Source: Virgibacillus phasianinus (GTDB taxonomy: Bacteria; Bacillota; Bacilli; Bacillales; Amphibacillaceae). Taken from it: 64,000 nucleotides of DNA. Below, piece by piece: positions 1 through 64,000 of the stretch. The notes below the pieces were generated by a model. That model worked only from the letters and a program-made list of their open reading frames with translations, was not told the DNA's origin and did no database searches. Position 1 is the stretch's first letter; the number at the start of each line of letters is the position of its first letter. The position numbers were made by a program, and so were the translations under genes. The stretch covers positions 2,542,001-2,606,000 of the forward strand of contig NZ_CP022315.1 of the NCBI RefSeq assembly GCF_002216775.1, written 5' to 3'.

Positions 1-756
1 GGCGAAAACCTAATTGATTATGGGACTTATACTTTGTCCAAAACAGAAAAACTCAAATATTCACTTATAGCCGCAGCTGTTATTTTTGTTGTTGGATTAA
101 TATTCTATGATAATTATATTGTATCTGGTATTTTGGCTTGTTTGGGAATATTTTATCCTAAATTTAAACGGAAAGATCTTATGAAAAAACGAAAAGATGA
201 ACTGTCATTGCAGTTTAAGGAGGCCATTAGTTCATTAGCTTCTTCTTTAGCAGCCGGTCAGTCGATTGAAAATGCCTTCCGAGTGGTTTTGAAAGATCTA
301 AAACTTCTTTATCCCGACGAAGAAACGTACATTGTTAAAGAGTTTAACCTAATTAATCGTAGAGTTGAAAATGGTGAAATAATTGAACGTGCAATTGATG
401 ACTTTGCAAAGCGTTCGGACATCGATGATATTCGAAATTTTTCTGATGTTTTTATCACCTGTAAACGAACCGGCGGCGACCTTGTGGAGGTTATTAAACG
501 AACAGCAGACATTATTACAGACAAAATAGAAATACAACAGGACATAAGAGTGCTAATTTCCCAAAAGAAATTCGAATCTAAGATAATGGCAGTAGCACCG
601 TTAGGTATTACTTTTTTTCTAAAAGTTTCATCACCGGAATTTGTTGCTCCATTGTATCAATTCGGAACATTTGGACCGGTTGTTATGACTGTTGCACTTA
701 TATGCATAATTTGTGGCCTTTTAATAAGCATGAAAATAATGAACATAGAAGTGTAG
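1..756 (+). CDS. tadB: TadB-like type II secretion F-domain membrane protein (5' partial)
   Basis: Inner-membrane platform protein of a Tad/Flp pilus machine. The frame is open from base 1. A TTG at 34 could serve as a start, but the in-frame codons before it carry protein-like sequence and no stop, so I think the true start lies left of the window. What is visible: an N-terminal hydrophobic pair (about bases 60-165), a soluble helical T2SSF domain with the segment LASSLAAGQSIENAF, and a C-terminal hydrophobic pair. The tadC-like gene follows 13 bases later. The motor ATPase (TadA) expected beside it is not in the window and is probably just upstream. Family assignment is firm; naming it TadB rather than TadC rests on gene order. 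Confidence 0.8.
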   Translation, partial: GENLIDYGTYTLSKTEKLKYSLIAAAVIFVVGLIFYDNYIVSGILACLGIFYPKFKRKDLMKKRKDELSLQFKEAISSLASSLAAGQSIENAFRVVLKDLKLLYPDEETYIVKEFNLINRRVENGEIIERAIDDFAKRSDIDDIRNFSDVFITCKRTGGDLVEVIKRTADIITDKIEIQQDIRVLISQKKFESKIMAVAPLGITFFLKVSSPEFVAPLYQFGTFGPVVMTVALICIICGLLISMKIMNIEV

Positions 757-769
757 AGGGGAAAATTCT

Positions 770-1636
770 ATGATATTAAAAATTATTTTAGTGGTGATCC
801 TTTTGGTTGTTGCAGTCACTAATTTAAAGAATAAAAAGGTTTACGATACATTTATCTCGACTTATAAGGAAGACATTACCTTGCCAATAATCGCGCCATA
901 TTCGTTTGCCATTATTGATAAATTCAATTTGTATCGGCGTATGCCTAAATTAATAAATACGATTCATCAAAAGATGATAATTTTAAGGGGGAGCAAGCTG
1001 TCCGGTGATTATACCAAAATTTACTTAGGGAAAATAATTACATCTATCACTTTAGTAATTTTTTTCAGTGTTGTCTTTATTGTGCTAGACGGTGGGGACT
1101 ATAGTAAACTATTGTATGGTTTCATTTTCACAGTCATAATTGGTTTTTACCTAGTGAAAGACCTAGACAAAAAGGTAAAGCAGCGCAAGGATTCTATGAT
1201 AATTGAACTTCCTGAATTTGTTAATAAAGTAATTCTTTTAGTAAATGCTGGTGAAACCGTTCAGGGGGCTATAAAAAAATGTGTCGATCAAAATAAAGCT
1301 AACATTTATGATTCACCGTTGTACTTCGAATTAAATGAAGCAGTGAATAAAATGTCTGCTAATACATCCTTTCAGGAGGTGATGAAAGACCTAAACTACA
1401 GGTGTGGTATTCAGGAAGTTTCCATCTTTACAACTACAGTTATGATGAATCACCGAAAAGGTGGGGCTCTATTGGTACAGTCACTAAAAGAGCTATCAGT
1501 ATCGTTATGGGAAAAGCGAAAAACCGTAACTCGGATTAAAGGGGAAGAAGCCTCATCTAAATTAGTATTTCCAATTATATTTATTTTTGGAGCTGTTTTA
1601 ATAATTGTTATTTATCCAGCTTTAGCTATATTTTAA
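770..1636 (+). CDS. tadC: TadC-like type II secretion F-domain membrane protein
   Basis: Second F-type platform protein of the Tad pilus assembly complex, 288 residues, starting at an ATG preceded by a GAGGGG ribosome site. It has an N-terminal membrane anchor, a hydrophobic pair near residues 85-125, a T2SSF domain with the segment VNKVILLVNAGETVQGAI, and a C-terminal membrane helix. It lies between tadB and a tiny pilin gene in one transcription unit. Tad systems normally carry two such paralogues, which likely form the membrane core that the ATPase acts on. It could be TadB and the upstream gene TadC; the pair is clear, the naming less so. Confidence 0.8.
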   Translation: MILKIILVVILLVVAVTNLKNKKVYDTFISTYKEDITLPIIAPYSFAIIDKFNLYRRMPKLINTIHQKMIILRGSKLSGDYTKIYLGKIITSITLVIFFSVVFIVLDGGDYSKLLYGFIFTVIIGFYLVKDLDKKVKQRKDSMIIELPEFVNKVILLVNAGETVQGAIKKCVDQNKANIYDSPLYFELNEAVNKMSANTSFQEVMKDLNYRCGIQEVSIFTTTVMMNHRKGGALLVQSLKELSVSLWEKRKTVTRIKGEEASSKLVFPIIFIFGAVLIIVIYPALAIF

Positions 1637-1653
1637 AAAAGGAGAGATTTTTA

Positions 1654-1833
1654 ATGGATCAATTTTCAAATTTTATGAAAGATTTCTGGAATGACGAGGA
1701 GGGATTGGAAACAATTGAAATACTGTTAATTTTGGCAGTGTTAATTTCCATTGCACTTCTATTCAAGGACCGAATCACAAGTTGGGCAAATAAATTATTT
1801 GACCAGGTTGATAAGCAGCTTCCTGGCAGCTAA
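1654..1833 (+). CDS. flp: Flp1-like type IVb pilin, 59 residues
   Basis: Small pilin subunit, probably the main structural protein of the appendage. A GGAGAG ribosome site lies just before the ATG. The peptide has a short charged N-terminus (MDQFSNFMKDFWNDEEG), then LETIEILLILAVLISIALLF, the hydrophobic assembly helix of type IVb pilins with a glutamate close after a glycine. It ends in an amphipathic tail with no further domain. The predicted processing point is after the glycine, by the prepilin peptidase encoded at 6765-7295. It sits between the platform genes and the first TadE-like gene, the expected place for flp. I would place it in the Flp1-like family of Firmicutes. Confidence 0.82.
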   Translation: MDQFSNFMKDFWNDEEGLETIEILLILAVLISIALLFKDRITSWANKLFDQVDKQLPGS

Positions 1834-1856
1834 CTATTAGAAGGGAAGGAGTACAT

Positions 1857-2492
1857 ATGAAATCCTTTTGTAAAGACGATAGGGGAAGTTTTACAATCGA
1901 AGCATCTTTTGTATTTCCTTCACTCCTGCTCTTTACCTTACTTGGTGTTTTCTTTTGCATTATTATTTTTCAGATAGGTACCGCCAATTACGTCGCGCAA
2001 AAGGCAGCTGCCCAGACTGCGTATGTTTGGGATAATTCTAATAAAGATTTGGAAACAGGTGAATTTGCCAAAAAATATTATGCTGGATTGGATACCGGTG
2101 GCGATGGTCTATACTGGCGCATCACGGATAATGGCATCTTAGGGATATTTGGCATTAGCGGTGGGCTTTTTCCAGGTAAATCACTTTCGGGAGAAAAAAT
2201 AGAGAACGCTGAAGCGGCATACAATGGCTCGATAAGTGTGGAATTAACGTATAATAATAAATTGGTATATAGTGAAGTTGAAGCTGAAGCTTCATCCTCC
2301 TTGTATATTCCTGCATTTGTTACAAAACTCCTTGGTAGCAATGTTGTAAAAGCAAAGTCAACACATGTGGTTACAGAAACTCCTGAATTAATACGTACGT
2401 TTAATTTCGCTAAGTATATGTGGACTAGATTTGGTGCTGGTGGTCCAGCATCAGGATTGTCAATTGGAAGCTTTTTTGGTGGTGCTAAATGA
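1857..2492 (+). CDS. TadE-like pseudopilin
   Basis: A 211-residue minor pilin-like protein. The N-terminus carries a class III signal, DDRGSFTIEASFVFP: glycine at residue 10, then glutamate five positions after the predicted cut, followed by a hydrophobic helix to about residue 40. The rest is an extracytoplasmic domain with no motif I recognise. The ribosome site AAGGAG precedes the ATG by about 6 bases. The stop overlaps the start of the next gene by four bases (ATGA), which suggests translational coupling to the TadG-like protein. In Tad systems TadE/TadF-type proteins are processed by the prepilin peptidase and are needed for assembly. Confidence 0.78.
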   Translation: MKSFCKDDRGSFTIEASFVFPSLLLFTLLGVFFCIIIFQIGTANYVAQKAAAQTAYVWDNSNKDLETGEFAKKYYAGLDTGGDGLYWRITDNGILGIFGISGGLFPGKSLSGEKIENAEAAYNGSISVELTYNNKLVYSEVEAEASSSLYIPAFVTKLLGSNVVKAKSTHVVTETPELIRTFNFAKYMWTRFGAGGPASGLSIGSFFGGAK

Positions 2493-4672
2493 TTAGCCCG
2501 GGCAAGGTGTTGATATTTATGAAAAAGAAATTTAAGCGACTATTTTTTAAAGATAATGGTTCTGTGTCTATATATGCAATCATCATTATCCTGCCAATTT
2601 TTATGCTTAATGCATTATTGATTGACACATTGCGAATTATGTCTGCCGAGCGACAGATTGAAAACGCAATGGACACAGCACTTCGATCCACAATGGCGGA
2701 ATTTGATACTAAGCTTGCAAGTGTAGGTTTGTTTGCATATGGTGGTGAAAGTGCAGATGCAGATTTCAATAGGTTTATTAATAAACAGTTTTATAATTCG
2801 GTTGAATTAAGTGGATATGAAAATTTGTCAAGTCCAGAAATTATAACCGCAAATGCAAATTTTACAAACGAAAGAAATTTAGTCGACTACGATGTTTTTG
2901 AGCATCAAATCCTAGAAAGTATGAAATATCAGGCGCCAGCACAAATAGGTGAGGCATTATTCACACTAGTAGGGTCAAAGAACCTGAATAATATTACGGA
3001 AGAGCAAGTGGAGAATGCAAAAAATGTGTCCGAGAACTATGAGAAAATCCTTGAGTTAACAGAAAAACGCAATGATGAAATTGACAAAGCGGTTAAAGAA
3101 TATAAACATTATAGTGCTGTTTTTAAGGACGACATACCGAATAAGATAATCGGTAATCCGGTTACCGATAATTCAAAAGATAAAAAGATCCCTTCAGGCA
3201 TTAAAACATTTGAAGAATTAATTTTTTATTATGATCGCTATCACAAACTTAAGAAAAAGGAAGAATTAAAAGATGGTGAACAACAAGAAATAGATAACTA
3301 TGAGAAAAATTACAATGAAGATGTTGCATTTTCCTATTATTTAAATGTGATAGCTGGAAAAGAAATAAAAAATGCCCTAGTAGGGAAAGGCGGAAGCTTA
3401 AGTTCACCAGCCAAGAATTCAGCTAAATGGTACAATAAAGAAATTAAAAAAATTCTGGATAAGGGAAAAGGAAAGTCGCTTAAAGCTTTGGAATCACTTT
3501 ATCTAGATAAATCGTTTTTTGAGACAGTTATTAATAATATGGATAAAGTTAATAAAGAATTGGATTTAGCGACTTCGGTACCTATTAGGGAAATTTTAAA
3601 ATCACAAGATCTAACAAATCTAACTATCACTCAATTAATAATGGTGTTTTATGTTGTAATCAAGAAAGAAAAATTTAAAGATCTTGCATTGCTGGTTAAA
3701 GACGCGGTAACTACAAAAACAACTAATATTGTAGATACGCAACTAGTTGCAATAGATGATCAGTTCCTTCTATACGAGGATTCCAAAAAAGAATTGAAAT
3801 CTGAGGAATATGGTGCTGCAAAAAAAGAAGCGAAGACAAGTTTCAGTGACTTACTAAATAGCTTGGGCAGTGCAAGGGAACTTGGTAATGATCAACAAGT
3901 ATACGATGAATTGGAAGGCATTATGGCAAGTTATAATGCTGCAACAAATGGCGGGGGAGATAAAGAAGAGTCTGATCGCTTGCAGTTTATTTCAGATGCA
4001 TTTAACCGTTTTAAAGAATTTGTGAATTTTGTTCATGGATTTCCTGAAGAATTCCGAAATCAATTGTATATTAATGAGTACATATTGGCTAATTATGGAA
4101 CATCACCTCCGTATGAGTTAATTGATGCTGAATCTTATCTATTCAAAAACAAACAAGGCCAATTCATAACGTATGGTTATGGCTCAGCGGGAACAAATTA
4201 CTTTATGTTTATTAAAGATATTGTACTGGTATTGTTTGTGGTGAATTTGATGGAATCTATGGTGAAAGGGGGATTCGCTGGACCAGTTGGATTTCTAAGG
4301 GCAGTTGGTCAAGCGTTTATTTTTACGGGAAAACAGTTGACTAATATCACTACTGGAGACTATGTTTTGGAATGGCAACCATTCAAAATAGCACAAATCG
4401 ATATGACGATGCCAATGTTTTTACGAATATTTATGATGATGCGGTCAACTGGTGAGAGTTATAATCATGAAAAGCTTAGACGTTTGCAGGCAGTAATTAC
4501 AAAAGATACTGGTGTTGATTTAAACAAAGCACCTTCCTACATTGAAGGAAATGTTAAAGGTAAAATAAAATTATGGTTTATCCCTGCATTAACAGAGGTA
4601 ATACCTAATCAATATGGCAATGTAAAGGGTAGTTATTATTATATAAATAAGAAAAAGGTTTATTCATACTAA
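2489..4672 (+). CDS. large TadG-like pilus assembly protein
   Basis: A protein of about 720 residues with a pilin-like N-terminus and a long extracytoplasmic body. Two starts are possible: ATG at 2489, overlapping the previous stop, or ATG at 2519 with CAAGGTG upstream. The N-terminal segment KDNGSVSIYAIIIILPIF resembles TadE/TadG proteins, but a tyrosine replaces the glutamate normally five residues after the cut, so processing is uncertain. The middle is lysine- and glutamate-rich and probably helical or coiled coil. A hydrophobic stretch appears near bases 4200-4330. It lies between tadE and a DUF4352 lipoprotein. TadG proteins often carry a VWA domain; I see none here, although a separate VWA lipoprotein is encoded at 13886. 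Confidence 0.65.
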   Translation: MISPGKVLIFMKKKFKRLFFKDNGSVSIYAIIIILPIFMLNALLIDTLRIMSAERQIENAMDTALRSTMAEFDTKLASVGLFAYGGESADADFNRFINKQFYNSVELSGYENLSSPEIITANANFTNERNLVDYDVFEHQILESMKYQAPAQIGEALFTLVGSKNLNNITEEQVENAKNVSENYEKILELTEKRNDEIDKAVKEYKHYSAVFKDDIPNKIIGNPVTDNSKDKKIPSGIKTFEELIFYYDRYHKLKKKEELKDGEQQEIDNYEKNYNEDVAFSYYLNVIAGKEIKNALVGKGGSLSSPAKNSAKWYNKEIKKILDKGKGKSLKALESLYLDKSFFETVINNMDKVNKELDLATSVPIREILKSQDLTNLTITQLIMVFYVVIKKEKFKDLALLVKDAVTTKTTNIVDTQLVAIDDQFLLYEDSKKELKSEEYGAAKKEAKTSFSDLLNSLGSARELGNDQQVYDELEGIMASYNAATNGGGDKEESDRLQFISDAFNRFKEFVNFVHGFPEEFRNQLYINEYILANYGTSPPYELIDAESYLFKNKQGQFITYGYGSAGTNYFMFIKDIVLVLFVVNLMESMVKGGFAGPVGFLRAVGQAFIFTGKQLTNITTGDYVLEWQPFKIAQIDMTMPMFLRIFMMMRSTGESYNHEKLRRLQAVITKDTGVDLNKAPSYIEGNVKGKIKLWFIPALTEVIPNQYGNVKGSYYYINKKKVYSY

Positions 4673-4688
4673 TTTGGAGGGATACGAA

Positions 4689-5273
4689 ATGAAAAAATTA
4701 TTGATTTTACTTTTTGCGGCATTATTAATTGTTGTAACCGGTTGTAGCGATGATTCCGATGATACTAGCAAAACAAATGATAACAATGAAAAGGCTTCGG
4801 AAACAACTAATAATGATGATAAAAAGGATGAAAAAAAAGAGGATAAAAAAGTTTATCAAATCGGTGAAACTGCTGAAATTACTAGTAGCACATATGAATT
4901 TCCATACGAAGTAACGGTAAACAGTTTTGAATTAACTAAAGATAAGGTTGATGGAGTGTCATTGGATGAAAAAGTATCAGAGGTCGATGAAGAGGATAGA
5001 TTTGCTGTTGTAAACGTGACAATTAAGAACACAAGTGATAGACCGTTTGTGCCAAATGAAAAAATATCTGCACAATTTATTTCGGAGACCCTAGGAGAAC
5101 AAACTGATGATTCCTTTTTTACAAAAAGAAATGAAAAACTTGAACCCGGGCAAGAAATTTCAGGTAATCTAGTTACTGTAATTGGTAATACAAATGATGA
5201 GGTATTCTATATTGTTTATGAGGCAATGTCTGGTGAGGAAACTAAATTTGAGTTGCCCAATCCGGAAAAATAA
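4689..5273 (+). CDS. DUF4352-type lipoprotein, paralogue 1
   Basis: Secreted lipoprotein of 194 residues. I chose the ATG at 4689 because GGAGG lies eight bases before it and the signal peptide then starts with MKKLLILLFAALL; an upstream TTG at 4674 is less likely. The lipobox ends in VVTGC, cysteine at residue 19. An acidic, low-complexity linker follows (many N, D, E, K), then an Ig-like domain beginning YQIGETAEITS, with the conserved phrases VNVTIKNTSDRPFVPN and LEPGQEISG typical of the DUF4352 fold. Three close paralogues are encoded at 5462, 11942 and 12701. Function unknown; its place in a pilus locus suggests a surface or periplasm-equivalent accessory role. Confidence 0.75.
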   Translation: MKKLLILLFAALLIVVTGCSDDSDDTSKTNDNNEKASETTNNDDKKDEKKEDKKVYQIGETAEITSSTYEFPYEVTVNSFELTKDKVDGVSLDEKVSEVDEEDRFAVVNVTIKNTSDRPFVPNEKISAQFISETLGEQTDDSFFTKRNEKLEPGQEISGNLVTVIGNTNDEVFYIVYEAMSGEETKFELPNPEK

Positions 5274-5294
5274 TAATTTCAAAAAATGAATTAC

Positions 5295-5352
5295 CTAAAG
5301 GTAGCTTTGCTACCTTTAGAAAAAGGAAGAGGTTAAATGTTTCTTCCTTTTT
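5295..5352 (+). terminator. double hairpin after first DUF4352 gene
   Basis: Two adjacent stem-loops. The first is a perfect 11-bp stem (5295-5305 with 5309-5319) and the second an 11-bp stem (5320-5330 with 5342-5352) whose right arm ends in a run of T. The second looks like an intrinsic terminator. It may attenuate rather than stop transcription into the next lipoprotein gene. Confidence 0.6.
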
Positions 5353-5461
5353 CTAAGGGCAGCAGGGCATTTGATTTTAATCAGTTCTATAATCACTTAG
5401 ATAGTGTTCTGGTTCCTGATCTTTTGTACTTTATTAAATATTAACATGGAGGGAAACGACT

Positions 5462-6010
5462 TTGAAAAAAATTATAATATTATTTCTTGCAATTGCAGTA
5501 ATTGCTGGATGTAGTGATGATACATCTGACAAAGGAAGTAAAGAAGATTCAAAAGAGGTCTCAAAAGATACAACCATACCGGAAGGCGAAGTATATTCAA
5601 TAAATGAGACTGCTGAAATAACCAATCCAAAGCATGGTTTTACATACGAAGTAACTGTTAACAGTTTTGAATTAACCGATAAATATAAAGATAAAACGAT
5701 GGATGAATTAAAGGTCGAAGGTTTCCCAGATGCAAAACTAGCAGTAGCCAATGTTACGATAAAAAATATAGGCGATCAAGTTTTTAAGCCAAGTCAAATA
5801 AAAAACTTACTTTTAACAGTGGATGGTAATGGTACGGGTAAAATGGATTTATCCCCAAGTTTAAACGTTGAATTAGAACCAGGAAAAGAGATAACAAAGG
5901 ATTTAGTATTTTTTTGTGTAATACCTTCCAGTGAATTATTTCTAGAGTTTGAACGTTACTCGGAATATGAGGCAAAATTTTCATTACCAAATGCTGAGAC
6001 TAATAAGTAA
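5462..6010 (+). CDS. DUF4352-type lipoprotein, paralogue 2
   Basis: Lipoprotein of 182 residues starting at TTG, with GGAGGG upstream. The signal peptide is MKKIIILFLAIAVIAGC (cysteine 17). A short acidic linker leads to an Ig-like domain with the same landmarks as its paralogues (YSINETAEITN, VTVNSFELTD, VANVTIKNIGDQVFKP, LEPGKEITK). It is the most divergent of the four and lacks the SDRPF phrase. It is separated from the first copy by a terminator-like double hairpin, so it may be expressed independently. Function unknown. Confidence 0.72.
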   Translation: MKKIIILFLAIAVIAGCSDDTSDKGSKEDSKEVSKDTTIPEGEVYSINETAEITNPKHGFTYEVTVNSFELTDKYKDKTMDELKVEGFPDAKLAVANVTIKNIGDQVFKPSQIKNLLLTVDGNGTGKMDLSPSLNVELEPGKEITKDLVFFCVIPSSELFLEFERYSEYEAKFSLPNAETNK

Positions 6011-6145
6011 CACCGCGTGAGTAAAAGTATTAAATTTTTTGTGGAGATGAATTGCCGTGATGTGGTTTCACTAAATTTAAGATTCATTAGGATATCATAT
6101 TAGGTTTTAAACCATAGTACAAAAATCATTGAAGGTGTGACTAAT

Positions 6146-6742
6146 ATGAAATTTTATAAAAAGGAAAATGGAAGTATCACTATTGAAGCAGCAATGATTA
6201 TACCGCTGTTCTTAATGTTAATTTTACTGCTTACATCCTTTGTAAAAATTTCGATAGCTGAAATGGCATTGAAGGAATCTGTTAGCGAAACAGCACAAAC
6301 TGTTGCACATTACTCTTATCTAGCCATGGTAGCGCAAAATACTATAAAACAAAAATCAGACGCCTTTGTTGACAGTTTGACAGAAAAAGCAGGGGCTAGT
6401 GTGGGGCTTGAAAACAATGTCATTGCGAATACATTATTAGGCAAGATAGCGGATAGTGGTAAGAAGTTAATCCCAACTTCGGGAAATGTAATGAATGATT
6501 TTTCGAATGGGGTTTACGAAACGGTAGTGAAACAAAAATATAAACAAAAAGTAGGAAGTTCAAGTTTCTTCAACCCCGAGGGCATTACGGTTGTGAATTC
6601 ATCCGTTCCTGAAGGTACAAGCGGAGAGTCAGCATTAGTAAAGGTTGAGGCTGAAAACACGCTTCAATTGATTATACCGTTTTTCCAAAAAGAAATAACA
6701 ATAAAGAAAAAAGCAGTAGAACGCGGCTGGGTTGGTAATTAG
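6146..6742 (+). CDS. TadE-like pseudopilin, second copy
   Basis: A 198-residue pilin-like protein. I prefer the ATG at 6146 (GAAGGTG ribosome site) over the GTG at 6137. The N-terminus reads KKENGSITIEAAMIIPLFLM: glycine, then glutamate at +5, then the hydrophobic helix, a canonical prepilin-peptidase substrate. The rest is an extracytoplasmic helical and beta region without a recognised motif. The prepilin peptidase gene follows within about 20 bases, so processing enzyme and substrate are probably co-expressed. Confidence 0.77.
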   Translation: MKFYKKENGSITIEAAMIIPLFLMLILLLTSFVKISIAEMALKESVSETAQTVAHYSYLAMVAQNTIKQKSDAFVDSLTEKAGASVGLENNVIANTLLGKIADSGKKLIPTSGNVMNDFSNGVYETVVKQKYKQKVGSSSFFNPEGITVVNSSVPEGTSGESALVKVEAENTLQLIIPFFQKEITIKKKAVERGWVGN

Positions 6743-6764
6743 TTAAAAGAAAGGAGTGAAGTAC

Positions 6765-7295
6765 ATGCAAGGGCAATTTATTATTTTGATTATTTTTTTA
6801 TGTATTGTTTTTTACTATGATGTCAGACAGTCGCGTATCCCTAATTGGTTAAATGTTAGTGGTGCTTTAGTTGGACTGTTATATCACCTACTAGTGAATC
6901 AAATTGATGGCTTGTTAAATTCTGTTTTCGGTTTGTTAGCAGGAGGTTTAATACTATTGTTGTTATACTTTTTTAAAGCGATTGGTGCTGGTGATGTTAA
7001 GTTGTTTGCAGCCATTGGTGCAATTTGTGGAGTTTTGTTTACATTATATGCAGTAATGTATTCCATCATTTTTGCAGGAATTATAGGACTTATTATCTTA
7101 TTATTCACGAAGACGTTTTTAATTAATATGACTTTAGCCTTTTTACACATAATGGAATCTATTAAGGACAGGACCTTGACCCCGTTGGATGATTTTAAAA
7201 AGAATGTTTCTAACCGATTTCCATTTATTTATGCGGTAGTACCAGGTGTTTTTACGTCATTTTATTATATGTATATTGCTCAAGGAGGGATTTAG
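6765..7295 (+). CDS. tadV: prepilin peptidase, A24 (TadV/CpaA) family
   Basis: Membrane aspartyl protease that removes the leader from Flp and TadE-like prepilins. ATG at 6765 is chosen because AAAGGAG lies eight bases upstream. The 176-residue protein is almost entirely membrane helices. Both catalytic aspartates are visible: D19 in YYDVRQSRIPNWLN and D77 in GAGDVKLFAAIG, matching the two loops of the A24 family. It lacks the N-terminal methylase domain of PilD-type enzymes, as expected for TadV. Its stop is immediately followed by the GTG start of the FHA gene, so the two are likely coupled. Confidence 0.88.
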   Translation: MQGQFIILIIFLCIVFYYDVRQSRIPNWLNVSGALVGLLYHLLVNQIDGLLNSVFGLLAGGLILLLLYFFKAIGAGDVKLFAAIGAICGVLFTLYAVMYSIIFAGIIGLIILLFTKTFLINMTLAFLHIMESIKDRTLTPLDDFKKNVSNRFPFIYAVVPGVFTSFYYMYIAQGGI

Positions 7296-8738
7296 GTGTC
7301 CAATCAACTTTATAACTTTTATGTAGATTATGCTCAATCAAATGGTTCATATATGAAAATACGAAAAACGAAAGAAAAGGGATTTCAATCAACTGACCTT
7401 CAAGAACTTCAATTAAAAATGATTCAATCCAACACAATCCCACGTTTAGTTCCAATGAATTTTGAAGAAATCAACGGCAAAATTACGGTTATGTACAGCA
7501 TAGATGGATTACGAAAATTAAGGCCACTGTCAAAAGAACGTCCGTTATCCATGCAAGATTATTATTCTTTGTTTATAAATATTATCCAGGCATTACAGGA
7601 CTCGAATAATTATATGCTTGAGGATCAACAATACGTTCTAAACGAAGATTATATTTACGTTGGAAATGGCTATCACCAAGTGTATTTAACTTACCTGCCA
7701 TTGAATGATATTAAGAATAAGCCTTCGTTATATGAAGATTTGAAAAAGCTGCTACTTAATATTGCAGGTGAGGTACAGGGACTGAAGGGTGTCCAGTTTA
7801 AAATGATTCTAAGTTACATAAAAGATCCAGGCTTTAGTTTGCAAGGACTGAAGCAATTGTTAAGCCAGATGCACGAAGCACAAGAAGAAATTAAGGAGGA
7901 AAGCTCTAACCTAGAATCTGATCAAGATGAAGAAACAACTGTAATAAAAAAGGTTAAAAAACTTCCGCCATTGGATAGAAAGATGAAACTTTACTCAGTA
8001 TTGTTTGGTGTCTTAGCTCTAGCAATTGTTTGGAAACTATTTGGCGGTTCCTCGATTACAATTTCAACCGTTTTGAGCGTAGTCGTTATTGCGGCTGTGT
8101 TTATTTATTGGAAAGTTTGGCGGCCTGGAATTGAACCAATTGTTACAGAAAAGGAAGTCAAGGTTAAGAAGAAACAAAGTACAGCGAAACCAGTCCGAAA
8201 GCAAAAAAGTGTATCAGACTCTTCAGAAACGGAAACAGACTCTGTTCATCCACAGGTAGACGTTGACTTTAACAATCACGATGATCTGGAATTAGTAAAA
8301 CAAGCGATAGCACAACATTCAGAGAGTGCTTCGGCTCTACATGTTGATACAACAACTAATGACGTTTCTTCAAATCAGCGTGATCAGACCATGCTGTTGG
8401 ATGAGGAAGAAATCAATACTGGCGGTAAAAGTACAGCATTAAAGAACTATATAATGGTGAAACGAGCAGATGGAGAAGAAAGAATTGACTTAGAGAGTGA
8501 CAACTTTATCATTGGACGCGCCGATAAAGGGACTGATTTTGTAGAAAAGGGCATTGGTATTTCCAGATTACATGTTGAATTTGTAAAGTTGTCAGATACG
8601 TATGGATTAAAGGATTTAGGAGCAAAAAATGGAACATACATTAATGATGAAAAAATTATTCCATATAAGATACATGAATTAAAAGATGAAGATCAAATCC
8701 GAATCGGCAAAACAAATTATACGTATAGGGTGTCGTAA
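7296..8738 (+). CDS. membrane FHA-domain protein with DUF6382-type N-terminus
   Basis: Phosphothreonine-reading protein of 480 residues; GTG start with AAGGAGG upstream. Residues 1 to about 190 match DUF6382, a domain seen in Firmicute Tad loci. Two membrane helices lie around residues 232-275, followed by a basic linker. The C-terminal FHA domain (about 395-478) shows the key motifs FIIGRADKG, GISRLHVEF and LGAKNGTYIND. The N-terminal domain resembles in layout the N-terminus of the EssB-like protein at 10420 (see findings). With the adjacent phosphatase and kinase it forms a phospho-signalling set, likely docking phosphorylated proteins at the pilus base. The partner is inferred, not shown. 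Confidence 0.82.
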   Translation: MSNQLYNFYVDYAQSNGSYMKIRKTKEKGFQSTDLQELQLKMIQSNTIPRLVPMNFEEINGKITVMYSIDGLRKLRPLSKERPLSMQDYYSLFINIIQALQDSNNYMLEDQQYVLNEDYIYVGNGYHQVYLTYLPLNDIKNKPSLYEDLKKLLLNIAGEVQGLKGVQFKMILSYIKDPGFSLQGLKQLLSQMHEAQEEIKEESSNLESDQDEETTVIKKVKKLPPLDRKMKLYSVLFGVLALAIVWKLFGGSSITISTVLSVVVIAAVFIYWKVWRPGIEPIVTEKEVKVKKKQSTAKPVRKQKSVSDSSETETDSVHPQVDVDFNNHDDLELVKQAIAQHSESASALHVDTTTNDVSSNQRDQTMLLDEEEINTGGKSTALKNYIMVKRADGEERIDLESDNFIIGRADKGTDFVEKGIGISRLHVEFVKLSDTYGLKDLGAKNGTYINDEKIIPYKIHELKDEDQIRIGKTNYTYRVS

Positions 8739-8743
8739 TAATA

Positions 8744-9583
8744 ATGAATAAAAGAAAAGAAATTTACCCTGGACATATTAGTGAAAAGGGTCCGGAAAAG
8801 CCGGTAAATGAAGACTTTATAGAATTCACATCAAGTTCGATTGACTTTCATGATGATGCCCATATCCTAATCATTGCAGATGGCATGGGCGGTCATGCCT
8901 TTGGTGATGTTGCAAGTTTTTACGCTGGAAACTATATTTTAAAATGGTGGAGAGCCAAATTACGTAAAAATAAGACTTCTGAAGAATTTCTAAAGGACTG
9001 TCAGGATTCAATAGTCGATATATTTTGTACAATTAATCAAAAGTTGATTGAAATTGGACATCGAGAGGATAGTAATTTAGGTACTACCCTTAGTGTATTG
9101 CTGTTTGTAGGGGGGAAATACCTTATTTGTCATGTCGGAGATTCAAGAATATACCGATTAAGTAAAAAAATCTATGAATCTACTGATAATGATGAAACCT
9201 TTGACCTTAACCAATCAAAAGCATTCGTTCAACTTACAAAGGACCACTCATGGGCAAAAATGCAGGTTGAAAACGGTAATATGTCGGAACAGGAAGCGGA
9301 AAATCACGAGAAGGCACACATACTCACACAATGTATGGGTATTAAGGGTAATGTGGATCCGTTTGTTTCAATGGGGACGTATACTGAAGACGATCACTTT
9401 TTTATGTGTACGGATGGATTATATGCTTTACTGACAAATGAAATAATAAATGAACAATGGAGTAAGAAGCTTAACGAAAAGTTAGCTGCACAAGATATAG
9501 CTAATCATTTTTTTGAATTGGCTAAGGATGCTGAATATCATGATGATGTATCCATAATGATAGTTGATAGCATGGGAGTATGA
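8744..9583 (+). CDS. PP2C-family Ser/Thr protein phosphatase
   Basis: Metal-dependent protein phosphatase of 279 residues, lying between the FHA and kinase genes. Family motifs in order: IADGMGGHAFGD (metal-binding aspartate), CHVGDSRIYRL, LTKDHSW, CTDGLYALL and DDVSIMIV. No membrane segment, so it is cytosolic. It starts six bases after the FHA stop. The expected role is to reverse phosphorylation by the neighbouring kinase, as in PrpC/PrkC pairs, here dedicated to the pilus locus. It is larger and more divergent than housekeeping PrpC. Confidence 0.88.
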   Translation: MNKRKEIYPGHISEKGPEKPVNEDFIEFTSSSIDFHDDAHILIIADGMGGHAFGDVASFYAGNYILKWWRAKLRKNKTSEEFLKDCQDSIVDIFCTINQKLIEIGHREDSNLGTTLSVLLFVGGKYLICHVGDSRIYRLSKKIYESTDNDETFDLNQSKAFVQLTKDHSWAKMQVENGNMSEQEAENHEKAHILTQCMGIKGNVDPFVSMGTYTEDDHFFMCTDGLYALLTNEIINEQWSKKLNEKLAAQDIANHFFELAKDAEYHDDVSIMIVDSMGV

Positions 9584-9590
9584 AACAGTG

Positions 9591-10394
9591 ATGAAGGTAG
9601 TAGATCAAGAATTTGTCAATGGAAAGTATAAAGTAATAAGGTATTTGCGTGACGGGGGGACTTCACAATTATACGAAGTTAAGGGGCCAAAGGGACAAAC
9701 AGTCATTTTAAAAGTTGTAAAACAACCAACTACATTGTTTATAGACCAGCTGAATAATGAAGCAAAAATATTAGCAAATATAAATCATCCTAACATACCT
9801 AAACTTTATGATAAATTAACGCTCAATAGGCATTATCATGCAATAGTTATTGAGAAAATTGATGGGGAAAGCATAGCTGATTTAGTCGAGAAAAAGGATA
9901 AGAAATTTAGCTGGGAAGAATCATTACATATTTCTAAAGAACTAGCGAAATTAATCCATATATTTCACTTAAACAATCCAGCCATAGTTATTCGTGACAT
10001 TAAACCATCAAATATTTTATTGACAAAACAGAATGACGTATATCTAATTGATTTTGGCACATCTATGTTTTTAAATGATGCAAATCAAGCCACCGCCTTA
10101 GGAACAATAGGATTTGCTGCACCTGAACAATTTGAAAATGGGGTTGTTGATTTACGCTCAGATCAATTTTCGTTAGGAGCTACAATTTTCTTTATGTTAA
10201 CAAGGGGGCAGAATATTTATACATCCAACAGACAAAATATTTTGGATGGGCATATTCCAAAGGCCTTTGTAAAAGTTATTAGTAAATTAACAGAGACAGA
10301 TGTAACGAATCGTTATGATTCAATTGAAAAAGTTTTAAGCAAGCTTGGCCAAGTAAAAGTCTCTTGGTGGGAGCGTAAGAAAAAATTTATATAA
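9591..10394 (+). CDS. soluble Hanks-type Ser/Thr protein kinase
   Basis: A kinase of 267 residues made of the catalytic domain only; no membrane helix or PASTA repeats, unlike PrkC. From the ATG at 9591 (a GTG at 9588 and a TTG inside the phosphatase are alternatives) the active-site residues are K41 (VILK), E57 in the C-helix, D136 and N141 in IRDIKPSNILL, D154 in IDFGTS, and AAPEQF at the end of the activation loop. The HRD histidine is isoleucine, a mild change; the enzyme should be active. The glycine loop is reduced (LRDGGTSQLYEV). The start lies close behind the phosphatase stop, so they are co-translated. The FHA protein and pilus proteins are plausible substrates. Confidence 0.87.
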   Translation: MKVVDQEFVNGKYKVIRYLRDGGTSQLYEVKGPKGQTVILKVVKQPTTLFIDQLNNEAKILANINHPNIPKLYDKLTLNRHYHAIVIEKIDGESIADLVEKKDKKFSWEESLHISKELAKLIHIFHLNNPAIVIRDIKPSNILLTKQNDVYLIDFGTSMFLNDANQATALGTIGFAAPEQFENGVVDLRSDQFSLGATIFFMLTRGQNIYTSNRQNILDGHIPKAFVKVISKLTETDVTNRYDSIEKVLSKLGQVKVSWWERKKKFI

Positions 10395-10419
10395 TGACAA
10401 ATATTAAAGAGGTGATGAA

Positions 10420-11811
10420 ATGACTGATCAATTTGGGAATCAACAAGGATCTATTAAAGAAAATGATAATTTTGTAATCTTTGAAATTCCAAAGGTTAAA
10501 ACTAATTTGGTTGCAGATGAACAACTGGAAGAATTAAAAAGGGAAACACATTTATTTTTAGTTTGCGAGGAATATACAATTGAAGAAACAATGGTTCGCA
10601 TTTATTATAAATTAGAAGATGGATTTCAAGCCCTCAATAATTACTCAAATGCAAGCAGAGAGGTAAAGTGTAAAATTGCCCGAAATATACTAGCCGTTGA
10701 TGATCTATTTGGTACCCAATATACAACGCTCCTTCATCCAGATAATATATATGCCAGTGCAAAAGGAGAAGTGAAATTTGCTCATCGCGGTATACGGTCT
10801 GTATTACCTCCAGAAGAGTTATCATCTGTCCAATTACTTCAGGATTTAAAAAAAGTATTTCTATTTTTATTTACCCGTAACAATGTAACTGACATAAGTC
10901 AAATTAATTTGAACCAAAAATCTGAGAATCAAGATATAATTAAACATGTTCTTGGAGCAACCTCAATAAAAGAAATAGAAAAGGCATTAGTGTCAAAACC
11001 AATTTCAATACAAAAAGTTGAAGAGAAAACACAACAAACAAAAGATACAAATCAATCTAAACTTCCAAAAACAAACAGTAAGAAACCCCTTATAATGGGA
11101 CTCTTAATAGGTGTAATAATAGGAATGCTTTTGTTATATGTAGGTAAGGTTCTCCCTATGAATGCAGAATCAACTAGCGCTGTGGCGGAGTATAATGAGA
11201 AACAAGATCAGTTGGAATCAACAAATAAGAAACTCAAAAATGAAATAGCAAATAATAAACAGGTTCTGAAGGCATACCGGCTAGCTGTTACAGGCAAAGT
11301 TGAAGAATCAATAGCATCATTTGAAGAAGTAGAGAGTTTGGATAAAGACGCTAAAAATACACTTATAGAACAATATATTGCATTGGATACACTAGAAAGT
11401 CTTACAAAAGCCTCTACGATGAATGAGAATTATCATATTCAAGTGGTAAATAGCTTAGTTGATTTGAACAGTAAAGAGGCAAATGATGTTATTTTATCTA
11501 TCAAGTCGGATAAACCAGAAATACTTATTGAACAATCATGGATTAACAATGACTATAAAAAGACAATTGAAATTTATAAGTCCATTTCTGATAATAATCG
11601 GGCGAAGTATATTGCTGCAAAAAGTTATATTGAGCGGAAAAAACCAAAGGAATCATTAAAATTAGCTAGAGAATTAAAGAACAAAGATCTTCAACTTGCT
11701 AGCTTAAATAGTGAAAAAAAGCTGACTAAAGCTGATGATTCATTAGATGAAGATAAACGAAAAAGTATAATAGATAATATTAATAAAGCTATTGATAAGT
11801 TGAAGAAATAA
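10420..11811 (+). CDS. EssB/YukC-like membrane protein
   Basis: A 463-residue protein with the layout of EssB/YukC, the single-pass pseudokinase-fold component of type VII secretion: N-terminal domain (about 1-195), one membrane helix (about 223-243, after a K/Q-rich linker), then a coiled-coil start (about 250-275) and a helical repeat region. Segments LLHPDNIY, FAHRGIRSVLPPEE and YIAAKSYIERKKPKESLKLA recall EssB. It lacks kinase catalytic residues. No WXG100 substrates or EssC ATPase are in the window, so it probably serves the Tad-like machine here. The similarity is from memory of the family and should be tested by profile search. Confidence 0.68.
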   Translation: MTDQFGNQQGSIKENDNFVIFEIPKVKTNLVADEQLEELKRETHLFLVCEEYTIEETMVRIYYKLEDGFQALNNYSNASREVKCKIARNILAVDDLFGTQYTTLLHPDNIYASAKGEVKFAHRGIRSVLPPEELSSVQLLQDLKKVFLFLFTRNNVTDISQINLNQKSENQDIIKHVLGATSIKEIEKALVSKPISIQKVEEKTQQTKDTNQSKLPKTNSKKPLIMGLLIGVIIGMLLLYVGKVLPMNAESTSAVAEYNEKQDQLESTNKKLKNEIANNKQVLKAYRLAVTGKVEESIASFEEVESLDKDAKNTLIEQYIALDTLESLTKASTMNENYHIQVVNSLVDLNSKEANDVILSIKSDKPEILIEQSWINNDYKKTIEIYKSISDNNRAKYIAAKSYIERKKPKESLKLARELKNKDLQLASLNSEKKLTKADDSLDEDKRKSIIDNINKAIDKLKK

Positions 11812-11821
11812 CCTTGTTGAA

Positions 11822-11862
11822 TAGTTTATGGGAATTTACAATTGGACATAAACTACTCTTTA
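11822..11862 (+). terminator. weak intrinsic terminator after the EssB-like gene
   Basis: A 9-bp stem (11822-11830 with 11847-11855) is followed by CTCTTTATT. It would close the kinase/EssB-like operon before the third DUF4352 gene. Confidence 0.45.
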
Positions 11863-11941
11863 TTATTAATCAGAATAGCCAGAAATATAGTGGTGCGTGA
11901 AAGGAATAAATACAGGTTTTGGATAGGGGAAGGGATTCGAG

Positions 11942-12526
11942 ATGAAAAAGATATTAGTTTTACTTTTTGCTACGTTGTTAATTGGGCTTGCCGCTTGTAG
12001 TGATGACCCTGACAATGAAAGCAAGTCAGGGTCAGAGGATAATGAACAGGCATCGGAGAAAGTTGATAAAGAGAATGACAAGGGAGAAACGAAAAAAATC
12101 TACCATATTGGTGATACGGCAAAAATTACAAGCAGTACCTATGAATTTCCATATGAAGTTACAGCTAATAGTTTCGAGTTAACTTCAGATAAAGTTGATG
12201 GAGTTGGTCTCGAAAAGTTTGGTTATACAGCCGAAGAAGGCGGAAAATTTGCAGTTATTAATGTAACTATCAAAAATACAAGCACTCGTCCATTTATTCC
12301 TAATGATAAAATTTCCGCGCAGCTTGTTTCAGATTCACTAGGCATGAACTCTGAAGATGAAGATTTTTTTAAAGAAAGAAATGTAGAGTTAAAACCAGGA
12401 GAAGAAATAACGGGAAACATAGTTTATATAAGCAGTGATTTTTATGAAGATAATGTTCTTTATATGATATATGAATACAAGGCAAATGAAGAAACACGTT
12501 TTGAATTGCCTGTCCCTGAAAAATAA
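11942..12526 (+). CDS. DUF4352-type lipoprotein, paralogue 3
   Basis: Lipoprotein of 194 residues, ATG start. The signal peptide MKKILVLLFATLLIGLAAC has its lipid-modified cysteine at 19. After an acidic linker the Ig-like domain repeats the family landmarks (YHIGDTAKITSSTYEFPYE, VINVTIKNTSTRPFIPN, LKPGEEITG, TRFELPVPEK). It is very close to paralogues 1 and 4, which implies recent duplication. It lies downstream of the EssB-like gene, so the DUF4352 genes bracket the signalling module. Role unknown. Confidence 0.74.
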   Translation: MKKILVLLFATLLIGLAACSDDPDNESKSGSEDNEQASEKVDKENDKGETKKIYHIGDTAKITSSTYEFPYEVTANSFELTSDKVDGVGLEKFGYTAEEGGKFAVINVTIKNTSTRPFIPNDKISAQLVSDSLGMNSEDEDFFKERNVELKPGEEITGNIVYISSDFYEDNVLYMIYEYKANEETRFELPVPEK

Positions 12527-12700
12527 TGTAATTGATTTGTTAGACCATAAGAATTCCAAGCTGTTAGTAATTAATTACAATTTGAATAGCAGATATTCAG
12601 GTAAGAAAAAGCCACATACCTGATGTGACAGTGTTAAAGAAATTATTCCTATACATTAGTAAAAGGATAATCATGCAACCTTATTTTGGAGTGATACAAA

Positions 12701-13273
12701 ATGAAAAAGATATTAGTTTTGCTTTTTGCAACATTATTACTTGTTGTATCTGCCTGTGATGATTCTGATGAAGCTAGTAAATCGAATGATAATGATGAAA
12801 AAGCTTCTGAAACAACTGGTGATAACAAAAAGGGTGAAAAACTAAAGGATAAAAGGATATATCGGATTGGGGAAACTGCTGAAATCTTTAGCAGTACATA
12901 TGATTTTCCATATGAAGTGACCGTAAATAGTTTCAAGTTGACGACTGATGCGGTTGAAGGTGTTACTTTGGCCGATAAAGGGTATGACGGCAGTCGCAAT
13001 GGTAAGTTTGCTGTGGTAAATGTGACAATTAAAAATACAAGCGACCGTCCATTTGTTCCTAAAGAAAAGATTTCCGCTCAATTACTTTCAGAAAGTGTTG
13101 CGGAAACCTCGGATGACAAATTTTTTAAAGAAAGAAATGAAGAATTAAAGCCTGGAGAAGAAGTTACAGGTAACTTAGTGTATACGCACAGTTTCGATGA
13201 TGAGGTATATTTTTTAACATATGAACAAAAAGCAACTACAGAGACTAAATTTGAATTACCTGTTACTAATTAA
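12701..13273 (+). CDS. DUF4352-type lipoprotein, paralogue 4
   Basis: Lipoprotein of 190 residues starting at ATG, with TGGAGTG upstream. The lipobox LLVVSAC gives cysteine 19, and the first ten residues are identical to those of paralogue 3. The Ig-like domain has YRIGETAEIFSSTYDFPYE, VVNVTIKNTSDRPFVPK and LKPGEEVTG. It is followed directly by decayed fragments of tadG, prepilin peptidase and FHA genes, the same order of neighbours as paralogue 1, so it probably arose when a block of the locus was duplicated. Confidence 0.74.
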   Translation: MKKILVLLFATLLLVVSACDDSDEASKSNDNDEKASETTGDNKKGEKLKDKRIYRIGETAEIFSSTYDFPYEVTVNSFKLTTDAVEGVTLADKGYDGSRNGKFAVVNVTIKNTSDRPFVPKEKISAQLLSESVAETSDDKFFKERNEELKPGEEVTGNLVYTHSFDDEVYFLTYEQKATTETKFELPVTN

Positions 13274-13386
13274 TTTTTGAATTTCTATTACATGTGGTGT
13301 TTCTGTTTTACGCATCTAAATTTTCGCCAATATTGAAAATGAAATTTAATCCTTGGTTCTCAAAACCAAGTATGAATAAAAAATAT

Positions 13387-13423
13387 TCCAAAGGGAACCA
13401 AATAGATTAGATTGCCCTTTGGA
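13387..13423. repeat. 9-bp inverted repeat in the gap before the gene remnants
   Basis: TCCAAAGGG (13387-13395) pairs with CCCTTTGGA (13415-13423) across a 19-base loop. There is no clear T tail, so I do not call it a terminator. Confidence 0.4.
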
Positions 13424-13435
13424 TATGGAAACAAT

Positions 13436-13530
13436 GACTTAAATAGAGCACCATCCTATATTGAAGGAAATGTCAAAAGTGATTTGGTTTATTCCAGCAT
13501 TAGCAAAGGTATGGCCTAATCAATTTCTTA
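13436..13530 (+). pseudogene. remnant of TadG-like gene 3' end
   Basis: About 95 bases align with the coding end of the intact TadG-like gene (about 4520-4615), sharing the blocks around CCTA(T/C)ATTGAAGGAAATGT and CCTAATCAAT. Substitutions and small deletions break the frame. It is the first of three gene remnants in the order of the intact locus. Confidence 0.75.
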
Positions 13531-13537
13531 AACATTA

Positions 13538-13628
13538 GAAGTTAAGTTGTTCGCGGTCATTGGTACAATTTCAAGGGTTCTGTTATATGCTGTTTTATAT
13601 GTATTTAGCTCAAGAAGGAATTTAGGTG
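13538..13628 (+). pseudogene. remnants of the prepilin peptidase gene
   Basis: GAAGTTAAGTTGTTCGCGG and following bases match the GAGDVKLF region of the intact peptidase gene (about 6995-7050). The segment from about 13590 matches its 3' end (about 7260-7295), including the CTCAAG(G/A)AGG(G/A)ATTTAG stop region. The sequence between, and the second tadE, are deleted. Confidence 0.72.
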
Positions 13629-13846
13629 TCCAATCTATTCTATAATTTTTTATGTAGATTATGCTCAATAATGGTTCCTATATGGAAATACGAAAATCGA
13701 AAGAAACTGGATTTCAGTCAACTGACCTTCAAGAACTTCAATTAAGAATGATACTCCAACACGATTCTACGTCTTGTTCCAATAAAATTTGAAGATAAAT
13801 GATAAATTTTGGTTATGTACAGCATAGATGAATTGCGAAGTACGCA
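13627..13846 (+). pseudogene. remnant of the FHA-protein gene 5' end
   Basis: GTGTCCAATC begins a stretch of about 220 bases matching the first codons of the intact FHA gene (7296-7518). The blocks TTATGTAGATTATGCTCAA and CAACTGACCTTCAAGAACTT are identical. Frameshifts and stops inactivate it. The next intact gene is the VWA lipoprotein. Confidence 0.8.
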
Positions 13847-13885
13847 AAATGAAGTATCGGAAAATTTACTTAGGAGGATGAATCA

Positions 13886-15259
13886 ATGAACAAGAAACTA
13901 TTTTTATTTTCCCTGCTCGCATTATTTTTAATGCTCTTCCTTGTAGCTTGCAGTTCAAGCGAAGAGGCATCAGGTGATCAAGGTAATGAAACAAAGGAAG
14001 AAAAGTCAGAAGATGATCAACAAAAGGAAAATGAGAAGCAAGAAAAAGAAAATGAAATTATAGAGCCTGCGACAAGTGTAGAGGAAATCATTAAACAAGA
14101 GCCCGGTGAATTTGCTGGACACAACTATAATGAGGCAGTTGTACATAGGGATTTAGATGGTAAACATTTTCAGGAAAAAAGCAGTCTTGAAGTTTATAGC
14201 TATTTGTTAACCCTTATGGGTGAAGGGGATAACTACACGGAGTACCACGACTATTTTAAGGAATTCAATCCACATATAACGACTGAATTAACGAATATGC
14301 CTGGTGGTATGCAGATTAGTGACGATAATGAAATTAGTTTTAATACAAACATAGCTATTTTAGTAGATTCAAGTGGAAGCATGGGGCAAAAGATTGCCGG
14401 GTATACAAAAATGGAATTGGCTAAAAATGCTGTGAACGAATTTGTCGCCTCAATGCCCGAAGGATCAAATGTAATGCTAAGGGTATATGGCCATAAAGGA
14501 AGCAGTAGTGACAAAGATAAGAAGCTTTCCTGTGGCAGTACCGAAGTAGTATATGATTTCCAACCTTATAATGAAAAGAAATTTGGAAAAGCATTGGATA
14601 AATTTGAACCTAAAGGATGGACGCCTTTGGCAAAAGCCATTAGCGAAACAAAAAAAGACTTTGAAAATGCAGAAAAGGGAAAAAATATTATCTATATCGT
14701 TAGTGATGGAGTAGCTACCTGTGGTGGTGATCCAGCCAAGGCTTCAAAGGAACTTCATGATTCCAATATTGAGGCAGTCGTAAATATTATCGGATTTGAT
14801 GTCGACAACAAAGGCCAGGAACAATTACTTTCAGTTGCTGAAGCTGGCGGTGGAGAATTTGAAACAGTGGATACAGCAGAGGATTTCAAATCAATTTGGA
14901 AAGAAGAGCGTCAACGCCTATGGAGCGAGTGGTATGACTGGGGCAATGAAAACTGGAATGCAGTTTGGGATGAACAAACTAATAAGAAAAATGAGTTATG
15001 GGATATGAAAAATGATGTTGGAAATTTGATCTATGATGAAAAATCCCGTATGAAAGAAGCTTCCTATTATCTACAACAAGAAGATCAGTACGAATCCGAT
15101 ATGAGACAAGAAATTGATAGCTTGATTGAACAACGCTATGAAATTCTGGATGACTATATATCAGATACGTATGACGACTTAAAAGAAACCCTTGAAACGG
15201 AAGGCGACGATTTGAAAGATGCAATAGAGAAAAAAGGAGAAGAAATGAAGGAAAAATAA
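13886..15259 (+). CDS. VWA-domain lipoprotein
   Basis: Surface lipoprotein of 457 residues; ATG with AGGAGG upstream. Lipobox LFLVAC gives cysteine 22, then a strongly acidic E/K/Q linker. A von Willebrand A domain spans about 155-335 with an intact metal site: D161, S163, S165 in VDSSGSMG, a threonine in GWTPLAKAI and an aspartate in IVSDGVATCGG. The two cysteines LSCGS and ATCGG may pair. The C-terminal third is charged, tryptophan-rich, then long helical or coiled coil. Similar VWA domains are part of TadG proteins; here TadG lacks one and a separate lipoprotein is encoded in the locus. An adhesive or assembly role is an inference. Confidence 0.8.
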   Translation: MNKKLFLFSLLALFLMLFLVACSSSEEASGDQGNETKEEKSEDDQQKENEKQEKENEIIEPATSVEEIIKQEPGEFAGHNYNEAVVHRDLDGKHFQEKSSLEVYSYLLTLMGEGDNYTEYHDYFKEFNPHITTELTNMPGGMQISDDNEISFNTNIAILVDSSGSMGQKIAGYTKMELAKNAVNEFVASMPEGSNVMLRVYGHKGSSSDKDKKLSCGSTEVVYDFQPYNEKKFGKALDKFEPKGWTPLAKAISETKKDFENAEKGKNIIYIVSDGVATCGGDPAKASKELHDSNIEAVVNIIGFDVDNKGQEQLLSVAEAGGGEFETVDTAEDFKSIWKEERQRLWSEWYDWGNENWNAVWDEQTNKKNELWDMKNDVGNLIYDEKSRMKEASYYLQQEDQYESDMRQEIDSLIEQRYEILDDYISDTYDDLKETLETEGDDLKDAIEKKGEEMKEK

Positions 15260-15386
15260 GATGATTGACAACCAAAATGATTAATAGAGTAATGGAAAAG
15301 GTAATACTCTAATGTATCACCAAAACATGTACCAGTGAATAATATCTATTTTTTAAATAGGGAACGTATTGTCAGGAGGAAATAAT

Positions 15387-16076
15387 TTGAAAAAAGTTTT
15401 AATGATTTTGTTAATTGGATTGCTTATTGCAGGATGCAGCAATGATCCTGATGAAAGTAAGGAAAAGAAAGACAAAGAGGATTCGACTACAACAACTACT
15501 AAAAATGAAAATGCAGAGTCCAATTCTGATAATGAATCGGAACAAGAAGAAAAAAAGAAAGTAGAACTTAATAAGGAGTTAGAACATGAAAAGTATGATG
15601 AACTTGCAAAAAAGTATTTTAATGCGTGGCTAGTAAGTGATTATGATACCATGAAGAGCTTCTTATCCGATAAGTCCTATAAAGTACATATGGAGATAAT
15701 TAGTATAGATGTTATGGGACTAAAGGGGGCAGGTCCAGGTGAAATCGGGAACCCGGAATATAAAGATATGGTAGGAGAAAAGTTTGAAATTCTTGCAAGT
15801 GACTTTTATTTTAAAGATCATGGTTTGGTCCTATATTTAGTTGAATTTAACAATCCGCTAACTGAAAAAAATAAAGATGATGTAAAATATACAATGTTTG
15901 GAGTCAAAAAGGAAAACGGAAAATTAACAGAAGTTGGCGCAGGTGGGGTACTGGAAAGAGAATTCTTTAGAGAGGAAAACTTTGGTGGAAAACTAATGTC
16001 ATTTGGTTCTGTAGAGACAATAATAAAAAAATATCCTAAGCATGGATATATGGTACACGAATATTCCACAGAGTAA
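15387..16076 (+). CDS. lipoprotein of unknown function
   Basis: Lipoprotein of 229 residues. I chose TTG at 15387 (AGGAGGA seven bases before) because it starts the signal peptide directly; cysteine 17 lies in LLIAGC. A threonine/serine- and acid-rich linker leads to a globular domain of about 160 residues with the phrases YFNAWLVSDYDTMKSFLSDKSY and EVGAGGVLEREFF, reminiscent of NTF2-like or DUF4878-type lipoprotein domains, but I do not assign it. It is the last gene of the accessory locus and is followed by a strong hairpin. Confidence 0.65.
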   Translation: MKKVLMILLIGLLIAGCSNDPDESKEKKDKEDSTTTTTKNENAESNSDNESEQEEKKKVELNKELEHEKYDELAKKYFNAWLVSDYDTMKSFLSDKSYKVHMEIISIDVMGLKGAGPGEIGNPEYKDMVGEKFEILASDFYFKDHGLVLYLVEFNNPLTEKNKDDVKYTMFGVKKENGKLTEVGAGGVLEREFFREENFGGKLMSFGSVETIIKKYPKHGYMVHEYSTE

Positions 16077-16083
16077 TTTTCCC

Positions 16084-16111
16084 GAAACGTCGACCCCACA
16101 GTCGACGTTTC
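16084..16111. terminator. bidirectional hairpin terminator
   Basis: Perfect 11-bp stem (16084-16094 with 16101-16111, loop CCCACA) between convergent genes. The ends are only weakly T/A-rich. Confidence 0.65.
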
Positions 16112-16118
16112 TCCATTT

Positions 16119-16385
16119 TCACAACACTGCACCAAGAACCTCCCTTAGTTCATCTGCTTCAATTTCAGTAACATGAAAAGTGTGTTCGATTCCACCTTCC
16201 TCCATGATATCCTCTTTATTTAAAACCGCAAAACGATTATTTCGTAGGTCAATTACCACCTTTTTATTATTATCTCGCGCATTCATAATGGCAAAATCAT
16301 AACGACGGAAATTGCCCATAAAACTTAAATACCGAACCTCTTGTTCAACCTCTTCATCTTTTAAAATCTTATATTTATTGGCCAT
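16119..16385 (-). CDS. DUF3055-like small protein
   Basis: An 88-residue protein reading leftward from ATG at 16385, with a GGGAGG-type ribosome site upstream. The phrase RYLSFMGNFRRYDFAIM and the ending IEHTFHVTEIEADELREVL match my memory of the DUF3055 family of Bacillaceae. No membrane segment or catalytic motif. It lies divergent from yutE. Function unknown. Confidence 0.6.
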   Translation of the reverse strand: MANKYKILKDEEVEQEVRYLSFMGNFRRYDFAIMNARDNNKKVVIDLRNNRFAVLNKEDIMEEGGIEHTFHVTEIEADELREVLGAVL

Positions 16386-16490
16386 AACGATCCTCCCAAG
16401 GACTTGTTCCCTTTACTATACCACGTTTTGTTTAAGCGTTCATTGATTGTATGGTATATTTGAAGTACTAGGAATGATGGAGGTATTTAA

Positions 16491-16928
16491 ATGTACTTTG
16501 TTGATCGAAATGAAATAGAGGAAACACTTAACTATATGGATGGCTTGCTTCAGGAACTGGGGAAACAGTCCTTTGAATCATTTAGAGAGAAATTGTTACT
16601 TGAGCGAATTACACAAATGATGATTGAATCAATATTAGATGTTGGCAACCTAATGATAGATGGATTTATTATGCGCGATCCAGGAAGCTATGAGGATATT
16701 ATTGATATTTTAGTTGATGAAAAAGTTCTGCCAACAGATGAACAGGAAGGATATAAGGCTTTAATAAGACTACGAACAATGCTTGTTAAGGAATATTTGA
16801 CTATTGATCATGAAAAAATCTTATTGACTTTAAATGAGAATAAACATGCTTTTGACTTATTTAGTAAAAGAATAACCACCTATTTGGATAATGAACTTGG
16901 TGTTGCGAATGCATTTTCGAATGAATGA
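16491..16928 (+). CDS. yutE: YutE, DUF86/HepT-like protein
   Basis: A 145-residue all-helical protein; ATG start with GGAGG upstream. It belongs to the DUF86 family, whose best known members are HepT toxins. In the diagnostic C-terminal motif the histidine of RNxLVH is lysine (RTMLVKEYLTID), so the RNase site of HepT is not kept, and no MNT-type nucleotidyltransferase partner lies beside it. It overlaps the downstream HAD gene, as in B. subtilis yutE-yutF. A housekeeping rather than toxin role is likely. Confidence 0.78.
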   Translation: MYFVDRNEIEETLNYMDGLLQELGKQSFESFREKLLLERITQMMIESILDVGNLMIDGFIMRDPGSYEDIIDILVDEKVLPTDEQEGYKALIRLRTMLVKEYLTIDHEKILLTLNENKHAFDLFSKRITTYLDNELGVANAFSNE

Positions 16929-16945
16929 AAAGAGGGTTTTTGATC

Positions 16946-17734
16946 GTGAAGGATTATCAAGGATATTTAATTGATTTAGATGGTACGATGTATCAAGGCA
17001 ATGAACGAATCCATGCTGCCAAGGAATTTGTGGAATTCTTAAAGGATAAGGGTCTTCCACATCTATTTTTAACGAATAATTCGTCCAAGACACAGTTGGA
17101 GATTGCGAATAAGTTAAACGAAATGGATATTCCTGCAACAGAAAATCATATATTTACCTCAAGTATGGCTACTGCTAGTTATATTGCTGCCAAGAATCAG
17201 GATGGCTGTGTTTTTGTAATTGGTGAAGGTGGATTGCATGAAGCACTCCTGAGCAAGGGACTGGTCATTACAGATGAAAATCCGGACTTTGTGGTAATCG
17301 GTATTGATCGGGAAATTACATATGAAAAATTAGCCAAAGCATGTTTGTTTGTACGAAATGGTGCCGAGTTTCTTTCGACAAACAGTGATATTGCGATTCC
17401 AACAGAGCGTGGTTTAGTCCCAGGTAATGGTGCATTGACTTCTGTAATTACTGTTAGTACAGGAGTAGAGCCGGTATTCATAGGGAAACCGGAGCCAATT
17501 ATTATGGAGCAGGCCTTGCAGACACTGGGTTTATCAAAGGACGAAACGCTTATGGTTGGTGATAATTATCATACAGATATTATGGCTGGAATTCAGGCAG
17601 GGGTTGACACGCTAATGGTGTTTACAGGTGTAACTCCATTTGAAGACTTTCCAACCTTACCAACGAAGCCAACGTATCATGTGCGGGATTTAAGTGAGTG
17701 GATTAAAAAGAAGCTGTCTAATCAAACTGATTAG
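16946..17734 (+). CDS. yutF: YutF, HAD-superfamily sugar phosphatase (NagD type)
   Basis: HAD hydrolase of 262 residues. GTG at 16946 is preferred: AAGAGGG lies about ten bases upstream and the N-terminus MKDYQGYLIDLDGTMY fits the family; an ATG at 16925 overlapping yutE is the alternative. Motifs: DLDGTMY (nucleophile D), LTNNSSK (motif II), GKPEP (lysine) and VGDNYHTDIMAG (motif IV). The C2-type cap between motifs II and III marks it as NagD/p-nitrophenyl phosphatase-like. It probably acts on small phosphorylated metabolites. Confidence 0.85.
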   Translation: MKDYQGYLIDLDGTMYQGNERIHAAKEFVEFLKDKGLPHLFLTNNSSKTQLEIANKLNEMDIPATENHIFTSSMATASYIAAKNQDGCVFVIGEGGLHEALLSKGLVITDENPDFVVIGIDREITYEKLAKACLFVRNGAEFLSTNSDIAIPTERGLVPGNGALTSVITVSTGVEPVFIGKPEPIIMEQALQTLGLSKDETLMVGDNYHTDIMAGIQAGVDTLMVFTGVTPFEDFPTLPTKPTYHVRDLSEWIKKKLSNQTD

Positions 17735-17748
17735 GCAGCTTTATTTCA
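17711..17748. terminator. intrinsic terminator between yutF and yutG
   Basis: A 14-bp stem (17711-17724 with 17728-17741) with one G-T pair and loop AAC, followed by TATTTCATT. It overlaps the yutF stop and serves the convergent pair. Confidence 0.75.
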
Positions 17749-18261
17749 TTAATCATCCAATTTCTCAGCATCTCTCACGCCATGAGCAAGTCTGCTTGAT
17801 GCAGCAGCGGCAATTGCGCCTACAATGTCATCAAGAAATGTATGGCATTCTCCTGTTGATTTGTCATTTAAATGCTCAAGAATTCCTGGTTTTTGTTTAT
17901 CGATATAGCCATAGTTTGTAAATCCGATCGATCCATATACGTTGACAATGGAGAGCGCAATAATCTCATCCACACCATACAAGCTTTCATCTGTTTCAAT
18001 TGTTTGCTGAAGCGGGAAATCTAACTGCTTTTGTTCAGCTAATTTATCTAACTGTATACCGGTTAAAATGGCATTTTGAACCTCTCTTTTTGTTAAAACG
18101 CGGTCCACATTGTGGCGGCAGTCTTCCATACTGAGATCATCATGGTATTTTGCCTGCAAATAATAAACTAATTCCGCAATGTCATCTAATGTGACACCAC
18201 GCTCTGTTAACCATTCACGTGCCTTTAATTCTAATTGACTTTGACGTGTATCTTTTTCCAT
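17749..18261 (-). CDS. yutG: YutG, phosphatidylglycerophosphatase A-family protein
   Basis: A 170-residue protein; ATG at 18261 has AGGTGA five bases before it, better than the GTG at 18270. The conserved C-terminal part DEIIALSIVNVYGSIGFTNYG, then KPGILEHLN, HTFLDDIVGAIAAAA and RLAH, is typical of the low-temperature PgpA-like YutG family of Firmicutes. The domain acts on phosphatidylglycerophosphate in the better known members; activity here is by family only. Divergent from yutH. Confidence 0.8.
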   Translation of the reverse strand: MEKDTRQSQLELKAREWLTERGVTLDDIAELVYYLQAKYHDDLSMEDCRHNVDRVLTKREVQNAILTGIQLDKLAEQKQLDFPLQQTIETDESLYGVDEIIALSIVNVYGSIGFTNYGYIDKQKPGILEHLNDKSTGECHTFLDDIVGAIAAAASSRLAHGVRDAEKLDD

Positions 18262-18335
18262 TAAAATCACCTATTCTAACGTATTTTTATTTTTTCGTTC
18301 ATACACTAATTGTAAATGTGTAAGGGGGGAAATAT

Positions 18336-19313
18336 GTGAAAAATTTACTTATTACCTATTATGGGATCCAAACAGAAGGTACTTGTTTCCTTGATGGGGC
18401 GGAAGGTTTTATCGGAAACGAATATATTTATTTTATCATTCCTGCTGGGAACAAGGAAGCTATTCATACAGAACAGCTTGCATTATGCTATTACCTTTTT
18501 GAGAACAATGTAAACAAAATGGCTGTTCCGGTGCAAAATATAAATGGAGAATTTACCACTTTGTTTATGGGTGAAGAATATATTGTTGTTAAAATGCTTC
18601 CTGTAGATCGGGAATCGAACCGTTCGCATGGACAGGAACTTGCCCGTTTTCACCATATTGGGTCAGGTTATCCGTACGAACCACAGGATTTCTCAAGTTA
18701 TGGCCAGTGGAAACAACTTTGGATTAACAAACTGACAGCATTTGAACAAAAGATAGATCAGGATGAGGCGTTATACCAATCACCTTACCATCGAAAACTC
18801 TCGGATTTGTTTCCCTATATTATTGGCATTAGTGAAAATGCCATTCAATATTTGCAGGAAGCTGAATATGATAACCGTTTCCATGAAAGTGACCAAGGGA
18901 CCATTACCTACAAACGATACACCAACCAATGTAATCGTGATGTCATGTGGCACGGGAATTTTATGTTCGATCACCCAGTTCGGGATTTGGCTGAGCATAT
19001 TCGCTATTGTATTTTGTATCAAGGTGAACAGGGAAAGGATAATGTAGTTGAATTCCTGCAGGATTATCAAAAAGAGCGATCATTATCTGTTTTCAGTTGG
19101 CGATTATTATACGCGCGGCTACTTTATCCAGTACATTTTTTCGATTTAATGGAAAAGGGTTTTGCTTCAGCCTCTTATGATTCATTATTATCAAGCCTCG
19201 TTGATCTGCAGCATAAACAACTACGCTATGAAAAGTTTATGGGGGAGTTTTTCGAAAGGTTTGATGTGGATCATAAGGAATGGAAGATCCCAGTGATTGA
19301 TTGGCTGCAATAA
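18336..19313 (+). CDS. yutH: YutH, spore coat-associated kinase-like protein
   Basis: A 325-residue member of the CotS/YutH family, aminoglycoside phosphotransferase-like proteins of the spore coat. GTG start after GGGGGGA. Visible marks: RFHHIGSGYPYE, and the catalytic-loop-like VMWHGNFMFDHPVRDLAEHIRY, where the usual HGDxxxxN is degenerate, suggesting a non-catalytic structural role. Its presence supports a spore former. Expression in the mother cell would be expected; I did not identify a sporulation sigma promoter. Confidence 0.78.
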   Translation: MKNLLITYYGIQTEGTCFLDGAEGFIGNEYIYFIIPAGNKEAIHTEQLALCYYLFENNVNKMAVPVQNINGEFTTLFMGEEYIVVKMLPVDRESNRSHGQELARFHHIGSGYPYEPQDFSSYGQWKQLWINKLTAFEQKIDQDEALYQSPYHRKLSDLFPYIIGISENAIQYLQEAEYDNRFHESDQGTITYKRYTNQCNRDVMWHGNFMFDHPVRDLAEHIRYCILYQGEQGKDNVVEFLQDYQKERSLSVFSWRLLYARLLYPVHFFDLMEKGFASASYDSLLSSLVDLQHKQLRYEKFMGEFFERFDVDHKEWKIPVIDWLQ

Positions 19314-19316
19314 AAA

Positions 19317-19347
19317 AGACAAACAATGCTGATTCGATTGTTTGTCT
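19317..19347. terminator. terminator after yutH
   Basis: Perfect 11-bp stem (19317-19327 with 19337-19347). The A run on the left gives a T tail for the minus-strand yutI; on the plus strand the tail is weak. Confidence 0.6.
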
Positions 19348-19361
19348 CGATCTATGTGGTA

Positions 19362-19586
19362 TTAAAATACTTGTTCGATTTCTGTTATCCCGGGAACTTC
19401 AGCGATTAATGCACGTTCAATTCCAGCTTTTAAAGTGATGGTAGAACTAGGACAGTTCCCGCATGCACCCATGAGACGAAGAAGCACAATGCCATTCTCA
19501 TCAACATCTATTAACTCCACATCTCCACCGTCACGTAGTAAAAATGGGCGTAATTTATTTAAGACTTCTTGCACTTGTTCTTGCAT
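19362..19586 (-). CDS. yutI: YutI, NifU C-terminal-like Fe-S scaffold
   Basis: A 74-residue NifU/Nfu domain protein. ATG at 19586 is preferred to the upstream in-frame GTG-type start at 19613 because it lies behind GGAGAAG and starts MQEQVQEVL as in the family. The motif GACGNCPSS holds the CxxC pair that binds an Fe-S cluster. It likely stores or delivers clusters. It lies near yuzD and the IscA-like gene on the opposite strand, an Fe-S neighbourhood. Confidence 0.87.
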
Positions 19587-19735
19587 TATCCATCTTCTCC
19601 TTTCTAATACCATTATAAGGTGAATGGCGAAAAAAATCTATCGGTAATTTTCATCTTGTATTATTAGATGATTTTATTTTATCTTTAATCAAAGATTTTG
19701 TAAAATAAAAGTAACTATTATTGTGGAGGTTTACT

Positions 19736-20065
19736 ATGGGGAATAAAAAAGTAGTTATCACTGTCTATGGGGCAGAACAAATATGTGCCAGCTGTGTAGG
19801 TGCGCCTGGATCAAAAGATACGTATGAGTGGCTTCAAGCTGCGATTGGGAGAAAATATGCAGACGGCGATCTTAATTATCATTATATAAATATTGATCAG
19901 CCGCAAACCGAAGAAAAGCATGCGACGATGGTTGAACGAATTTTTGAAGAGGATTTATTTTACCCAATTGTATTTGTGAACGATGAACTGGTCGCAGAGG
20001 GGATTCCGCGCCTAAAAACAATTTATCAGGCACTGGATAATCATAAAGTTCCTTTGTTATCCTAA
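19736..20065 (+). CDS. yuzD: YuzD, DUF1462 thioredoxin-fold protein
   Basis: A 109-residue protein; ATG at 19736 after TGGAGG. The start VVITVYGAEQICASCVGAPGS has a CxxC within a thioredoxin-like fold. It lies divergent from the NifU-like gene, as in B. subtilis, and before the HesB gene, suggesting a link to Fe-S or redox work. Biochemical role not established. Confidence 0.78.
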   Translation: MGNKKVVITVYGAEQICASCVGAPGSKDTYEWLQAAIGRKYADGDLNYHYINIDQPQTEEKHATMVERIFEEDLFYPIVFVNDELVAEGIPRLKTIYQALDNHKVPLLS

Positions 20066-20127
20066 TAGCAATCAGTTGAATAGTGGTTCCACAGTTTGTA
20101 TACTTAATGATAAAAGGAGGGCATGAC

Positions 20128-20484
20128 ATGGTTGTTACATTTACAGATAATGCAGTCGAACAAATCAGAACGATGATGCAGGATGAATCAGAAGATGTCC
20201 GTTTACGCTTTGGAATTAAAGGTGGCGGCTGTAGTGGCTTATCCTACTCATTAGGATTTGAATATGATATTAATGAAGAATTAGATATGGTAGACGAAAT
20301 AAATGGAGTACCTGTTGTCATTTTCAAGCAGGATATTCCGATTATCGAAGGAACACAAATCGATTTTAAACAAAACATGATGGGCGGCGGGTTTTCCATC
20401 GATAATCCGAACGCTATCGTAAGCTGCGGCTGCGGATCATCCTTTAAAGCAAAGGATCGTGAAGGCGCTCCGGAAAAATGTTAA
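20128..20484 (+). CDS. yutM: YutM, IscA/HesB-family Fe-S carrier
   Basis: A-type iron-sulfur carrier of 118 residues; ATG at 20128 preceded by AAAGGAGG. The three conserved cysteines are visible: GGGCSGLSY and, near the C-terminus, SCGCGSSF. It would accept clusters from the SUF scaffold and pass them on. The length and motif are normal for the family. Confidence 0.88.
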   Translation: MVVTFTDNAVEQIRTMMQDESEDVRLRFGIKGGGCSGLSYSLGFEYDINEELDMVDEINGVPVVIFKQDIPIIEGTQIDFKQNMMGGGFSIDNPNAIVSCGCGSSFKAKDREGAPEKC

Positions 20485-20496
20485 TATCTTGTGCAG

Positions 20497-20540
20497 AAAA
20501 AAGCTGGAACGCTGTATATGTGGCGTTCAGGCTTTTTTTG
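20497..20540 (+). terminator. terminator after yutM
   Basis: A hairpin around GGAACGC ... GCGTTC with A-rich left flank and CTTTTTTTG after the right arm. The stem has small mismatches but the T run is clear. Confidence 0.65.
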
Positions 20541-20813
20541 TTATGGTGCAATGTTTGTTTCGTACCCAGTGGTTGTGGAATACAGTCTGATATGAGGTAA
20601 TCCAATCCAGGACTCCCGGAATACGATCCTATGCGGAAATATGATCCACTTTATATTAAATACAATCACTTAATAACCGGATTCCCTGGCGTATCCTGTT
20701 TTAAAAGTTTATTTTTCAATTGTTTTAAACTGCGGGAATCTAAAAAATACAATCCGTCCGATGCTCCACGCAAAGGTCAGGCCAACTAATCAAACGTGGA
20801 AAGCCAAATAAAC
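20541..20813. other. gene-free stretch with a repeated short motif
   Basis: No credible gene on either strand. The stretch repeats variants of AATACRRTCC, near 20579, 20619, 20638, 20659 and 20746. Similar motifs occur at 63197-63250. It may be decayed sequence or a dispersed repeat; I see no promoter or known element. Confidence 0.35.
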
Positions 20814-20841
20814 AGCCCGGGCGACAATTGTCGCTCGGGCT
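20814..20841 (-). terminator. intrinsic terminator of yumC
   Basis: A 12-bp GC-rich stem (20814-20825 with 20830-20841, one G-T pair, loop AATT), followed on the minus strand by GTTTATTT. It lies just after the yumC stop. Confidence 0.75.
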
Positions 20842-20846
20842 GGTCA

Positions 20847-21830
20847 TTAAAACATACTTGTTGAATGTTTTGGCTGCAGACGTGCTTTTGGGTCGATATA
20901 GGATTTGGCATTGTTGATTGCTGTTGGTCCTTCACCGAATCCGGTCGCGATTAAATTAACTTTACCAGGGTATGTACAGATATCTCCTGCAGCATAAATA
21001 CCTGGGATGTTTGTTTCCATTTTCGAATTAACGACAATACTGTTTCGTTCAATTTCCAGTCCCCAGTCTTTTATTGGTCCTAATGAGGAAACAAACCCAT
21101 AGTTACACAATAAAGAATCGACATCCAATACAATTTCTTTATCGCCTTTTACTTCTTGTAGAATAAGTTGTTCAATTCGATCCTTACCTATAATATCTGC
21201 CGGGGCAAATGGTGTAACAACATTGACTGTTGACTCCATTAATTTTTCAACACTGTGTTCATGTGCTCTGAATTTCTCCCGGCGATGTACTAATGTAACG
21301 CTTTTAGCAATTGGCTCAAGCATTAGCGCCCAATCCACCGCGGAATCGCCACCGCCTAAAAGAACAACATTCTGATCCTTATAGTGGTTCATTTCTTTTA
21401 CATGGTAATGAAGATTGATTCCTTCAAACTGGTCGCAGTCGCCAACGTTTAGACGGCGGGGTTGAAAGGCTCCATTTCCCGCTGTAATAATAATTGTTTT
21501 TGAATAATGAACTTCTTTATCAGAAGTTAATTTAAACGTGTTGTCCTTTAACCGCTCCACTTTTTCAATTGCTTGTTCCAATACGATTGTAGGATCAAAC
21601 ATATTTGCCTGTTCCTCCAGGTTATCAACTAGTTCCTGAGCACGAACCTTTGGAAAACCAGCGATATCATATATATCTTTCTCTGGATATAGGGCGGTAA
21701 GTTGCCCTCCAGTATGTGGTAGACTTTCAATAATCTTGACGCTTGCTTGTCTCATCCCGCCGTAAAAAGCGGTAAATAGTCCGACTGGGCCCGCACCAAT
21801 TATTGTTACATCGTAAAGTTTATCTGACAT
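20847..21830 (-). CDS. yumC: YumC, ferredoxin/flavodoxin-NADP+ reductase
   Basis: Thioredoxin reductase-like flavoprotein that moves electrons between NADPH and ferredoxin. I start it at ATG 21830 (GGGGAA upstream, [17 protein letters not shown]); an upstream ATG at 21875 adds 15 residues unlike the family. The FAD site is GAGPVGL, the NADP site [10 protein letters not shown] and the second FAD motif GIYAAGDI. No CxxC redox pair, which separates it from thioredoxin reductase. It is divergent from the NADH dehydrogenase gene. Confidence 0.88.
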
Positions 21831-22146
21831 GGTAAATTCCCCATTTTCAACTAATTCATTTTCTCCATCATGCATATAATATCACAAACGGTTATGCTTT
21901 GTGTATTTTGCTACGTAATCAAGCTATCATAACCGATAAAATTACGAAAACATACAATTTTATAACATAAAATTAATGGTTGAAAGTAGGGGGTAAAAGA
22001 GCTAAGATGGTTTTTAGAGTAATATTACGATTGTGTTACAAATTCATAGTGGATTCAGCCCTTTTTTTATGCATTAATACGTGAAAAAGGTCACATACGT
22101 AATCAAATAGAAATAGAAATTATTTAAAATGGAAGTGATGAGAGAG

Positions 22147-23367
22147 ATGAACAAGCCAAGTATTGTTGTATTAGGTGCAGGCTATGGCGGGATGGTCACA
22201 ACTGTAAAATTACAGAAATCCCTGGGGATCAACGAGGCAGATATTACATTGGTGAACAAACATGACTATCATTACCAAACGACATGGCTGCATGAAAATG
22301 CTGCAGGCACATTGCATCATGATCGTACCCGAATTGCAATTAATGATGTTATCAAATTAAATAAAGTTAATTTTGTAAAAGACACTGTTATTTCTATAAA
22401 TCCAAAAGAGAATAAAGTCAGATTAAAAAATGGTGAGCTCAGTTATGACTATTTAGTAATCGGGCTCGGTTTTGAGGCTGCGACATTTGGTATTCCAGGA
22501 CTTGATGAACATGCATTTACAATCGGCAGTATTAACCGTGCACGTTTGATAAGAGAGCATATTGAATACAATTTTGCCATGTATAATAATGAAAATGAAC
22601 CTAATGATGCTCGTCTGACAATCGTCGTTGGAGGCGGTGGATTCACAGGAATCGAGTTTGTTGGAGAATTGGCCAACCGGGTTCCTGAGTTATGCAAAGA
22701 ATACGATATTGACAAACATAAAGTACGTATAATAAATGTGGAGGGTGCTCCAACAGTATTGCCTGGGTTTGATCCGGATCTTGTGGAATACGCGATGAAT
22801 TCTTTAGAAGCACGTGGCGTTGAATTTAAAACGGGCGCACTGTTAAAAGAATGTAAGGCAGATAGAATTATCATTGAAAAAGATGGAAAACCAGAAGAAA
22901 TACCAACAATGACGACTGTCTGGGCCGCCGGAGTTCGTGCTAATTCAATCGTTGAGGCATCTGGATTCGAAACGAACCGTGGAAAAATTCAAGTGCGCGA
23001 AGATATGCGTGCGCCAGATTATGATAATGTTTTTGTAGTTGGTGATTGTGCACTTGTAATGAATGAAGAAAGCGGACGTCCGTTTCCGCCGACTGCCCAA
23101 ATTGCAATCCAAATGGCGGAAACCGTTGCCCATAATGTGAAGTCTTTGGCCGCAGGAAGTGGAGAGGTAGAGCGGTTCGAACCAAAGATACTTGGGACAG
23201 TGGCTTCATTAGGACATGATGATGCCATTGGCGTTGTATTAAATAACCGTAAAGTGTTTGGTTTTATGGCCACTGTAATGAAAAAAGTCATTGATAACCG
23301 TTATTTGCTTAAATTAGGCGGTCCGGGGTTACTGGTTAAAAAGGGTAAGTTTAATATTTTTTACTAA
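22147..23367 (+). CDS. yumB: YumB, type II NADH dehydrogenase-like protein
   Basis: Single-subunit, non-proton-pumping quinone reductase of 406 residues, peripheral at the membrane. I choose ATG 22147 because GGAAGTG lies eight bases before it; ATGs at 22129 and 22138 also exist. Motifs: VLGAGYGGM (FAD), [16 protein letters not shown] (NADH) and VFVVGDCA. The C-terminal region supplies the membrane-binding helix. Its gene order with yumC and yuiB-yuiC matches B. subtilis yumB rather than the main ndh. Confidence 0.87.
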
Positions 23368-23380
23368 TATATTAAACTGA

Positions 23381-23411
23381 GCAAAGGCAAAGTTGATGCC
23401 TTTGCTTTTTT
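23381..23411 (+). terminator. terminator after yumB
   Basis: Perfect 9-bp stem GCAAAGGCA (23381-23389) with TGCCTTTGC (23397-23405), then six T. Confidence 0.85.
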
Positions 23412-23467
23412 TACCATTTACTATAAAATATAAGATGAGATTAAGTTTGCACGGGGAGGATACATCA

Positions 23468-23791
23468 GTGATTCCATCAGTTATTCAAATAATTATGTCT
23501 GTCCTGTTATACTTGGTAATATTTTTTGGACTGGCATTTATACTCAATATGCTGCTTAGGAGAACGTGGCTTATGGCATGCATTTACCCATTTATTGTCT
23601 TAGCAATTGTCGATGATATTTCGACAGGATCCTATTTTACTGATTTTATTGGTTCATTTTCAATAGCATTTACCAATCTCATGGAAATTACTCCAATAGA
23701 CATAATCATTTTAAGTTCTGGATTCATTGGTACGATTATTTCAGGAATTGTAATAAAGTTTTTACGGAAAAGCGGATATCAAATGTTTTAA
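23468..23791 (+). CDS. yuiB: YuiB, small membrane protein
   Basis: A 107-residue integral membrane protein of unknown function. GTG at 23468 with GGGGAGGA upstream gives the usual family length; the longer frame from 23393 overlaps the terminator of yumB and is unlikely. Three hydrophobic segments are visible, and phrases FILNMLLRRTWLMA and FLRKSGYQMF at the very end are typical of YuiB. The small CxxC gene yuiA that precedes yuiB in B. subtilis is absent here. Confidence 0.78.
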   Translation: MIPSVIQIIMSVLLYLVIFFGLAFILNMLLRRTWLMACIYPFIVLAIVDDISTGSYFTDFIGSFSIAFTNLMEITPIDIIILSSGFIGTIISGIVIKFLRKSGYQMF

Positions 23792-23800
23792 TTATTGCTG

Positions 23801-23830
23801 GAGGCTGTTAATGAACAGTCTCTTTTTTTT
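23801..23830 (+). terminator. terminator after yuiB
   Basis: A 9-bp stem (23801-23809 with 23814-23822, one G-T pair), then eight T. Confidence 0.85.
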
Positions 23831-23870
23831 GTGTAAATTTTAAAAAGGGTTGTAATAATTTATTAAACAA

Positions 23871-23898
23871 TTTACAAAAGTGTACACAAATGTATAAT
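23871..23898 (+). promoter_or_regulatory. sigma-A-type promoter for yuiC
   Basis: TTTACA (23871-23876), a 16-base spacer, then a perfect TATAAT (23893-23898) preceded by TG. It lies about 175 bases before the yuiC start, implying a long 5' untranslated leader. Confidence 0.6.
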
Positions 23899-24075
23899 AT
23901 TTTCGATATCTGGTAAAGATGAACTGGTAAATAGAAAACCTTTGAATGCAGACAGTTTGTTGATAGTTTTTATCTTTATCGAAAAAGGAAACAATAAAAC
24001 CGCACTAATTATAAAAAGGTTATCATAGAAGACTGTTATTTATTCATGGGTTTCACTACTAAAGAGGTGTTATCA

Positions 24076-24765
24076 ATGAAAACAGGGAAATTTTTACGAA
24101 GAAGTGCAATGGTTCTATTATTTTTCACCGCAATTTATGCAACCTTATCATCTATTTCCAATATGACATTTAAGGACCTTCATGTATGGGCAGAGCAAAA
24201 GTCACAAGAAATTTCTTCTCATGAGTTTCATTCTTTTAAACAAAGAGAGATAGCTTTAAAGGAAAAGACTTTGAATGTTGAAAAGGAACAGAAGAGGTAT
24301 ATTTCCAGTGAGCAAATTGAGGGGCCAAAAACAATAGAAGAGGCATTGAACTTGAAACAATATCCGACTTCAACAGTACTTGCTACCGGCTATACTGCGG
24401 GGATCGAATCGACTGGTAAAACACCTGATCACCCCATGTACGGTGTAACATTTTCTGGTGTACAGGTTACGCGGGATTTATATTCTACTATTGCTGCTGA
24501 TTTAGATGTCTATCCAATAGGAACGATTATGTGGATTGATGGATATGGTTTTGGTGTGGTTGCTGATAAAGGCAGTGCGATTAATGGCCATCAGATCGAT
24601 CTCTATTACCCGACTGTTAAAGATGTATATGATGAGTGGGGTAAAAAAGAAGTTGAGGTCTATATTGTAGAAATGGGTGACGGTTCATTAACCGAGAAAG
24701 AACTAACAGAACTAAATAATAATAAAGCATTGCAGGTATTCAGAGAACAAATTACAAAAAGTTAA
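24076..24765 (+). CDS. yuiC: YuiC, 3D-domain cell-wall protein
   Basis: A 229-residue exported or membrane-anchored protein; ATG at 24076 after AAAGAGGTG. One N-terminal membrane helix (about 8-30), a coiled charged region, and a C-terminal 3D domain (about 105-205) with the aspartates in [17 protein letters not shown] and the phrase [18 protein letters not shown]. subtilis YuiC is a stationary-phase lytic transglycosylase of the Sps/RpfB-like fold, so peptidoglycan cleavage is probable. Confidence 0.85.
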
Positions 24766-24773
24766 TAATAAAG

Positions 24774-24805
24774 CGGAAGCGCCACTCAGGAGCTTCCGTT
24801 TTTCT
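24774..24805. terminator. terminator after yuiC
   Basis: A 7-bp stem CGGAAGC/GCTTCCG (24774-24780 with 24792-24798), then TTTTTCT. Confidence 0.7.
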
Positions 24806-24841
24806 AGTGTTTTAGCCCAGTGCCAACCCCTAGGACATATA

Positions 24842-25315
24842 TTAATATAAAAGATAAATTAAAAATGCGATACCAATTCCTGATGCGCCGCCGAAAAATA
24901 CTTCAATTGGCTGATGGCCCAGGAGTTCTTTAAGTTCTTTCTGTTTTTCTAGTTCCTCTTTCTGGTTCCAGCCCTTTGCACCTTCGACAAAGTGATTAAA
25001 GTCTTTCGTTAGCTGATTCAAAATGACGGCCTGTTCACCGGCTTGCCTGCGAACCCCTGACGCATCAAACATAATAATGATGCTGAACACGCAAGCAACT
25101 GCAAAGGTTGTTGATGTCACGCCATCGACGATTCCAACACCAGTTGACAGTGCTGCTACTGCTGCGGAGTGACTGCTTGGCATGCCCCCAGTACTAAAAG
25201 CAAGGTTCGGTTTGAATTCTCGTGATACAAAATAATGTATCGGGATTTTAACGACCTGGGCAAAAACAATTGCTGCTAATGCCGCCCATAATGGAAAGTT
25301 TAAAAACAGTTCCAT
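24842..25315 (-). CDS. yuiD: YuiD, divergent PAP2-family membrane protein
   Basis: A 157-residue membrane protein with several hydrophobic helices and the motif FSTGGMPSSHSAAVAAL, characteristic of the DUF212 divergent PAP2 family. A phosphatase-type activity is suggested by the family name only. Position next to yuiC and bioY follows the B. subtilis yui order, although here pepA/yuiF are missing between yuiD and bioY. Confidence 0.82.
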   Translation of the reverse strand: MELFLNFPLWAALAAIVFAQVVKIPIHYFVSREFKPNLAFSTGGMPSSHSAAVAALSTGVGIVDGVTSTTFAVACVFSIIIMFDASGVRRQAGEQAVILNQLTKDFNHFVEGAKGWNQKEELEKQKELKELLGHQPIEVFFGGASGIGIAFLIYLLY

Positions 25316-25534
25316 GAATGGATATCCATCCTTTCTATGCTCTTACATGTTGGAATATTTTTCACTAATACGGATAGTATATGCGCGCTGTTTGATATAT
25401 GGGCAATTTTACCACACGAAATAATAAAATTCATTGGATTTACTGTTTTGTAATGAAAACTGAATTGTATTTCGTCTGCGGGTGTTGCATTCCACGGCTC
25501 GGAGAGTATTTCAACCAAATGGGGACGTATAAAA

Positions 25535-25562
25535 AAGATCATCCTAAGAAATAGAATGATCA
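25535..25562 (-). terminator. terminator of bioY
   Basis: On the minus strand GATCATTCT pairs with GGATGATC and is followed by TTTTTT. It lies just past the bioY stop. Confidence 0.65.
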
Positions 25563-25572
25563 CAAAAAACAG

Positions 25573-26172
25573 CTATACTTTTATTCTTGCTGCCGTCCAT
25601 CTTACTGGCACGCGTTTTGCTAATGCCACCATAAATACCGCGGCTAAACAGGCCATGGCAGTATCCTTGATCACAAACGGTATCATACTGATCCATGCCG
25701 CTGTGTAGGAAACATCAAGAGCTAACCAAGTGTTCATTGCAAGATACATATAGGATACACCAATTGTGTAGTTCAGCACCAATCCAATTAAAGAAGCTAT
25801 CGTATAGATAGGAATGGAAGGTTTCTTACTTATCTCGGCAATCCAGCCAACAAAAAATGCGATAAAGATGAATGAAATAATAAAGCCGCCTGTTGGACTA
25901 ATTATTGCCATCGGTCCTGCGTGTAAATTCGCAAAAACAGGAACACCTGCGATACCGACAAAAATATATGTAATCATGGAAATAGATGCTAGTTTTTTAC
26001 CAAGCATCAGTCCCGCTAGTATTGCAAAAAATGTTTGTAATGATAGTGGAACTGACGCACCGCCAATTGGAACTGCAAGAATGGGAAACCACACTGCTAT
26101 ATTAGCGCCAATGGCCATTAAACATACAAACACTGCACCAAATGTTAAATCTATTGTTCGTAATTTACTCAT
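25573..26172 (-). CDS. bioY: BioY, biotin ECF transporter S component
   Basis: Substrate-binding membrane subunit for biotin uptake, 199 residues, six hydrophobic helices. I use ATG 26172 (MSKLRTIDLT) with AAGGGTGG upstream; an earlier start at 26196 is possible. Motifs of the BioY family: VPLSLQTFFAILAGLMLG and GIAGVPVF, then SPTGGFIISF. The shared energising module (EcfA/EcfT) is encoded elsewhere. No BirA operator was recognised upstream. It is monocistronic. Confidence 0.88.
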   Translation of the reverse strand: MSKLRTIDLTFGAVFVCLMAIGANIAVWFPILAVPIGGASVPLSLQTFFAILAGLMLGKKLASISMITYIFVGIAGVPVFANLHAGPMAIISPTGGFIISFIFIAFFVGWIAEISKKPSIPIYTIASLIGLVLNYTIGVSYMYLAMNTWLALDVSYTAAWISMIPFVIKDTAMACLAAVFMVALAKRVPVRWTAARIKV

Positions 26173-26250
26173 CCACAATTCCACCCTTCCATACAATAAT
26201 AATGGGGTAAAGGCTCAATGTCAACTATATAAAATGTTGGTTAACAATAA

Positions 26251-26280
26251 AAACCAGCAGATAATTAAATCTGCTGGTTT
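26251..26280. terminator. bidirectional terminator of deoD
   Basis: Perfect 12-bp stem (26251-26262 with 26269-26280) around AATTAA, with T-rich and A-rich flanks on both sides. Confidence 0.8.
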
Positions 26281-26289
26281 ACATGAACA

Positions 26290-26997
26290 TTATTTAATTG
26301 CTGTTTCTAATGCAACAACCATCATTTCATTAAAAGTTGTTTGACGTTCTTCAGATGATGTTTCTTCTCCAGTTAGTATATGATCAGAAACGGTGAGTAC
26401 CGACAGAGCCTGTCGATTATATTTTGCCGCAAGTGTGTATAATGCAGAGGATTCCATCTCAATTGCTAATACTTTGTAGCTGGCAAGCAGTTCATTTAAT
26501 TCTTTAGCGTTATCACGGTAAAATGTATCGCTTGTAAATACGTTGCCTGCCCGTAAATTCATTCCTTTTTCGATGCCGACATCATATGCCTTTTTCAGTA
26601 AATCAAAATCAGCCAATGGCGCATAGTCAATACCATTAAACACCATCCGGTTGATTTGTGAGTCAGTTGTTGCACCCTGGGCAAGGATTACGTCACGGAC
26701 CTTCACATCCTTTTGAATGGCACCACATGTACCGACCCGAATCAACTTCTGTACATCATAGCTTTGAATTAATTCATTCACATAAATAGAGATAGACGGT
26801 ACACCCATCCCAGTTCCCTGAACGGAAACACGTTCTCCTTTATATGTTCCAGTAAACCCATACATTCCGCGAACATCATTATATTGTGTCACATCTTCAA
26901 GAAACGTTTCTGCAATATATTTCGCTCTTAATGGGTCACCGGGTAATAGGATTTTGTCTGCTATATCACCTTTATTAGCACCGATATGTACACTCAT
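26290..26997 (-). CDS. deoD: DeoD, purine-nucleoside phosphorylase
   Basis: Hexameric, bacterial type II purine-nucleoside phosphorylase of 235 residues that splits (deoxy)ribonucleosides with phosphate. ATG at 26997 follows GGAGG; the N-terminus [20 protein letters not shown] is diagnostic. The phosphate site shows LPGDPLRAK and RVGTCGA; the ribose site EMESSALY; the base site TVSDH with the catalytic aspartate. Length is normal. Monocistronic. Confidence 0.93.
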
Positions 26998-27201
26998 TTT
27001 TGTTCCTCCTGTTACATGCTTTTCTTTATAAAGTAACGTTATCACAATGGTTGACGAAAAACAAATGAATTACGGTCCAAAGAGGTTTGTTGTTTTTGTT
27101 TCATTCATGCGAAAAATTGTATATAATAGAAGTGGTTTATTTTTTACATAATCCATGTAAATTTTAATAATCATATAGATATTAGGAAAGGATGAGATAA
27201 A

Positions 27202-27465
27202 GTGAAAGAACAAACTTTTACAATTACCGCGGACACTGGCGTACATGCCCGTCCAGCAACATTACTAGTGAACAAAGCAGGACAATTTGAATCAGAGGTT
27301 GAGGTTTCTTATAATGGAAAAACTGTAAACCTTAAATCAATTATGGGTGTTATGTCCTTGGGTGTTCCAAAGGGTGCAGAAATTAAGGTTACTGCAACAG
27401 GCGGCGATGAAGAGGAAGCGCTTAATGGTGTTGCTGAAGTAATTAAAGAACATTTAGGTGAATAA
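27202..27465 (+). CDS. ptsH: HPr phosphocarrier protein
   Basis: PTS phosphocarrier of 87 residues; GTG start after AAAGGATGAG. H15 (GVHARPAT) is the phosphorylation site for Enzyme I and S46 (LKSIMGVMSLG) the HPr-kinase site, so it can serve both transport and CcpA-dependent repression. H15 excludes Crh, which has glutamine. Unlike the usual ptsHI operon, the gene stands alone: a terminator follows, then khtTU, and no Enzyme I gene is near. Confidence 0.9.
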   Translation: MKEQTFTITADTGVHARPATLLVNKAGQFESEVEVSYNGKTVNLKSIMGVMSLGVPKGAEIKVTATGGDEEEALNGVAEVIKEHLGE

Positions 27466-27471
27466 GTAAAG

Positions 27472-27510
27472 AAGCTAGAGCGAATGATAACTCTAGCTTT
27501 TTATTTTTTA
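27472..27510 (+). terminator. terminator after ptsH
   Basis: A 9-bp stem AAGCTAGAG (27472-27480) with CTCTAGCTT (27491-27499), then TTTATTTTTTA. It isolates ptsH from khtT. Confidence 0.85.
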
Positions 27511-27513
27511 CTT

Positions 27514-27546
27514 GCCATTAGTTCTTGGCGACAAGCCAAGATTTTC
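27514..27546. repeat. 33-bp dispersed repeat, copy 1
   Basis: A core running from GCCATTAGTTCTTGGCG to AAGATTTTC is identical at 59414-59446, and a degraded version is at about 42151-42183. It contains the inverted pair CTTGGC/GCCAAG. It overlaps the untranslated start of the khtT reading frame. Confidence 0.8.
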
Positions 27547-27584
27547 AAAAAAAATATTTATTAGCTAAACACGAGGTGAATGAT

Positions 27585-28079
27585 TTGAATATTTCCGTAT
27601 CACAACTGCCAGGTATTGGTCAGAAAATTACCTTTAAAACCTCAGAGGACAGTATGCTGGTTATTATCGTACACCATACTGGTAAACGAGAACTGTATTT
27701 TTTTGAGGACGTTGACGGGGAAGAAGCGGATTTTGCAATGGATTTAACCCCGGAGGAAACCAGAGAACTTGCTGCACAGTTGCTCGGTGCGACCTATCAG
27801 CCTGCGGACATTGAAAAAATGCGGATGTTTAAACGACAAATTATTGTTGATTATATTAAGGTGAAAGAAAAGTCTGTACTTGTTAATAAGTCTATCGAAG
27901 AATCTGACGTTAGAAATAAAACCGGTGCAACAATTATTGGAATTGTCCATGGTGACGATGTAATCGCAATTCCTGAAACAGATACAACACTGCAACCTGG
28001 TGATGTATTGATGTCTATTGGCAAGGAAGACCAGATATCAGCATTATCAAAGCTCTGCCAGGGAGAGGAATTGGATTAA
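27585..28079 (+). CDS. khtT: KhtT, regulatory subunit of K+/H+ antiporter
   Basis: Cytoplasmic regulator of 164 residues. TTG at 27585 with GAGGTGA five bases upstream gives LNISVSQLPGIGQKITF, the normal KhtT start; the longer frame from 27525 reads through a dispersed repeat. The C-terminal half is an RCK-C/TrkA-C domain (about 75-160) with the phrase GATIIGIVHGDDVIAIP, which binds nucleotide-type ligands in the B. subtilis protein. It is coupled to khtU, whose frame overlaps its end. Confidence 0.83.
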   Translation: MNISVSQLPGIGQKITFKTSEDSMLVIIVHHTGKRELYFFEDVDGEEADFAMDLTPEETRELAAQLLGATYQPADIEKMRMFKRQIIVDYIKVKEKSVLVNKSIEESDVRNKTGATIIGIVHGDDVIAIPETDTTLQPGDVLMSIGKEDQISALSKLCQGEELD

Positions 28080-29259
28080 TTGGCTAAGTGAATTTCCCAC
28101 ATTATTAGGTGCCGGTTTAGTTTTATTAGGAATTTTCGTTTTGGGCTTTGTTGCATTAAAGACAAAGTTTCCTAGTGTTATTCTTTATATTTTAATGGGA
28201 ATAGTTTTAGCAGGGTTATTAAATCATAATTCCATTCTGCATTTCTCAAGTGAAGTCGCAATTGTTCTAATGTTTTTCCTGCTGGGTTTGGAATTTAGTA
28301 CAAAAAGGCTGGGCGCGATTGCCAAGAAAATTTGGAGCTCGGGATTACTTGATGTGGGACTAAGTCTGGTCGTGACCATGTTTATTGCATTTGGATTTGG
28401 CATGGATTGGTTCAATGCATTCCTAATCGGTGGTATTACATACGCAACAAGTTCATCCATTACAGCGAAGTTGCTGGATGACAAAGGAAGAATGGCAAAT
28501 GCGGAAACGGAATTTGTATTAGGTATACTTATTTTTGAAGATCTGATTGCGCCTGTTATTGTTGCCATATTGATTGCCCTTAGCTCGGGTGAATCCTTTA
28601 CAGGAAATGATTTGCTGATATTGTTTGGCAAAATTGTTGGACTGGCTCTACTGGCAATTATTCTTGGCAAGACGGTATTTAAGCGGTTTGAAAGGTTTTT
28701 GCTCCGTATTGATGATGAAGACTTTAAATTTGCATTATTAGTTGGAATATCTATTTCGTTCGGTGGATTAGCCTTGTATCTGGGATTATCAGAGGTCCTT
28801 GGCGCATTCCTTGCTGGTGTCATGCTAGCCGAAATTGGGAAAATTGAGCGCGTAGAAAGTACCGTAACGCCAATTAAAAACCTGATGCTGCCAACGTTTT
28901 TTGTTTACTTTGGTACGACAATTGATATCGGATCAGGAATACCGATGCCATTGCTTCTTATAACCCTGCTCATCTGGTCTGTTGTTGCCAAGATACTTGT
29001 AGGCATGGTTGGCGGTAAGCTATATGGTCTCTCAAAACGGGTATCCTTACGAGCTGGTTTATCTATTTGTGCCAGAGGGGAATTTTCAGTGGTTATTGCC
29101 AGTGTGGCACTTGGTTCCATCAAAGTATTTGGTGGTATCTATATTATTTTCTCAGCGTTTATAGGCATGCTTCTGTTTAGTTATGCGAATAAAATCACCT
29201 ATAAAATCTATGGTAAACCCGTAAAGAAAAAGAAAGACCTAAAGGTACCAGGATCATAA
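28075..29259 (+). CDS. khtU: KhtU, CPA2-family K+/H+ antiporter
   Basis: Membrane antiporter with about 12 helices that exports K+ in exchange for H+, gated by KhtT. The start is unclear. The in-frame TTG at 28018 lies 60 bases inside khtT and adds 19 polar residues. An ATT at 28075 has GGGAGAGG six bases before it and gives NWLSEFPTLLGAGLVLLG; no ATG, GTG or TTG in this frame is well placed. Family signs: FLLGLEFS, GGITYATSSSITAKLL and LGAFLAGVMLAE. It ends in a lysine-rich tail without an RCK domain. Confidence 0.82.
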   Translation: MNWLSEFPTLLGAGLVLLGIFVLGFVALKTKFPSVILYILMGIVLAGLLNHNSILHFSSEVAIVLMFFLLGLEFSTKRLGAIAKKIWSSGLLDVGLSLVVTMFIAFGFGMDWFNAFLIGGITYATSSSITAKLLDDKGRMANAETEFVLGILIFEDLIAPVIVAILIALSSGESFTGNDLLILFGKIVGLALLAIILGKTVFKRFERFLLRIDDEDFKFALLVGISISFGGLALYLGLSEVLGAFLAGVMLAEIGKIERVESTVTPIKNLMLPTFFVYFGTTIDIGSGIPMPLLLITLLIWSVVAKILVGMVGGKLYGLSKRVSLRAGLSICARGEFSVVIASVALGSIKVFGGIYIIFSAFIGMLLFSYANKITYKIYGKPVKKKKDLKVPGS

Positions 29260-29263
29260 AGGG

Positions 29264-29303
29264 AAAAGCAGCGTTCATGCTATTTTGCATGAACGCTGCT
29301 TTT
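29264..29303. terminator. bidirectional terminator between khtU and kapB
   Basis: Perfect 17-bp stem (29264-29280 with 29287-29303, loop TATTTT), with A run left and T run right, for the convergent genes. Confidence 0.9.
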
Positions 29304-29304
29304 C

Positions 29305-29682
29305 TTAATAATACTTTCGCTCCAGTTCCACTAAGGCTTCAAGCGCTTTTTGATTGTATGCAGTATCTTTCTCAGATAGTTTGTCTTTCAGCACCCTGAC
29401 AGCTTGTTTTAACGATACTTGGTATTCTGGCACTTCCTCATCAAATGGTTTAACAGCCGACTTGGCCACATTCATTTTTTCAGTAAAGGCTAATGCCTTT
29501 CGTTCATGAAAGAATATATCATCAATCTTACCCGGATTATGAAGATCTCCTTGCATGGGGTGCTTATGAACCGCCAATACCTTGATAAGGTATCGATTGC
29601 CGCGGTCTTCCATTACTTCTCCTATGTAAGTTCCTGAATTATAATTTGCGCGGACGACTTGTCCAATTTTTGCGTCTTGCAT
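29305..29682 (-). CDS. kapB: KapB, kinase-associated protein of sporulation
   Basis: A 125-residue protein of the KapB family, which in B. subtilis is needed for KinB to feed the Spo0 phosphorelay. Diagnostic phrases: GQVVRANYNSGTYIGEV, VLAVHKHPMQGDLHNPG and FFHERKAL. The N-terminus here has no signal peptide or lipobox, despite the family's lipoprotein name. kinB, its usual neighbour, is not present beside it. Confidence 0.85.
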   Translation of the reverse strand: MQDAKIGQVVRANYNSGTYIGEVMEDRGNRYLIKVLAVHKHPMQGDLHNPGKIDDIFFHERKALAFTEKMNVAKSAVKPFDEEVPEYQVSLKQAVRVLKDKLSEKDTAYNQKALEALVELERKYY

Positions 29683-29849
29683 TATAAAAAACCTCCCCGT
29701 TTAAAATGTTGACTCTAAATCCATTTTACTTCATTCGGGTCGATAACAACAAACATCGCACTCCATTATGTCATCTTTATGAACTTGTTTTATTTGGGTT
29801 TAAGGAAAAGGGTAGATTTGGTATAATTATGTCGAAAGGCGTGAAGTCT

Positions 29850-30062
29850 ATGATGGATTTTCTGTATTTTCCAGAGGACAAGACGGAATATATTCCAGCA
29901 GTAATAACCTTACTTATTTTTATGCTTGGTGCAGCTATTACGATGTATATTTTTTATAAATACTCCAAACGGGAAGAACAACGTATTAATGAAAAATATA
30001 ATTTAAATGATGATAATAATGACAAAACAAACACGGAGGATCATGGCGATAAAGGTGAGTAA
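29850..30062 (+). CDS. small single-pass membrane protein
   Basis: A 70-residue protein of unknown function starting at one of two adjacent ATGs (29850/29853) behind AAAGGCG; an ATG at 29829 would add seven residues. One membrane helix (ITLLIFMLGAAITMYIF), then an E/R/K-rich stretch and an N/D-rich tail, like small YjcZ- or CcoQ-type membrane peptides but not assigned. A strong hairpin follows. Confidence 0.55.
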   Translation: MMDFLYFPEDKTEYIPAVITLLIFMLGAAITMYIFYKYSKREEQRINEKYNLNDDNNDKTNTEDHGDKGE

Positions 30063-30080
30063 TCCGTGAAAAAAACTATT

Positions 30081-30113
30081 AAACGTTGCCCATTAATATA
30101 GGCAACGTTTTTT
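30081..30113. terminator. terminator between small membrane gene and patB
   Basis: Perfect 10-bp stem AAACGTTGCC (30081-30090) with GGCAACGTTT (30101-30110), T run on the right and A run on the left. Confidence 0.85.
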
Positions 30114-30120
30114 AAGTTAT

Positions 30121-31284
30121 CTATTTCACGGCATTAATGATCCGGTTCACACCTTCTTCAAGCGTCGCTTTTGGGCAAGCGATATTCATGCGCATAAATT
30201 GGCTTCCTTCCTCGCCGTATTCAATTCCCGCGTTCATCCCTACCCGGGCCTGTTCAATCATAAATTTTTTCAAGGATTTGTCATCTAGGCCTAAGGCGCT
30301 GCAATCTATCCACAATAGATACGTTCCTTCAGATTGGATCACCTTTAATTGTTTTGCGTGTTGGTCAAACATAGCAACAACGTAATCTCGATGTTCCTGT
30401 AATATGTTCCGTAATTCGTCAAGCCAATCGTCCCCATGATTATATGCAGTTTCAAGAGCTATGTTACCCATGGTATTTAACATGTGGTGACCTTGACTTT
30501 CCAATTGTTCCGTTAAGGTTGCTCGTTTTTTCTCATCCGCCATAACAATGTAGGAAGCCTGTAACCCAGCCAAATTAAATGTTTTTGAAGGTGACATAAA
30601 GGTAATTGTCTGCTGGTTGATTTCTTCTGATAATGTTGCAATTGGGATGTGCTTATTTCCCGGAAAAGTTAAGTCCCCATGTATTTCGTCGCTGATAATT
30701 AAAACATCATAGGCGACACATAAGTCTGCCATTTTCTTCAGTTCATCCCGTTGCCAAACTCTTCCGACCGGATTATGCGGGGAGCAAAGGACAAATGCTT
30801 TTACGCCGTTTTTTAATTTCTTTTCAAAGTCCTCGAAATCAATTTGATATGTGTTATCGCTGTATTTTAATGGGCTTTTCACAACTTCACGGTTATGTTT
30901 TTTTATTACATTATAGAATGGTGTGTATACTGGTGTTTGGATTAAGATTTTGTCACTTGGTTCAGTGAAAGCCTGAACTGCCATGTGCAGACTTGCTACA
31001 ACACCAGGACTAAACGCAAGCCAATCAGTTTGAATCGACCAATTATGGCGTCGTTTCAACCAATTTGCGATAGAATCTTTCACATCATTATCAAGAATAG
31101 TATAGCCGAATATTCCGTGTTTCGACCGTTTTACCAGGGCATCAATGACCGGTTGGGGAGTTTGAAAATCCATGTCCGCAACCCACATTGGTAAAACATC
31201 ATTTGATTGAAAAACATCCTGTAAGATATCCCATTTCACAGAGCGGGTATCTTTCCGATTATGTACATCAGTAAAATTTAGCAT
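30121..31284 (-). CDS. patB: PatB/MalY-family PLP enzyme (cystathionine beta-lyase)
   Basis: Fold-type I aminotransferase-like enzyme of 387 residues, expected to split C-S bonds in cystathionine or cysteine. I use ATG 31284 with AGAAGGAGG upstream. Marks: VLPMWVADMDFQTP (MalY/PatB start), the LCSPHNPVGRVW loop, DEIHGDLTF (PLP aspartate) and SPSKTFNLAGLQ with the PLP lysine. Monocistronic. The exact substrate cannot be told from the sequence. Confidence 0.87.
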   Translation of the reverse strand: MLNFTDVHNRKDTRSVKWDILQDVFQSNDVLPMWVADMDFQTPQPVIDALVKRSKHGIFGYTILDNDVKDSIANWLKRRHNWSIQTDWLAFSPGVVASLHMAVQAFTEPSDKILIQTPVYTPFYNVIKKHNREVVKSPLKYSDNTYQIDFEDFEKKLKNGVKAFVLCSPHNPVGRVWQRDELKKMADLCVAYDVLIISDEIHGDLTFPGNKHIPIATLSEEINQQTITFMSPSKTFNLAGLQASYIVMADEKKRATLTEQLESQGHHMLNTMGNIALETAYNHGDDWLDELRNILQEHRDYVVAMFDQHAKQLKVIQSEGTYLLWIDCSALGLDDKSLKKFMIEQARVGMNAGIEYGEEGSQFMRMNIACPKATLEEGVNRIINAVK

Positions 31285-31308
31285 CTTAAAAAAACCTCCT
31301 TCTGTCAT

Positions 31309-31684
31309 TTAATTAGTATATCGAATTATATTTACTTCAAGCAAGAAAGGCGTCTTTACCACAAAAAAAGCAAAGCGTTAAACGCCTTGCTCACAGGGGG
31401 AATACGAGAAAGTCTTACACTAGTAGTATTACCCTTTCTTTTATATAATAAACACATTTTGACAATTTTTATGAAAAACTGTTTCTAAAAGATCGTTGCT
31501 TTGCACAAAATCCATAAACTGCGAACTAACTAAAATCATGTTCGGCGTCCTGCGACCGCTGTCTGTGGAAAAACATTACGCTTTCCGTGGGCTCGCGCTG
31601 AGCCTCCCCGACAGCAAAGACCGCTATCTGCGGGAATAGTAGCAACAAACCATGCGAAAAGAGCTTTATGAAAAAAATAGAGTC
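31309..31684. other. gene-free stretch with dispersed repeats
   Basis: Between divergently placed stop and start regions of patB and pgi. It holds an imperfect hairpin at 31369-31391, and from about 31485 to 31680 sequence of the dispersed repeat family found at 42225-42300 and 49720-49860. The 26 bases at 31580-31605 are identical to 49789-49814. No gene seen. Confidence 0.6.
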
Positions 31685-33031
31685 CTATAACCGTTTTTCC
31701 AAATCTGTTTTTGCCTCTTCATATCCTGGCTTTCCTAATAACGCAAACATATTTTTCTTGTATGCCTCAACGCCGGGCTGATCAAAAGGATTCACCCCTA
31801 ATAAATAACCACTGATTGCACAGGATTTTTCAAAGAAATAGACCATGTAACCAAATGTATAAGCATCAAGGGCAGGAAGTTCAATTACTAAATTAGGAAC
31901 TCCACCATCGTTATGGGCAATCATTGTTCCCTGGAATGCTTTATCATTAATTTCGTGAAGGCCCTTTCCAGTTAAATAATTTAACCCGTCAAGATTTTGC
32001 TCGTCTTCTTGTAAGATAGTCTCCCTCTTGGATGAATTAACGTGTAATACGGTCTCAAATATATCCCTTCTGCCATCTTGGATGTATTGACCCAAAGAAT
32101 GGAGGTCAGTTGTGAAGTTAGCTGAAGCCGGGAAAATTCCTTTTTGATCTTTCCCCTCACTTTCACCAAATAATTGTTTCCACCACTCAGCAACATAGTG
32201 CAGGTGGGGTTCGTAATTCACGAGCATTTCAATGGTTTTGCCTTTATTGTATAAACAATTTCGTACTGCTGCATATTGATATGCTGGATTCCGTTCCAAT
32301 GAATCGACAGTTAAATCGTCTGCAGCTTTCTTAGCACCATCCATCATCTCATCAATGGATATTCCGCTTGCGGCAATTGGCAACAACCCAACAGCCGTTA
32401 AAACTGAATAACGTCCACCAACATCATCTGGGATAATGAAACTTTCGTAGCCCTCTTCTGTTGCAAGCTCCTTCAATGCGCCTTTTTCTTTATCTGTAGT
32501 TGCATAAATTCTTTTTCTAGCTTGGTCACTACCGTATTTCTCCTCTAAAAAATTACGGAAGATACGGAAAGCAATCGCCGGCTCTGTAGTCGTTCCGCTT
32601 TTCGAAATAATATTAATGGAAACATCTTTATCCTGCAGAACATCCAGTAGTTCCTGCATGTATGTTGAACTAAGATGATGTCCGACGAAAATAATTTGTG
32701 GCGCTTGCCGGTCATCCTTATTAATTAAATGGGAAAAAGAATGATTCAGCATTTCGATTGCCGCCCGGGCTCCTAGATAAGATCCGCCGATTCCAATTAC
32801 TAATAAAACATCCGAATCAGCTTTTATTTTTTCAGCACTTGCTTTTACCCGATTAAATTCTTCCTGATCGAACGAGTTTGGTAAGTCAAGCCATCCTAAA
32901 AAATCATTGCCAGCCCCGGATTTTGTATGTAATGCATCATGTGCCGCTGAAATGGATTTATTCATTTGATCCAATTCATGTGGACGCAAGAACGGAAGTG
33001 CTCTTTTATATGAAAAATTAATGTGTGTCAT
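31685..33031 (-). CDS. pgi: Pgi, glucose-6-phosphate isomerase
   Basis: Glycolytic enzyme of 448 residues, the short bacterial form, converting glucose-6-phosphate to fructose-6-phosphate. ATG at 33031 follows AGGAGG. Marks: [28 protein letters not shown] (signature 1) and [10 protein letters not shown]; the C-terminal signature region lies near [12 protein letters not shown]. Length and motifs are normal. Monocistronic. Confidence 0.95.
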
Positions 33032-33280
33032 GTTACGCCTCCTAGTATATCTATCTATTTCACTTTATCGAACTAATGTTGTGAAATCAAGAACAAGCAT
33101 GCATATATTTTTCTGATGGGGAAAAAATAGTTAGAAAGCAAGAAAAGCGCAAGCACCCGTTTAGAAGCGGACATTTTTTATACATTCTTATCCTTTAAAA
33201 AAAGAGACACACCTGTTCGAAATGACACTTGCTTGAGGGGCAGTATCATTCGATGGGTGAGCCTCTTCCAGAAAAGGAAA

Positions 33281-33667
33281 TTAGTTCTTGTATGTTTCTT
33301 CGCGGTCTTTGGATTGTTCAATCCATTCTTCAAGCTTATCTTTAAGCGTATTGAAACCAGCCGCGTTATCCTGTTGATTGCTTGCAGGTTGATTTCTAGG
33401 TGCTTTAGCTTGTTTTTTCGGTGCTTCTTCTGTTGCTCGAATAGATAATGATACTTTATTTTTATCAGAATCTACGTTTAATACTTTAACATTTACTTCA
33501 TCACCAACAGTTAAATGTTCATTAATATCTTTCACATACCCGTGCGTAACTTCAGAGATATGAACCAATCCTTGCGTTTCATCGTCTAAAGCAACAAATG
33601 CACCATATGGTTGAATTCCAGTGACTTTTCCTTCTAAAACCTGACCAGTCTCAAACTTGTCTGTCAT
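33281..33667 (-). CDS. yugI: YugI, S1 RNA-binding protein (general stress protein 13)
   Basis: A 128-residue protein with one S1 domain (about 6-75: GKVTGIQPYGAFVALDD, LVHISEV, VKVLNVD) and a basic, low-complexity tail rich in A, K, P and Q. ATG at 33667 with AGGAG upstream is preferred to ATG 33676. S1 proteins of this type bind RNA or ribosomes. Divergent from yugN, as in B. subtilis. Confidence 0.85.
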   Translation of the reverse strand: MTDKFETGQVLEGKVTGIQPYGAFVALDDETQGLVHISEVTHGYVKDINEHLTVGDEVNVKVLNVDSDKNKVSLSIRATEEAPKKQAKAPRNQPASNQQDNAAGFNTLKDKLEEWIEQSKDREETYKN

Positions 33668-33767
33668 GCTGAACAACTCCTATACCTTTATTCGATTCTT
33701 TTAACACAATATAATATTTTAGCACAAGTTGTGGATTCAAGCAAAAAATTCAGAAAGGAAGATAGAA

Positions 33768-34175
33768 ATGGTACCAATCGAGTCTGAAATTGAAAATACG
33801 ATAACCTCGTTATATATTCTGGAGGAACTGTTAAAACCAGAGGGATTTACCATCGGATCCAGCTGGGATTATGATAGCGGATATTTTGACTATTTGCTTG
33901 ATAACAAGGATACCTATTATTATTTGCGAATACCGTTTTATGCTGTGGCCGGATCTCTTGATTACCCAGGAGTTACTGTTCGCATGGACAAACCGTTCCT
34001 GCTTGCACATGAATATAAAAAGGGAAATGATGAGGATGCTGGCGTGGGAGCTATCCAAGGTGCCTTTGATCAATTTCAATCACCAAGCAACCCTGATGGG
34101 GATATGCCACCAGAGTATATTGATATGGGCAAAGATATGATCCGTAAGGTGGAGCAATTAATCGTTCCAAGCTGA
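33768..34175 (+). CDS. yugN: YugN-family protein
   Basis: A 135-residue soluble protein; ATG at 33768 after AAAGGAAGAT. The phrases GSSWDYDSGYFDYLLD and RIPFYAVAGSLDYPG are typical of the YugN-like family (function unknown). Its end overlaps the end of the convergent yugO by 18 bases, so neither has its own terminator. Confidence 0.78.
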   Translation: MVPIESEIENTITSLYILEELLKPEGFTIGSSWDYDSGYFDYLLDNKDTYYYLRIPFYAVAGSLDYPGVTVRMDKPFLLAHEYKKGNDEDAGVGAIQGAFDQFQSPSNPDGDMPPEYIDMGKDMIRKVEQLIVPS

Positions 34176-35162
34176 TATCGTGATAACGGTGTCACCGGAA
34201 TTTAATAAAAAGTCTGGTGAAGGATTTAATATCCATTCATCCATTCGGATCACACCAAGAAGGAGTTGATGACCTGCAAGGAAATGATTTACCCCGCTAA
34301 TAAAAGATTTTTCTTCCAAATCGGAAGGAAGTGTTTTCTTGATGACCTGCTGATTTTCCAGAAGATTTGTTATCAAGTCTATTGGGTCAGTTGTTCTAGT
34401 GAAATATAGTTCATGATACAATAAACTGCTTAGTAAATCATTTGGTCTGACGATGATGGTTGCACCCGCACGATATGCATTATCCATTTGTTTGTCAGAG
34501 AGGACTTCGGCAACCAATGGTATCTCTTTGTTATTTCCTCTAATAGCTACAGTCGTCAACACAGTATGGTAATCTGCGTGTTTTTCTTTTTTTGATGTAT
34601 CGGAAGTGACCAGGACTGATTTAGCATCACTTATATTTGCCTTCTGCAGTATTTCATCTTCACTAGCATCGCCGTAGATGAAGTGAACGGGAATTTGCTG
34701 ATAAGGCAGACGCGTGAGACTGTTATCGATAAGGACAATTTCAATAAGCTTATCCCTAGATCTGATCATATTAACAAGTTGCCGAGTTCGCTCATTCCAG
34801 CCTACAATGATAATATGATCATTTCCTTTGTAGGTAATCATCCCCTTTGATAAATTATTTTCGTGTTTAATTGTTTCGGCGGAGAAGGTTGTAATATAAA
34901 ATGTTAGCAGTCCTCCGCCAGATAATATCAATAATATACCAATAGCCTTACCCGTGACAGTCAATGGCACATAATCGCCATAACCAACTGTAGCGCCTGT
35001 TACAAATGCCCACCATACCCCATCAAAAATGGTGGGAAATTCTTCTGGTTCAACAAAATGAATCACTGTACCGAATAAGGTCATAAGCAGAAATACAGAA
35101 ATTAATAGGCGTAATATAATAGGAAGCCTGAAATAAATATGTTTAATAAATTCAACTCGCAT
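34158..35162 (-). CDS. yugO: YugO, two-helix potassium channel with RCK domain
   Basis: K+ channel of 334 residues. Two membrane helices flank the pore; the selectivity filter is TVGYGD. A cytoplasmic RCK-N domain follows (HIIIVGWNERTRQLVNM with the nucleotide-binding glycine region) and an RCK-C-like end. In B. subtilis YugO releases K+ for electrical signalling in biofilms. No YugP-type gene is near. Convergent overlap with yugN. Confidence 0.88.
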   Translation of the reverse strand: MRVEFIKHIYFRLPIILRLLISVFLLMTLFGTVIHFVEPEEFPTIFDGVWWAFVTGATVGYGDYVPLTVTGKAIGILLILSGGGLLTFYITTFSAETIKHENNLSKGMITYKGNDHIIIVGWNERTRQLVNMIRSRDKLIEIVLIDNSLTRLPYQQIPVHFIYGDASEDEILQKANISDAKSVLVTSDTSKKEKHADYHTVLTTVAIRGNNKEIPLVAEVLSDKQMDNAYRAGATIIVRPNDLLSSLLYHELYFTRTTDPIDLITNLLENQQVIKKTLPSDLEEKSFISGVNHFLAGHQLLLGVIRMDEWILNPSPDFLLNSGDTVITISAWND

Positions 35163-35217
35163 GATGTCACCTTTGATTGGAGATTTTCTTTACAGTATAG
35201 ACGAAATCGCAAAAAAA

Positions 35218-35241
35218 AAGACATCCACAAAAAGATGTCTT
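35218..35241 (-). terminator. terminator after the thioredoxin-like gene
   Basis: An 8-bp stem AAGACATC/GATGTCTT (35218-35225 with 35234-35241), with a long T run on the minus strand. Confidence 0.8.
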
Positions 35242-35809
35242 AGGAAACGGTAGCTGCTGCAATTGTTTTCTTAATGCTTTCGTATACTTCGTCCCCAAAA
35301 TCAGTATTGTCACGGAAAGATTTTGTCATGAATAGCAACATTTCATTCCATTTTTCCTTATAGTCGTCTGCACGCTCATCGGGTAAGTTTGCACGTGCAT
35401 CATTTAGGAAGTGTTGTATTTTATCAGCTCTCGGTCCCCATTTTGCTACTTCATTTCCGTCTTTATCAATGAAAACGAAAATGGGAATTGATCTTGATTT
35501 TCCGTTTGTCAGGTATTGATCCATGAGTTCCAAATTAGCATCTCTTGGAAACAATGCGATTCCCATCTGGCATTGTTCGGCAATCCGCAGTAAGATTGGT
35601 ACATTCAGCATAGCATCACCGCACCAATCAGCTGTTAATACCAGCACACGCAAATCCTTGGCGCGGATAGTTTGAAAAAAGTCAGTATCGTTAGGAACAG
35701 TGAAGTTATCATATATATGTAATAGATTTTCTTTGTGTTTTTCCATTGATTCTATATATTCATCAGGTGTTAAACCAGATTCATACCACTCATTCAAGGT
35801 CATAGCCAT
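35240..35809 (-). CDS. thioredoxin-fold family protein
   Basis: A 189-residue cytosolic protein. ATGs at 35809 and 35803 are both possible; AAAGGAG is at a better distance for 35803. A thioredoxin-like domain covers about 45-150, with VLVLTADWCGDAM where thioredoxin has WCGPC: one cysteine only, followed by SIPIFVFID with the cis-proline. It may act as a monothiol or binding protein. Family known in Bacillaceae, function not. Confidence 0.75.
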   Translation of the reverse strand: MAMTLNEWYESGLTPDEYIESMEKHKENLLHIYDNFTVPNDTDFFQTIRAKDLRVLVLTADWCGDAMLNVPILLRIAEQCQMGIALFPRDANLELMDQYLTNGKSRSIPIFVFIDKDGNEVAKWGPRADKIQHFLNDARANLPDERADDYKEKWNEMLLFMTKSFRDNTDFGDEVYESIKKTIAAATVS

Positions 35810-35890
35810 TTCTCTCCTTTAGGTCGTCTTTGTAGAAGTTTACCCAACTTGCGGCATTGTGTAAACAAATGTGCTCCAGTGTCAAAAATT

Positions 35891-35899
35891 TGCTATGAT
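35891..35899 (+). promoter_or_regulatory. extended -10 promoter for the M42 peptidase gene
   Basis: TGCTATGAT forms an extended -10 (TG at 35891, TATGAT at 35894-35899) about 45 bases before the start; I see no good -35 box. Confidence 0.4.
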
Positions 35900-35944
35900 T
35901 GTAAATGGGATGAATTACATAAATGAAAGTAGGAGGAATTTTAA

Positions 35945-37003
35945 TTGGAACAAGCTAATCGGGAGTTTTTATTAGAATTGTTGAATACAGCATCACCATC
36001 CAGTAATGAAATGCAAATTCAGAAAAAGTGGATAAATTATGTGAAGGAATTTGCCGATGAAGTTCGGACGGACAATGCCGGGAATGCAATAGGAGTGCTT
36101 AATCCAGATGCACCGTTTAAAGTGTTGCTTGCTGGACACTGTGACGAAATTGCACTAGTAATAAACCGCGTTGATGAGAATGGATTTTTGTATTTTGATA
36201 AAATGGGCGGAATCAATCCTAAAGCAGCGGTTGGTATGAAGGCTACAATTCTCGGGTACGAACAAACAATCACAGGTGTAATTGGGGTGAACGCACAACA
36301 CCATGGCGGGCTTAAGAACGAATTTGGCTTAGAGGATCTATTTATTGATTGCGGTTGTAAATCAAAAGAGGAAATGGAAAAATACGTGCAAATTGGTGAC
36401 CTTGCCGTCTATAAAACAGCGCCTGAGATATTAATGGACCGTTATGTTGCAGGCCGCGGATTAGATAACCGGACAGGTTCATTTATTGTTGCCGAGGTAT
36501 TGAAAAGGTTGGCCGCTAAAGGTTGTAATGTAGGTGTGTATGCTGCAAGCACGGTTAATGAGGAAACAAATATGGGTGGAGCATATTTTGCTGCCGCAGG
36601 TATTGAACCGACAATGGCCATCGCCTGTGACGTTACATTTGCGACAGATTATCCAACAGTTGATAAGAATAAACATGGAGATGTTCGCCTGGACGGCGGC
36701 CCGGTGCTTGCAAAAGGTGCACCCATCAATATAAAAATAAATAAATTGCTTGAAAAGACCGCAAAGAATTTGAAGATGGATGTACAATATGAATTGACGC
36801 CAAGGGCAACAGGTACCGATGCGGATAAGATGAGGTTAACTGGTCGCGGTGTTCCTGTATCATTGGTTTCATTACCGTTACGCTACATGCATTCACCTGT
36901 GGAAACATCCAGTTTGGCGGATATTGATGAGGAAATCGAATTACTTGTGACCATGATTGCAGATTTATCTGGTAACGAAAGTTTAAATCCACTGGAAGAC
37001 TAA
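35945..37003 (+). CDS. M42-family metallo-aminopeptidase
   Basis: Cytosolic dodecameric-type aminopeptidase of 352 residues; TTG start with AGGAGG. The di-metal ligands are visible in order: H in LLAGHCDEI, D in RGLDNRTG, the EE pair in TVNEETNMGG, D in IACDVT and H in RYMHSPVE. Related to YsdC/YtoP and FrvX proteins; which one cannot be settled from motif alone. It probably finishes peptide breakdown. It is monocistronic, with its own promoter and terminator. Confidence 0.88.
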   Translation: MEQANREFLLELLNTASPSSNEMQIQKKWINYVKEFADEVRTDNAGNAIGVLNPDAPFKVLLAGHCDEIALVINRVDENGFLYFDKMGGINPKAAVGMKATILGYEQTITGVIGVNAQHHGGLKNEFGLEDLFIDCGCKSKEEMEKYVQIGDLAVYKTAPEILMDRYVAGRGLDNRTGSFIVAEVLKRLAAKGCNVGVYAASTVNEETNMGGAYFAAAGIEPTMAIACDVTFATDYPTVDKNKHGDVRLDGGPVLAKGAPINIKINKLLEKTAKNLKMDVQYELTPRATGTDADKMRLTGRGVPVSLVSLPLRYMHSPVETSSLADIDEEIELLVTMIADLSGNESLNPLED

Positions 37004-37068
37004 TCCTGATAAAAAGAAATGTAAGAAAAGCACCGAAGCTAGACAGATTTTCATTTATACTTTATGAT

Positions 37069-37114
37069 CTTTCAAAAAACCATGGACTGGATTCGGTCCG
37101 TGGTTTTTTGAAAG
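37069..37114 (+). terminator. strong terminator after the M42 peptidase
   Basis: A 19-bp stem (37069-37087 with 37096-37114, one G-T pair) with A and T runs inside the stem, loop TGGATTCG. Confidence 0.8.
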
Positions 37115-37652
37115 TCAAGACTACCTAATAGGTCATAAGGTATTGAGCAATTGATTTTGTAGGACAATATTATTGGAAAATAAAGGAATATTTGCAAAAA
37201 CCATGTAAATGGTACCGCTTTTTTGATTGAATCTAACTGAACAAGGGATAATGTTCACTTTTTAATAGGAACAATGATTCATTTTCTTTTTTGCAGAATT
37301 TTTTTGTCATATTGAAAAGCTTCTCTAGCAATGATTCAGGGGGTTTTAAAACGGTTTCTAGGTCTTTTGTCTAAACTGGTAAAATGACGAAATCGGTACT
37401 TTCTTACCATTTTCTAAAAATTCTGATCGGATTCGACAAAAACCGACAACCTTTTCGTTTAGATTACATTATAGTTACATTAACAACAAGAATATTACAA
37501 ACAGCACCGCTGACAGCTAAGAACCTACACTATTTTATAGTAAAGGAGGCATGGGGGTGTTTTTTGTATTGTCTGCATACGTACATCGTGTAATGACAAT
37601 ATCCTTGATTTGGTGTGAAACTTAGTTCCAAAATTCGAGAGGAGGAAGGAAA
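37115..37652. other. long AT-rich leader before the protease pair
   Basis: No credible gene; a 69-codon frame at 37384-37593 has no ribosome site and unlikely composition. A small dyad TGAAC-N10-GTTCA lies at 37238-37257. The upstream region of a regulated extracellular protease is the likely content, but I could not identify a confident promoter. Confidence 0.4.
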
Positions 37653-40600
37653 TTGAGAAGAAAGAAACAACGTCAAATCAGAGCTTTCAGTATTATAGCG
37701 TCATTGCTCATGATATTTTCACTACTAACACCTGGGCTTGCGAATGCTGAAACAAAAGGTAAGTTGTATCACTCTGTAAAAGATTCCCAAGCTGTTGCAA
37801 AAGAAAAGATGAGTGATCGTTTACTGGAAAGTTTTAAGAAAGATGAGAAGGAAACGTTTTTAATCAAGTTTAAAGAAAATACAGAAACGAAGAAGATTGC
37901 AAAGGAGGCACGAAAGACAGCTGAATCCGCAAATGTAACTGCACAGAAGGCGGAGGTTATCCAGCGTTCAGCAGTTGTCTCTGAATTAAAGGCAACTTCC
38001 CTTACTTCTCAACAAGGTGTAAAACAGTATCTTGAAAAAGAAGCGGAAAGAGGTAATGTAAAAAATATTAGATCGTATTATATTGTAAATGGAATGGCCG
38101 TAACGGCAACAAAAGAAATTGCAGAAAAAGTCGCTTCATTTGCAGAAGTGGAAAAGATTCTACCAAATGAAACCCGACAATTATTTACAACTAAAACAAA
38201 AGATGCAAAAACACCGAAATCTGAGGTGGCTAACGTCGAATGGAACGTTAACCGTGTTGGAGCACCCCAAGTATGGGGAATGGGTTTTGATGGATCTGGA
38301 ACGGTTATAGCCAGTATTGATACCGGTGTACAATGGGATCATCCAGCATTAAAAGAAAAATATCGTGGGTACGATGCAGCTACCGGTGAGGTAAATCATG
38401 ATTACAGTTGGTTTGATGCAACAGCAGGTGAGCCAGAACCATATGACGATTTGGGACATGGTACACATACAATTGGAACAATGGTTGGAAGTGAGCCGGA
38501 TGGATCAAATCAAGTTGGTGTAGCCCCAGGCGCAAAGTTTATTTCTGTAAAAGCGTTTACGGCAGCTGGCGGAACCGATGCTGATCTGCTTGCTGCTGCA
38601 GAATGGATAATGGCACCAACAGATTCAGAGGGAAACGCCCGAGTAGATATGGCACCTGATGTTGTTAACAATTCATGGGGTGGCGGACCAGGACTTAATG
38701 AGTGGTACCGTGATGTTGTAAAGAACTGGAGAGCGGCTGGTATTTTTCCGGAATTCTCAGCTGGAAATACGACGCTGACTAATCCAGGTGGTCCAGGGTC
38801 TGTTGCGAATCCAGCAAACTATCCGGAGTCATTTGCTACTGGTGCAACCAATAGTGATGATGTTGTTGCTGGCTTTTCATTACGCGGGCCATCGCCATAC
38901 GATGAAATTAAGCCAGATATTTCAGCACCAGGCGTAAACATTCGTTCATCCGTACCTGGAAGCGGGTATGAAGGTGGGTGGAATGGAACATCAATGGCAG
39001 GTCCAGCAGTAGCAGGTGTTGTGGCACTACTACATCAAGTAGATGCTAGCCTAACAGTCGATGAACTGGAAGAAATATTACTGAACACTGCCACACCATT
39101 AACTGATGACGAATATCCTGAATCCCCTAATAATGGATATGGATATGGACTTGTCAATGCATATGCAGCAGTTAATTCGATTGTAAATGGACTTGGAACT
39201 CTTAAAGGACAGGTTACGAAGCAAGGTGAAGATAGTGAGGCTCCTGCGTTTGAGCACACGGCACCAGCTGAAACTTATAGTGGAATGGATTTAGATTTGA
39301 CGGTACAAGTTACTGACAATATAAGTGTTTTATCAGTTGACCTAAAATACAAGGATTTGAACGGGGAATGGCAAACAGTTGAAGCCACTCGTACATCCGG
39401 TGACTATAAAAATGGTGAATACACAGCAACTATCCCTGGAGAACAAATTGATGGGGATTCACTAACTTACAAATGGACCATCAGTGATTTCGGTGATAAT
39501 GAAGTGAATAGTGAAGAATACACTGTAACAGTTTTAGAGGGTATTTCTACTGGTTACACCGAAGACTTTGAAGCAACTCCAGTTGGCTGGACTTCTTTCG
39601 GAGATAATAACAACTGGGAATGGGGAGTTCCTACATCAGGACCTGGAAGTGCTGCTTCTGGTGAAAAAGTGTACGCAACAAACCTTGATGGTGATTATGA
39701 AAGTAGTCAAAATGCGACACTAGTGATGCCGCCAATTGATCTTCCAGAAGGCGATGCCTATTTACAATTTAAACAATGGTATGACTTGGAAAAATATGAA
39801 TCTGGCAGTGCGTATGATTTCGGGCATGTATTTGTTTCGACAGATCGTGAGGAATGGGTACAGCTCATGGAAATGTCTGGAACAACTACAGATTGGGAAA
39901 GCGCAGAAGTAGATTTATCTGAGTATAGTGGTCAGCGGATTTATATTGGTTTCAATGTTACATCCGACTCCAGTGTTACAGAACAGGGATTGTACATTGA
40001 TGATGTAGCGCTGTCCAATACGTCTATAAGCAGTAAAATATCATTAGAAAAGAAGGATAAAAAAGCTAAGGATAAGAGAAAGAATGGATTACACAATAAC
40101 AAAAACAAAAAAGCTAAAAATGGTCTTGGCGTAATTAAAAGTAATGAAAAAGCCGGCTTAAAAAAGAAGGTAGATCCGGATAAAATTCAGCCGAAACTAC
40201 CTAAAAAAGATAATCCTCCTGCTCATGAGGACGTAATTAATCCTACACTACTTCCAATTGGCGCGCAAGTAAGCGTACTGGAAAGTGGACGTTCCGTAAT
40301 GACAAATCCAGAGGACGGAACATATTCATTAACGCATGCTGCTGGTGAGTTTACTGTACAAGCATCAACCTATGGGTTTGAATCGGAACAGCAAACTGTA
40401 ACAATAGAAAAAGATGGAACCACAGAAGCGAACTTTACATTGGATGAAATTCCAGAAGCTACTGTTAGTGGTACGATAACTGACGAAAAAACTGGAGAAC
40501 CAATTGAAGGAGCGACCTTGTTCCTTACTGAGGATGCGAATATAGCACCTGTCGAATCAGATGAAAATGGTAACTATTCGCTTACTGCATATGAAGGTAC

Positions 40601-42044
40601 CTACACATTAAAAGTAATAGCAAGTGACTACAACAGTAAGGAAGTTGAAGTGACGATTGAGGAAGATCAGGAATTAAATATTGAACTTGAGCCACTTTAC
40701 ACTTATCCTGGCGGCGAAATAGGCTATGACGACGGAACCGCTGAAAACGCTCGCGCATTTTATGATGCCGGCAATGGCTGGGCAGTAAAAATGTCGTTAC
40801 CAGAGGGTAAGGAATCTGCGCTCGTAACGGATGGTGTATTTAAGTTCTGGAATGAGGAATTCCCTAATCCAGGTGGAACAGAATTTGCAGTGGAGGTTTG
40901 GGATGCATCAGGTACTGATGGACTTCCCGGGAAGAAAATAGCTGGTCCAATAAACGCTGAGGCTATCCGCGATGAAACAGCGTGGACTGTTATTGATTTG
41001 TCTGAGCATAATATTATGGTAGATGGAGACTTCTACATGGTGTATATCCAAACGGATCCAAATCCGGTGACACCTGCATTGGCAACAGATGAAAGCAGCC
41101 CTAACGCAGAACGCAGCTATCAATTAGTTGGTGGGGCATGGTCACAATCGCCTGCAAATGAAGGTAATTATATGATCCGTGCACGTGTCAGCTATGAGGT
41201 GGATGCCCCCGTCATCACGTCACCTGGAGAAGATACAATAACAAATGAACCAAACATTACAGTTGAGGGTACAGCTTCTCCAACGACTACTGTTCAACTT
41301 GTAAATAATGAAGAAGAAATAGGCACTGCAGAAGTGGGTGACGATGGTAAGTTCGCTATTTCAACGGAGTTAACGGAAGGTGAAAATGTCTTGAAAGCAG
41401 TATCACTGCTTGATGGAGCACAGACCGGTGAATCTGCACCAGTTGCTGTAACGTTAGACACCGAGGCACCTGCGATTACGATCGATAGCCCGCAAGATGG
41501 AGATAAAACAAATCGGGAAACTGTTACAGTCGAAGGTACCGTTTCCGATGCTAATCTTGATTTTGTAGAGGTTAATGGTCGCAAAGCTGAGGTTTCCGAT
41601 GGAAGTTATTCAAAACGAATTCTGCTTGATAATGGGGAGAATGAGATAGAAGTTGTCGCCCAGGATTCAGCAGGAAATATGGGTAGTGAAAGTGTAACAA
41701 TAGACGTCAAATACAATGCACCTGTACTGGAAAATGTTACACCAACAGAAGATAAAAATTTACAGACAGGCCAAAGTGTGAAAATTGAATTTGATAGTGA
41801 ACCTGGACTAAAAGGTACATTCTTTGTCCATATGCCACTAACGAATATGAGCGTTCAAATTGCCAACGCAACAGAGCTGCCGATGATGGAAATGTCTGAT
41901 GGACATTATGTTGGATATTGGACAGTTCCAAGCGGTGTCAAAGCAGATGGAGCTGTAATCGAAGTAAAAGCTGTCGACAGCTTTAAGAACGAAACACGCG
42001 AATTGGCTGAAGGCAAGCTCTTTATCAATTTAGACGAAGAATAA
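37653..42044 (+). CDS. bpr: bacillopeptidase F-like secreted S8 protease, copy 1
   Basis: Extracellular serine protease of 1463 residues; TTG start after GAGGAGG. Signal peptide 1 to about 32 (cut near ANA). Propeptide about 35-190. Subtilisin domain about 195-510 with D223 (SIDTGVQWDHP), H269 (GHGTHTIGT), N372 (SAGNTT) and S447 (GTSMAGP). Then a MAM/immune inhibitor A-like domain (about 630-790), a lysine-rich linker (790-860), two carboxypeptidase-regulatory-like beta domains (865-1015), a beta domain with WDASGTDG, and two Ig-like repeats (1185-1360). This is the domain order of B. subtilis Bpr. No LPXTG or SLH anchor is seen. A second copy follows in tandem. Confidence 0.92.
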   Translation: MRRKKQRQIRAFSIIASLLMIFSLLTPGLANAETKGKLYHSVKDSQAVAKEKMSDRLLESFKKDEKETFLIKFKENTETKKIAKEARKTAESANVTAQKAEVIQRSAVVSELKATSLTSQQGVKQYLEKEAERGNVKNIRSYYIVNGMAVTATKEIAEKVASFAEVEKILPNETRQLFTTKTKDAKTPKSEVANVEWNVNRVGAPQVWGMGFDGSGTVIASIDTGVQWDHPALKEKYRGYDAATGEVNHDYSWFDATAGEPEPYDDLGHGTHTIGTMVGSEPDGSNQVGVAPGAKFISVKAFTAAGGTDADLLAAAEWIMAPTDSEGNARVDMAPDVVNNSWGGGPGLNEWYRDVVKNWRAAGIFPEFSAGNTTLTNPGGPGSVANPANYPESFATGATNSDDVVAGFSLRGPSPYDEIKPDISAPGVNIRSSVPGSGYEGGWNGTSMAGPAVAGVVALLHQVDASLTVDELEEILLNTATPLTDDEYPESPNNGYGYGLVNAYAAVNSIVNGLGTLKGQVTKQGEDSEAPAFEHTAPAETYSGMDLDLTVQVTDNISVLSVDLKYKDLNGEWQTVEATRTSGDYKNGEYTATIPGEQIDGDSLTYKWTISDFGDNEVNSEEYTVTVLEGISTGYTEDFEATPVGWTSFGDNNNWEWGVPTSGPGSAASGEKVYATNLDGDYESSQNATLVMPPIDLPEGDAYLQFKQWYDLEKYESGSAYDFGHVFVSTDREEWVQLMEMSGTTTDWESAEVDLSEYSGQRIYIGFNVTSDSSVTEQGLYIDDVALSNTSISSKISLEKKDKKAKDKRKNGLHNNKNKKAKNGLGVIKSNEKAGLKKKVDPDKIQPKLPKKDNPPAHEDVINPTLLPIGAQVSVLESGRSVMTNPEDGTYSLTHAAGEFTVQASTYGFESEQQTVTIEKDGTTEANFTLDEIPEATVSGTITDEKTGEPIEGATLFLTEDANIAPVESDENGNYSLTAYEGTYTLKVIASDYNSKEVEVTIEEDQELNIELEPLYTYPGGEIGYDDGTAENARAFYDAGNGWAVKMSLPEGKESALVTDGVFKFWNEEFPNPGGTEFAVEVWDASGTDGLPGKKIAGPINAEAIRDETAWTVIDLSEHNIMVDGDFYMVYIQTDPNPVTPALATDESSPNAERSYQLVGGAWSQSPANEGNYMIRARVSYEVDAPVITSPGEDTITNEPNITVEGTASPTTTVQLVNNEEEIGTAEVGDDGKFAISTELTEGENVLKAVSLLDGAQTGESAPVAVTLDTEAPAITIDSPQDGDKTNRETVTVEGTVSDANLDFVEVNGRKAEVSDGSYSKRILLDNGENEIEVVAQDSAGNMGSESVTIDVKYNAPVLENVTPTEDKNLQTGQSVKIEFDSEPGLKGTFFVHMPLTNMSVQIANATELPMMEMSDGHYVGYWTVPSGVKADGAVIEVKAVDSFKNETRELAEGKLFINLDEE

Positions 42045-42059
42045 TACGCAGCAAAAATC

Positions 42060-42091
42060 GGTGCAGAAGGTCATTTCTTCTGCACCTTTTT
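42060..42091 (+). terminator. terminator after bpr copy 1
   Basis: Perfect 10-bp stem GGTGCAGAAG (42060-42069) with CTTCTGCACC (42077-42086), then TTTTTG. Confidence 0.9.
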
Positions 42092-42107
42092 GTACTTTAA
42101 AAAAGTA

Positions 42108-42183
42108 GAAATCTTTATCGGTATAAAGTTTAAAAAAATCTAAGGATTTCGCTTTGAGTTTCTTTGCGACAAGCAAGATTATC
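42108..42183. repeat. dispersed repeat between the protease genes
   Basis: Bases 42108-42129 are identical to 56635-56656. The following part, to about 42183, is a degraded relative of the 33-bp repeat at 27514 and 59414. From about 42225 sequence related to 31485-31530 and 49720-49760 follows. No gene here. Confidence 0.7.
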
Positions 42184-42317
42184 TATCTATTATCCAGAAC
42201 GGAAAAATCTTTTCATTGGCTGTTTTCCAAAAGATTGTTGTTTTTGACATAAAATCTATAAACTGCTGCGACGTAACAGCAACGTCTTTTCATATAACTA
42301 TGTGAGGAGGAGAGGAA

Positions 42318-45300
42318 TTGAAAATAAACAGACGGTCCCGAATCAGATTATTTAGTATTGCCGCTTCATTGCTCATTCTATTTTCATTACTAACTCCAGT
42401 GATCGGCAATGCTAAAACAAATAATAGAGCGTATCGGTCAGTGAAAAGCTCTCAATCTCTTGCTAAAGCCAAATTAAGTGATCGGTTGCTAGAGGATTTT
42501 AAGGAAAATGAAAAGATAACTTTTTTAATAAAATTTAAAGAAAAAGCGAACACCAAGAAAATTGCAAAGGATGCAAGAAAGAGTGCTGCATCAGCAAACT
42601 TAACAGCACAGAAATTGGAGCTTATCCAGCGATCAGCGGTTGTTTCGGAATTAAAAGCAACCTCACTTAAATCTCAGAAAAGTGTTAAACAGTTCTTGGA
42701 AAATGAAGTGGAAAAAGGTAATGCAGGGGATATAAGATCGTATTATATCGTGAACGGAATAGCCGTTACGAGTACAAAAGAGGTTGCGCAGAAGGTCGCA
42801 TCATTTGAAGAAGTCGAAAAGGTTCTGCCAAATGAGACACGGCAACTATATGCAACCAAGACAAAAGAAACAAAATCGCCTCAGGCAGAAGTTGATAATG
42901 TTGAATGGAACGTTAATCATATTGGGGCACCTCATGTATGGGAAATGGGGATTGATGGAACGGGAACAGTTATCGCCAGTATTGATACAGGTGTTCAGTG
43001 GGAACATCCTGCATTAAAGAGAAAATATCGTGGCTACGACCAAGCAACCGGCGAAGTGAATCATGATTTTAGTTGGTTTGATGCTACGGCAGGAGAGACA
43101 GAACCTTACGATGAAATAGGTCACGGAACACACACGATTGGAACAATGGTTGGCGGTGAGCCTGATGGATCTAATCAAATTGGAGTAGCACCGGGTGCAA
43201 AATTTATCGCCGTCAAGGCATTTACAGCTGATGGTGGAACCGATGCGGACTTATTGGCCGCCGCCGAATGGGTCTTAGCGCCGACAGATTTAGAGGGGAA
43301 TACTCGTGTCGATCTGGCACCGGATATTGTTAACAACTCCTGGGGTGGTGGACCGGGACTGGATGAGTGGTATCGGGATGTCGTGAAAAACTGGCGAGCT
43401 GCTAATATTTTCCCAGAGTTTTCGGCAGGAAATACAACAAGGGTTAATCCAGGTGGTCCAAGATCGATTGCAAATCCTGCGAACTATCCGGAATCATTTG
43501 CTGCTGGGGCAACAGATATCAACGATGGACTAGCTGAGTTTTCGTTAAGAGGCCCATCACCATATGAAGAAATTAAACCGGATATCTCAGCCCCCGGGGT
43601 AAATATTCGTTCATCCGTGCCGGGTGGTGGATATGAAGGTGGTTGGAATGGAACATCGATGGCCGCTCCCGCTATTTCCGGAGTCGTGGCATTATTGCAT
43701 CAAGTAGATGCTAGCTTAACAGTTAATGAGTTAGAAGAAATTTTAGTATCGACAGCAATTCCTATGACGAATGAAGAATATAACGAGGCACCCAATAATG
43801 GATATGGGTACGGACTTGTCAACGCACATGCGGCTGTCTCCTCTATAATAACTGGTCTTGGAACCTTGAAAGGCCAGGTTACAAAACACGGGGAAGATAC
43901 GGAAGAGCCTGCGTTTGAACATAATGCAGCAACGTTAACCTATGCAGGTTTGGATTTAGATTTGTCGATTCACGTAACAGACAATATTAGTGTTTCATCC
44001 GTCATTCTAATGTATCAAGTGGAAGATGGGGACTGGCAAACAGCTGAAGCCCTCCGTGCATCTGGTGACTATAAATCTGGTGAATATGCTGTAACAATCC
44101 CGGGAGAGCAAATAAAGGGTTCCTCCTTAAAATATAAGTGGATGTTAACTGATTTTGGTGATAATGAAGTTATTACCGATGGTTATGTTGTACAAGTGAA
44201 AGAAGGTATTTCAATAGGATATTCGGAGGACTTCGAAGCTACACCGATTGGATGGACATCTTTCGGTGAAAACAATAACTGGGAATGGGGTGTTCCTACA
44301 ACTGGTCCGGAAGGTGCGGTGTCTGGTGAAAAAGTGTATGCAACAAACTTGGATGGTGATTATGAAACAGATGAAAACGCAACTCTCGTAATGCCTCCAG
44401 TTATATTACCGGAAGAGGGGGCCTTTTTACAGTTCCAAAAATGGCATGAACTGGAATCATATCAGTCCGGAAATTTTTATGATTTTGCCCATGTTTTTAT
44501 CTCGACAGATCAAGAGGAATGGACACAGGTTCTGGAAATGAAAGGAACGACTACTGATTGGGAACAGGCAGAAGTAGACCTGTCTGATTACAGCGGGCAA
44601 AAAATTTATATTGGATTTAACTTAACATCCGATTCCACAGTAACAAAACAAGGGTTGTATATTGATGATGTGGCTATTTCTGATACGTCCATAGCTGGTG
44701 AAGGAACTATAGGGAAAATTAAAGGTAAACAAGGAAAAGAAAACCATATTTCCTCTGGAATCAACAGGGGTTACCTAGAAATCAATGGTAAGAAAAAAAT
44801 AAACCCTGATACAATACGGCCGAAGCGACCTGAGATAACCGAGCCTTCTGTGCAAGAGAATGGTATTAATCCAACCTTACTACCTATGCAGGCACAAGTA
44901 AGTGTACTGGAAAGCGGACGTACCGTAATGACGGATCCTGCAAACGGTACCTATTCATTGTCACATGCGGCAGGGGAATTTACCGTACAAGCATCAACGT
45001 ATGGATATCAATCGCAACAACAAACTGTCACGATTGAGAAAGATGGAATTGGCCAAGCGGATTTTACATTGACTGAACTCCCGCAAGCGACAATACATGG
45101 AACAATTACTGACGAGGAGACGGGTCAATTGATTGAAGGTGCAACACTTTTCCTTGTCGAGGATGCGAATATTTCACCTGTTAAGTCGGATGAAAACGGT
45201 AATTACTCTCTTACAGCGTATGAAGGCACCTACACATTAAAAATATTAGCACGGAATTACGATAGTAAGGAAATGGAAATTAGAATTGATAGTGACCAAG

Positions 45301-46667
45301 AATTAAATATAGAGCTAGAGCCGTTCTACACCTATCCCGGCGGGGAAATTGGTTATGATGATGGAACAGCTGAGAATGCTCATTCATTCTATGAAGCGGG
45401 TAATGGTTGGGCAGTAAAAATGTCACTTCCAACGGGTAAAGATTCTGCAATTGTAACGGAGGGCATTTTCCGTTTCTGGGATTTGGAATGGCCTGTCCCT
45501 GGTGGAAAGGAATTTGCGGTTGAAGTGTGGGATGCCTCTGGTACGGATGGACAGCCGGGTAAAAAAATTGCCGGACCATTTGATGCAGAAGCACTACGTA
45601 ATGGCGATTGGACCGTAGTTGATTTAAAAAAGTATGCTATTACGGTTAATAGTGACTTCTATATGGTCTATATCCAAACAGCACCAGACCCAAATGCCCC
45701 CGGTTTAGCGACAGATGAAAATGGTTTTAATGCTGAGCGAAGCTATCGGTACATTGATGGGTCATGGTCCAGAACCCCGGAGAATGAGGGAAACACGATG
45801 ATTCGTGCACGGGTAAGTTATCAGGTCGACGTTCCAGTTATCACTTCACCTGCAGACGATCTAACAACAACAAATTCAAACATATTAATTGAAGGAACAA
45901 GTTCCCCGACAACTACTGTTCAACTAGTAAATAATGGGGAGTCAGCTGGCACCGCTGATGTAGGCGGCAATGGAAAATTTACTATTCCGATTGAATTATC
46001 GGAAGGAGAAAATATGTTAAAAGCAGTATCACTGCTTGATGAAGCACAGACTGGTGAATCCGCTCCGGTAACAGTGACGCTGGACACAGAAAAGCCGAAG
46101 CTTATGATTAACAGCCCGCGCGATGGGGATAAAATAAATAGGGAAACAGTGACAGTTGAAGGAACCGTGTCCGATGCTAACCTTGATTATGTAAAGGTGA
46201 ATGATCGAAAAGCCAATGTGTCAGGTGGAAGTTATTCAAAACGAATCCTGCTTGATAAGGGTGAAAATAAAATTGAGGTAGTCGCTCGGGACTTAGCAGG
46301 TAACGCGGAGAGTAAAAGCGTTGCAATTAATGTTAAATTTAATAAACCTGTAGTCGAAAATGTAACACCAACAGAGGATAAGAATTTGAAAACAGGTCAG
46401 AGTGTAAAGATTGAATTCGATAGTGAACCTGGCTTAAGAGGTACATTTTTTGTGCATATGCCACTTACAGACATGGGTCTTCAGATTGCTAATGCGACGG
46501 AATTACCGATGATGGAACAATCAGATGGACATTATGTTGGATATTGGACGGTCCCAAGCGGTGTTAAAGCAGATGGCGCTGTAATCGAGGTGAAAGCTGT
46601 CGATAGCTTTCACAATGAAACACGGAAAATAGCTAAAGGGAAACTCTTTATCAATCTTGGCGAATGA
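42318..46667 (+). CDS. bpr: bacillopeptidase F-like secreted S8 protease, copy 2
   Basis: A 1449-residue tandem paralogue of the preceding gene; TTG start after GAGGAGGAG. Domain order and catalytic residues are kept at the same positions (D223 in SIDTGVQWEHP, H269, N372, S447 in GTSMAAP), so it should be active. Signal peptide ends near IGNA. It differs most in the linker after the MAM-like domain (about 790-850), which is shorter and less lysine-rich, and in surface residues of the beta domains. It may have its own promoter, since a terminator separates the copies. Confidence 0.92.
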   Translation: MKINRRSRIRLFSIAASLLILFSLLTPVIGNAKTNNRAYRSVKSSQSLAKAKLSDRLLEDFKENEKITFLIKFKEKANTKKIAKDARKSAASANLTAQKLELIQRSAVVSELKATSLKSQKSVKQFLENEVEKGNAGDIRSYYIVNGIAVTSTKEVAQKVASFEEVEKVLPNETRQLYATKTKETKSPQAEVDNVEWNVNHIGAPHVWEMGIDGTGTVIASIDTGVQWEHPALKRKYRGYDQATGEVNHDFSWFDATAGETEPYDEIGHGTHTIGTMVGGEPDGSNQIGVAPGAKFIAVKAFTADGGTDADLLAAAEWVLAPTDLEGNTRVDLAPDIVNNSWGGGPGLDEWYRDVVKNWRAANIFPEFSAGNTTRVNPGGPRSIANPANYPESFAAGATDINDGLAEFSLRGPSPYEEIKPDISAPGVNIRSSVPGGGYEGGWNGTSMAAPAISGVVALLHQVDASLTVNELEEILVSTAIPMTNEEYNEAPNNGYGYGLVNAHAAVSSIITGLGTLKGQVTKHGEDTEEPAFEHNAATLTYAGLDLDLSIHVTDNISVSSVILMYQVEDGDWQTAEALRASGDYKSGEYAVTIPGEQIKGSSLKYKWMLTDFGDNEVITDGYVVQVKEGISIGYSEDFEATPIGWTSFGENNNWEWGVPTTGPEGAVSGEKVYATNLDGDYETDENATLVMPPVILPEEGAFLQFQKWHELESYQSGNFYDFAHVFISTDQEEWTQVLEMKGTTTDWEQAEVDLSDYSGQKIYIGFNLTSDSTVTKQGLYIDDVAISDTSIAGEGTIGKIKGKQGKENHISSGINRGYLEINGKKKINPDTIRPKRPEITEPSVQENGINPTLLPMQAQVSVLESGRTVMTDPANGTYSLSHAAGEFTVQASTYGYQSQQQTVTIEKDGIGQADFTLTELPQATIHGTITDEETGQLIEGATLFLVEDANISPVKSDENGNYSLTAYEGTYTLKILARNYDSKEMEIRIDSDQELNIELEPFYTYPGGEIGYDDGTAENAHSFYEAGNGWAVKMSLPTGKDSAIVTEGIFRFWDLEWPVPGGKEFAVEVWDASGTDGQPGKKIAGPFDAEALRNGDWTVVDLKKYAITVNSDFYMVYIQTAPDPNAPGLATDENGFNAERSYRYIDGSWSRTPENEGNTMIRARVSYQVDVPVITSPADDLTTTNSNILIEGTSSPTTTVQLVNNGESAGTADVGGNGKFTIPIELSEGENMLKAVSLLDEAQTGESAPVTVTLDTEKPKLMINSPRDGDKINRETVTVEGTVSDANLDYVKVNDRKANVSGGSYSKRILLDKGENKIEVVARDLAGNAESKSVAINVKFNKPVVENVTPTEDKNLKTGQSVKIEFDSEPGLRGTFFVHMPLTDMGLQIANATELPMMEQSDGHYVGYWTVPSGVKADGAVIEVKAVDSFHNETRKIAKGKLFINLGE

Positions 46668-46671
46668 ATGT

Positions 46672-46796
46672 GGCTGGGACATAACGTAAAGGTGTATCTC
46701 AAAATACGAAAAATGCTGTTAATAACCGGAGCAGTTACATGCACCATTTTCGGGTATATTTGGATTCCTTTTTTGATAAAACGTTTATGTCCCACC
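46672..46796. repeat. MITE-like element with GGCTGGGACA termini, copy 1
   Basis: A 125-bp element starting GGCTGGGACATAACG and ending CGTTTATGTCCCACC, imperfect terminal inverted repeats of 15 bases. It lies five bases after the bpr copy 2 stop. Two other intervals with the same ends are at 49619-50431 and 56534-56785. No coding capacity; it may also fold as a terminator. Confidence 0.65.
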
Positions 46797-46815
46797 CTAT
46801 TCCAAAACTAAATAC

Positions 46816-46844
46816 TTTTCAAAATGTGATGAACTATGTATAAT
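46816..46844 (+). promoter_or_regulatory. promoter of the ribU leader
   Basis: TTTTCA (46816-46821), 17-base spacer, perfect TATAAT (46839-46844), about 27 bases before the riboswitch. Confidence 0.6.
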
Positions 46845-46870
46845 AACAGTAACAATGATATATCGATTCT

Positions 46871-47009
46871 ATCTTCGGGGCAGGGTGTGATTCCCGACCG
46901 ACGGTGTTGAACAGATATTGTTCTGAGTCCGTGACCCGCAATGCATATGCATTGCGGCTGACCTGGTGGAAATCCGGGACCGACAGTTAAAGTCTGGATG
47001 GGAGAAGAT
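46871..47009 (+). ncRNA. FMN riboswitch (RFN element)
   Basis: The conserved RFN core is present: CTTCGGGGCAGGGTG at the 5' side, CCCGACCGACGGT, a variable hairpin built on CCGCAATGCATATGCATTGCGG, then GGTGGAAATCCGGGACCGAC and GTCTGGATGGGAGAAGAT at the 3' side. It precedes the riboflavin transporter gene. Flavin mononucleotide binding should shut expression by favouring the downstream terminator. Confidence 0.95.
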
Positions 47010-47058
47010 TATAAAGCTGAAACAGATGCAAAAGCATCTTTATTTTCCTGTGATTATA

Positions 47059-47094
47059 ATCCCTGAAGCCGTAAAAGGTTTTGGGGATTTTTAT
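47059..47094 (+). terminator. riboswitch-controlled terminator
   Basis: A 13-bp stem with three G-T pairs (47059-47071 with about 47078-47090), followed by TTTATTG. It lies between the FMN aptamer and ribU, the expected expression platform. Confidence 0.75.
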
Positions 47095-47178
47095 TGTATG
47101 TATAGTTTTTCTACAGGAAAACAGGCTTATCCTTCATCACGAGATATAGGATTGATACACAGATGAAGGAGGAGATTG

Positions 47179-47760
47179 ATGATGCAACAATCATCGCGTT
47201 TAGTTAAATTAATTATTCTGGCACTACTGGGGACAATATCGCTATTATTATTTTTCTTGAACTTTCCAATCCCATTTTTACCGCCATATCTAAAAATCGA
47301 TTTCAGTGAGGTTCCCGCACTTATTGCTGCGTTAATTTTCTCACCGCTTGCCGGGGTCCTGGTGGAGGCAATTAAGAACCTTTTATACTTGGTTGTTTCC
47401 GGAGCAGGCGATCCAATAGGTGTTGCTGCCAACTTTTTAGCCGGTGTCTTGTTTATCGTTCCAGTCGCTATGCTTTATCATAAATATAAAGGTGTGAAAA
47501 GTATTGTTTCCGGATTGGTAACTGGTACCATCATTATGGCAGCTGGTATGAGTATATTGAACTATTTTGTGATATTGCCAGCGTATGCATGGTTTATCGG
47601 GGCTCCTGGAATGGCAGAAAGCACTGCAAAATCAGTTGCAGTATTTGCGGGAGTATTACCATTCAGCGTTATTAAAGGAGTAATTATTGGAATGTTATTT
47701 GTTCCTCTATTTATTAAAATGCACAGATGGATTGAACAAAAGAGAACAAATTTCATATAA
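47179..47760 (+). CDS. ribU: RibU, riboflavin ECF transporter S component
   Basis: Membrane substrate-binding subunit for riboflavin uptake, about 193 residues, with about six hydrophobic helices. AAGGAGG lies 6 or 9 bases before the adjacent ATGs at 47179 and 47182. Family phrases: LKIDFSEVPALIAALIFSPLAGV and GDPIGVAANFLAGVLF. The FMN riboswitch upstream fixes the substrate as riboflavin. The ECF energising module lies elsewhere. Confidence 0.93.
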   Translation: MMQQSSRLVKLIILALLGTISLLLFFLNFPIPFLPPYLKIDFSEVPALIAALIFSPLAGVLVEAIKNLLYLVVSGAGDPIGVAANFLAGVLFIVPVAMLYHKYKGVKSIVSGLVTGTIIMAAGMSILNYFVILPAYAWFIGAPGMAESTAKSVAVFAGVLPFSVIKGVIIGMLFVPLFIKMHRWIEQKRTNFI

Positions 47761-47776
47761 AATATTGAATTACCGT

Positions 47777-47821
47777 ACCCCCTCGATTGATTGTACTAAT
47801 CAAAAAAGGGGGTGCTTTTTT
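47777..47821 (+). terminator. terminator after ribU
   Basis: Stem ACCCCCT (47777-47783) with AGGGGGT (47807-47813), then GCTTTTTT. Confidence 0.8.
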
Positions 47822-47991
47822 ACGGTGAAAATATTCCTAAGCTTAGGAATATAGTCAGGGATGTTATTTATTTTTGTTTTTGGTATACTAACTAGTGGTT
47901 TTTCAAGTAGGACATAGTTAATCGCTTTTGATACATCGCTTGCAATTCAAATTGATTGATTATTAACACAAAAATAGAAGAGGTGATTACT

Positions 47992-49611
47992 ATGGCACAA
48001 AAAAATGGAAATGGTAAATTTAAACGGCAATTAAGTACGCTTGATTTAACCTTTCTTGGAATCGGTTCCATTATAGGATCCGGCTGGCTTTATGCAGCAG
48101 CAACTGCTTCTGAGTACGCAGGGCCATATGCATGGATTTCCTGGGTGATTGGAGCGGCAATTATCTTATTGATTGGCATGGTTTACTCCGAATTAGGAGC
48201 CGCAATGCCTGTTACAGGAGGATTTGTTCGTTACCCTGACTTCACACATGGTTCTGTTGTGGGATTTCTGATTGGATTCATTTCGATGTTGGCCTACTCT
48301 GCGGTTGTAAGTATTGAAGCACAGGCCGTAAGAGGTTATTTAGAATATTGGTTTGATGGTTTGGGGAACACGGATGGCTCACCTACAGTGGGAGGATTTG
48401 CAGTCCAGATCGGTTTAATTCTAGTCTTTTTCCTATTGAATTATTGGAGTGTAAACTTCTTTGGAAAGGCGAATACAATTCTTACTGTATTCAAATTCAT
48501 TGTACCATTAATTATTATTACAGCGCTCTTTATGCACATGGATCCATCTAATTTTGAACTAATGCAAGGAGCAGATCCAGGCGGTGCAAAGGGCATTTTT
48601 GCAGCAGTAACTGGGGCAGGGATTGTTTTTGCCTTTAACGGTTTCCGTCAACCGATTGAATTTGCCGGTGAAGCGAAAAATCCGGAAAGAGGAATTCCGT
48701 TATCTATCCTTATCTCAGTGGTCATCGGCCTGATTATTTACATGCTATTGCAAATCGCTTATATAGGTGCGGTACCGGCGGACATGTTAGCAAATGGTGG
48801 CTGGAGTGCACTTCACTTTGATTCACCATGGGCTGATTTGGCTGCAGCGATGGGACTTGTATGGTTAGCAAACCTAGTCTTAATAGACGCTGTTATTTCT
48901 CCATCGGCTACTGGTAATATTTATTTTTCTGCAACAGCACGTTCATTGTTCGCTTGGGCGAAAAACGGCTATTTCTTTAAGGTATTTCAAAAAGTTGATC
49001 CTAAAACAGGCTTGCCGCGGGCAGCATTATGGTTAACATTATTCCTGGCAATCGTCTGGATGACTCCTTCACGTTTTCAGGCGTGGGAAGATTTAGTTGA
49101 CGCGAGTACTTCAGCTAAAGCGTTAACATTTGTGGTTGGTCCTGTATCGTTAATGGCGCTGCGTTATCAGAAGCCTGATTTACAACGGCCATTTTTGTTA
49201 AAGGCAGCACACTTTTTAACGCCATTAGCATTTATCGCTGCGACATTGGTTGTTTACTGGAGTCAATGGAAGGTTATCTCGTTCCTTATTCCAATAATTG
49301 TCGTGTCACTCATTTTATATCTGATTTTTGCATATCAAAATAAATCATTTACAAAAGATAAAGTGAAAAGCCATTTTAATTCGGCATGGTGGTTAATCGG
49401 GTATTACATCTATTTGATGGTCATGTCGTATATCGGAAGTTATGGTCCCATGGAGGATCATATTCTCCCTGCCCCATGGGATACGGTTGTAACAGCAATT
49501 GGCGCGCTCATCTTTTATTACTGGGGCGTTAAAGCGGCACTTGCCGAACCACGTATCGAAACCGATGATGTAGACGAAACCGAATACCAAAAACAACATA
49601 AAAATGACTAA
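47992..49611 (+). CDS. APC-superfamily amino-acid permease
   Basis: A 539-residue transporter with about 12-14 helices; ATG at 47992 after GAGGTGAT. The first helix holds the substrate-site motif GIGSIIGSGWLYA, followed by PVTGGFVRYPDFTHG and FAFNGFRQPIEFAGEAKNPE, family marks of APC transporters. I recall B. subtilis YveA, an aspartate:proton symporter, as similar, but substrate is not certain. The C-terminus is acidic. Monocistronic, next to a repeat-rich region. Confidence 0.8.
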   Translation: MAQKNGNGKFKRQLSTLDLTFLGIGSIIGSGWLYAAATASEYAGPYAWISWVIGAAIILLIGMVYSELGAAMPVTGGFVRYPDFTHGSVVGFLIGFISMLAYSAVVSIEAQAVRGYLEYWFDGLGNTDGSPTVGGFAVQIGLILVFFLLNYWSVNFFGKANTILTVFKFIVPLIIITALFMHMDPSNFELMQGADPGGAKGIFAAVTGAGIVFAFNGFRQPIEFAGEAKNPERGIPLSILISVVIGLIIYMLLQIAYIGAVPADMLANGGWSALHFDSPWADLAAAMGLVWLANLVLIDAVISPSATGNIYFSATARSLFAWAKNGYFFKVFQKVDPKTGLPRAALWLTLFLAIVWMTPSRFQAWEDLVDASTSAKALTFVVGPVSLMALRYQKPDLQRPFLLKAAHFLTPLAFIAATLVVYWSQWKVISFLIPIIVVSLILYLIFAYQNKSFTKDKVKSHFNSAWWLIGYYIYLMVMSYIGSYGPMEDHILPAPWDTVVTAIGALIFYYWGVKAALAEPRIETDDVDETEYQKQHKND

Positions 49612-49618
49612 CAAAAAG

Positions 49619-50431
49619 AGGCTGAGACAAAAGTGATTCAGTCATGGAGAAATCCGAACTATGATTCCAAATTCTTTAATTAGAATTTGGATTAGTTCGG
49701 ATATTTTTCTTGGCTGTTTTTGTAAACCTTACAGAGAATTATCCATAAACTACGACGTAACTATAAGAGTGTAAGTCCACCGCTACGGGCTTTCCGTGGG
49801 CTCGCGCTGAGCCTGCTAGGGTAGCAAAGATGAGGCCACTGAAAAAGGTAAAATGTAGTACAAAATAGGTGGATCTATCATCGCATCTTGAATATACTGC
49901 GCTTTCCGCGGGCGAGTGTCGAGTCTCCTCGGACTGCCGTCCTCCGGGGTCTCGCCGATCTCTCACTTCCCGCAGGAGTCTCCGTATATTCAAGATGCTA
50001 GGTGAAGGTCAAAAGCTAATATTAAAATCCACCACTTTTCAGTGCCTATCACTTTACGAAGCAGGTCTTCCGACTGGGGCTATTCACGCAGGAATTAACT
50101 GTCTGGAGCGTAAGACACTATCGTGATAGGGGATAAACCATGTAATACTGTTGCCAAGTACATATTAGCGGAGGAAAAACGCGGAGACTCCTGTGGGAGC
50201 AGAAGCCTCGATGAGACCCCGGAGAGCGTAAGCTCGAGGAGGCTCATCAGCTGCCCACGGAAAGCGCAGTGTTTTTCCGCAGCGGTCGCTGGACCATCAA
50301 ACATGATTTTTAGTTATGTCGCTATTTTTATCAACAGCGAATTAGATCCGACTATTGAGAAATTAACGTTTTAAACTGTCTATCCTGTGATTGTTCGTCT
50401 TTGAGTCAAACATTTTAGTTATGTCCCAGCC
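49619..50431. repeat. composite repeat with GGCTG(A/G)GACA termini, copy 2
   Basis: Left end GGCTGAGACAAAAG, right end TTTTAGTTATGTCCCAGCCC; the ends are inverted repeats of each other. Inside lie the 26-bp block 49789-49814 shared with 31580, an inner palindrome bounded by GCATCTTGAATATA (49883-49896) and TATATTCAAGATGC (49985-49998), and a second GC-rich inverted unit at about 50172-50285. Short frames in it are not genes. It fills nearly all of the gap between the permease and the DksA-like gene. Confidence 0.6.
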
Positions 50432-50530
50432 CCTTTTCTAAAAGATTAGAAAGTACAAATGAAAATATGTCTAGCGCAAGCGCCCAGCAAATAGATCGCT
50501 AAACGGGCGATTCCGCTTTACTAATTCTTT

Positions 50531-50875
50531 TTATGCTTCTTCAACTAAAATAGTTGCGGTTGGTTCGGCTTCAAGGCGTTCTTCTGGAATTGGCTTTCCG
50601 GAAATTTCACTCACACCGTACGTGCCGTTTTCCATTCGTTCCAGTGCATCATTTATTTCCTTCAGCTGGTCTCTTTTTTCCTGCTTCATGCCGGCATCCC
50701 GCTCTTGTTCAAATTGTTCTGTTCCCATATCTGCGGGGTGGTTATCATAATCAGCTAATTCGCTCGCTGACTCGTTTGGACCTTGATGACCATCTTGTTC
50801 TAATTGGTCTTCTAGATCATGTTTCATATCTAGTAATCTGTTCTTAAAGTGTTCTAACCTTTTTGCACTCAACAT
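50531..50875 (-). CDS. short DksA/TraR (YteA-like) protein
   Basis: A 114-residue protein related to YteA/YocK: helical N-terminus (LEHFKNRLLDMKHDLEDQL), LADYDNHPADMGTEQFEQERD, then GTYGVSEISGKPIPEERLEAEPTA. In the family the last region is often GICxxSGKxI with cysteines; here both positions lack cysteine, so no zinc finger. It ends soon after TATILVE, lacking the long C-terminal part of YteA. ATG at 50875 with GGAG upstream. A stress-linked role is likely by family. Confidence 0.75.
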   Translation of the reverse strand: MLSAKRLEHFKNRLLDMKHDLEDQLEQDGHQGPNESASELADYDNHPADMGTEQFEQERDAGMKQEKRDQLKEINDALERMENGTYGVSEISGKPIPEERLEAEPTATILVEEA

Positions 50876-50899
50876 GGAATTCTCCTTTCAGAACTAAAA

Positions 50900-51283
50900 T
50901 TACTTATTCGGTACAACACCGATGGTACACCGGGATAAGCAGATGAGCGTTTCATTTTCGTTAGTTATCCTGACTTCGTACACCATGGTTGATTTACCGA
51001 CATGTACGGGTCTCGCTTTTGCTGTAACCGTACCCTCACGTTTACTTTTAATATGATTGGCATTAATTTCCAAACCAAACACGCTATAGGCGTCCGGGTC
51101 AACATTCATAGTGGCACCGATACTTGCCGCCGATTCAGCAAGCGCTACACTTGCACCACCGTGCAAAAAACCGGCAGGCTGTTTGGTACGATGATCTACA
51201 GGCATTGTCATAACGATCAAATCTTTATCTGCAGATTGTGTTTCAATTCCTAATGTTTCCATTAACGTATTTGTGAAATCCAA
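50900..51283 (-). CDS. menI: YuxO/MenI hotdog thioesterase
   Basis: Acyl-CoA thioesterase of 127 residues, hotdog fold, with the catalytic region QPAGFLHGGASVALAESAAS (glutamate in ALAES). Members next to men genes hydrolyse 1,4-dihydroxy-2-naphthoyl-CoA in menaquinone synthesis, and it lies 12 bases from menA on the same strand, so that role fits. ATG at 51283. Confidence 0.85.
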   Translation of the reverse strand: MDFTNTLMETLGIETQSADKDLIVMTMPVDHRTKQPAGFLHGGASVALAESAASIGATMNVDPDAYSVFGLEINANHIKSKREGTVTAKARPVHVGKSTMVYEVRITNENETLICLSRCTIGVVPNK

Positions 51284-51295
51284 CCATCATCACCC

Positions 51296-52213
51296 CTAAA
51301 ACAGTTTATTTAATAAAAGGGAAACACCCATTAATAAACCGTAGATTGTATTTGTTTTACCAGTTAACACCATTGCTGGCATCATTTCAATTGGTTTTGT
51401 TTTTCCTTTGAACTTCTGGATTACTTCCACTGCGATTTTACCGCTGAAAAATACCACCAATGACCATAATGGAAGTAGATCAACAACGATGTAATAAAGC
51501 GTCAATGCATATGAAATAATAAATAAAATGCCTAGCAAAGTTACCGCATTTTTTCGACCCAGCAGAATAGCAACCGTTTTTCGTCCGTTTAATTTATCGC
51601 CATCCAGGTCACGAATATTATTAGATAGCATGATACAACCAATGAAAATGGCGATTGGAATAGAAATCCAAATAATTTCTAATGTAATATGTGCGGTTTG
51701 AATGTAATAACTGATTCCGATAATAACGGTTCCCATGAAAAAGCCGGAAAAGATTTCGCCTAACGGTGTATATGCGATTGGATATGGCCCTCCAGTATAT
51801 AAATATCCGAATAACATACAAATTAAACCAATCACGGCTATCCAAAAAGTTGACTCCAGGCAAATGTACACACCAAGCAGTGCAGCGATACCAAAAAATG
51901 TTAGTGCCAGACGCAGGACAGTTTTTGGTGCAATACCATCACGAACAATTGTCCCGCCGATACCGACAGACTCTTCGTTATCGAGGCCACGCGTAAAGTC
52001 AAAGTACTCATTAAACATATTTGTAGCCGATTGAATAAGAATGGATGCTATCATCATGGCTAAAAATAATAAAATATGAAAAGACCCTTCATTAAGGGCA
52101 AACATTGTGCCGACAAATACTGGTATAAACGATGCGGTAAGCGTATGCGGGCGCAGTAATCGCCACCATATTTGAAATCCGGGTTTTTCATTTAAAGCTT
52201 GTTTGATTTCCAT
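51296..52213 (-). CDS. menA: MenA, DHNA polyprenyltransferase
   Basis: Integral membrane UbiA-family enzyme of 305 residues that attaches the prenyl tail to 1,4-dihydroxy-2-naphthoate. Eight or nine helices. Both aspartate motifs are present: NMFNEYFDFTRGLDNEES and NNIRDLDGDKLNGRKT. ATG at 52213 after GGAGAG. It is divergent from the menF-menD-menH operon; together with menI it forms the other half of the pathway set. Confidence 0.92.
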   Translation of the reverse strand: MEIKQALNEKPGFQIWWRLLRPHTLTASFIPVFVGTMFALNEGSFHILLFLAMMIASILIQSATNMFNEYFDFTRGLDNEESVGIGGTIVRDGIAPKTVLRLALTFFGIAALLGVYICLESTFWIAVIGLICMLFGYLYTGGPYPIAYTPLGEIFSGFFMGTVIIGISYYIQTAHITLEIIWISIPIAIFIGCIMLSNNIRDLDGDKLNGRKTVAILLGRKNAVTLLGILFIISYALTLYYIVVDLLPLWSLVVFFSGKIAVEVIQKFKGKTKPIEMMPAMVLTGKTNTIYGLLMGVSLLLNKLF

Positions 52214-52321
52214 CTTTGTTCTCTCCTCAAAATTAGTGCAATATCACATTAAGTTTAGGCAATTCGCCATAGGGTGTCAATCGACAAATGCTGCGATAAT
52301 GATGAAAAATGGTTCCTTTTC

Positions 52322-52350
52322 TTGAGAAACCGGGAAAAAGAGAATAAAAT
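52322..52350 (+). promoter_or_regulatory. sigma-A-type promoter for menF
   Basis: TTGAGA (52322-52327), 17-base spacer, TAAAAT (52345-52350), about 47 bases before menF. Confidence 0.5.
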
Positions 52351-52396
52351 AGAATAGTGTATGCACAAGTGTACCGCAAGACGGAGGTTTATATAA

Positions 52397-53782
52397 ATGA
52401 TTGAAACAAAGGAAGAAATTATTGAATCAACGCTTAATCATGCCAAAAATAAAACATTAAGTACTAATCATATACAATTAGTCAGTATTACAGAAAAAAT
52501 TGACACGGTTAATCCGCTTCATTTTTTTGAAGCAGCAAAGCAATTACAGGTAAATCGGACCTTCTGGTGCAGTACTGCAGAAGATTTCTTGATGGTTGGT
52601 GTTGGGAATACGTATGAAATTGAAGCGACAGATAATCGCTTTCAGGAAACAGATGAACAATGGAACAGAATAAAACAAGAAGCAATCATACATGATCCGT
52701 TTCAACAGCCAGGAACAGGTTTGGTTGTAATGGGTGGGATGTCATTTGACCCTAAAAAAGAACGTACATCATTATGGGAGAACTTTTCCGAAAGTGCGTT
52801 TATTGTTCCTGCTTACACGCTGACGAAATATAAGGAAACCTATTATTTTACAATAAACGTTCAGATATCAAGCCATGATCAGGTTAGTATGCTTGCAAAA
52901 GAAATCAATGAAAGTCGTCATGTATTGTTAAAGCAGTCGGAAAAAATGCCGATAAAAACGAAAATTGCTGATAAATATGAAATAGCTCCAGAAAAATGGA
53001 AAGAAACAGTTGTTGAGGCAACCAATCAAATCAAGACAAGCAATCTTGAAAAAATAGTCCTGTCAAGAGAGGTACAGATTAAATTAAACAAGAAGGCAGA
53101 AATTACTGCTGTCCTGGATGACCTGTTAGCGACGCAAACAAATAGTTTTGTGTTTGCTTTTGAACATGGAGAGGATTGTTTCGTTGGTGCTACTCCTGAA
53201 CGACTGATAAAAATCCAAAATGAAAAACTGTTGTCTACTTGTCTTGCTGGAACTGCACCAAGAGGTCAAACGCCGGAAGAGGATGAGGCATTTGCTAACC
53301 AGTTGTACAATGATGAAAAAAATCGCAGTGAACATGATTTTGTGGTGAAAATGATCAAACAAGCAATTCGCCCTTATAGTGCTAATATAGAAGTTCCAAA
53401 TGAACCAATTATCTATCCATTGAAAAACCTGCAGCATTTGTACACACCTGTTACGGCAACAGTAAGGCAGGATGTAAGTATTTTTGATATTATTGGAAAG
53501 CTACATCCCACACCAGCGCTTGGTGGTGTTCCAAGACAGGCATCACTGCAATTTATCCGTGAGCATGAGCTGCTGGACAGAGGCTGGTACGGTGCTCCAG
53601 TAGGCTGGATAGATCACAATAACAACAGTGAGTTTGCTGTTGCGATTCGTTCTGGCCTGATAAAAGGTGATACAGCATCATTATTTGCTGGGTGCGGGGT
53701 AGTAAAAGATTCTGACCCAGAAGCAGAATATGAAGAAACCAATATTAAATTAGTACCAATGCTGTCGGTCTTAGGGGGATAA
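52397..53782 (+). CDS. menF: MenF, isochorismate synthase
   Basis: Chorismate-to-isochorismate isomerase of 461 residues, first enzyme of the menaquinone branch. Chorismate-binding domain in the C-terminal 270 residues: KIVLSREV, GATPERLIKI, LAGTAPRG, SEHDFVVKMI, HPTPALGGVPR and the end AGCGVVKDSDPEAEYEET. ATG after ACGGAGG. It heads the operon with menD two bases behind. Confidence 0.93.
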   Translation: MIETKEEIIESTLNHAKNKTLSTNHIQLVSITEKIDTVNPLHFFEAAKQLQVNRTFWCSTAEDFLMVGVGNTYEIEATDNRFQETDEQWNRIKQEAIIHDPFQQPGTGLVVMGGMSFDPKKERTSLWENFSESAFIVPAYTLTKYKETYYFTINVQISSHDQVSMLAKEINESRHVLLKQSEKMPIKTKIADKYEIAPEKWKETVVEATNQIKTSNLEKIVLSREVQIKLNKKAEITAVLDDLLATQTNSFVFAFEHGEDCFVGATPERLIKIQNEKLLSTCLAGTAPRGQTPEEDEAFANQLYNDEKNRSEHDFVVKMIKQAIRPYSANIEVPNEPIIYPLKNLQHLYTPVTATVRQDVSIFDIIGKLHPTPALGGVPRQASLQFIREHELLDRGWYGAPVGWIDHNNNSEFAVAIRSGLIKGDTASLFAGCGVVKDSDPEAEYEETNIKLVPMLSVLGG

Positions 53783-53784
53783 AT

Positions 53785-55524
53785 ATGGATCACACAGAAG
53801 CTTTAACACGGTATACCGCAAATTTTATTGATGAATTGGCAAAGAGCGGTCTTAAGGAGGTAGTTATCTCACCAGGGTCCAGATCGACGCCACTTGCCAT
53901 GACTGTCATGGAGCATCCAGAGATGAAGCAATGGATTGTAATTGATGAGCGTTCAGCTGCTTTTTTTGCATTAGGGATGGCCAAGCAATTAAAGAGGCCA
54001 ATTGCAATTATTTGTACATCTGGAACTGCGGCAGCTAATTATTTCCCAGCGATTGTTGAGGCATTTGCAAGCAGGGTTCCACTAGTTGTTTTAACAGCAG
54101 ATCGTCCACACGAATTGCGAGATGTTGGAGCACCACAATCGATTGATCAACTAAAATTATACGGAAACTATGTCAAATGGTTTCATGAAATGTCATTGCC
54201 AGATAATGATCAAAAGATACTTGACTACGCACGAAATAAGGCGTCAAGGGCTGTTCACACAGCAAGCGAGGGGAATGCCGGGCCAGTTCATTTAAATCTG
54301 CCATTTCGTGAACCATTGATTCCGGATTTTTCGCTTGAGAATTTATGGGGGAGTTACAATCATTCTAAGCAACTTTCAGCGGTTGATGGTAGAAAACGTA
54401 TTGATCAAGAACAATTAGCTGTGCTAACGGATCATTTAAATCAGAAAAAACGTGGATTAATTGTTTGCGGACCGCAAATCAACGGGGAATTTGCTGAGGC
54501 TGTGACATCATTAGCTTCGAAATGGCAGTTGCCGGTGTTGGCTGATCCTTTATCACAGGTAAGGGCTGGCCAGCATCATAAGGACGTGGTGATTGAAGGG
54601 TATGACGCTTTTTTACGAAGTGAAACAATAAGAAAAGAAATGAAACCGGACTTTATTATTCGCTTTGGGGCGATGCCTGTTTCAAAGCCTTATCTTTTTT
54701 TCGTGAAAGACCACGCTAATGTTGAGCAGTACATTGTTGAAGAACATGCGGGCTACAGAGAACCGGCTGGAAACAAGACTGAATTTATCTATGCTGATTC
54801 CAAACTACTCTGTGAAGACCTTTTGGCAATGGATATTGAGCCAGACTTCGACGTTAAATGGCTGGAGAATTGGCAGAAAATGAATCAAGTCGCGAAAAAG
54901 CATTTAATGAATGCCTCCCATCATGGAGCAGTGACAGAGGGTTCGGCAGTAAAGTATCTGATGGAAGTTATTCCAGATGAAAGTACTCTTTATGTAGGAA
55001 ATAGCATGGCAGTACGCGATTTGGATACATTTTTTATGACTACACCAAAACATATATCTATTTTAGCTAACCGCGGTGCAAATGGAATTGATGGGATGGT
55101 ATCAAGCGGCCTTGGTGCCGCTGCAACTGGTAAGCCCACAACTTTATTGTTAGGTGACCTATCTTTCTTCCATGATATGAATGGGTTATTGGCTGCAAAA
55201 CATTATGCGATTAATTTGACGATAGTATTAGTCAATAATGATGGTGGCGGTATTTTTTCTTTCCTACCGCAGCAGCAACAAAAGAATCAATTTGAATTAT
55301 TATTTGGAACCCCGCATGGTCTTGATTTTTCACATGCGATTAACATGTATGGCGGACAACACCAGGTGGTGACAAATGAAAAAGATATGGAAAATGCATT
55401 GTTTGCGAGTTATCAATATGAAGGATTATCTGTTGTTGAAATAAGAACAGATCGGACTAGCAATATGGAATGGCACCGTGAGCAGTGGATGAAAATTGAA
55501 GCAGAGCTGTTAAAAGGCGAGTGA
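53785..55524 (+). CDS. menD: MenD, SEPHCHC synthase
   Basis: Thiamine diphosphate-dependent enzyme of 579 residues that adds 2-oxoglutarate to isochorismate. Marks: VVISPGSRSTPLA, DERSAAFFALGMAK, CTSGTAAANYFPA and, for ThDP/metal binding, LLGDLSFFHDMNGL with VNNDGGGIFSFLP. ATG two bases after the menF stop, AGGGGG ribosome site inside the menF end. Normal length. Confidence 0.95.
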   Translation: MDHTEALTRYTANFIDELAKSGLKEVVISPGSRSTPLAMTVMEHPEMKQWIVIDERSAAFFALGMAKQLKRPIAIICTSGTAAANYFPAIVEAFASRVPLVVLTADRPHELRDVGAPQSIDQLKLYGNYVKWFHEMSLPDNDQKILDYARNKASRAVHTASEGNAGPVHLNLPFREPLIPDFSLENLWGSYNHSKQLSAVDGRKRIDQEQLAVLTDHLNQKKRGLIVCGPQINGEFAEAVTSLASKWQLPVLADPLSQVRAGQHHKDVVIEGYDAFLRSETIRKEMKPDFIIRFGAMPVSKPYLFFVKDHANVEQYIVEEHAGYREPAGNKTEFIYADSKLLCEDLLAMDIEPDFDVKWLENWQKMNQVAKKHLMNASHHGAVTEGSAVKYLMEVIPDESTLYVGNSMAVRDLDTFFMTTPKHISILANRGANGIDGMVSSGLGAAATGKPTTLLLGDLSFFHDMNGLLAAKHYAINLTIVLVNNDGGGIFSFLPQQQQKNQFELLFGTPHGLDFSHAINMYGGQHQVVTNEKDMENALFASYQYEGLSVVEIRTDRTSNMEWHREQWMKIEAELLKGE

Positions 55525-55528
55525 TCTT

Positions 55529-56347
55529 ATGTACTGTACAATTAATGAATCGGCTTACTGGTATGAAATTAGCGGACAAGGTGACAAAGTAATGCTTCTC
55601 CACGGGTTTACGGGGAGTTCTGCTACCTGGTCAAAGCTTGTTTCATTATTGGAGCATAACTATCAAGTCATAACTATTGACCTGCCAGGGCATGGTAAGA
55701 CAAAGGTTGATCAGCCAAAATCTATGGATGATTGCTGCAGTGATATAAAAACCCTTTTACAAGTACTGGCTATTAATATGGTTCACATGCTTGGCTATTC
55801 CATGGGTGGGAGAACGGCATTGTCATTTGCAATTGCATACCCTGACATGGTTCAATCCCTTGTGTTAGAAAGTGCTTCGGCAGGCCTTGAATCTAAAAAA
55901 GAGCGTACGGAAAGAAAAAGAAATGATTTGACCCTAGCACAAAAAATTATGGTTGAAGGAATAGAATCATTTGTTAATAACTGGGAGAACATTCCGCTTT
56001 TTGATTCACAAAAACAATTACCTGAGGCTGTCCGCAAGTCTATTAGAGAAGAGCGTTTATCCCAGCATAAGGAAGGGCTTGCCATGTCTTTGGCGCATAT
56101 GGGTAATGGTGTGCAGCCATCTTATTGGCAATGTCTTTCAACATTACAAATCCCTGTTTTATTAATCGCCGGTGAATGGGATTTAAAATTCATCAAATTG
56201 AATAAAGCCATGCGAGACCTGTTTCCAGAAGGTAATCTGATCATTGTGGAGAAAGCAGGTCATGCAATTCATATGGAACAATCCGATTTTTTTGGTAAAA
56301 TAGTAAGTGAGTTTTTTAGACAAAATGCAACTATGTACACAGAATGA
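55529..56347 (+). CDS. menH: MenH, SHCHC synthase (alpha/beta hydrolase)
   Basis: Alpha/beta-hydrolase of 272 residues that removes pyruvate from the MenD product. Catalytic triad: serine in MLGYSMGGRTAL, aspartate in IAGEWDLKF, histidine in EKAGHAIHMEQ; the oxyanion region is LLHGFTGSSATW. Four bases after menD. In B. subtilis menB follows here, but in this window a repeat element intervenes and menE comes next. Confidence 0.9.
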   Translation: MYCTINESAYWYEISGQGDKVMLLHGFTGSSATWSKLVSLLEHNYQVITIDLPGHGKTKVDQPKSMDDCCSDIKTLLQVLAINMVHMLGYSMGGRTALSFAIAYPDMVQSLVLESASAGLESKKERTERKRNDLTLAQKIMVEGIESFVNNWENIPLFDSQKQLPEAVRKSIREERLSQHKEGLAMSLAHMGNGVQPSYWQCLSTLQIPVLLIAGEWDLKFIKLNKAMRDLFPEGNLIIVEKAGHAIHMEQSDFFGKIVSEFFRQNATMYTE

Positions 56348-56824
56348 GGAAAATCACGCGTGTTCAATAGGAAGAAGCAAGAAAGTACAGGGAAGTCATT
56401 TATTCTGACGGTATAGCGAAAGTACTGGTTGGGGGAACGTGAAACGGGCGGCCGTAGAGCACCGGTTTTCATGTTCGAAGTGACCATTGCTTACATTGCT
56501 ACCCCCAGGAGCCACAGCTGACAATATTTAAAAGGCTGGGACAAAAGTGTTTTACCTAGGGAGAAATCCGATCTATGATTCAAAATTCTTTCATTAGATT
56601 TTGTACTAGTTCGGATATTTTTCTTGCGCTTTAAGAAATCTTTATCGGTATAAAGTATTAGAAAACTTGGCGTTCGCCATTACTTTTTGGCACCGCATAC
56701 CGTGGGAAGCTGATGAGTCTCCTTGGGCTGACGCAGACCATGAAAAAGGTAAAATTAATACAAAACAGGTTAGTTATGTCCCAGGTTATTTTTTTGCTAA
56801 TTATTTTTATGGAGGAACATTGTT
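56348..56824. other. gap in the men operon holding a repeat element
   Basis: No gene in 477 bases. 56348-56533 is non-repetitive, moderately GC-rich and shows no trace of menB that I can see. 56534-56785 is an element with GGCTGGGACAAAA at the left and TAGTTATGTCCCAGG at the right, the third member of the family at 46672 and 49619. It contains the 22-bp block 56635-56656 shared with 42108-42129. Confidence 0.7.
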
Positions 56825-58279
56825 ATGAGTGAAAACATTCCACACTGGTTAACCAAACAGGCAAGTCTTTCCCCGCATGCAACCGCTCTTGAACTGGAGG
56901 ATGGATCAAGGTTCACATTTTACGAGTTAATGGAACAAAGTCAAGCATTCGCAAGAAAGCTAGCTAATCAAGGTGTAGTGGAAGGTGCTAAGGTAGGTAT
57001 ATTTTCAACTAATTGTAAAGGAATGGTGATTGCTATTCATGCGTTGAGCTATCTACATGCAGTTGCCGTATTATTTAATGTCCGCTTAACAAAAAAAGAA
57101 CTAGCTTTTCAAATAGAAGATGCTGATGTAGCACAGATTCTAGTAAAAGATGATCTTGAAGACCATTTACGTGATATGAACCTTAGTACCAAAGTTACCC
57201 CTTATTCTTTTGTTACGAAGACAGAAGAAACGTCGCATCAACTGGCATCTGAGATTGACTTGGAAGACGCATTTACAATCATGTATACCTCGGGTACAAC
57301 GGGTAACCCAAAAGGTGTTGTCCATACATATGGGAACCATTGGTGGAGTGCAACGGGCTCTGCTCTAAACATTGGAATCCATGCTGATGATAAATGGTTA
57401 GCGGCCTTGCCATTATTTCATATTGGCGGATTATCTCTATTATTAAAAAGTGTTATCTATGGCATGCCGGTTTATTTAATGGAAAAGTTTAATGTTCAAA
57501 AGGTTCATTACGCTATAATGAAGTGTAATGTGACAATTGCTTCCGTCGTCACCGTAATGCTTCAGCAACTGGTTGATTTTCTAGGTGAAGGGGAATATCC
57601 AAAAGCATTTCGCTGCATGCTGCTTGGTGGTGGACCGGCTCCCAAGGGATTGCTTGAATTGTCCAAGGCCAAACAAATCCCTGTTTTTCAGTCTTATGGC
57701 ATGACTGAAACATCATCGCAAATAGTGACACTAAGCCCAAATGATGCCCTGCGTAAACTTGGATCAGCCGGGAAGCCTCTATTTCCAGCACAATTAACGA
57801 TAATGGATGCTGATCAAGGGGGAGTTGGCGAGATTGTTGTCAAAGGACCGATGGTTACAAGGGGTTACTACAAAAATCAATATGCTACCACAAAAGCATT
57901 AAAAGAAGGTTGGTTGTCAACCGGTGATTTAGGCCGGCTTGATGGAGAAGGGTTTCTTTATGTAGTAGAGAGGCGCAATGATTTGATTATATCTGGTGGT
58001 GAAAATATTTATCCATCAGAAATAGAGAGTGTTCTTTCGAGTATGAATGGTGTCAAGGAAGTTGGTGTTACCGGGATAGAGGACGCTAAATGGGGACAAG
58101 TACCAGCAGCGTTTATCATTTTGGATGGACCACCTATTTCTGAAGCAGCTATACGACAGTATGCAGCTGAGAATGTAGCGGCTTTTAAAATTCCAAAACA
58201 GATATATTTTATCAATGAATTACCACGTAATGCTTCAAATAAGCTGTTGCGAAATGAGCTGTATAAACTAATTCCTTAA
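56825..58279 (+). CDS. menE: MenE, o-succinylbenzoate--CoA ligase
   Basis: AMP-forming ligase of 484 residues that activates o-succinylbenzoate with CoA. Marks: YTSGTTGNPKGV (P-loop), QSYGMTETSSQI, STGDLGRLDGEGFLY and the C-terminal lysine region ELPRNASNKLLRNEL. ATG preceded by GGAGGAA. menC is not downstream, where it would be in B. subtilis. Confidence 0.92.
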   Translation: MSENIPHWLTKQASLSPHATALELEDGSRFTFYELMEQSQAFARKLANQGVVEGAKVGIFSTNCKGMVIAIHALSYLHAVAVLFNVRLTKKELAFQIEDADVAQILVKDDLEDHLRDMNLSTKVTPYSFVTKTEETSHQLASEIDLEDAFTIMYTSGTTGNPKGVVHTYGNHWWSATGSALNIGIHADDKWLAALPLFHIGGLSLLLKSVIYGMPVYLMEKFNVQKVHYAIMKCNVTIASVVTVMLQQLVDFLGEGEYPKAFRCMLLGGGPAPKGLLELSKAKQIPVFQSYGMTETSSQIVTLSPNDALRKLGSAGKPLFPAQLTIMDADQGGVGEIVVKGPMVTRGYYKNQYATTKALKEGWLSTGDLGRLDGEGFLYVVERRNDLIISGGENIYPSEIESVLSSMNGVKEVGVTGIEDAKWGQVPAAFIILDGPPISEAAIRQYAAENVAAFKIPKQIYFINELPRNASNKLLRNELYKLIP

Positions 58280-58284
58280 AGGGG

Positions 58285-58312
58285 ACGCCCCGTGTGATTG
58301 AGGCGTCTTTTC
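58285..58312 (+). terminator. terminator after menE
   Basis: GACGCC and GGCGTC pair across about 12 bases and are followed by TTTTCC. Confidence 0.6.
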
Positions 58313-58359
58313 CATGACTACTGGACAAGATCAATTTTCACATAATGGTAAAATCTAAT

Positions 58360-58374
58360 TGATAAAGATTATCA
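58360..58374 (+). promoter_or_regulatory. Fur box upstream of yusV
   Basis: TGATAAAGATTATCA matches the 7-1-7 consensus TGATAATNATTATCA at all defined positions but one. It is 117 bases before the ATPase start, near a possible TTGACT (58381) promoter. Iron repression is expected. Confidence 0.8.
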
Positions 58375-58490
58375 AAGTCATTGACTAATTGATGAAAAGC
58401 AAATAAACTATAAGTACGGTAAATTTTTGTTGGGAAAGAAATACATACATCTGAGAATTCTTTCAGGTAAGATGTAGGGGAGTGATTCCA

Positions 58491-59321
58491 ATGCAAACAT
58501 TAAAAGCAAATGACTTAACGCTTGGTTACGGTGAAGATATAATCATTGACGATTTAGATATAGAAATACCTAAGGGTGAAATCACAGTATTTATTGGTGG
58601 AAATGGCTGCGGAAAGTCGACATTACTTCGTTCATTAGCAAGGTTATTGAAGCCAAAAGGCGGCGATGTTGTTTTAGATGGTGAGGATATCGCTAAAATG
58701 GGTACAAAAGAAGTAGCTAAGAAGCTTTCAATTTTGCCGCAAAGTCCTGTTACACCTGAAGGACTGACAGTTATGGAATTAGTAAAGCAGGGACGTCATC
58801 CATATCGCGGTTTTTTAAAGCAATGGTCGAAGGACGATGAAAGTGCTGTACATAAGGCGCTGGAATCAACTAATATGCTCGAATTGAAGGAGCGGTCTGT
58901 TGACTCATTATCTGGCGGACAGCGTCAGCGGGCATGGATTGCAATGACGCTTGCGCAGGAAACAGATACTATTTTGCTGGATGAACCTACAACATATTTA
59001 GATATGACGCACCAAATTGATGTGCTTGATCTATTGTTTGAATTAAATGAAAAAGATGGTCGCACAGTTGTTATGGTATTACATGACTTGAATTTAGCTT
59101 GTCGTTACGCACACCATGTTGTGGCAATCAAGGATAAACAGGTTTATGCACAAGGTAAACCGGAAGAAATCATTAATTGTCATTTGGTTCATGATGTTTT
59201 TGAAATGAAATGTGATGTGACATTTGATCCAATGTTTGGTACCCCAATGTGCATTCCTCATGGAAAAGGGCGCTGTATTTTCGCAAATCGCGCACAAGAA
59301 CTTACAAAACAAACTGTTTAG
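58491..59321 (+). CDS. yusV: YusV-like iron-siderophore ABC ATPase
   Basis: ATP-binding protein of 276 residues of the FecE/FepC class; ATG at 58491 after GGGGAGTGA. Walker A GGNGCGKST, Q-loop LPQSP, signature LSGGQRQRAWIAM, Walker B ILLDEPTTYLD and the H-loop MVLHDLNLACRYA, all typical of iron-siderophore importers. It stands alone, with a Fur box, as B. subtilis yusV does; it probably energises several siderophore permeases encoded elsewhere. Confidence 0.88.
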   Translation: MQTLKANDLTLGYGEDIIIDDLDIEIPKGEITVFIGGNGCGKSTLLRSLARLLKPKGGDVVLDGEDIAKMGTKEVAKKLSILPQSPVTPEGLTVMELVKQGRHPYRGFLKQWSKDDESAVHKALESTNMLELKERSVDSLSGGQRQRAWIAMTLAQETDTILLDEPTTYLDMTHQIDVLDLLFELNEKDGRTVVMVLHDLNLACRYAHHVVAIKDKQVYAQGKPEEIINCHLVHDVFEMKCDVTFDPMFGTPMCIPHGKGRCIFANRAQELTKQTV

Positions 59322-59333
59322 AAGAATAAATTG

Positions 59334-59376
59334 ACTGGCATAAATATATCAACAGATATGTCTATGCCAGTTTTTA
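59334..59376 (+). terminator. terminator after yusV
   Basis: A 9-bp stem ACTGGCATA (59334-59342) with TATGCCAGT (59363-59371), then TTTTA. Confidence 0.75.
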
Positions 59377-59413
59377 TTTACACTTTAAGAGTATAAAAAA
59401 ATCTAAGTCTTTC

Positions 59414-59446
59414 GCCATTAGTTCTTGGCGACAAGCCAAGATTTTC
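59414..59446. repeat. 33-bp dispersed repeat, copy 2
   Basis: Identical to 27514-27546. It is preceded by TATAAAAAAATCTAAG, which is shared with the block at about 42121-42144. Confidence 0.8.
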
Positions 59447-59512
59447 TAAAAAAGTTTTCTTTCCATACATGCTTCCAGTATTTTTAGCCAAATTAATGGT
59501 AGGAGGTGCATT

Positions 59513-59833
59513 ATGGAAAAGAAGAAGTTTTATGTTAATATTGGTACACAGGAAATTTCACAAATAGAATATGGCAATAATCAGGATTTCACCATAAATG
59601 CGACGGATGAAGAGGTATTATTACTCCGGGAAAAGTTTAATGACATGGACCAGGCAAATTTCCGTGCGTTTTTCCGAGCCCATGTTCCCATCATGTCCTA
59701 TCATAATGATAAATCAAACCATGATTATGATGGCGGAATGACTGGGGCATTCGAAATGCTTTATGATTTAGGTGATGATCAAACTAAAGAACATATTGAA
59801 GCAATGGGTGTGTTATCGGATAAGCGTTTATGA
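59513..59833 (+). CDS. conserved hypothetical protein, 106 residues
   Basis: Small soluble protein; ATG after GGAGG. It begins MEKKKFYVNIGTQEISQIEYG and ends with YDLGDDQTKEHIEAMGVL. It has several histidines (FFRAHVPIMSYHNDKSNHDYD) that could bind metal, but I know no function. I recall similar proteins beside ytkD in other Bacillaceae. It is a genuine gene by ribosome site and composition. Confidence 0.7.
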   Translation: MEKKKFYVNIGTQEISQIEYGNNQDFTINATDEEVLLLREKFNDMDQANFRAFFRAHVPIMSYHNDKSNHDYDGGMTGAFEMLYDLGDDQTKEHIEAMGVLSDKRL

Positions 59834-59923
59834 TTTCACCAAAGTAGTTTATACCAGCTGCTTAAAAGGAATATACTATAGATAATAAGAAACAAACTTT
59901 TGGGGATAAAGGCAGCTGAAATA

Positions 59924-60397
59924 ATGAATACGTTTAGGGATTATTATAATAATGTGGTAAAACTAACATTTAAAGATCATTTTTTTTCAAAAGAACCAAA
60001 GCACGTATGGGTAATTTGTAATTATCGGGATAAATGGTTGTTAACCAGACACAAAGACAGAGGTATTGAATTCCCTGGTGGTAAAGTAGAGGAAGGTGAA
60101 ACCGCTGAACAAGCTGCAATACGTGAAGTAATGGAAGAAACCGGTGGTGCTGTTGGACAACTAAATTATGTTGGTCAGTATCACGTTTCAGGCAAGGGTG
60201 GTACAGTGATTAAAAATGTTTATTATGCAATTATAGATGAACTGATTGATCAGCCTACATACTTTGAGACGTTTGGACCGGTTTTATTGGAAGCAGTACC
60301 CGATAATGTTCAAAACAATTCGAAGTACAGCTTTATTATGAAAGATGATGTTTTAACACACTGCATGAAAAAAATAATGCGGGAATATCGATCATAA
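59924..60397 (+). CDS. ytkD: YtkD, Nudix nucleoside triphosphatase
   Basis: Nudix hydrolase of 157 residues that cleans oxidised or excess nucleotides (8-oxo-dGTPase in B. subtilis). ATG at 59924 starts MNTFRDYYNNVVKLTF; a longer frame from 59900 is less likely. The Nudix box is complete: GGKVEEGETAEQAAIREVME followed by ETGG, with the REVMEE glutamates for metal. Gene order with ytlD-ytlC-ytlA and pckA follows B. subtilis. Confidence 0.9.
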   Translation: MNTFRDYYNNVVKLTFKDHFFSKEPKHVWVICNYRDKWLLTRHKDRGIEFPGGKVEEGETAEQAAIREVMEETGGAVGQLNYVGQYHVSGKGGTVIKNVYYAIIDELIDQPTYFETFGPVLLEAVPDNVQNNSKYSFIMKDDVLTHCMKKIMREYRS

Positions 60398-60435
60398 AAC
60401 AACGTCTCCTACCAAATGTAGCAGACGTTGTTTTT
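60396..60435. terminator. bidirectional terminator between ytkD and ytlD
   Basis: A 12-bp stem (60396-60407 with 60423-60434) with A and T runs at its ends, serving the convergent genes. Confidence 0.8.
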
Positions 60436-61245
60436 CTACTTATTATGCTTCATCAGTACGTGCTCCATTTTTTCAACAAATTTGTACATAATAGCTGCGC
60501 AAATGGCAATCAGAAGCAGGCTGGACATTACCAGCGTAAAGTCAAATACTTGGAATCCATAGATAATCAAGTAGCCAAGTCCTTGCTTCGATACTAAGAA
60601 TTCACCTACAATGATTCCAACCCAGGATAAACCAACGTTTACCTTTAATGTAGAAATAATAGTTGGTAGCGTTGCGGGAAACACTGCTTCGCGAAAGCAT
60701 TGAAAGCGCGAGGCGCCAAAGCTTTTTAATACGTTGACATAATTTGGATCCACTTCCCTGAATGCCGAATAAACAACTAGCGTGGTTATTACAACTGATA
60801 TGAGTGCACCCATGGCAATGATTGCCGTATAACCGGGACCAAGCGCCACAATAATAATTGGACCTAATGCGACTTTTGGCATTGCATTTGCGACAACAAG
60901 ATAGGGATCTGTTATTTTTGATAATTTGGAGGAAGTCCAGAGAACAGTTGCAAGAATGACACCCAGTAATGTTCCAAGAACGAATCCGATAATCGTTTCG
61001 ACAACGGTTGCCTGTAAATGAACAAAAAAACTTCCGTCTGCAAACTTGTCGATGATTTGAGTGATAATTTTAGACGGTGAACTAAATAATAAAGGGTCGA
61101 TCCATAATAAGCTGCTTGCTAATTGCCACAAACCAAAAAGGAGCACTAGTATGGTTAACTGCCAGATAAAGACACTACGTTTATCACGTTTTATTCCTTT
61201 TTTATATTGTTCATGAAGTTGTTGACCGGTTTTATTTTTTAACAT
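60436..61245 (-). CDS. ytlD: YtlD, ABC transporter permease
   Basis: Permease of 269 residues of the SsuC/TauC/ThiX class, six membrane helices after a charged N-terminus. The EAA-type loop that contacts the ATPase reads [23 protein letters not shown]. It is last of the operon read leftward ytlA-ytlC-ytlD. The class imports sulfonates, taurine or thiamine precursors; the substrate here is unknown. Confidence 0.87.
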
Positions 61246-61302
61246 TATGTTGCACCTTCATAGTTGAATTCTTGTTGAAGGGTTAAATAATGGATGTTTT
61301 GC

Positions 61303-62079
61303 TTATTCGTCAGTTTTCTCATGCTTATCTAACTCCTTCCAAATTCGATCAAATAACATCTGATATTTAGGATGCTTACGCGCTTCAAATGGCGTAATAG
61401 TTCGAATTTCAATTGGTACATCAAACGTTTTTGCTATCCTGCCGGGGTTTGAAGCCATCAATATAATACGGTCACTCATGGCAATTGCTTCGCCAATATC
61501 ATGCGTAACTAGTATGGAAGTCTTTTTGTACGCCTGTAATAATTGAAATACCAGATCCTCCAACTTTAGCTTTGTTTGGTAATCAAGGGCGGAAAATGGT
61601 TCATCAAGGAGCAGTATTTTTGGATCAGTTAGCAATGTTCGAACTAAAGCAGCACGTTGTCGCATACCGCCCGATAATGAGCGAGGATAATCATTCGCAA
61701 CGTTCGGCAATCCTACTTCCTTTAGTAACTGCTGTGCTCGTTCTTTGGTCTCCATTGTTATGGAACCATTTATTTTCTGCCCGATCATGATATTTTCGAG
61801 AACGGACTTCCAAGGAAAAAGATAATCCTGCTGAAGCATATATCCGATAGCTAAACTTGTTTCTTTTAGTGGTTTTTCTTCTAATATGACCTCCCCAGTT
61901 GTCTGAGAAATAATCCCGGCAATTATGGAGAGTATGGTTGATTTTCCACACCCACTTGGACCTAATAATGAAATAAATTCACCTTCATTAATAGATAGTG
62001 AGATGCTGTCCAGAGCCTGTGTATAGCTCTTTTCTGAAAAGTAGTGATGTGACAGGTTATCTAAGGTTAGAAAAGCCAT
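61303..62079 (-). CDS. ytlC: YtlC, ABC transporter ATP-binding protein
   Basis: ATPase of 258 residues. Walker A LLGPSGCGKST, Q-loop YMLQQDYLFPW, signature LSGGMRQRAAL, Walker B ILLLDEPFSALD and H-loop LVTHDIGEAIA. This is the SsuB/TauB/ThiZ class. ATG at 62079 after GGAGGG, 13 bases behind ytlA, so the genes are co-translated. Confidence 0.9.
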   Translation of the reverse strand: MAFLTLDNLSHHYFSEKSYTQALDSISLSINEGEFISLLGPSGCGKSTILSIIAGIISQTTGEVILEEKPLKETSLAIGYMLQQDYLFPWKSVLENIMIGQKINGSITMETKERAQQLLKEVGLPNVANDYPRSLSGGMRQRAALVRTLLTDPKILLLDEPFSALDYQTKLKLEDLVFQLLQAYKKTSILVTHDIGEAIAMSDRIILMASNPGRIAKTFDVPIEIRTITPFEARKHPKYQMLFDRIWKELDKHEKTDE

Positions 62080-62092
62080 TGATTTTCCCTCC

Positions 62093-63076
62093 TTAGTTTA
62101 TAACTTCCTCTGCATATTCCGTGTTTACCAATTCGTCATACGGAACATCTGCAGGCAGTTCGCCAGCTTCCTTCATAATGTCTTTTAGGTTATTCCATTC
62201 TTCTTTATCCAGAATTGGATCTGTCGCAAAGGAGCCTTGCTGTTTATACCGTTCTACTGATGATGCAAGAATATCTAACTCTGTATCTTTAAAATATGGC
62301 TGGATTACTTTTGCTATCTCCTCTGCACTATGCTCAGCCACCCATGTTTGTGCTTGATACACAGCTTCTGTGAACTTTTTGATTTGTTTATCATTGTCCT
62401 TGATATAGCTTTGTTTTGCCATGAACACGGTATACGGAACATGACCAGACTCTTCGCCAAACGATGCAATGATATGGCCTTTTCCCTCTTTTTCAAAAAT
62501 GCTTGCTGTTGGTTCAAATAATTGCACATATTCCGCATCACCTGACACAAAAGCACCGGGAATGTTAGCGTAATCAATATTTTGCAGTAAATTCAGATCC
62601 TGATGTGGATCAATATTATGCTGTTTAAGTACATATTCTCCAACCATTTGTGGCATACCGCCCTTACGCTGTCCTAGAAACGTACTGTTCTTAAGGTCCT
62701 CCCACTTAAAATCAGGATGGGATTCCTTAGCTACCAAAAAGGTTCCATCTGTTTGCGTTAATTGTGCAAAGTTAATTGCGTAGTCATTTGATTCTTGGGC
62801 GTACACATAAATCGATGTTTCAGAACCGACAAGGGCAATATCCGCACCGTCCGAGAGAAGTGCAGTCATTGTTTTGTCGCCGCCCCAAGTGGTTTGCAGT
62901 TCAACCTCAAGCCCTTTTTCCTCAAAAAAGCCTTTCTCAAGTGCAACGTATTGAGGTGCATAAAAAATGGAACGTGTAACTTCAGCCAGTTTTATCGAAG
63001 CCTTTTCATTTGAATTACACGCCGTCAATAAAACAATTGCCAATCCAATAAGCAATGTAAGGGTCACTTTTTTCAT
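62093..63076 (-). CDS. ytlA: YtlA, ABC transporter substrate-binding lipoprotein
   Basis: Lipoprotein of 327 residues of the SsuA/THI5-like (NMT1) class. Signal peptide with lipobox LLTAC, cysteine 20. The fold starts IKLAEVTRSIFYAPQYVALEKG, with FFEEKGLEVEL; tyrosines and aromatic positions could bind an aromatic or pyrimidine ligand. It heads the operon. I looked for a TPP-type or S-box leader upstream and saw none, so a thiamine-precursor substrate is possible but not supported. Confidence 0.87.
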   Translation of the reverse strand: MKKVTLTLLIGLAIVLLTACNSNEKASIKLAEVTRSIFYAPQYVALEKGFFEEKGLEVELQTTWGGDKTMTALLSDGADIALVGSETSIYVYAQESNDYAINFAQLTQTDGTFLVAKESHPDFKWEDLKNSTFLGQRKGGMPQMVGEYVLKQHNIDPHQDLNLLQNIDYANIPGAFVSGDAEYVQLFEPTASIFEKEGKGHIIASFGEESGHVPYTVFMAKQSYIKDNDKQIKKFTEAVYQAQTWVAEHSAEEIAKVIQPYFKDTELDILASSVERYKQQGSFATDPILDKEEWNNLKDIMKEAGELPADVPYDELVNTEYAEEVIN

Positions 63077-63169
63077 AAGCTCAGGTCCTTTCCTTTACGA
63101 ATAGAATAGTGTCTAAATAGTCTATGAAATCCTTAAAAATGTGTGAATGCCCATGTGATTGAATTGCGT

Positions 63170-63265
63170 GTAGGTGCAGAATCAGATCAGTCAAAATACA
63201 GTCCACATCGCAGCTGATACGGTCCGCCCTGGCCAAAATACAGTTCACGCCTGAAATAAAAGCTC
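63170..63265. repeat. short repeats of the AATACAGTCC type
   Basis: AAAATACAGTCCAC near 63197, GATACGGTCCGC near 63219 and AAAATACAGTTCAC near 63236 resemble the motif series at 20579-20760. Intergenic, no gene. Confidence 0.35.
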
Positions 63266-63273
63266 AATAAAAA

Positions 63274-63300
63274 AATCCAGCCTCACGATGAGGCTGGATT
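63274..63300 (-). terminator. terminator of pckA
   Basis: Perfect 12-bp stem (63274-63285 with 63289-63300, loop CGA), with a T run on the minus strand. Confidence 0.85.
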
Positions 63301-63310
63301 GGTATGCTTA

Positions 63311-64000
63311 TTAGCCCTGATAGTGTGGGCCGGCTTGTAAAGTTTCTTTATCAGCTTGTGTGAATTTCTTGAAATTCTCATGAAATTTTATTGCAAGCTT
63401 TTTCGCTTCTGTATCGTATGCATCTTTGTCTTCCCATGTACTTTTTGGAATTAACACTTCATCAGGTACACCTGGTACATGCATCGGTGTTACTAATCCA
63501 AAAATATCATCTTTTGTGGTTTCTACGGTGTTCAATTCACCTTCGAGTGCTGCATGGATCATAGCACGGGTATATGAAAGCTTCATACGATTGCCGACCC
63601 CGTAGGATCCACCAGTCCAACCAGTGTTAACCAAGAAAACATTTGTGTTGTGCTGATCAATTTTTTCACCTAACATTTTTGCGTAAGCAGATGGTGCAAG
63701 AGGCAAAAACGGTGAACCAAAGCATGCTGAAAACGTTGCTTGTGGCTCCGTAACACCACGCTCTGTACCTGCCAATTTACTAGTATAACCACTTAGAAAA
63801 TGGTACATCGCCTGTTCTTTTGTTAATTTACTGATTGGTGGTAATGTACCAGAGGCATCAGCAGTTAAAAAGATAATGGTATTTGGATGACCTGCAACAC
63901 TAGGTGTTACGATATTATCGATATTTTCTAACGGATATGCAGCGCGCGTATTTTCTGTCAATGTGGTATTATCATAATTAGGAATACGTGTTTTACTATC
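63311..64000 (-). CDS. pckA: PckA, ATP-dependent phosphoenolpyruvate carboxykinase (partial)
   Basis: The C-terminal 229 residues of PckA read leftward from the window edge; the frame is open through 64000, so the TTG at 63961 is internal. Visible parts: [35 protein letters not shown] (aspartate contacting metal and ATP), [17 protein letters not shown] and [20 protein letters not shown]. The enzyme turns oxaloacetate into phosphoenolpyruvate for gluconeogenesis. The kinase-2 and P-loop parts lie outside the window. Confidence 0.93.

What the first reader, a model, noticed from the sequence alone, without database searches (positions are those of the whole stretch)
1..16076. Tad-type pilus locus fused with a kinase/phosphatase/FHA module and an EssB-like protein
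Seen: two F-type platform proteins, Flp-like pilin, two TadE-like proteins, a TadG-like protein and a prepilin peptidase run straight into FHA, PP2C, Ser/Thr kinase and EssB/YukC-like genes, with six lipoproteins around them. Known: kinase/FHA/phosphatase sets control type VI and type VII secretion in other bacteria, and EssB belongs to type VII. Inference: this is a phosphorylation-controlled Tad appendage that borrowed a type VII scaffold protein.
Basis: partly seen in the sequence, partly recalled or inferred. Interest (0 to 1): 0.75.

Follow-up and report, generated by a model that had tools for sequence, protein, structure and literature searches.

The report
Pilus locus with secretion-system scaffold protein
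A Virgibacillus-like bacterium carries genes for a Tad-type surface filament that run into genes for a protein kinase, a phosphatase, a phosphate-reading protein and a relative of EssB, a scaffold otherwise known from type VII secretion, which suggests that a reversible phosphorylation switch built on secretion-machine parts controls the filament.

Summary
Bases 1-11811, plus tadZ, tadA and the start of tadB just upstream of the window, form a Tad pilus locus that runs into DUF6382-FHA, PP2C, Ser/Thr kinase and EssB/YukC genes. The EssB match is solid: Pfam PF10140 E = 5e-26, and a full-length Foldseek match to B. subtilis YukC.

This is not a T7SS. The complete genome has no WXG100, no EssC-sized ATPase and no other EssB. 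The order TadV-FHA-(PP2C)-kinase-EssB recurs in all 31 distinct loci examined (PP2C missing once). Tad-linked EssB proteins form one clade apart from T7SSb EssB, and the window protein scores below NCBI's T7SS-EssB equivalog cut-off.

New points:
- A TxLL threonine motif precedes the FHA domain in 30 of 31 loci, a candidate phospho-switch.
- DUF6382 models as an EssB-like pseudokinase fold.
- Three related Tad loci carry instead the TseF-TseD-TseH-TseI part of T7SSe; two of those genomes have no WXG100 or EssC.
- EssB relatives also lie in conjugative T4SS clusters.

EssB-type modules thus appear to be shared between Tad, T4SS and T7SS. Phosphorylation control is inferred; the direction of 'borrowing' is not shown.

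The parts
1..756 (+). TadB platform protein, 3' part (whole gene starts upstream of the window)
   Evidence: T2SSF E 1.5e-11; full 309-aa ORF L003:13827-14756
770..1636 (+). TadC platform protein
   Evidence: T2SSF E 5.8e-7
1654..1833 (+). Flp-like pilin, 59 aa
   Evidence: read from the sequence
1857..2492 (+). TadE-like pseudopilin 1
   Evidence: PF07811 25.9 bits, cut-off 22.9
2489..4672 (+). TadG-like protein, 727 aa
   Evidence: PF13400 17.9 bits, below cut-off; same size and place in related loci
4674..5273 (+). DUF4352 lipoprotein
   Evidence: PF11611 E 2.5e-7, lipobox
5462..6010 (+). DUF4352-like lipoprotein
   Evidence: PF11611 E 8e-5, just under cut-off; LPAM_1 lipobox
6137..6742 (+). 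TadE-like pseudopilin 2
   Evidence: PF07811 23.8 bits, cut-off 22.9
6756..7295 (+). TadV prepilin peptidase
   Evidence: PF01478 E 4e-19
7296..8738 (+). DUF6382 - two TM - TxLL linker - FHA protein, 480 aa; candidate phospho-switch residue Thr365
   Evidence: PF19909 E 2.6e-23, PF00498 E 3.8e-14; TM and motif; model
8744..9583 (+). PP2C-type phosphatase
   Evidence: PF13672 E 2e-13
9564..10394 (+). Hanks-type Ser/Thr kinase, soluble, catalytic residues kept
   Evidence: PF00069 E 2e-32; K50, E66, D145, N150, D163
10420..11811 (+). EssB/YukC-family pseudokinase - TM - helical ectodomain, Tad-linked clade
   Evidence: PF10140 E 5.2e-26; Foldseek 6z0f E 3.6e-12; tree
11942..12526 (+). DUF4352 lipoprotein
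   Evidence: PF11611 E 2.9e-7
12701..13273 (+). DUF4352 lipoprotein
   Evidence: PF11611 E 4.3e-8
13886..15259 (+). VWA-domain lipoprotein
   Evidence: PF00092 E 1.2e-12; homologues near other Tad/EssB loci
15369..16076 (+). lipoprotein without a clear family; membership in the locus uncertain
   Evidence: lipobox only

Best explanation
The locus encodes a Tad (type IVc) pilus whose assembly or activity is set by its own phosphorylation switch, with an EssB-family transmembrane pseudokinase as scaffold. Shown: gene content, conserved order, EssB family and predicted fold, absence of a T7SS, and intact kinase and FHA signatures. Inferred: (1) the kinase phosphorylates the threonine of the TxLL motif (Thr365) in the linker of the membrane-anchored DUF6382-FHA protein; (2) the FHA domain binds that phosphothreonine in the same or a neighbouring molecule, with Leu at +3, as described for GarA/OdhI and Bdellovibrio DgcB, and this changes the state of the protein; (3) PP2C resets it; (4) the EssB-like protein docks on the FHA/DUF6382 protein with its cytoplasmic pseudokinase domain, as YukC docks on the FHA domains of the T7SSb ATPase, and links that state through its TM and ectodomain to the cell wall and to the TadA/B/C motor, gating pilus assembly. 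The DUF4352 and VWA lipoproteins probably form the outer part.
For: Order TadV-FHA-(PP2C)-STK-EssB in 31 of 31 distinct loci recovered with EssB queries, including Virgibacillus, Oceanobacillus, Lentibacillus, Paucisalibacillus, Alkalicoccobacillus, Lederbergia and Salipaludibacillus. Tad-EssB is one clade, support 98/95. No WXG100, EssC or second EssB in the genome; no WXG100 or EssC in four of the five other cases of the order sample. TxLL motif in 30 of 31 loci, while shuffled linkers predict about 0.5 of the first 15. FHA phospho-binding residues invariant, unlike the EssC FHA domains (PMC11217815, PMC9600267). Kinase catalytic residues kept. YukC pseudokinase binds the FHA region of its ATPase (PMC9600267).
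Against: No phosphorylation, interaction or filament has been measured. In T7SSb the FHA-pseudokinase contact seems not to need phosphorylation (PMC9600267), so the EssB contact may not be what the switch controls. One locus (G036) lacks PP2C and the TxLL motif. Of 13 Tad loci of this type in the order sample, 7 have no EssB, so EssB is not needed for Tad assembly in general. The contact with TadA/B/C is a guess.
Confidence: 0.62

Rival explanations
1. Two neighbouring but separate units: a plain Tad pilus, and a kinase/PP2C/FHA/EssB set that does another job (for example cell-wall control) and merely sits beside it, perhaps as a relic of a lost T7SS.
For: The genome has EssB but no other T7SS part tested; kinase/FHA/PP2C sets serve many processes; 7 of 13 Tad loci of this type lack EssB.
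Against: Order fixed in 31 of 31 loci with gaps of 0-25 bp in the window; a relic would not keep one well-supported clade with full-length ORFs; DUF6382-FHA accompanies all 13 Tad loci of this type in the order sample.
Confidence: 0.15
2. The Tad machine is a contact-dependent secretion or killing device (Kil-like), and EssB recruits effectors, as YukC contacts the LXG toxin YxiD in B. subtilis; the kinase set triggers it on contact.
For: M. xanthus Kil is a Tad-like killing apparatus with FHA proteins (PMC8460266); YukC contacts an LXG effector (PMC9600267).
Against: No effector or immunity gene was seen in the locus, and no WXG100 in the genome; the surroundings hold pilins, pseudopilins and lipoproteins.
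Confidence: 0.13
3. The EssB-like protein only anchors or spaces the pilus machine in the wall; the kinase/PP2C/FHA switch acts on the lipoproteins, on TadZ or on transcription, without EssB.
For: EssB contacts in T7SSb are phosphorylation-independent (PMC9600267); EssB is absent from some Tad loci that keep FHA and PP2C.
Against: The kinase gene directly precedes essB in nearly all loci, and in TseD the kinase is fused to a TM and TPR part, which hints that kinase and scaffold work together.
Confidence: 0.1

Closest known systems
Tad / Flp (type IVc) pilus of Gram-positive bacteria
   Same: TadZ, TadA, TadB, TadC, Flp-like pilin, two TadE, TadG-like and TadV in one run
   Different: Adds DUF6382-FHA, PP2C, kinase, an EssB-family scaffold and DUF4352/VWA lipoproteins; no such addition was found in the open papers searched
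T7SSb EssB/YukC (B. subtilis YukC, S. aureus EssB)
   Same: Pseudokinase, one TM, helical ectodomain; shared HPDNI...HRG motif; best structural match over the whole length
   Different: 88 bits against a 229.75-bit cut-off for TIGR03926; separate clade; no EssC or WXG100 in the genome; EsaA and EssA were not searched for
T4SS protein TraF of pIP501 (EssB fold; PMC13037476)
   Same: Same fold; the profile of the Tad family finds TraF by sequence (8cba, E 1e-8) and by structure
   Different: TraF-like genes found here lie in conjugation clusters without FHA, kinase or PP2C
T7SSe components TseJ (DUF6382-FHA), TseF, TseD, TseH, TseI (PMC11217815)
   Same: DUF6382-FHA and phosphatase parts; three related Tad loci carry TseF/TseD/TseH/TseI relatives (TseD 57-69% identical over the full length)
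   Different: In the window the membrane part is EssB plus a separate soluble kinase; the FHA protein has two TM segments, as described for TsfJ of T7SSf, not TseJ
FHA phospho-switches GarA/OdhI and Bdellovibrio DgcB
   Same: FHA domain closest to these in PDB; conserved threonine motif before the FHA domain
   Different: Here the FHA is on a two-TM protein with a pseudokinase-like domain; phosphorylation not shown
Kil system of Myxococcus xanthus
   Same: Tad-like machine with several FHA proteins (PMC8460266)
   Different: FHA fused to its ATPase; no kinase or phosphatase mentioned in that paper's text; no EssB noted

Membership tests
Tad/Flp pilus | TadA-type ATPase and TadZ | tested here: met
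   L003:12465-13787, best model TIGR03819 TadA family E 2.5e-89 (299.8 bits, under its 373-bit cut-off); L003:11390-12496 MinD/CpaE-like
Tad/Flp pilus | TadB and TadC, TadE-like pseudopilins, TadV peptidase | tested here: met
Tad/Flp pilus | Flp-type pilin | tested here: inconclusive
   59-aa ORF 1654-1833 with a Flp-like hydrophobic segment at the expected place; no profile run
Tad/Flp pilus | Filament on the cell surface | not testable with these tools
   needs electron microscopy
EssB/YukC family (PF10140) | Profile score over the curated cut-off | tested here: met
   91.8 bits, cut-off 27.4
EssB/YukC family (PF10140) | Pseudokinase-TM-ectodomain architecture with HRD and DFG lost | tested here: met
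T7SS EssB equivalog (TIGR03926) | Score over the equivalog cut-off | tested here: not met
   88 bits, cut-off 229.75
Type VII secretion system | EssC/EccC membrane ATPase | tested here: not met
   only two FtsK/SpoIIIE proteins of about 760 aa in the complete genome
Type VII secretion system | WXG100 protein | tested here: not met
   no PF06013 match at E 1e-3
Type VII secretion system | EsaA and EssA (T7SSb membrane parts) | not tested
FHA phospho-switch (GarA/OdhI/DgcB-like) | Phosphothreonine-binding residues of FHA | tested here: met
   G407, R408, S423, H426, N445, G446 invariant in 12 sequences
FHA phospho-switch (GarA/OdhI/DgcB-like) | Conserved threonine motif in tail or linker | tested here: met
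   TxLL in 30 of 31 loci
FHA phospho-switch (GarA/OdhI/DgcB-like) | That threonine is phosphorylated and bound | not testable with these tools
   needs kinase assay or phosphoproteomics

The most novel reading that the evidence does not exclude
EssB-type pseudokinases, DUF6382-FHA proteins, a Hanks kinase and a PP2C form a portable regulatory and scaffolding module that is not tied to one export machine. Parts of it serve T7SS, conjugative T4SS and Tad pili, and in Tad loci it comes in interchangeable versions (EssB plus soluble kinase, or TseF-TseD-TseH-TseI). DUF6382 is itself an EssB-like pseudokinase domain, so each EssB-type Tad locus pairs one catalytic kinase with two pseudokinases through one FHA phospho-switch.
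Probability: 0.5. Interest if true: 0.82.

Novelty: new variant of a known kind. Interest (0 to 1): 0.7.

Why it matters
EssB/YukC is treated in annotation as a hallmark of type VII secretion. Here a clade of the family belongs to Tad pili in genomes without a T7SS, and relatives sit in conjugation systems, so EssB alone is no evidence of a T7SS. It also gives a testable phosphorylation switch for Gram-positive Tad pili, whose control is poorly known, and a natural system in which a pseudokinase, a live kinase, a phosphatase and an FHA protein are encoded side by side. The swap of EssB for T7SSe parts in related Tad loci offers a way to ask what these scaffold parts do apart from moving WXG100 substrates.

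Tried and rejected
Sequence comparison of the EssB and DUF6382-FHA profiles found no similarity (hhalign probability 0.2%); the pseudokinase reading of DUF6382 rests on the predicted fold alone. A hidden T7SS elsewhere in the genome was sought and not found. Plasmid carriage of Tad-type EssB: five weak plasmid matches; the best is a T4SS gene between TrbL and VirD4, two are Listeria (one annotated EssB), the others not Tad as far as looked at. Promoter-like sites were no more frequent than in shuffles, so no operon boundaries are claimed from them; a terminator-like stem at 16084-16111 ends the gene run. A first motif script and a first family scan failed on input errors and were rerun. The L063 EssB relative (G218) lies at a contig end and could not be placed in a system.
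Full report
What is there. The window is G000:C1:2542001-2606000 of a complete 4.07-Mb genome. By EssB similarity the organism is close to Virgibacillus (nearest relative V. oceani, 55% identity). The Tad locus starts before the window: tadZ (L003:11390-12496), tadA (12465-13787) and tadB (13827-14756) lie directly upstream. In the window follow tadC, a 59-aa Flp-like pilin at 1654-1833, tadE, a TadG-like gene, two DUF4352-type lipoproteins, a second tadE, tadV, DUF6382-FHA, PP2C, kinase, EssB, two more DUF4352 lipoproteins, a VWA lipoprotein and a last lipoprotein. From tadV to essB the gaps are 0-25 bp or the genes overlap.

The EssB match. PF10140 gives E = 5.2e-26, 91.8 bits against a 27.4 cut-off, mostly over the cytoplasmic domain; a second stretch matches the C-terminal end. 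An AlphaFold model from 12 relatives (pLDDT 80.5) finds full-length B. subtilis YukC (6z0f) as best PDB match, E 3.6e-12, then S. aureus EssB, TraF of pIP501 and the B. subtilis T7SSb core unit. The kinase motifs HRD and DFG are lost, and a motif HPDNI...HRG is shared with T7SSb EssB. It is a pseudokinase-TM-helical ectodomain protein. It is not an EssB equivalog by NCBI's rule: 88 bits against 229.75.

Not a type VII system. The complete genome has one EssB, no WXG100 match and only two FtsK/SpoIIIE proteins of about 760 aa, too small for EssC. EsaA and EssA were not searched. In a sample of 249 genomes of the order, PF10140 hits split in two: about sixty at E < 1e-90 (T7SSb) and a few weak ones. 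Six of the weak ones (own genome, G150, G049, G159, G139, G036) lie in Tad loci with the same gene order; two others, G185 and G161, lie in conjugation clusters. Apart from the window's genome, four of the five other Tad cases lack WXG100 and EssC; G036 has a distinct EssC-like protein and two WXG100 genes 1.3 Mb away.

Conservation of the unit. An EssB-only search of 84,980 species gave 11 loci, all with TadV-FHA-PP2C-kinase-EssB. A family search gave Tad-type EssB in 25 of 159 genomes (E < 1e-85); 20 loci fetched from there all show the order. After removing four duplicates this is 31 distinct loci, 31 of 31 with TadV-FHA-kinase-EssB and 30 of 31 with PP2C (absent in G036). A few carry an extra gene inside the run (a zinc-ribbon gene before essB in L039 and L055; a lipoprotein between tadV and FHA in L093 and L095). 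An evenly drawn sample of 398 genomes of the phylum showed it only in the window's own genome, so it is confined to Bacillaceae-like families as far as sampled. In the tree the 15 Tad-linked EssB proteins form one group (98/95), the 30 T7SSb ones another (100/100). The tree is midpoint-rooted and some rows are long, so the direction of transfer is open.

The phospho-switch. The kinase keeps the catalytic Lys, Glu, Asp, Asn and DFG residues. The FHA domain keeps all phosphothreonine-binding residues, whereas those of EssC do not (PMC11217815, PMC9600267). The linker between the two TM segments and the FHA domain is otherwise hard to align, but holds a motif (D/E)xT(V/M/I)LL followed by acidic residues, Thr365 in the window. 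It occurs in 30 of 31 loci (often twice) and in all seven Tad loci of this type without EssB; in shuffled linkers of the first 15 loci about 0.5 would be expected (G077 read by eye). The T7SSe protein TseJ in L068 has GTTVLG and ATTTLG at the same place. Closest PDB relatives of the FHA domain are DgcB, GarA and OdhI, all known to bind a phosphothreonine of their own tail (PMC6733907 for DgcB; established knowledge for GarA/OdhI). The one locus without PP2C (G036) also lacks TxLL, which fits but is a single case. That Thr365 is phosphorylated is inference.

DUF6382. The model of the FHA protein is good only in parts (mean pLDDT 62.9, its first 190 residues mostly 70-90). Its best PDB match is again YukC (E 8.5e-5), followed by kinases. 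The strand-helix order matches that of the EssB model. Sequence profiles do not see it. I hold the pseudokinase reading at about two in three.

Variants. TadV and FHA profiles mark 13 Tad loci of this type in the 249 genomes. Six have EssB. Three (G051, G059, G094) end instead in a second PP2C, a kinase-TM-TPR protein, a small TM protein and a protein of 1500-1900 aa (two of them cut by the end of the stretch fetched), Ig-like in the one scanned (G051). These match TseF, TseD, TseH and TseI of a T7SSe-like locus in G089 (L068, with two WXG100 genes and a 1562-aa EssC-like protein): TseD 57-69% over the full length, TseF 43-53%. G059 and G094 have no WXG100 and no EssC anywhere. Four loci have neither module. 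So the DUF6382-FHA core is constant and the membrane partner varies, with TseD joining kinase, TM and TPR in one chain where the window has a soluble kinase plus EssB.

What it means. The best reading is a Tad pilus under its own kinase/phosphatase/FHA switch, with EssB as scaffold between switch, motor and wall. In T7SSb, YukC is a hub whose pseudokinase binds the FHA region of the ATPase (PMC9600267), and TraF is an essential hub in a T4SS (PMC13037476). A published survey noted Tad genes next to T7SSg and T7SSh and left open whether that matters (PMC11217815). I found no paper that describes EssB in a Tad locus; the library lacks most subscription journals and preprints, so earlier notice elsewhere cannot be excluded.

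Limits. All is from sequence and models. Tad is called by gene content; a filament has not been seen.

Noticed in passing
L057, L059, L060 (G051, G094, G059): Tad loci that carry TseF-TseD-TseH-TseI-like genes of T7SSe in place of EssB; two of these genomes have no WXG100 or EssC at all.
   Followed up: partly
L070:13977-15293 (NZ_CP069398.1, Priestia megaterium plasmid): Gene annotated as 'type VII secretion protein EssB/YukC' sits between TrbL and VirD4 conjugation genes; it is probably a TraF-like T4SS protein with a misleading name.
   Followed up: partly
L066:7484-10346, L067:7430-10292 (G035, G235): A distant EssB relative overlaps a VWA lipoprotein gene similar to window 13886-15259; in L067 these lie beside a different Tad locus (in L066 the contig ends too early to tell). 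Suggests that VWA lipoprotein and EssB-like proteins are partners.
   Followed up: partly
L061, L062 (G037, G077): Tad loci without a kinase next to PP2C; in L061 PP2C-lipoprotein units are repeated in tandem.
   Followed up: no
L039:9624-10433, L055:9023-9811, L003:9528-11045: Zinc-ribbon proteins between kinase and essB in two loci, and a longer zinc-ribbon protein divergent from tadZ in the window's genome.
   Followed up: no
window 1-16076 and L003: The locus has 33.8% G+C against 39.5% in the rest of the window and 37-38% upstream. From memory, the flanking genes resemble yutC/lytH/yunBC and yutEFGH of B. subtilis, so the locus may be an insertion in a core region.
   Followed up: no
L063:8930-10483 (G218): EssB relative near a contig end, outside Tad, T4SS and T7SSb context as far as visible; the same genome also has a T7SSb EssB.
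   Followed up: no
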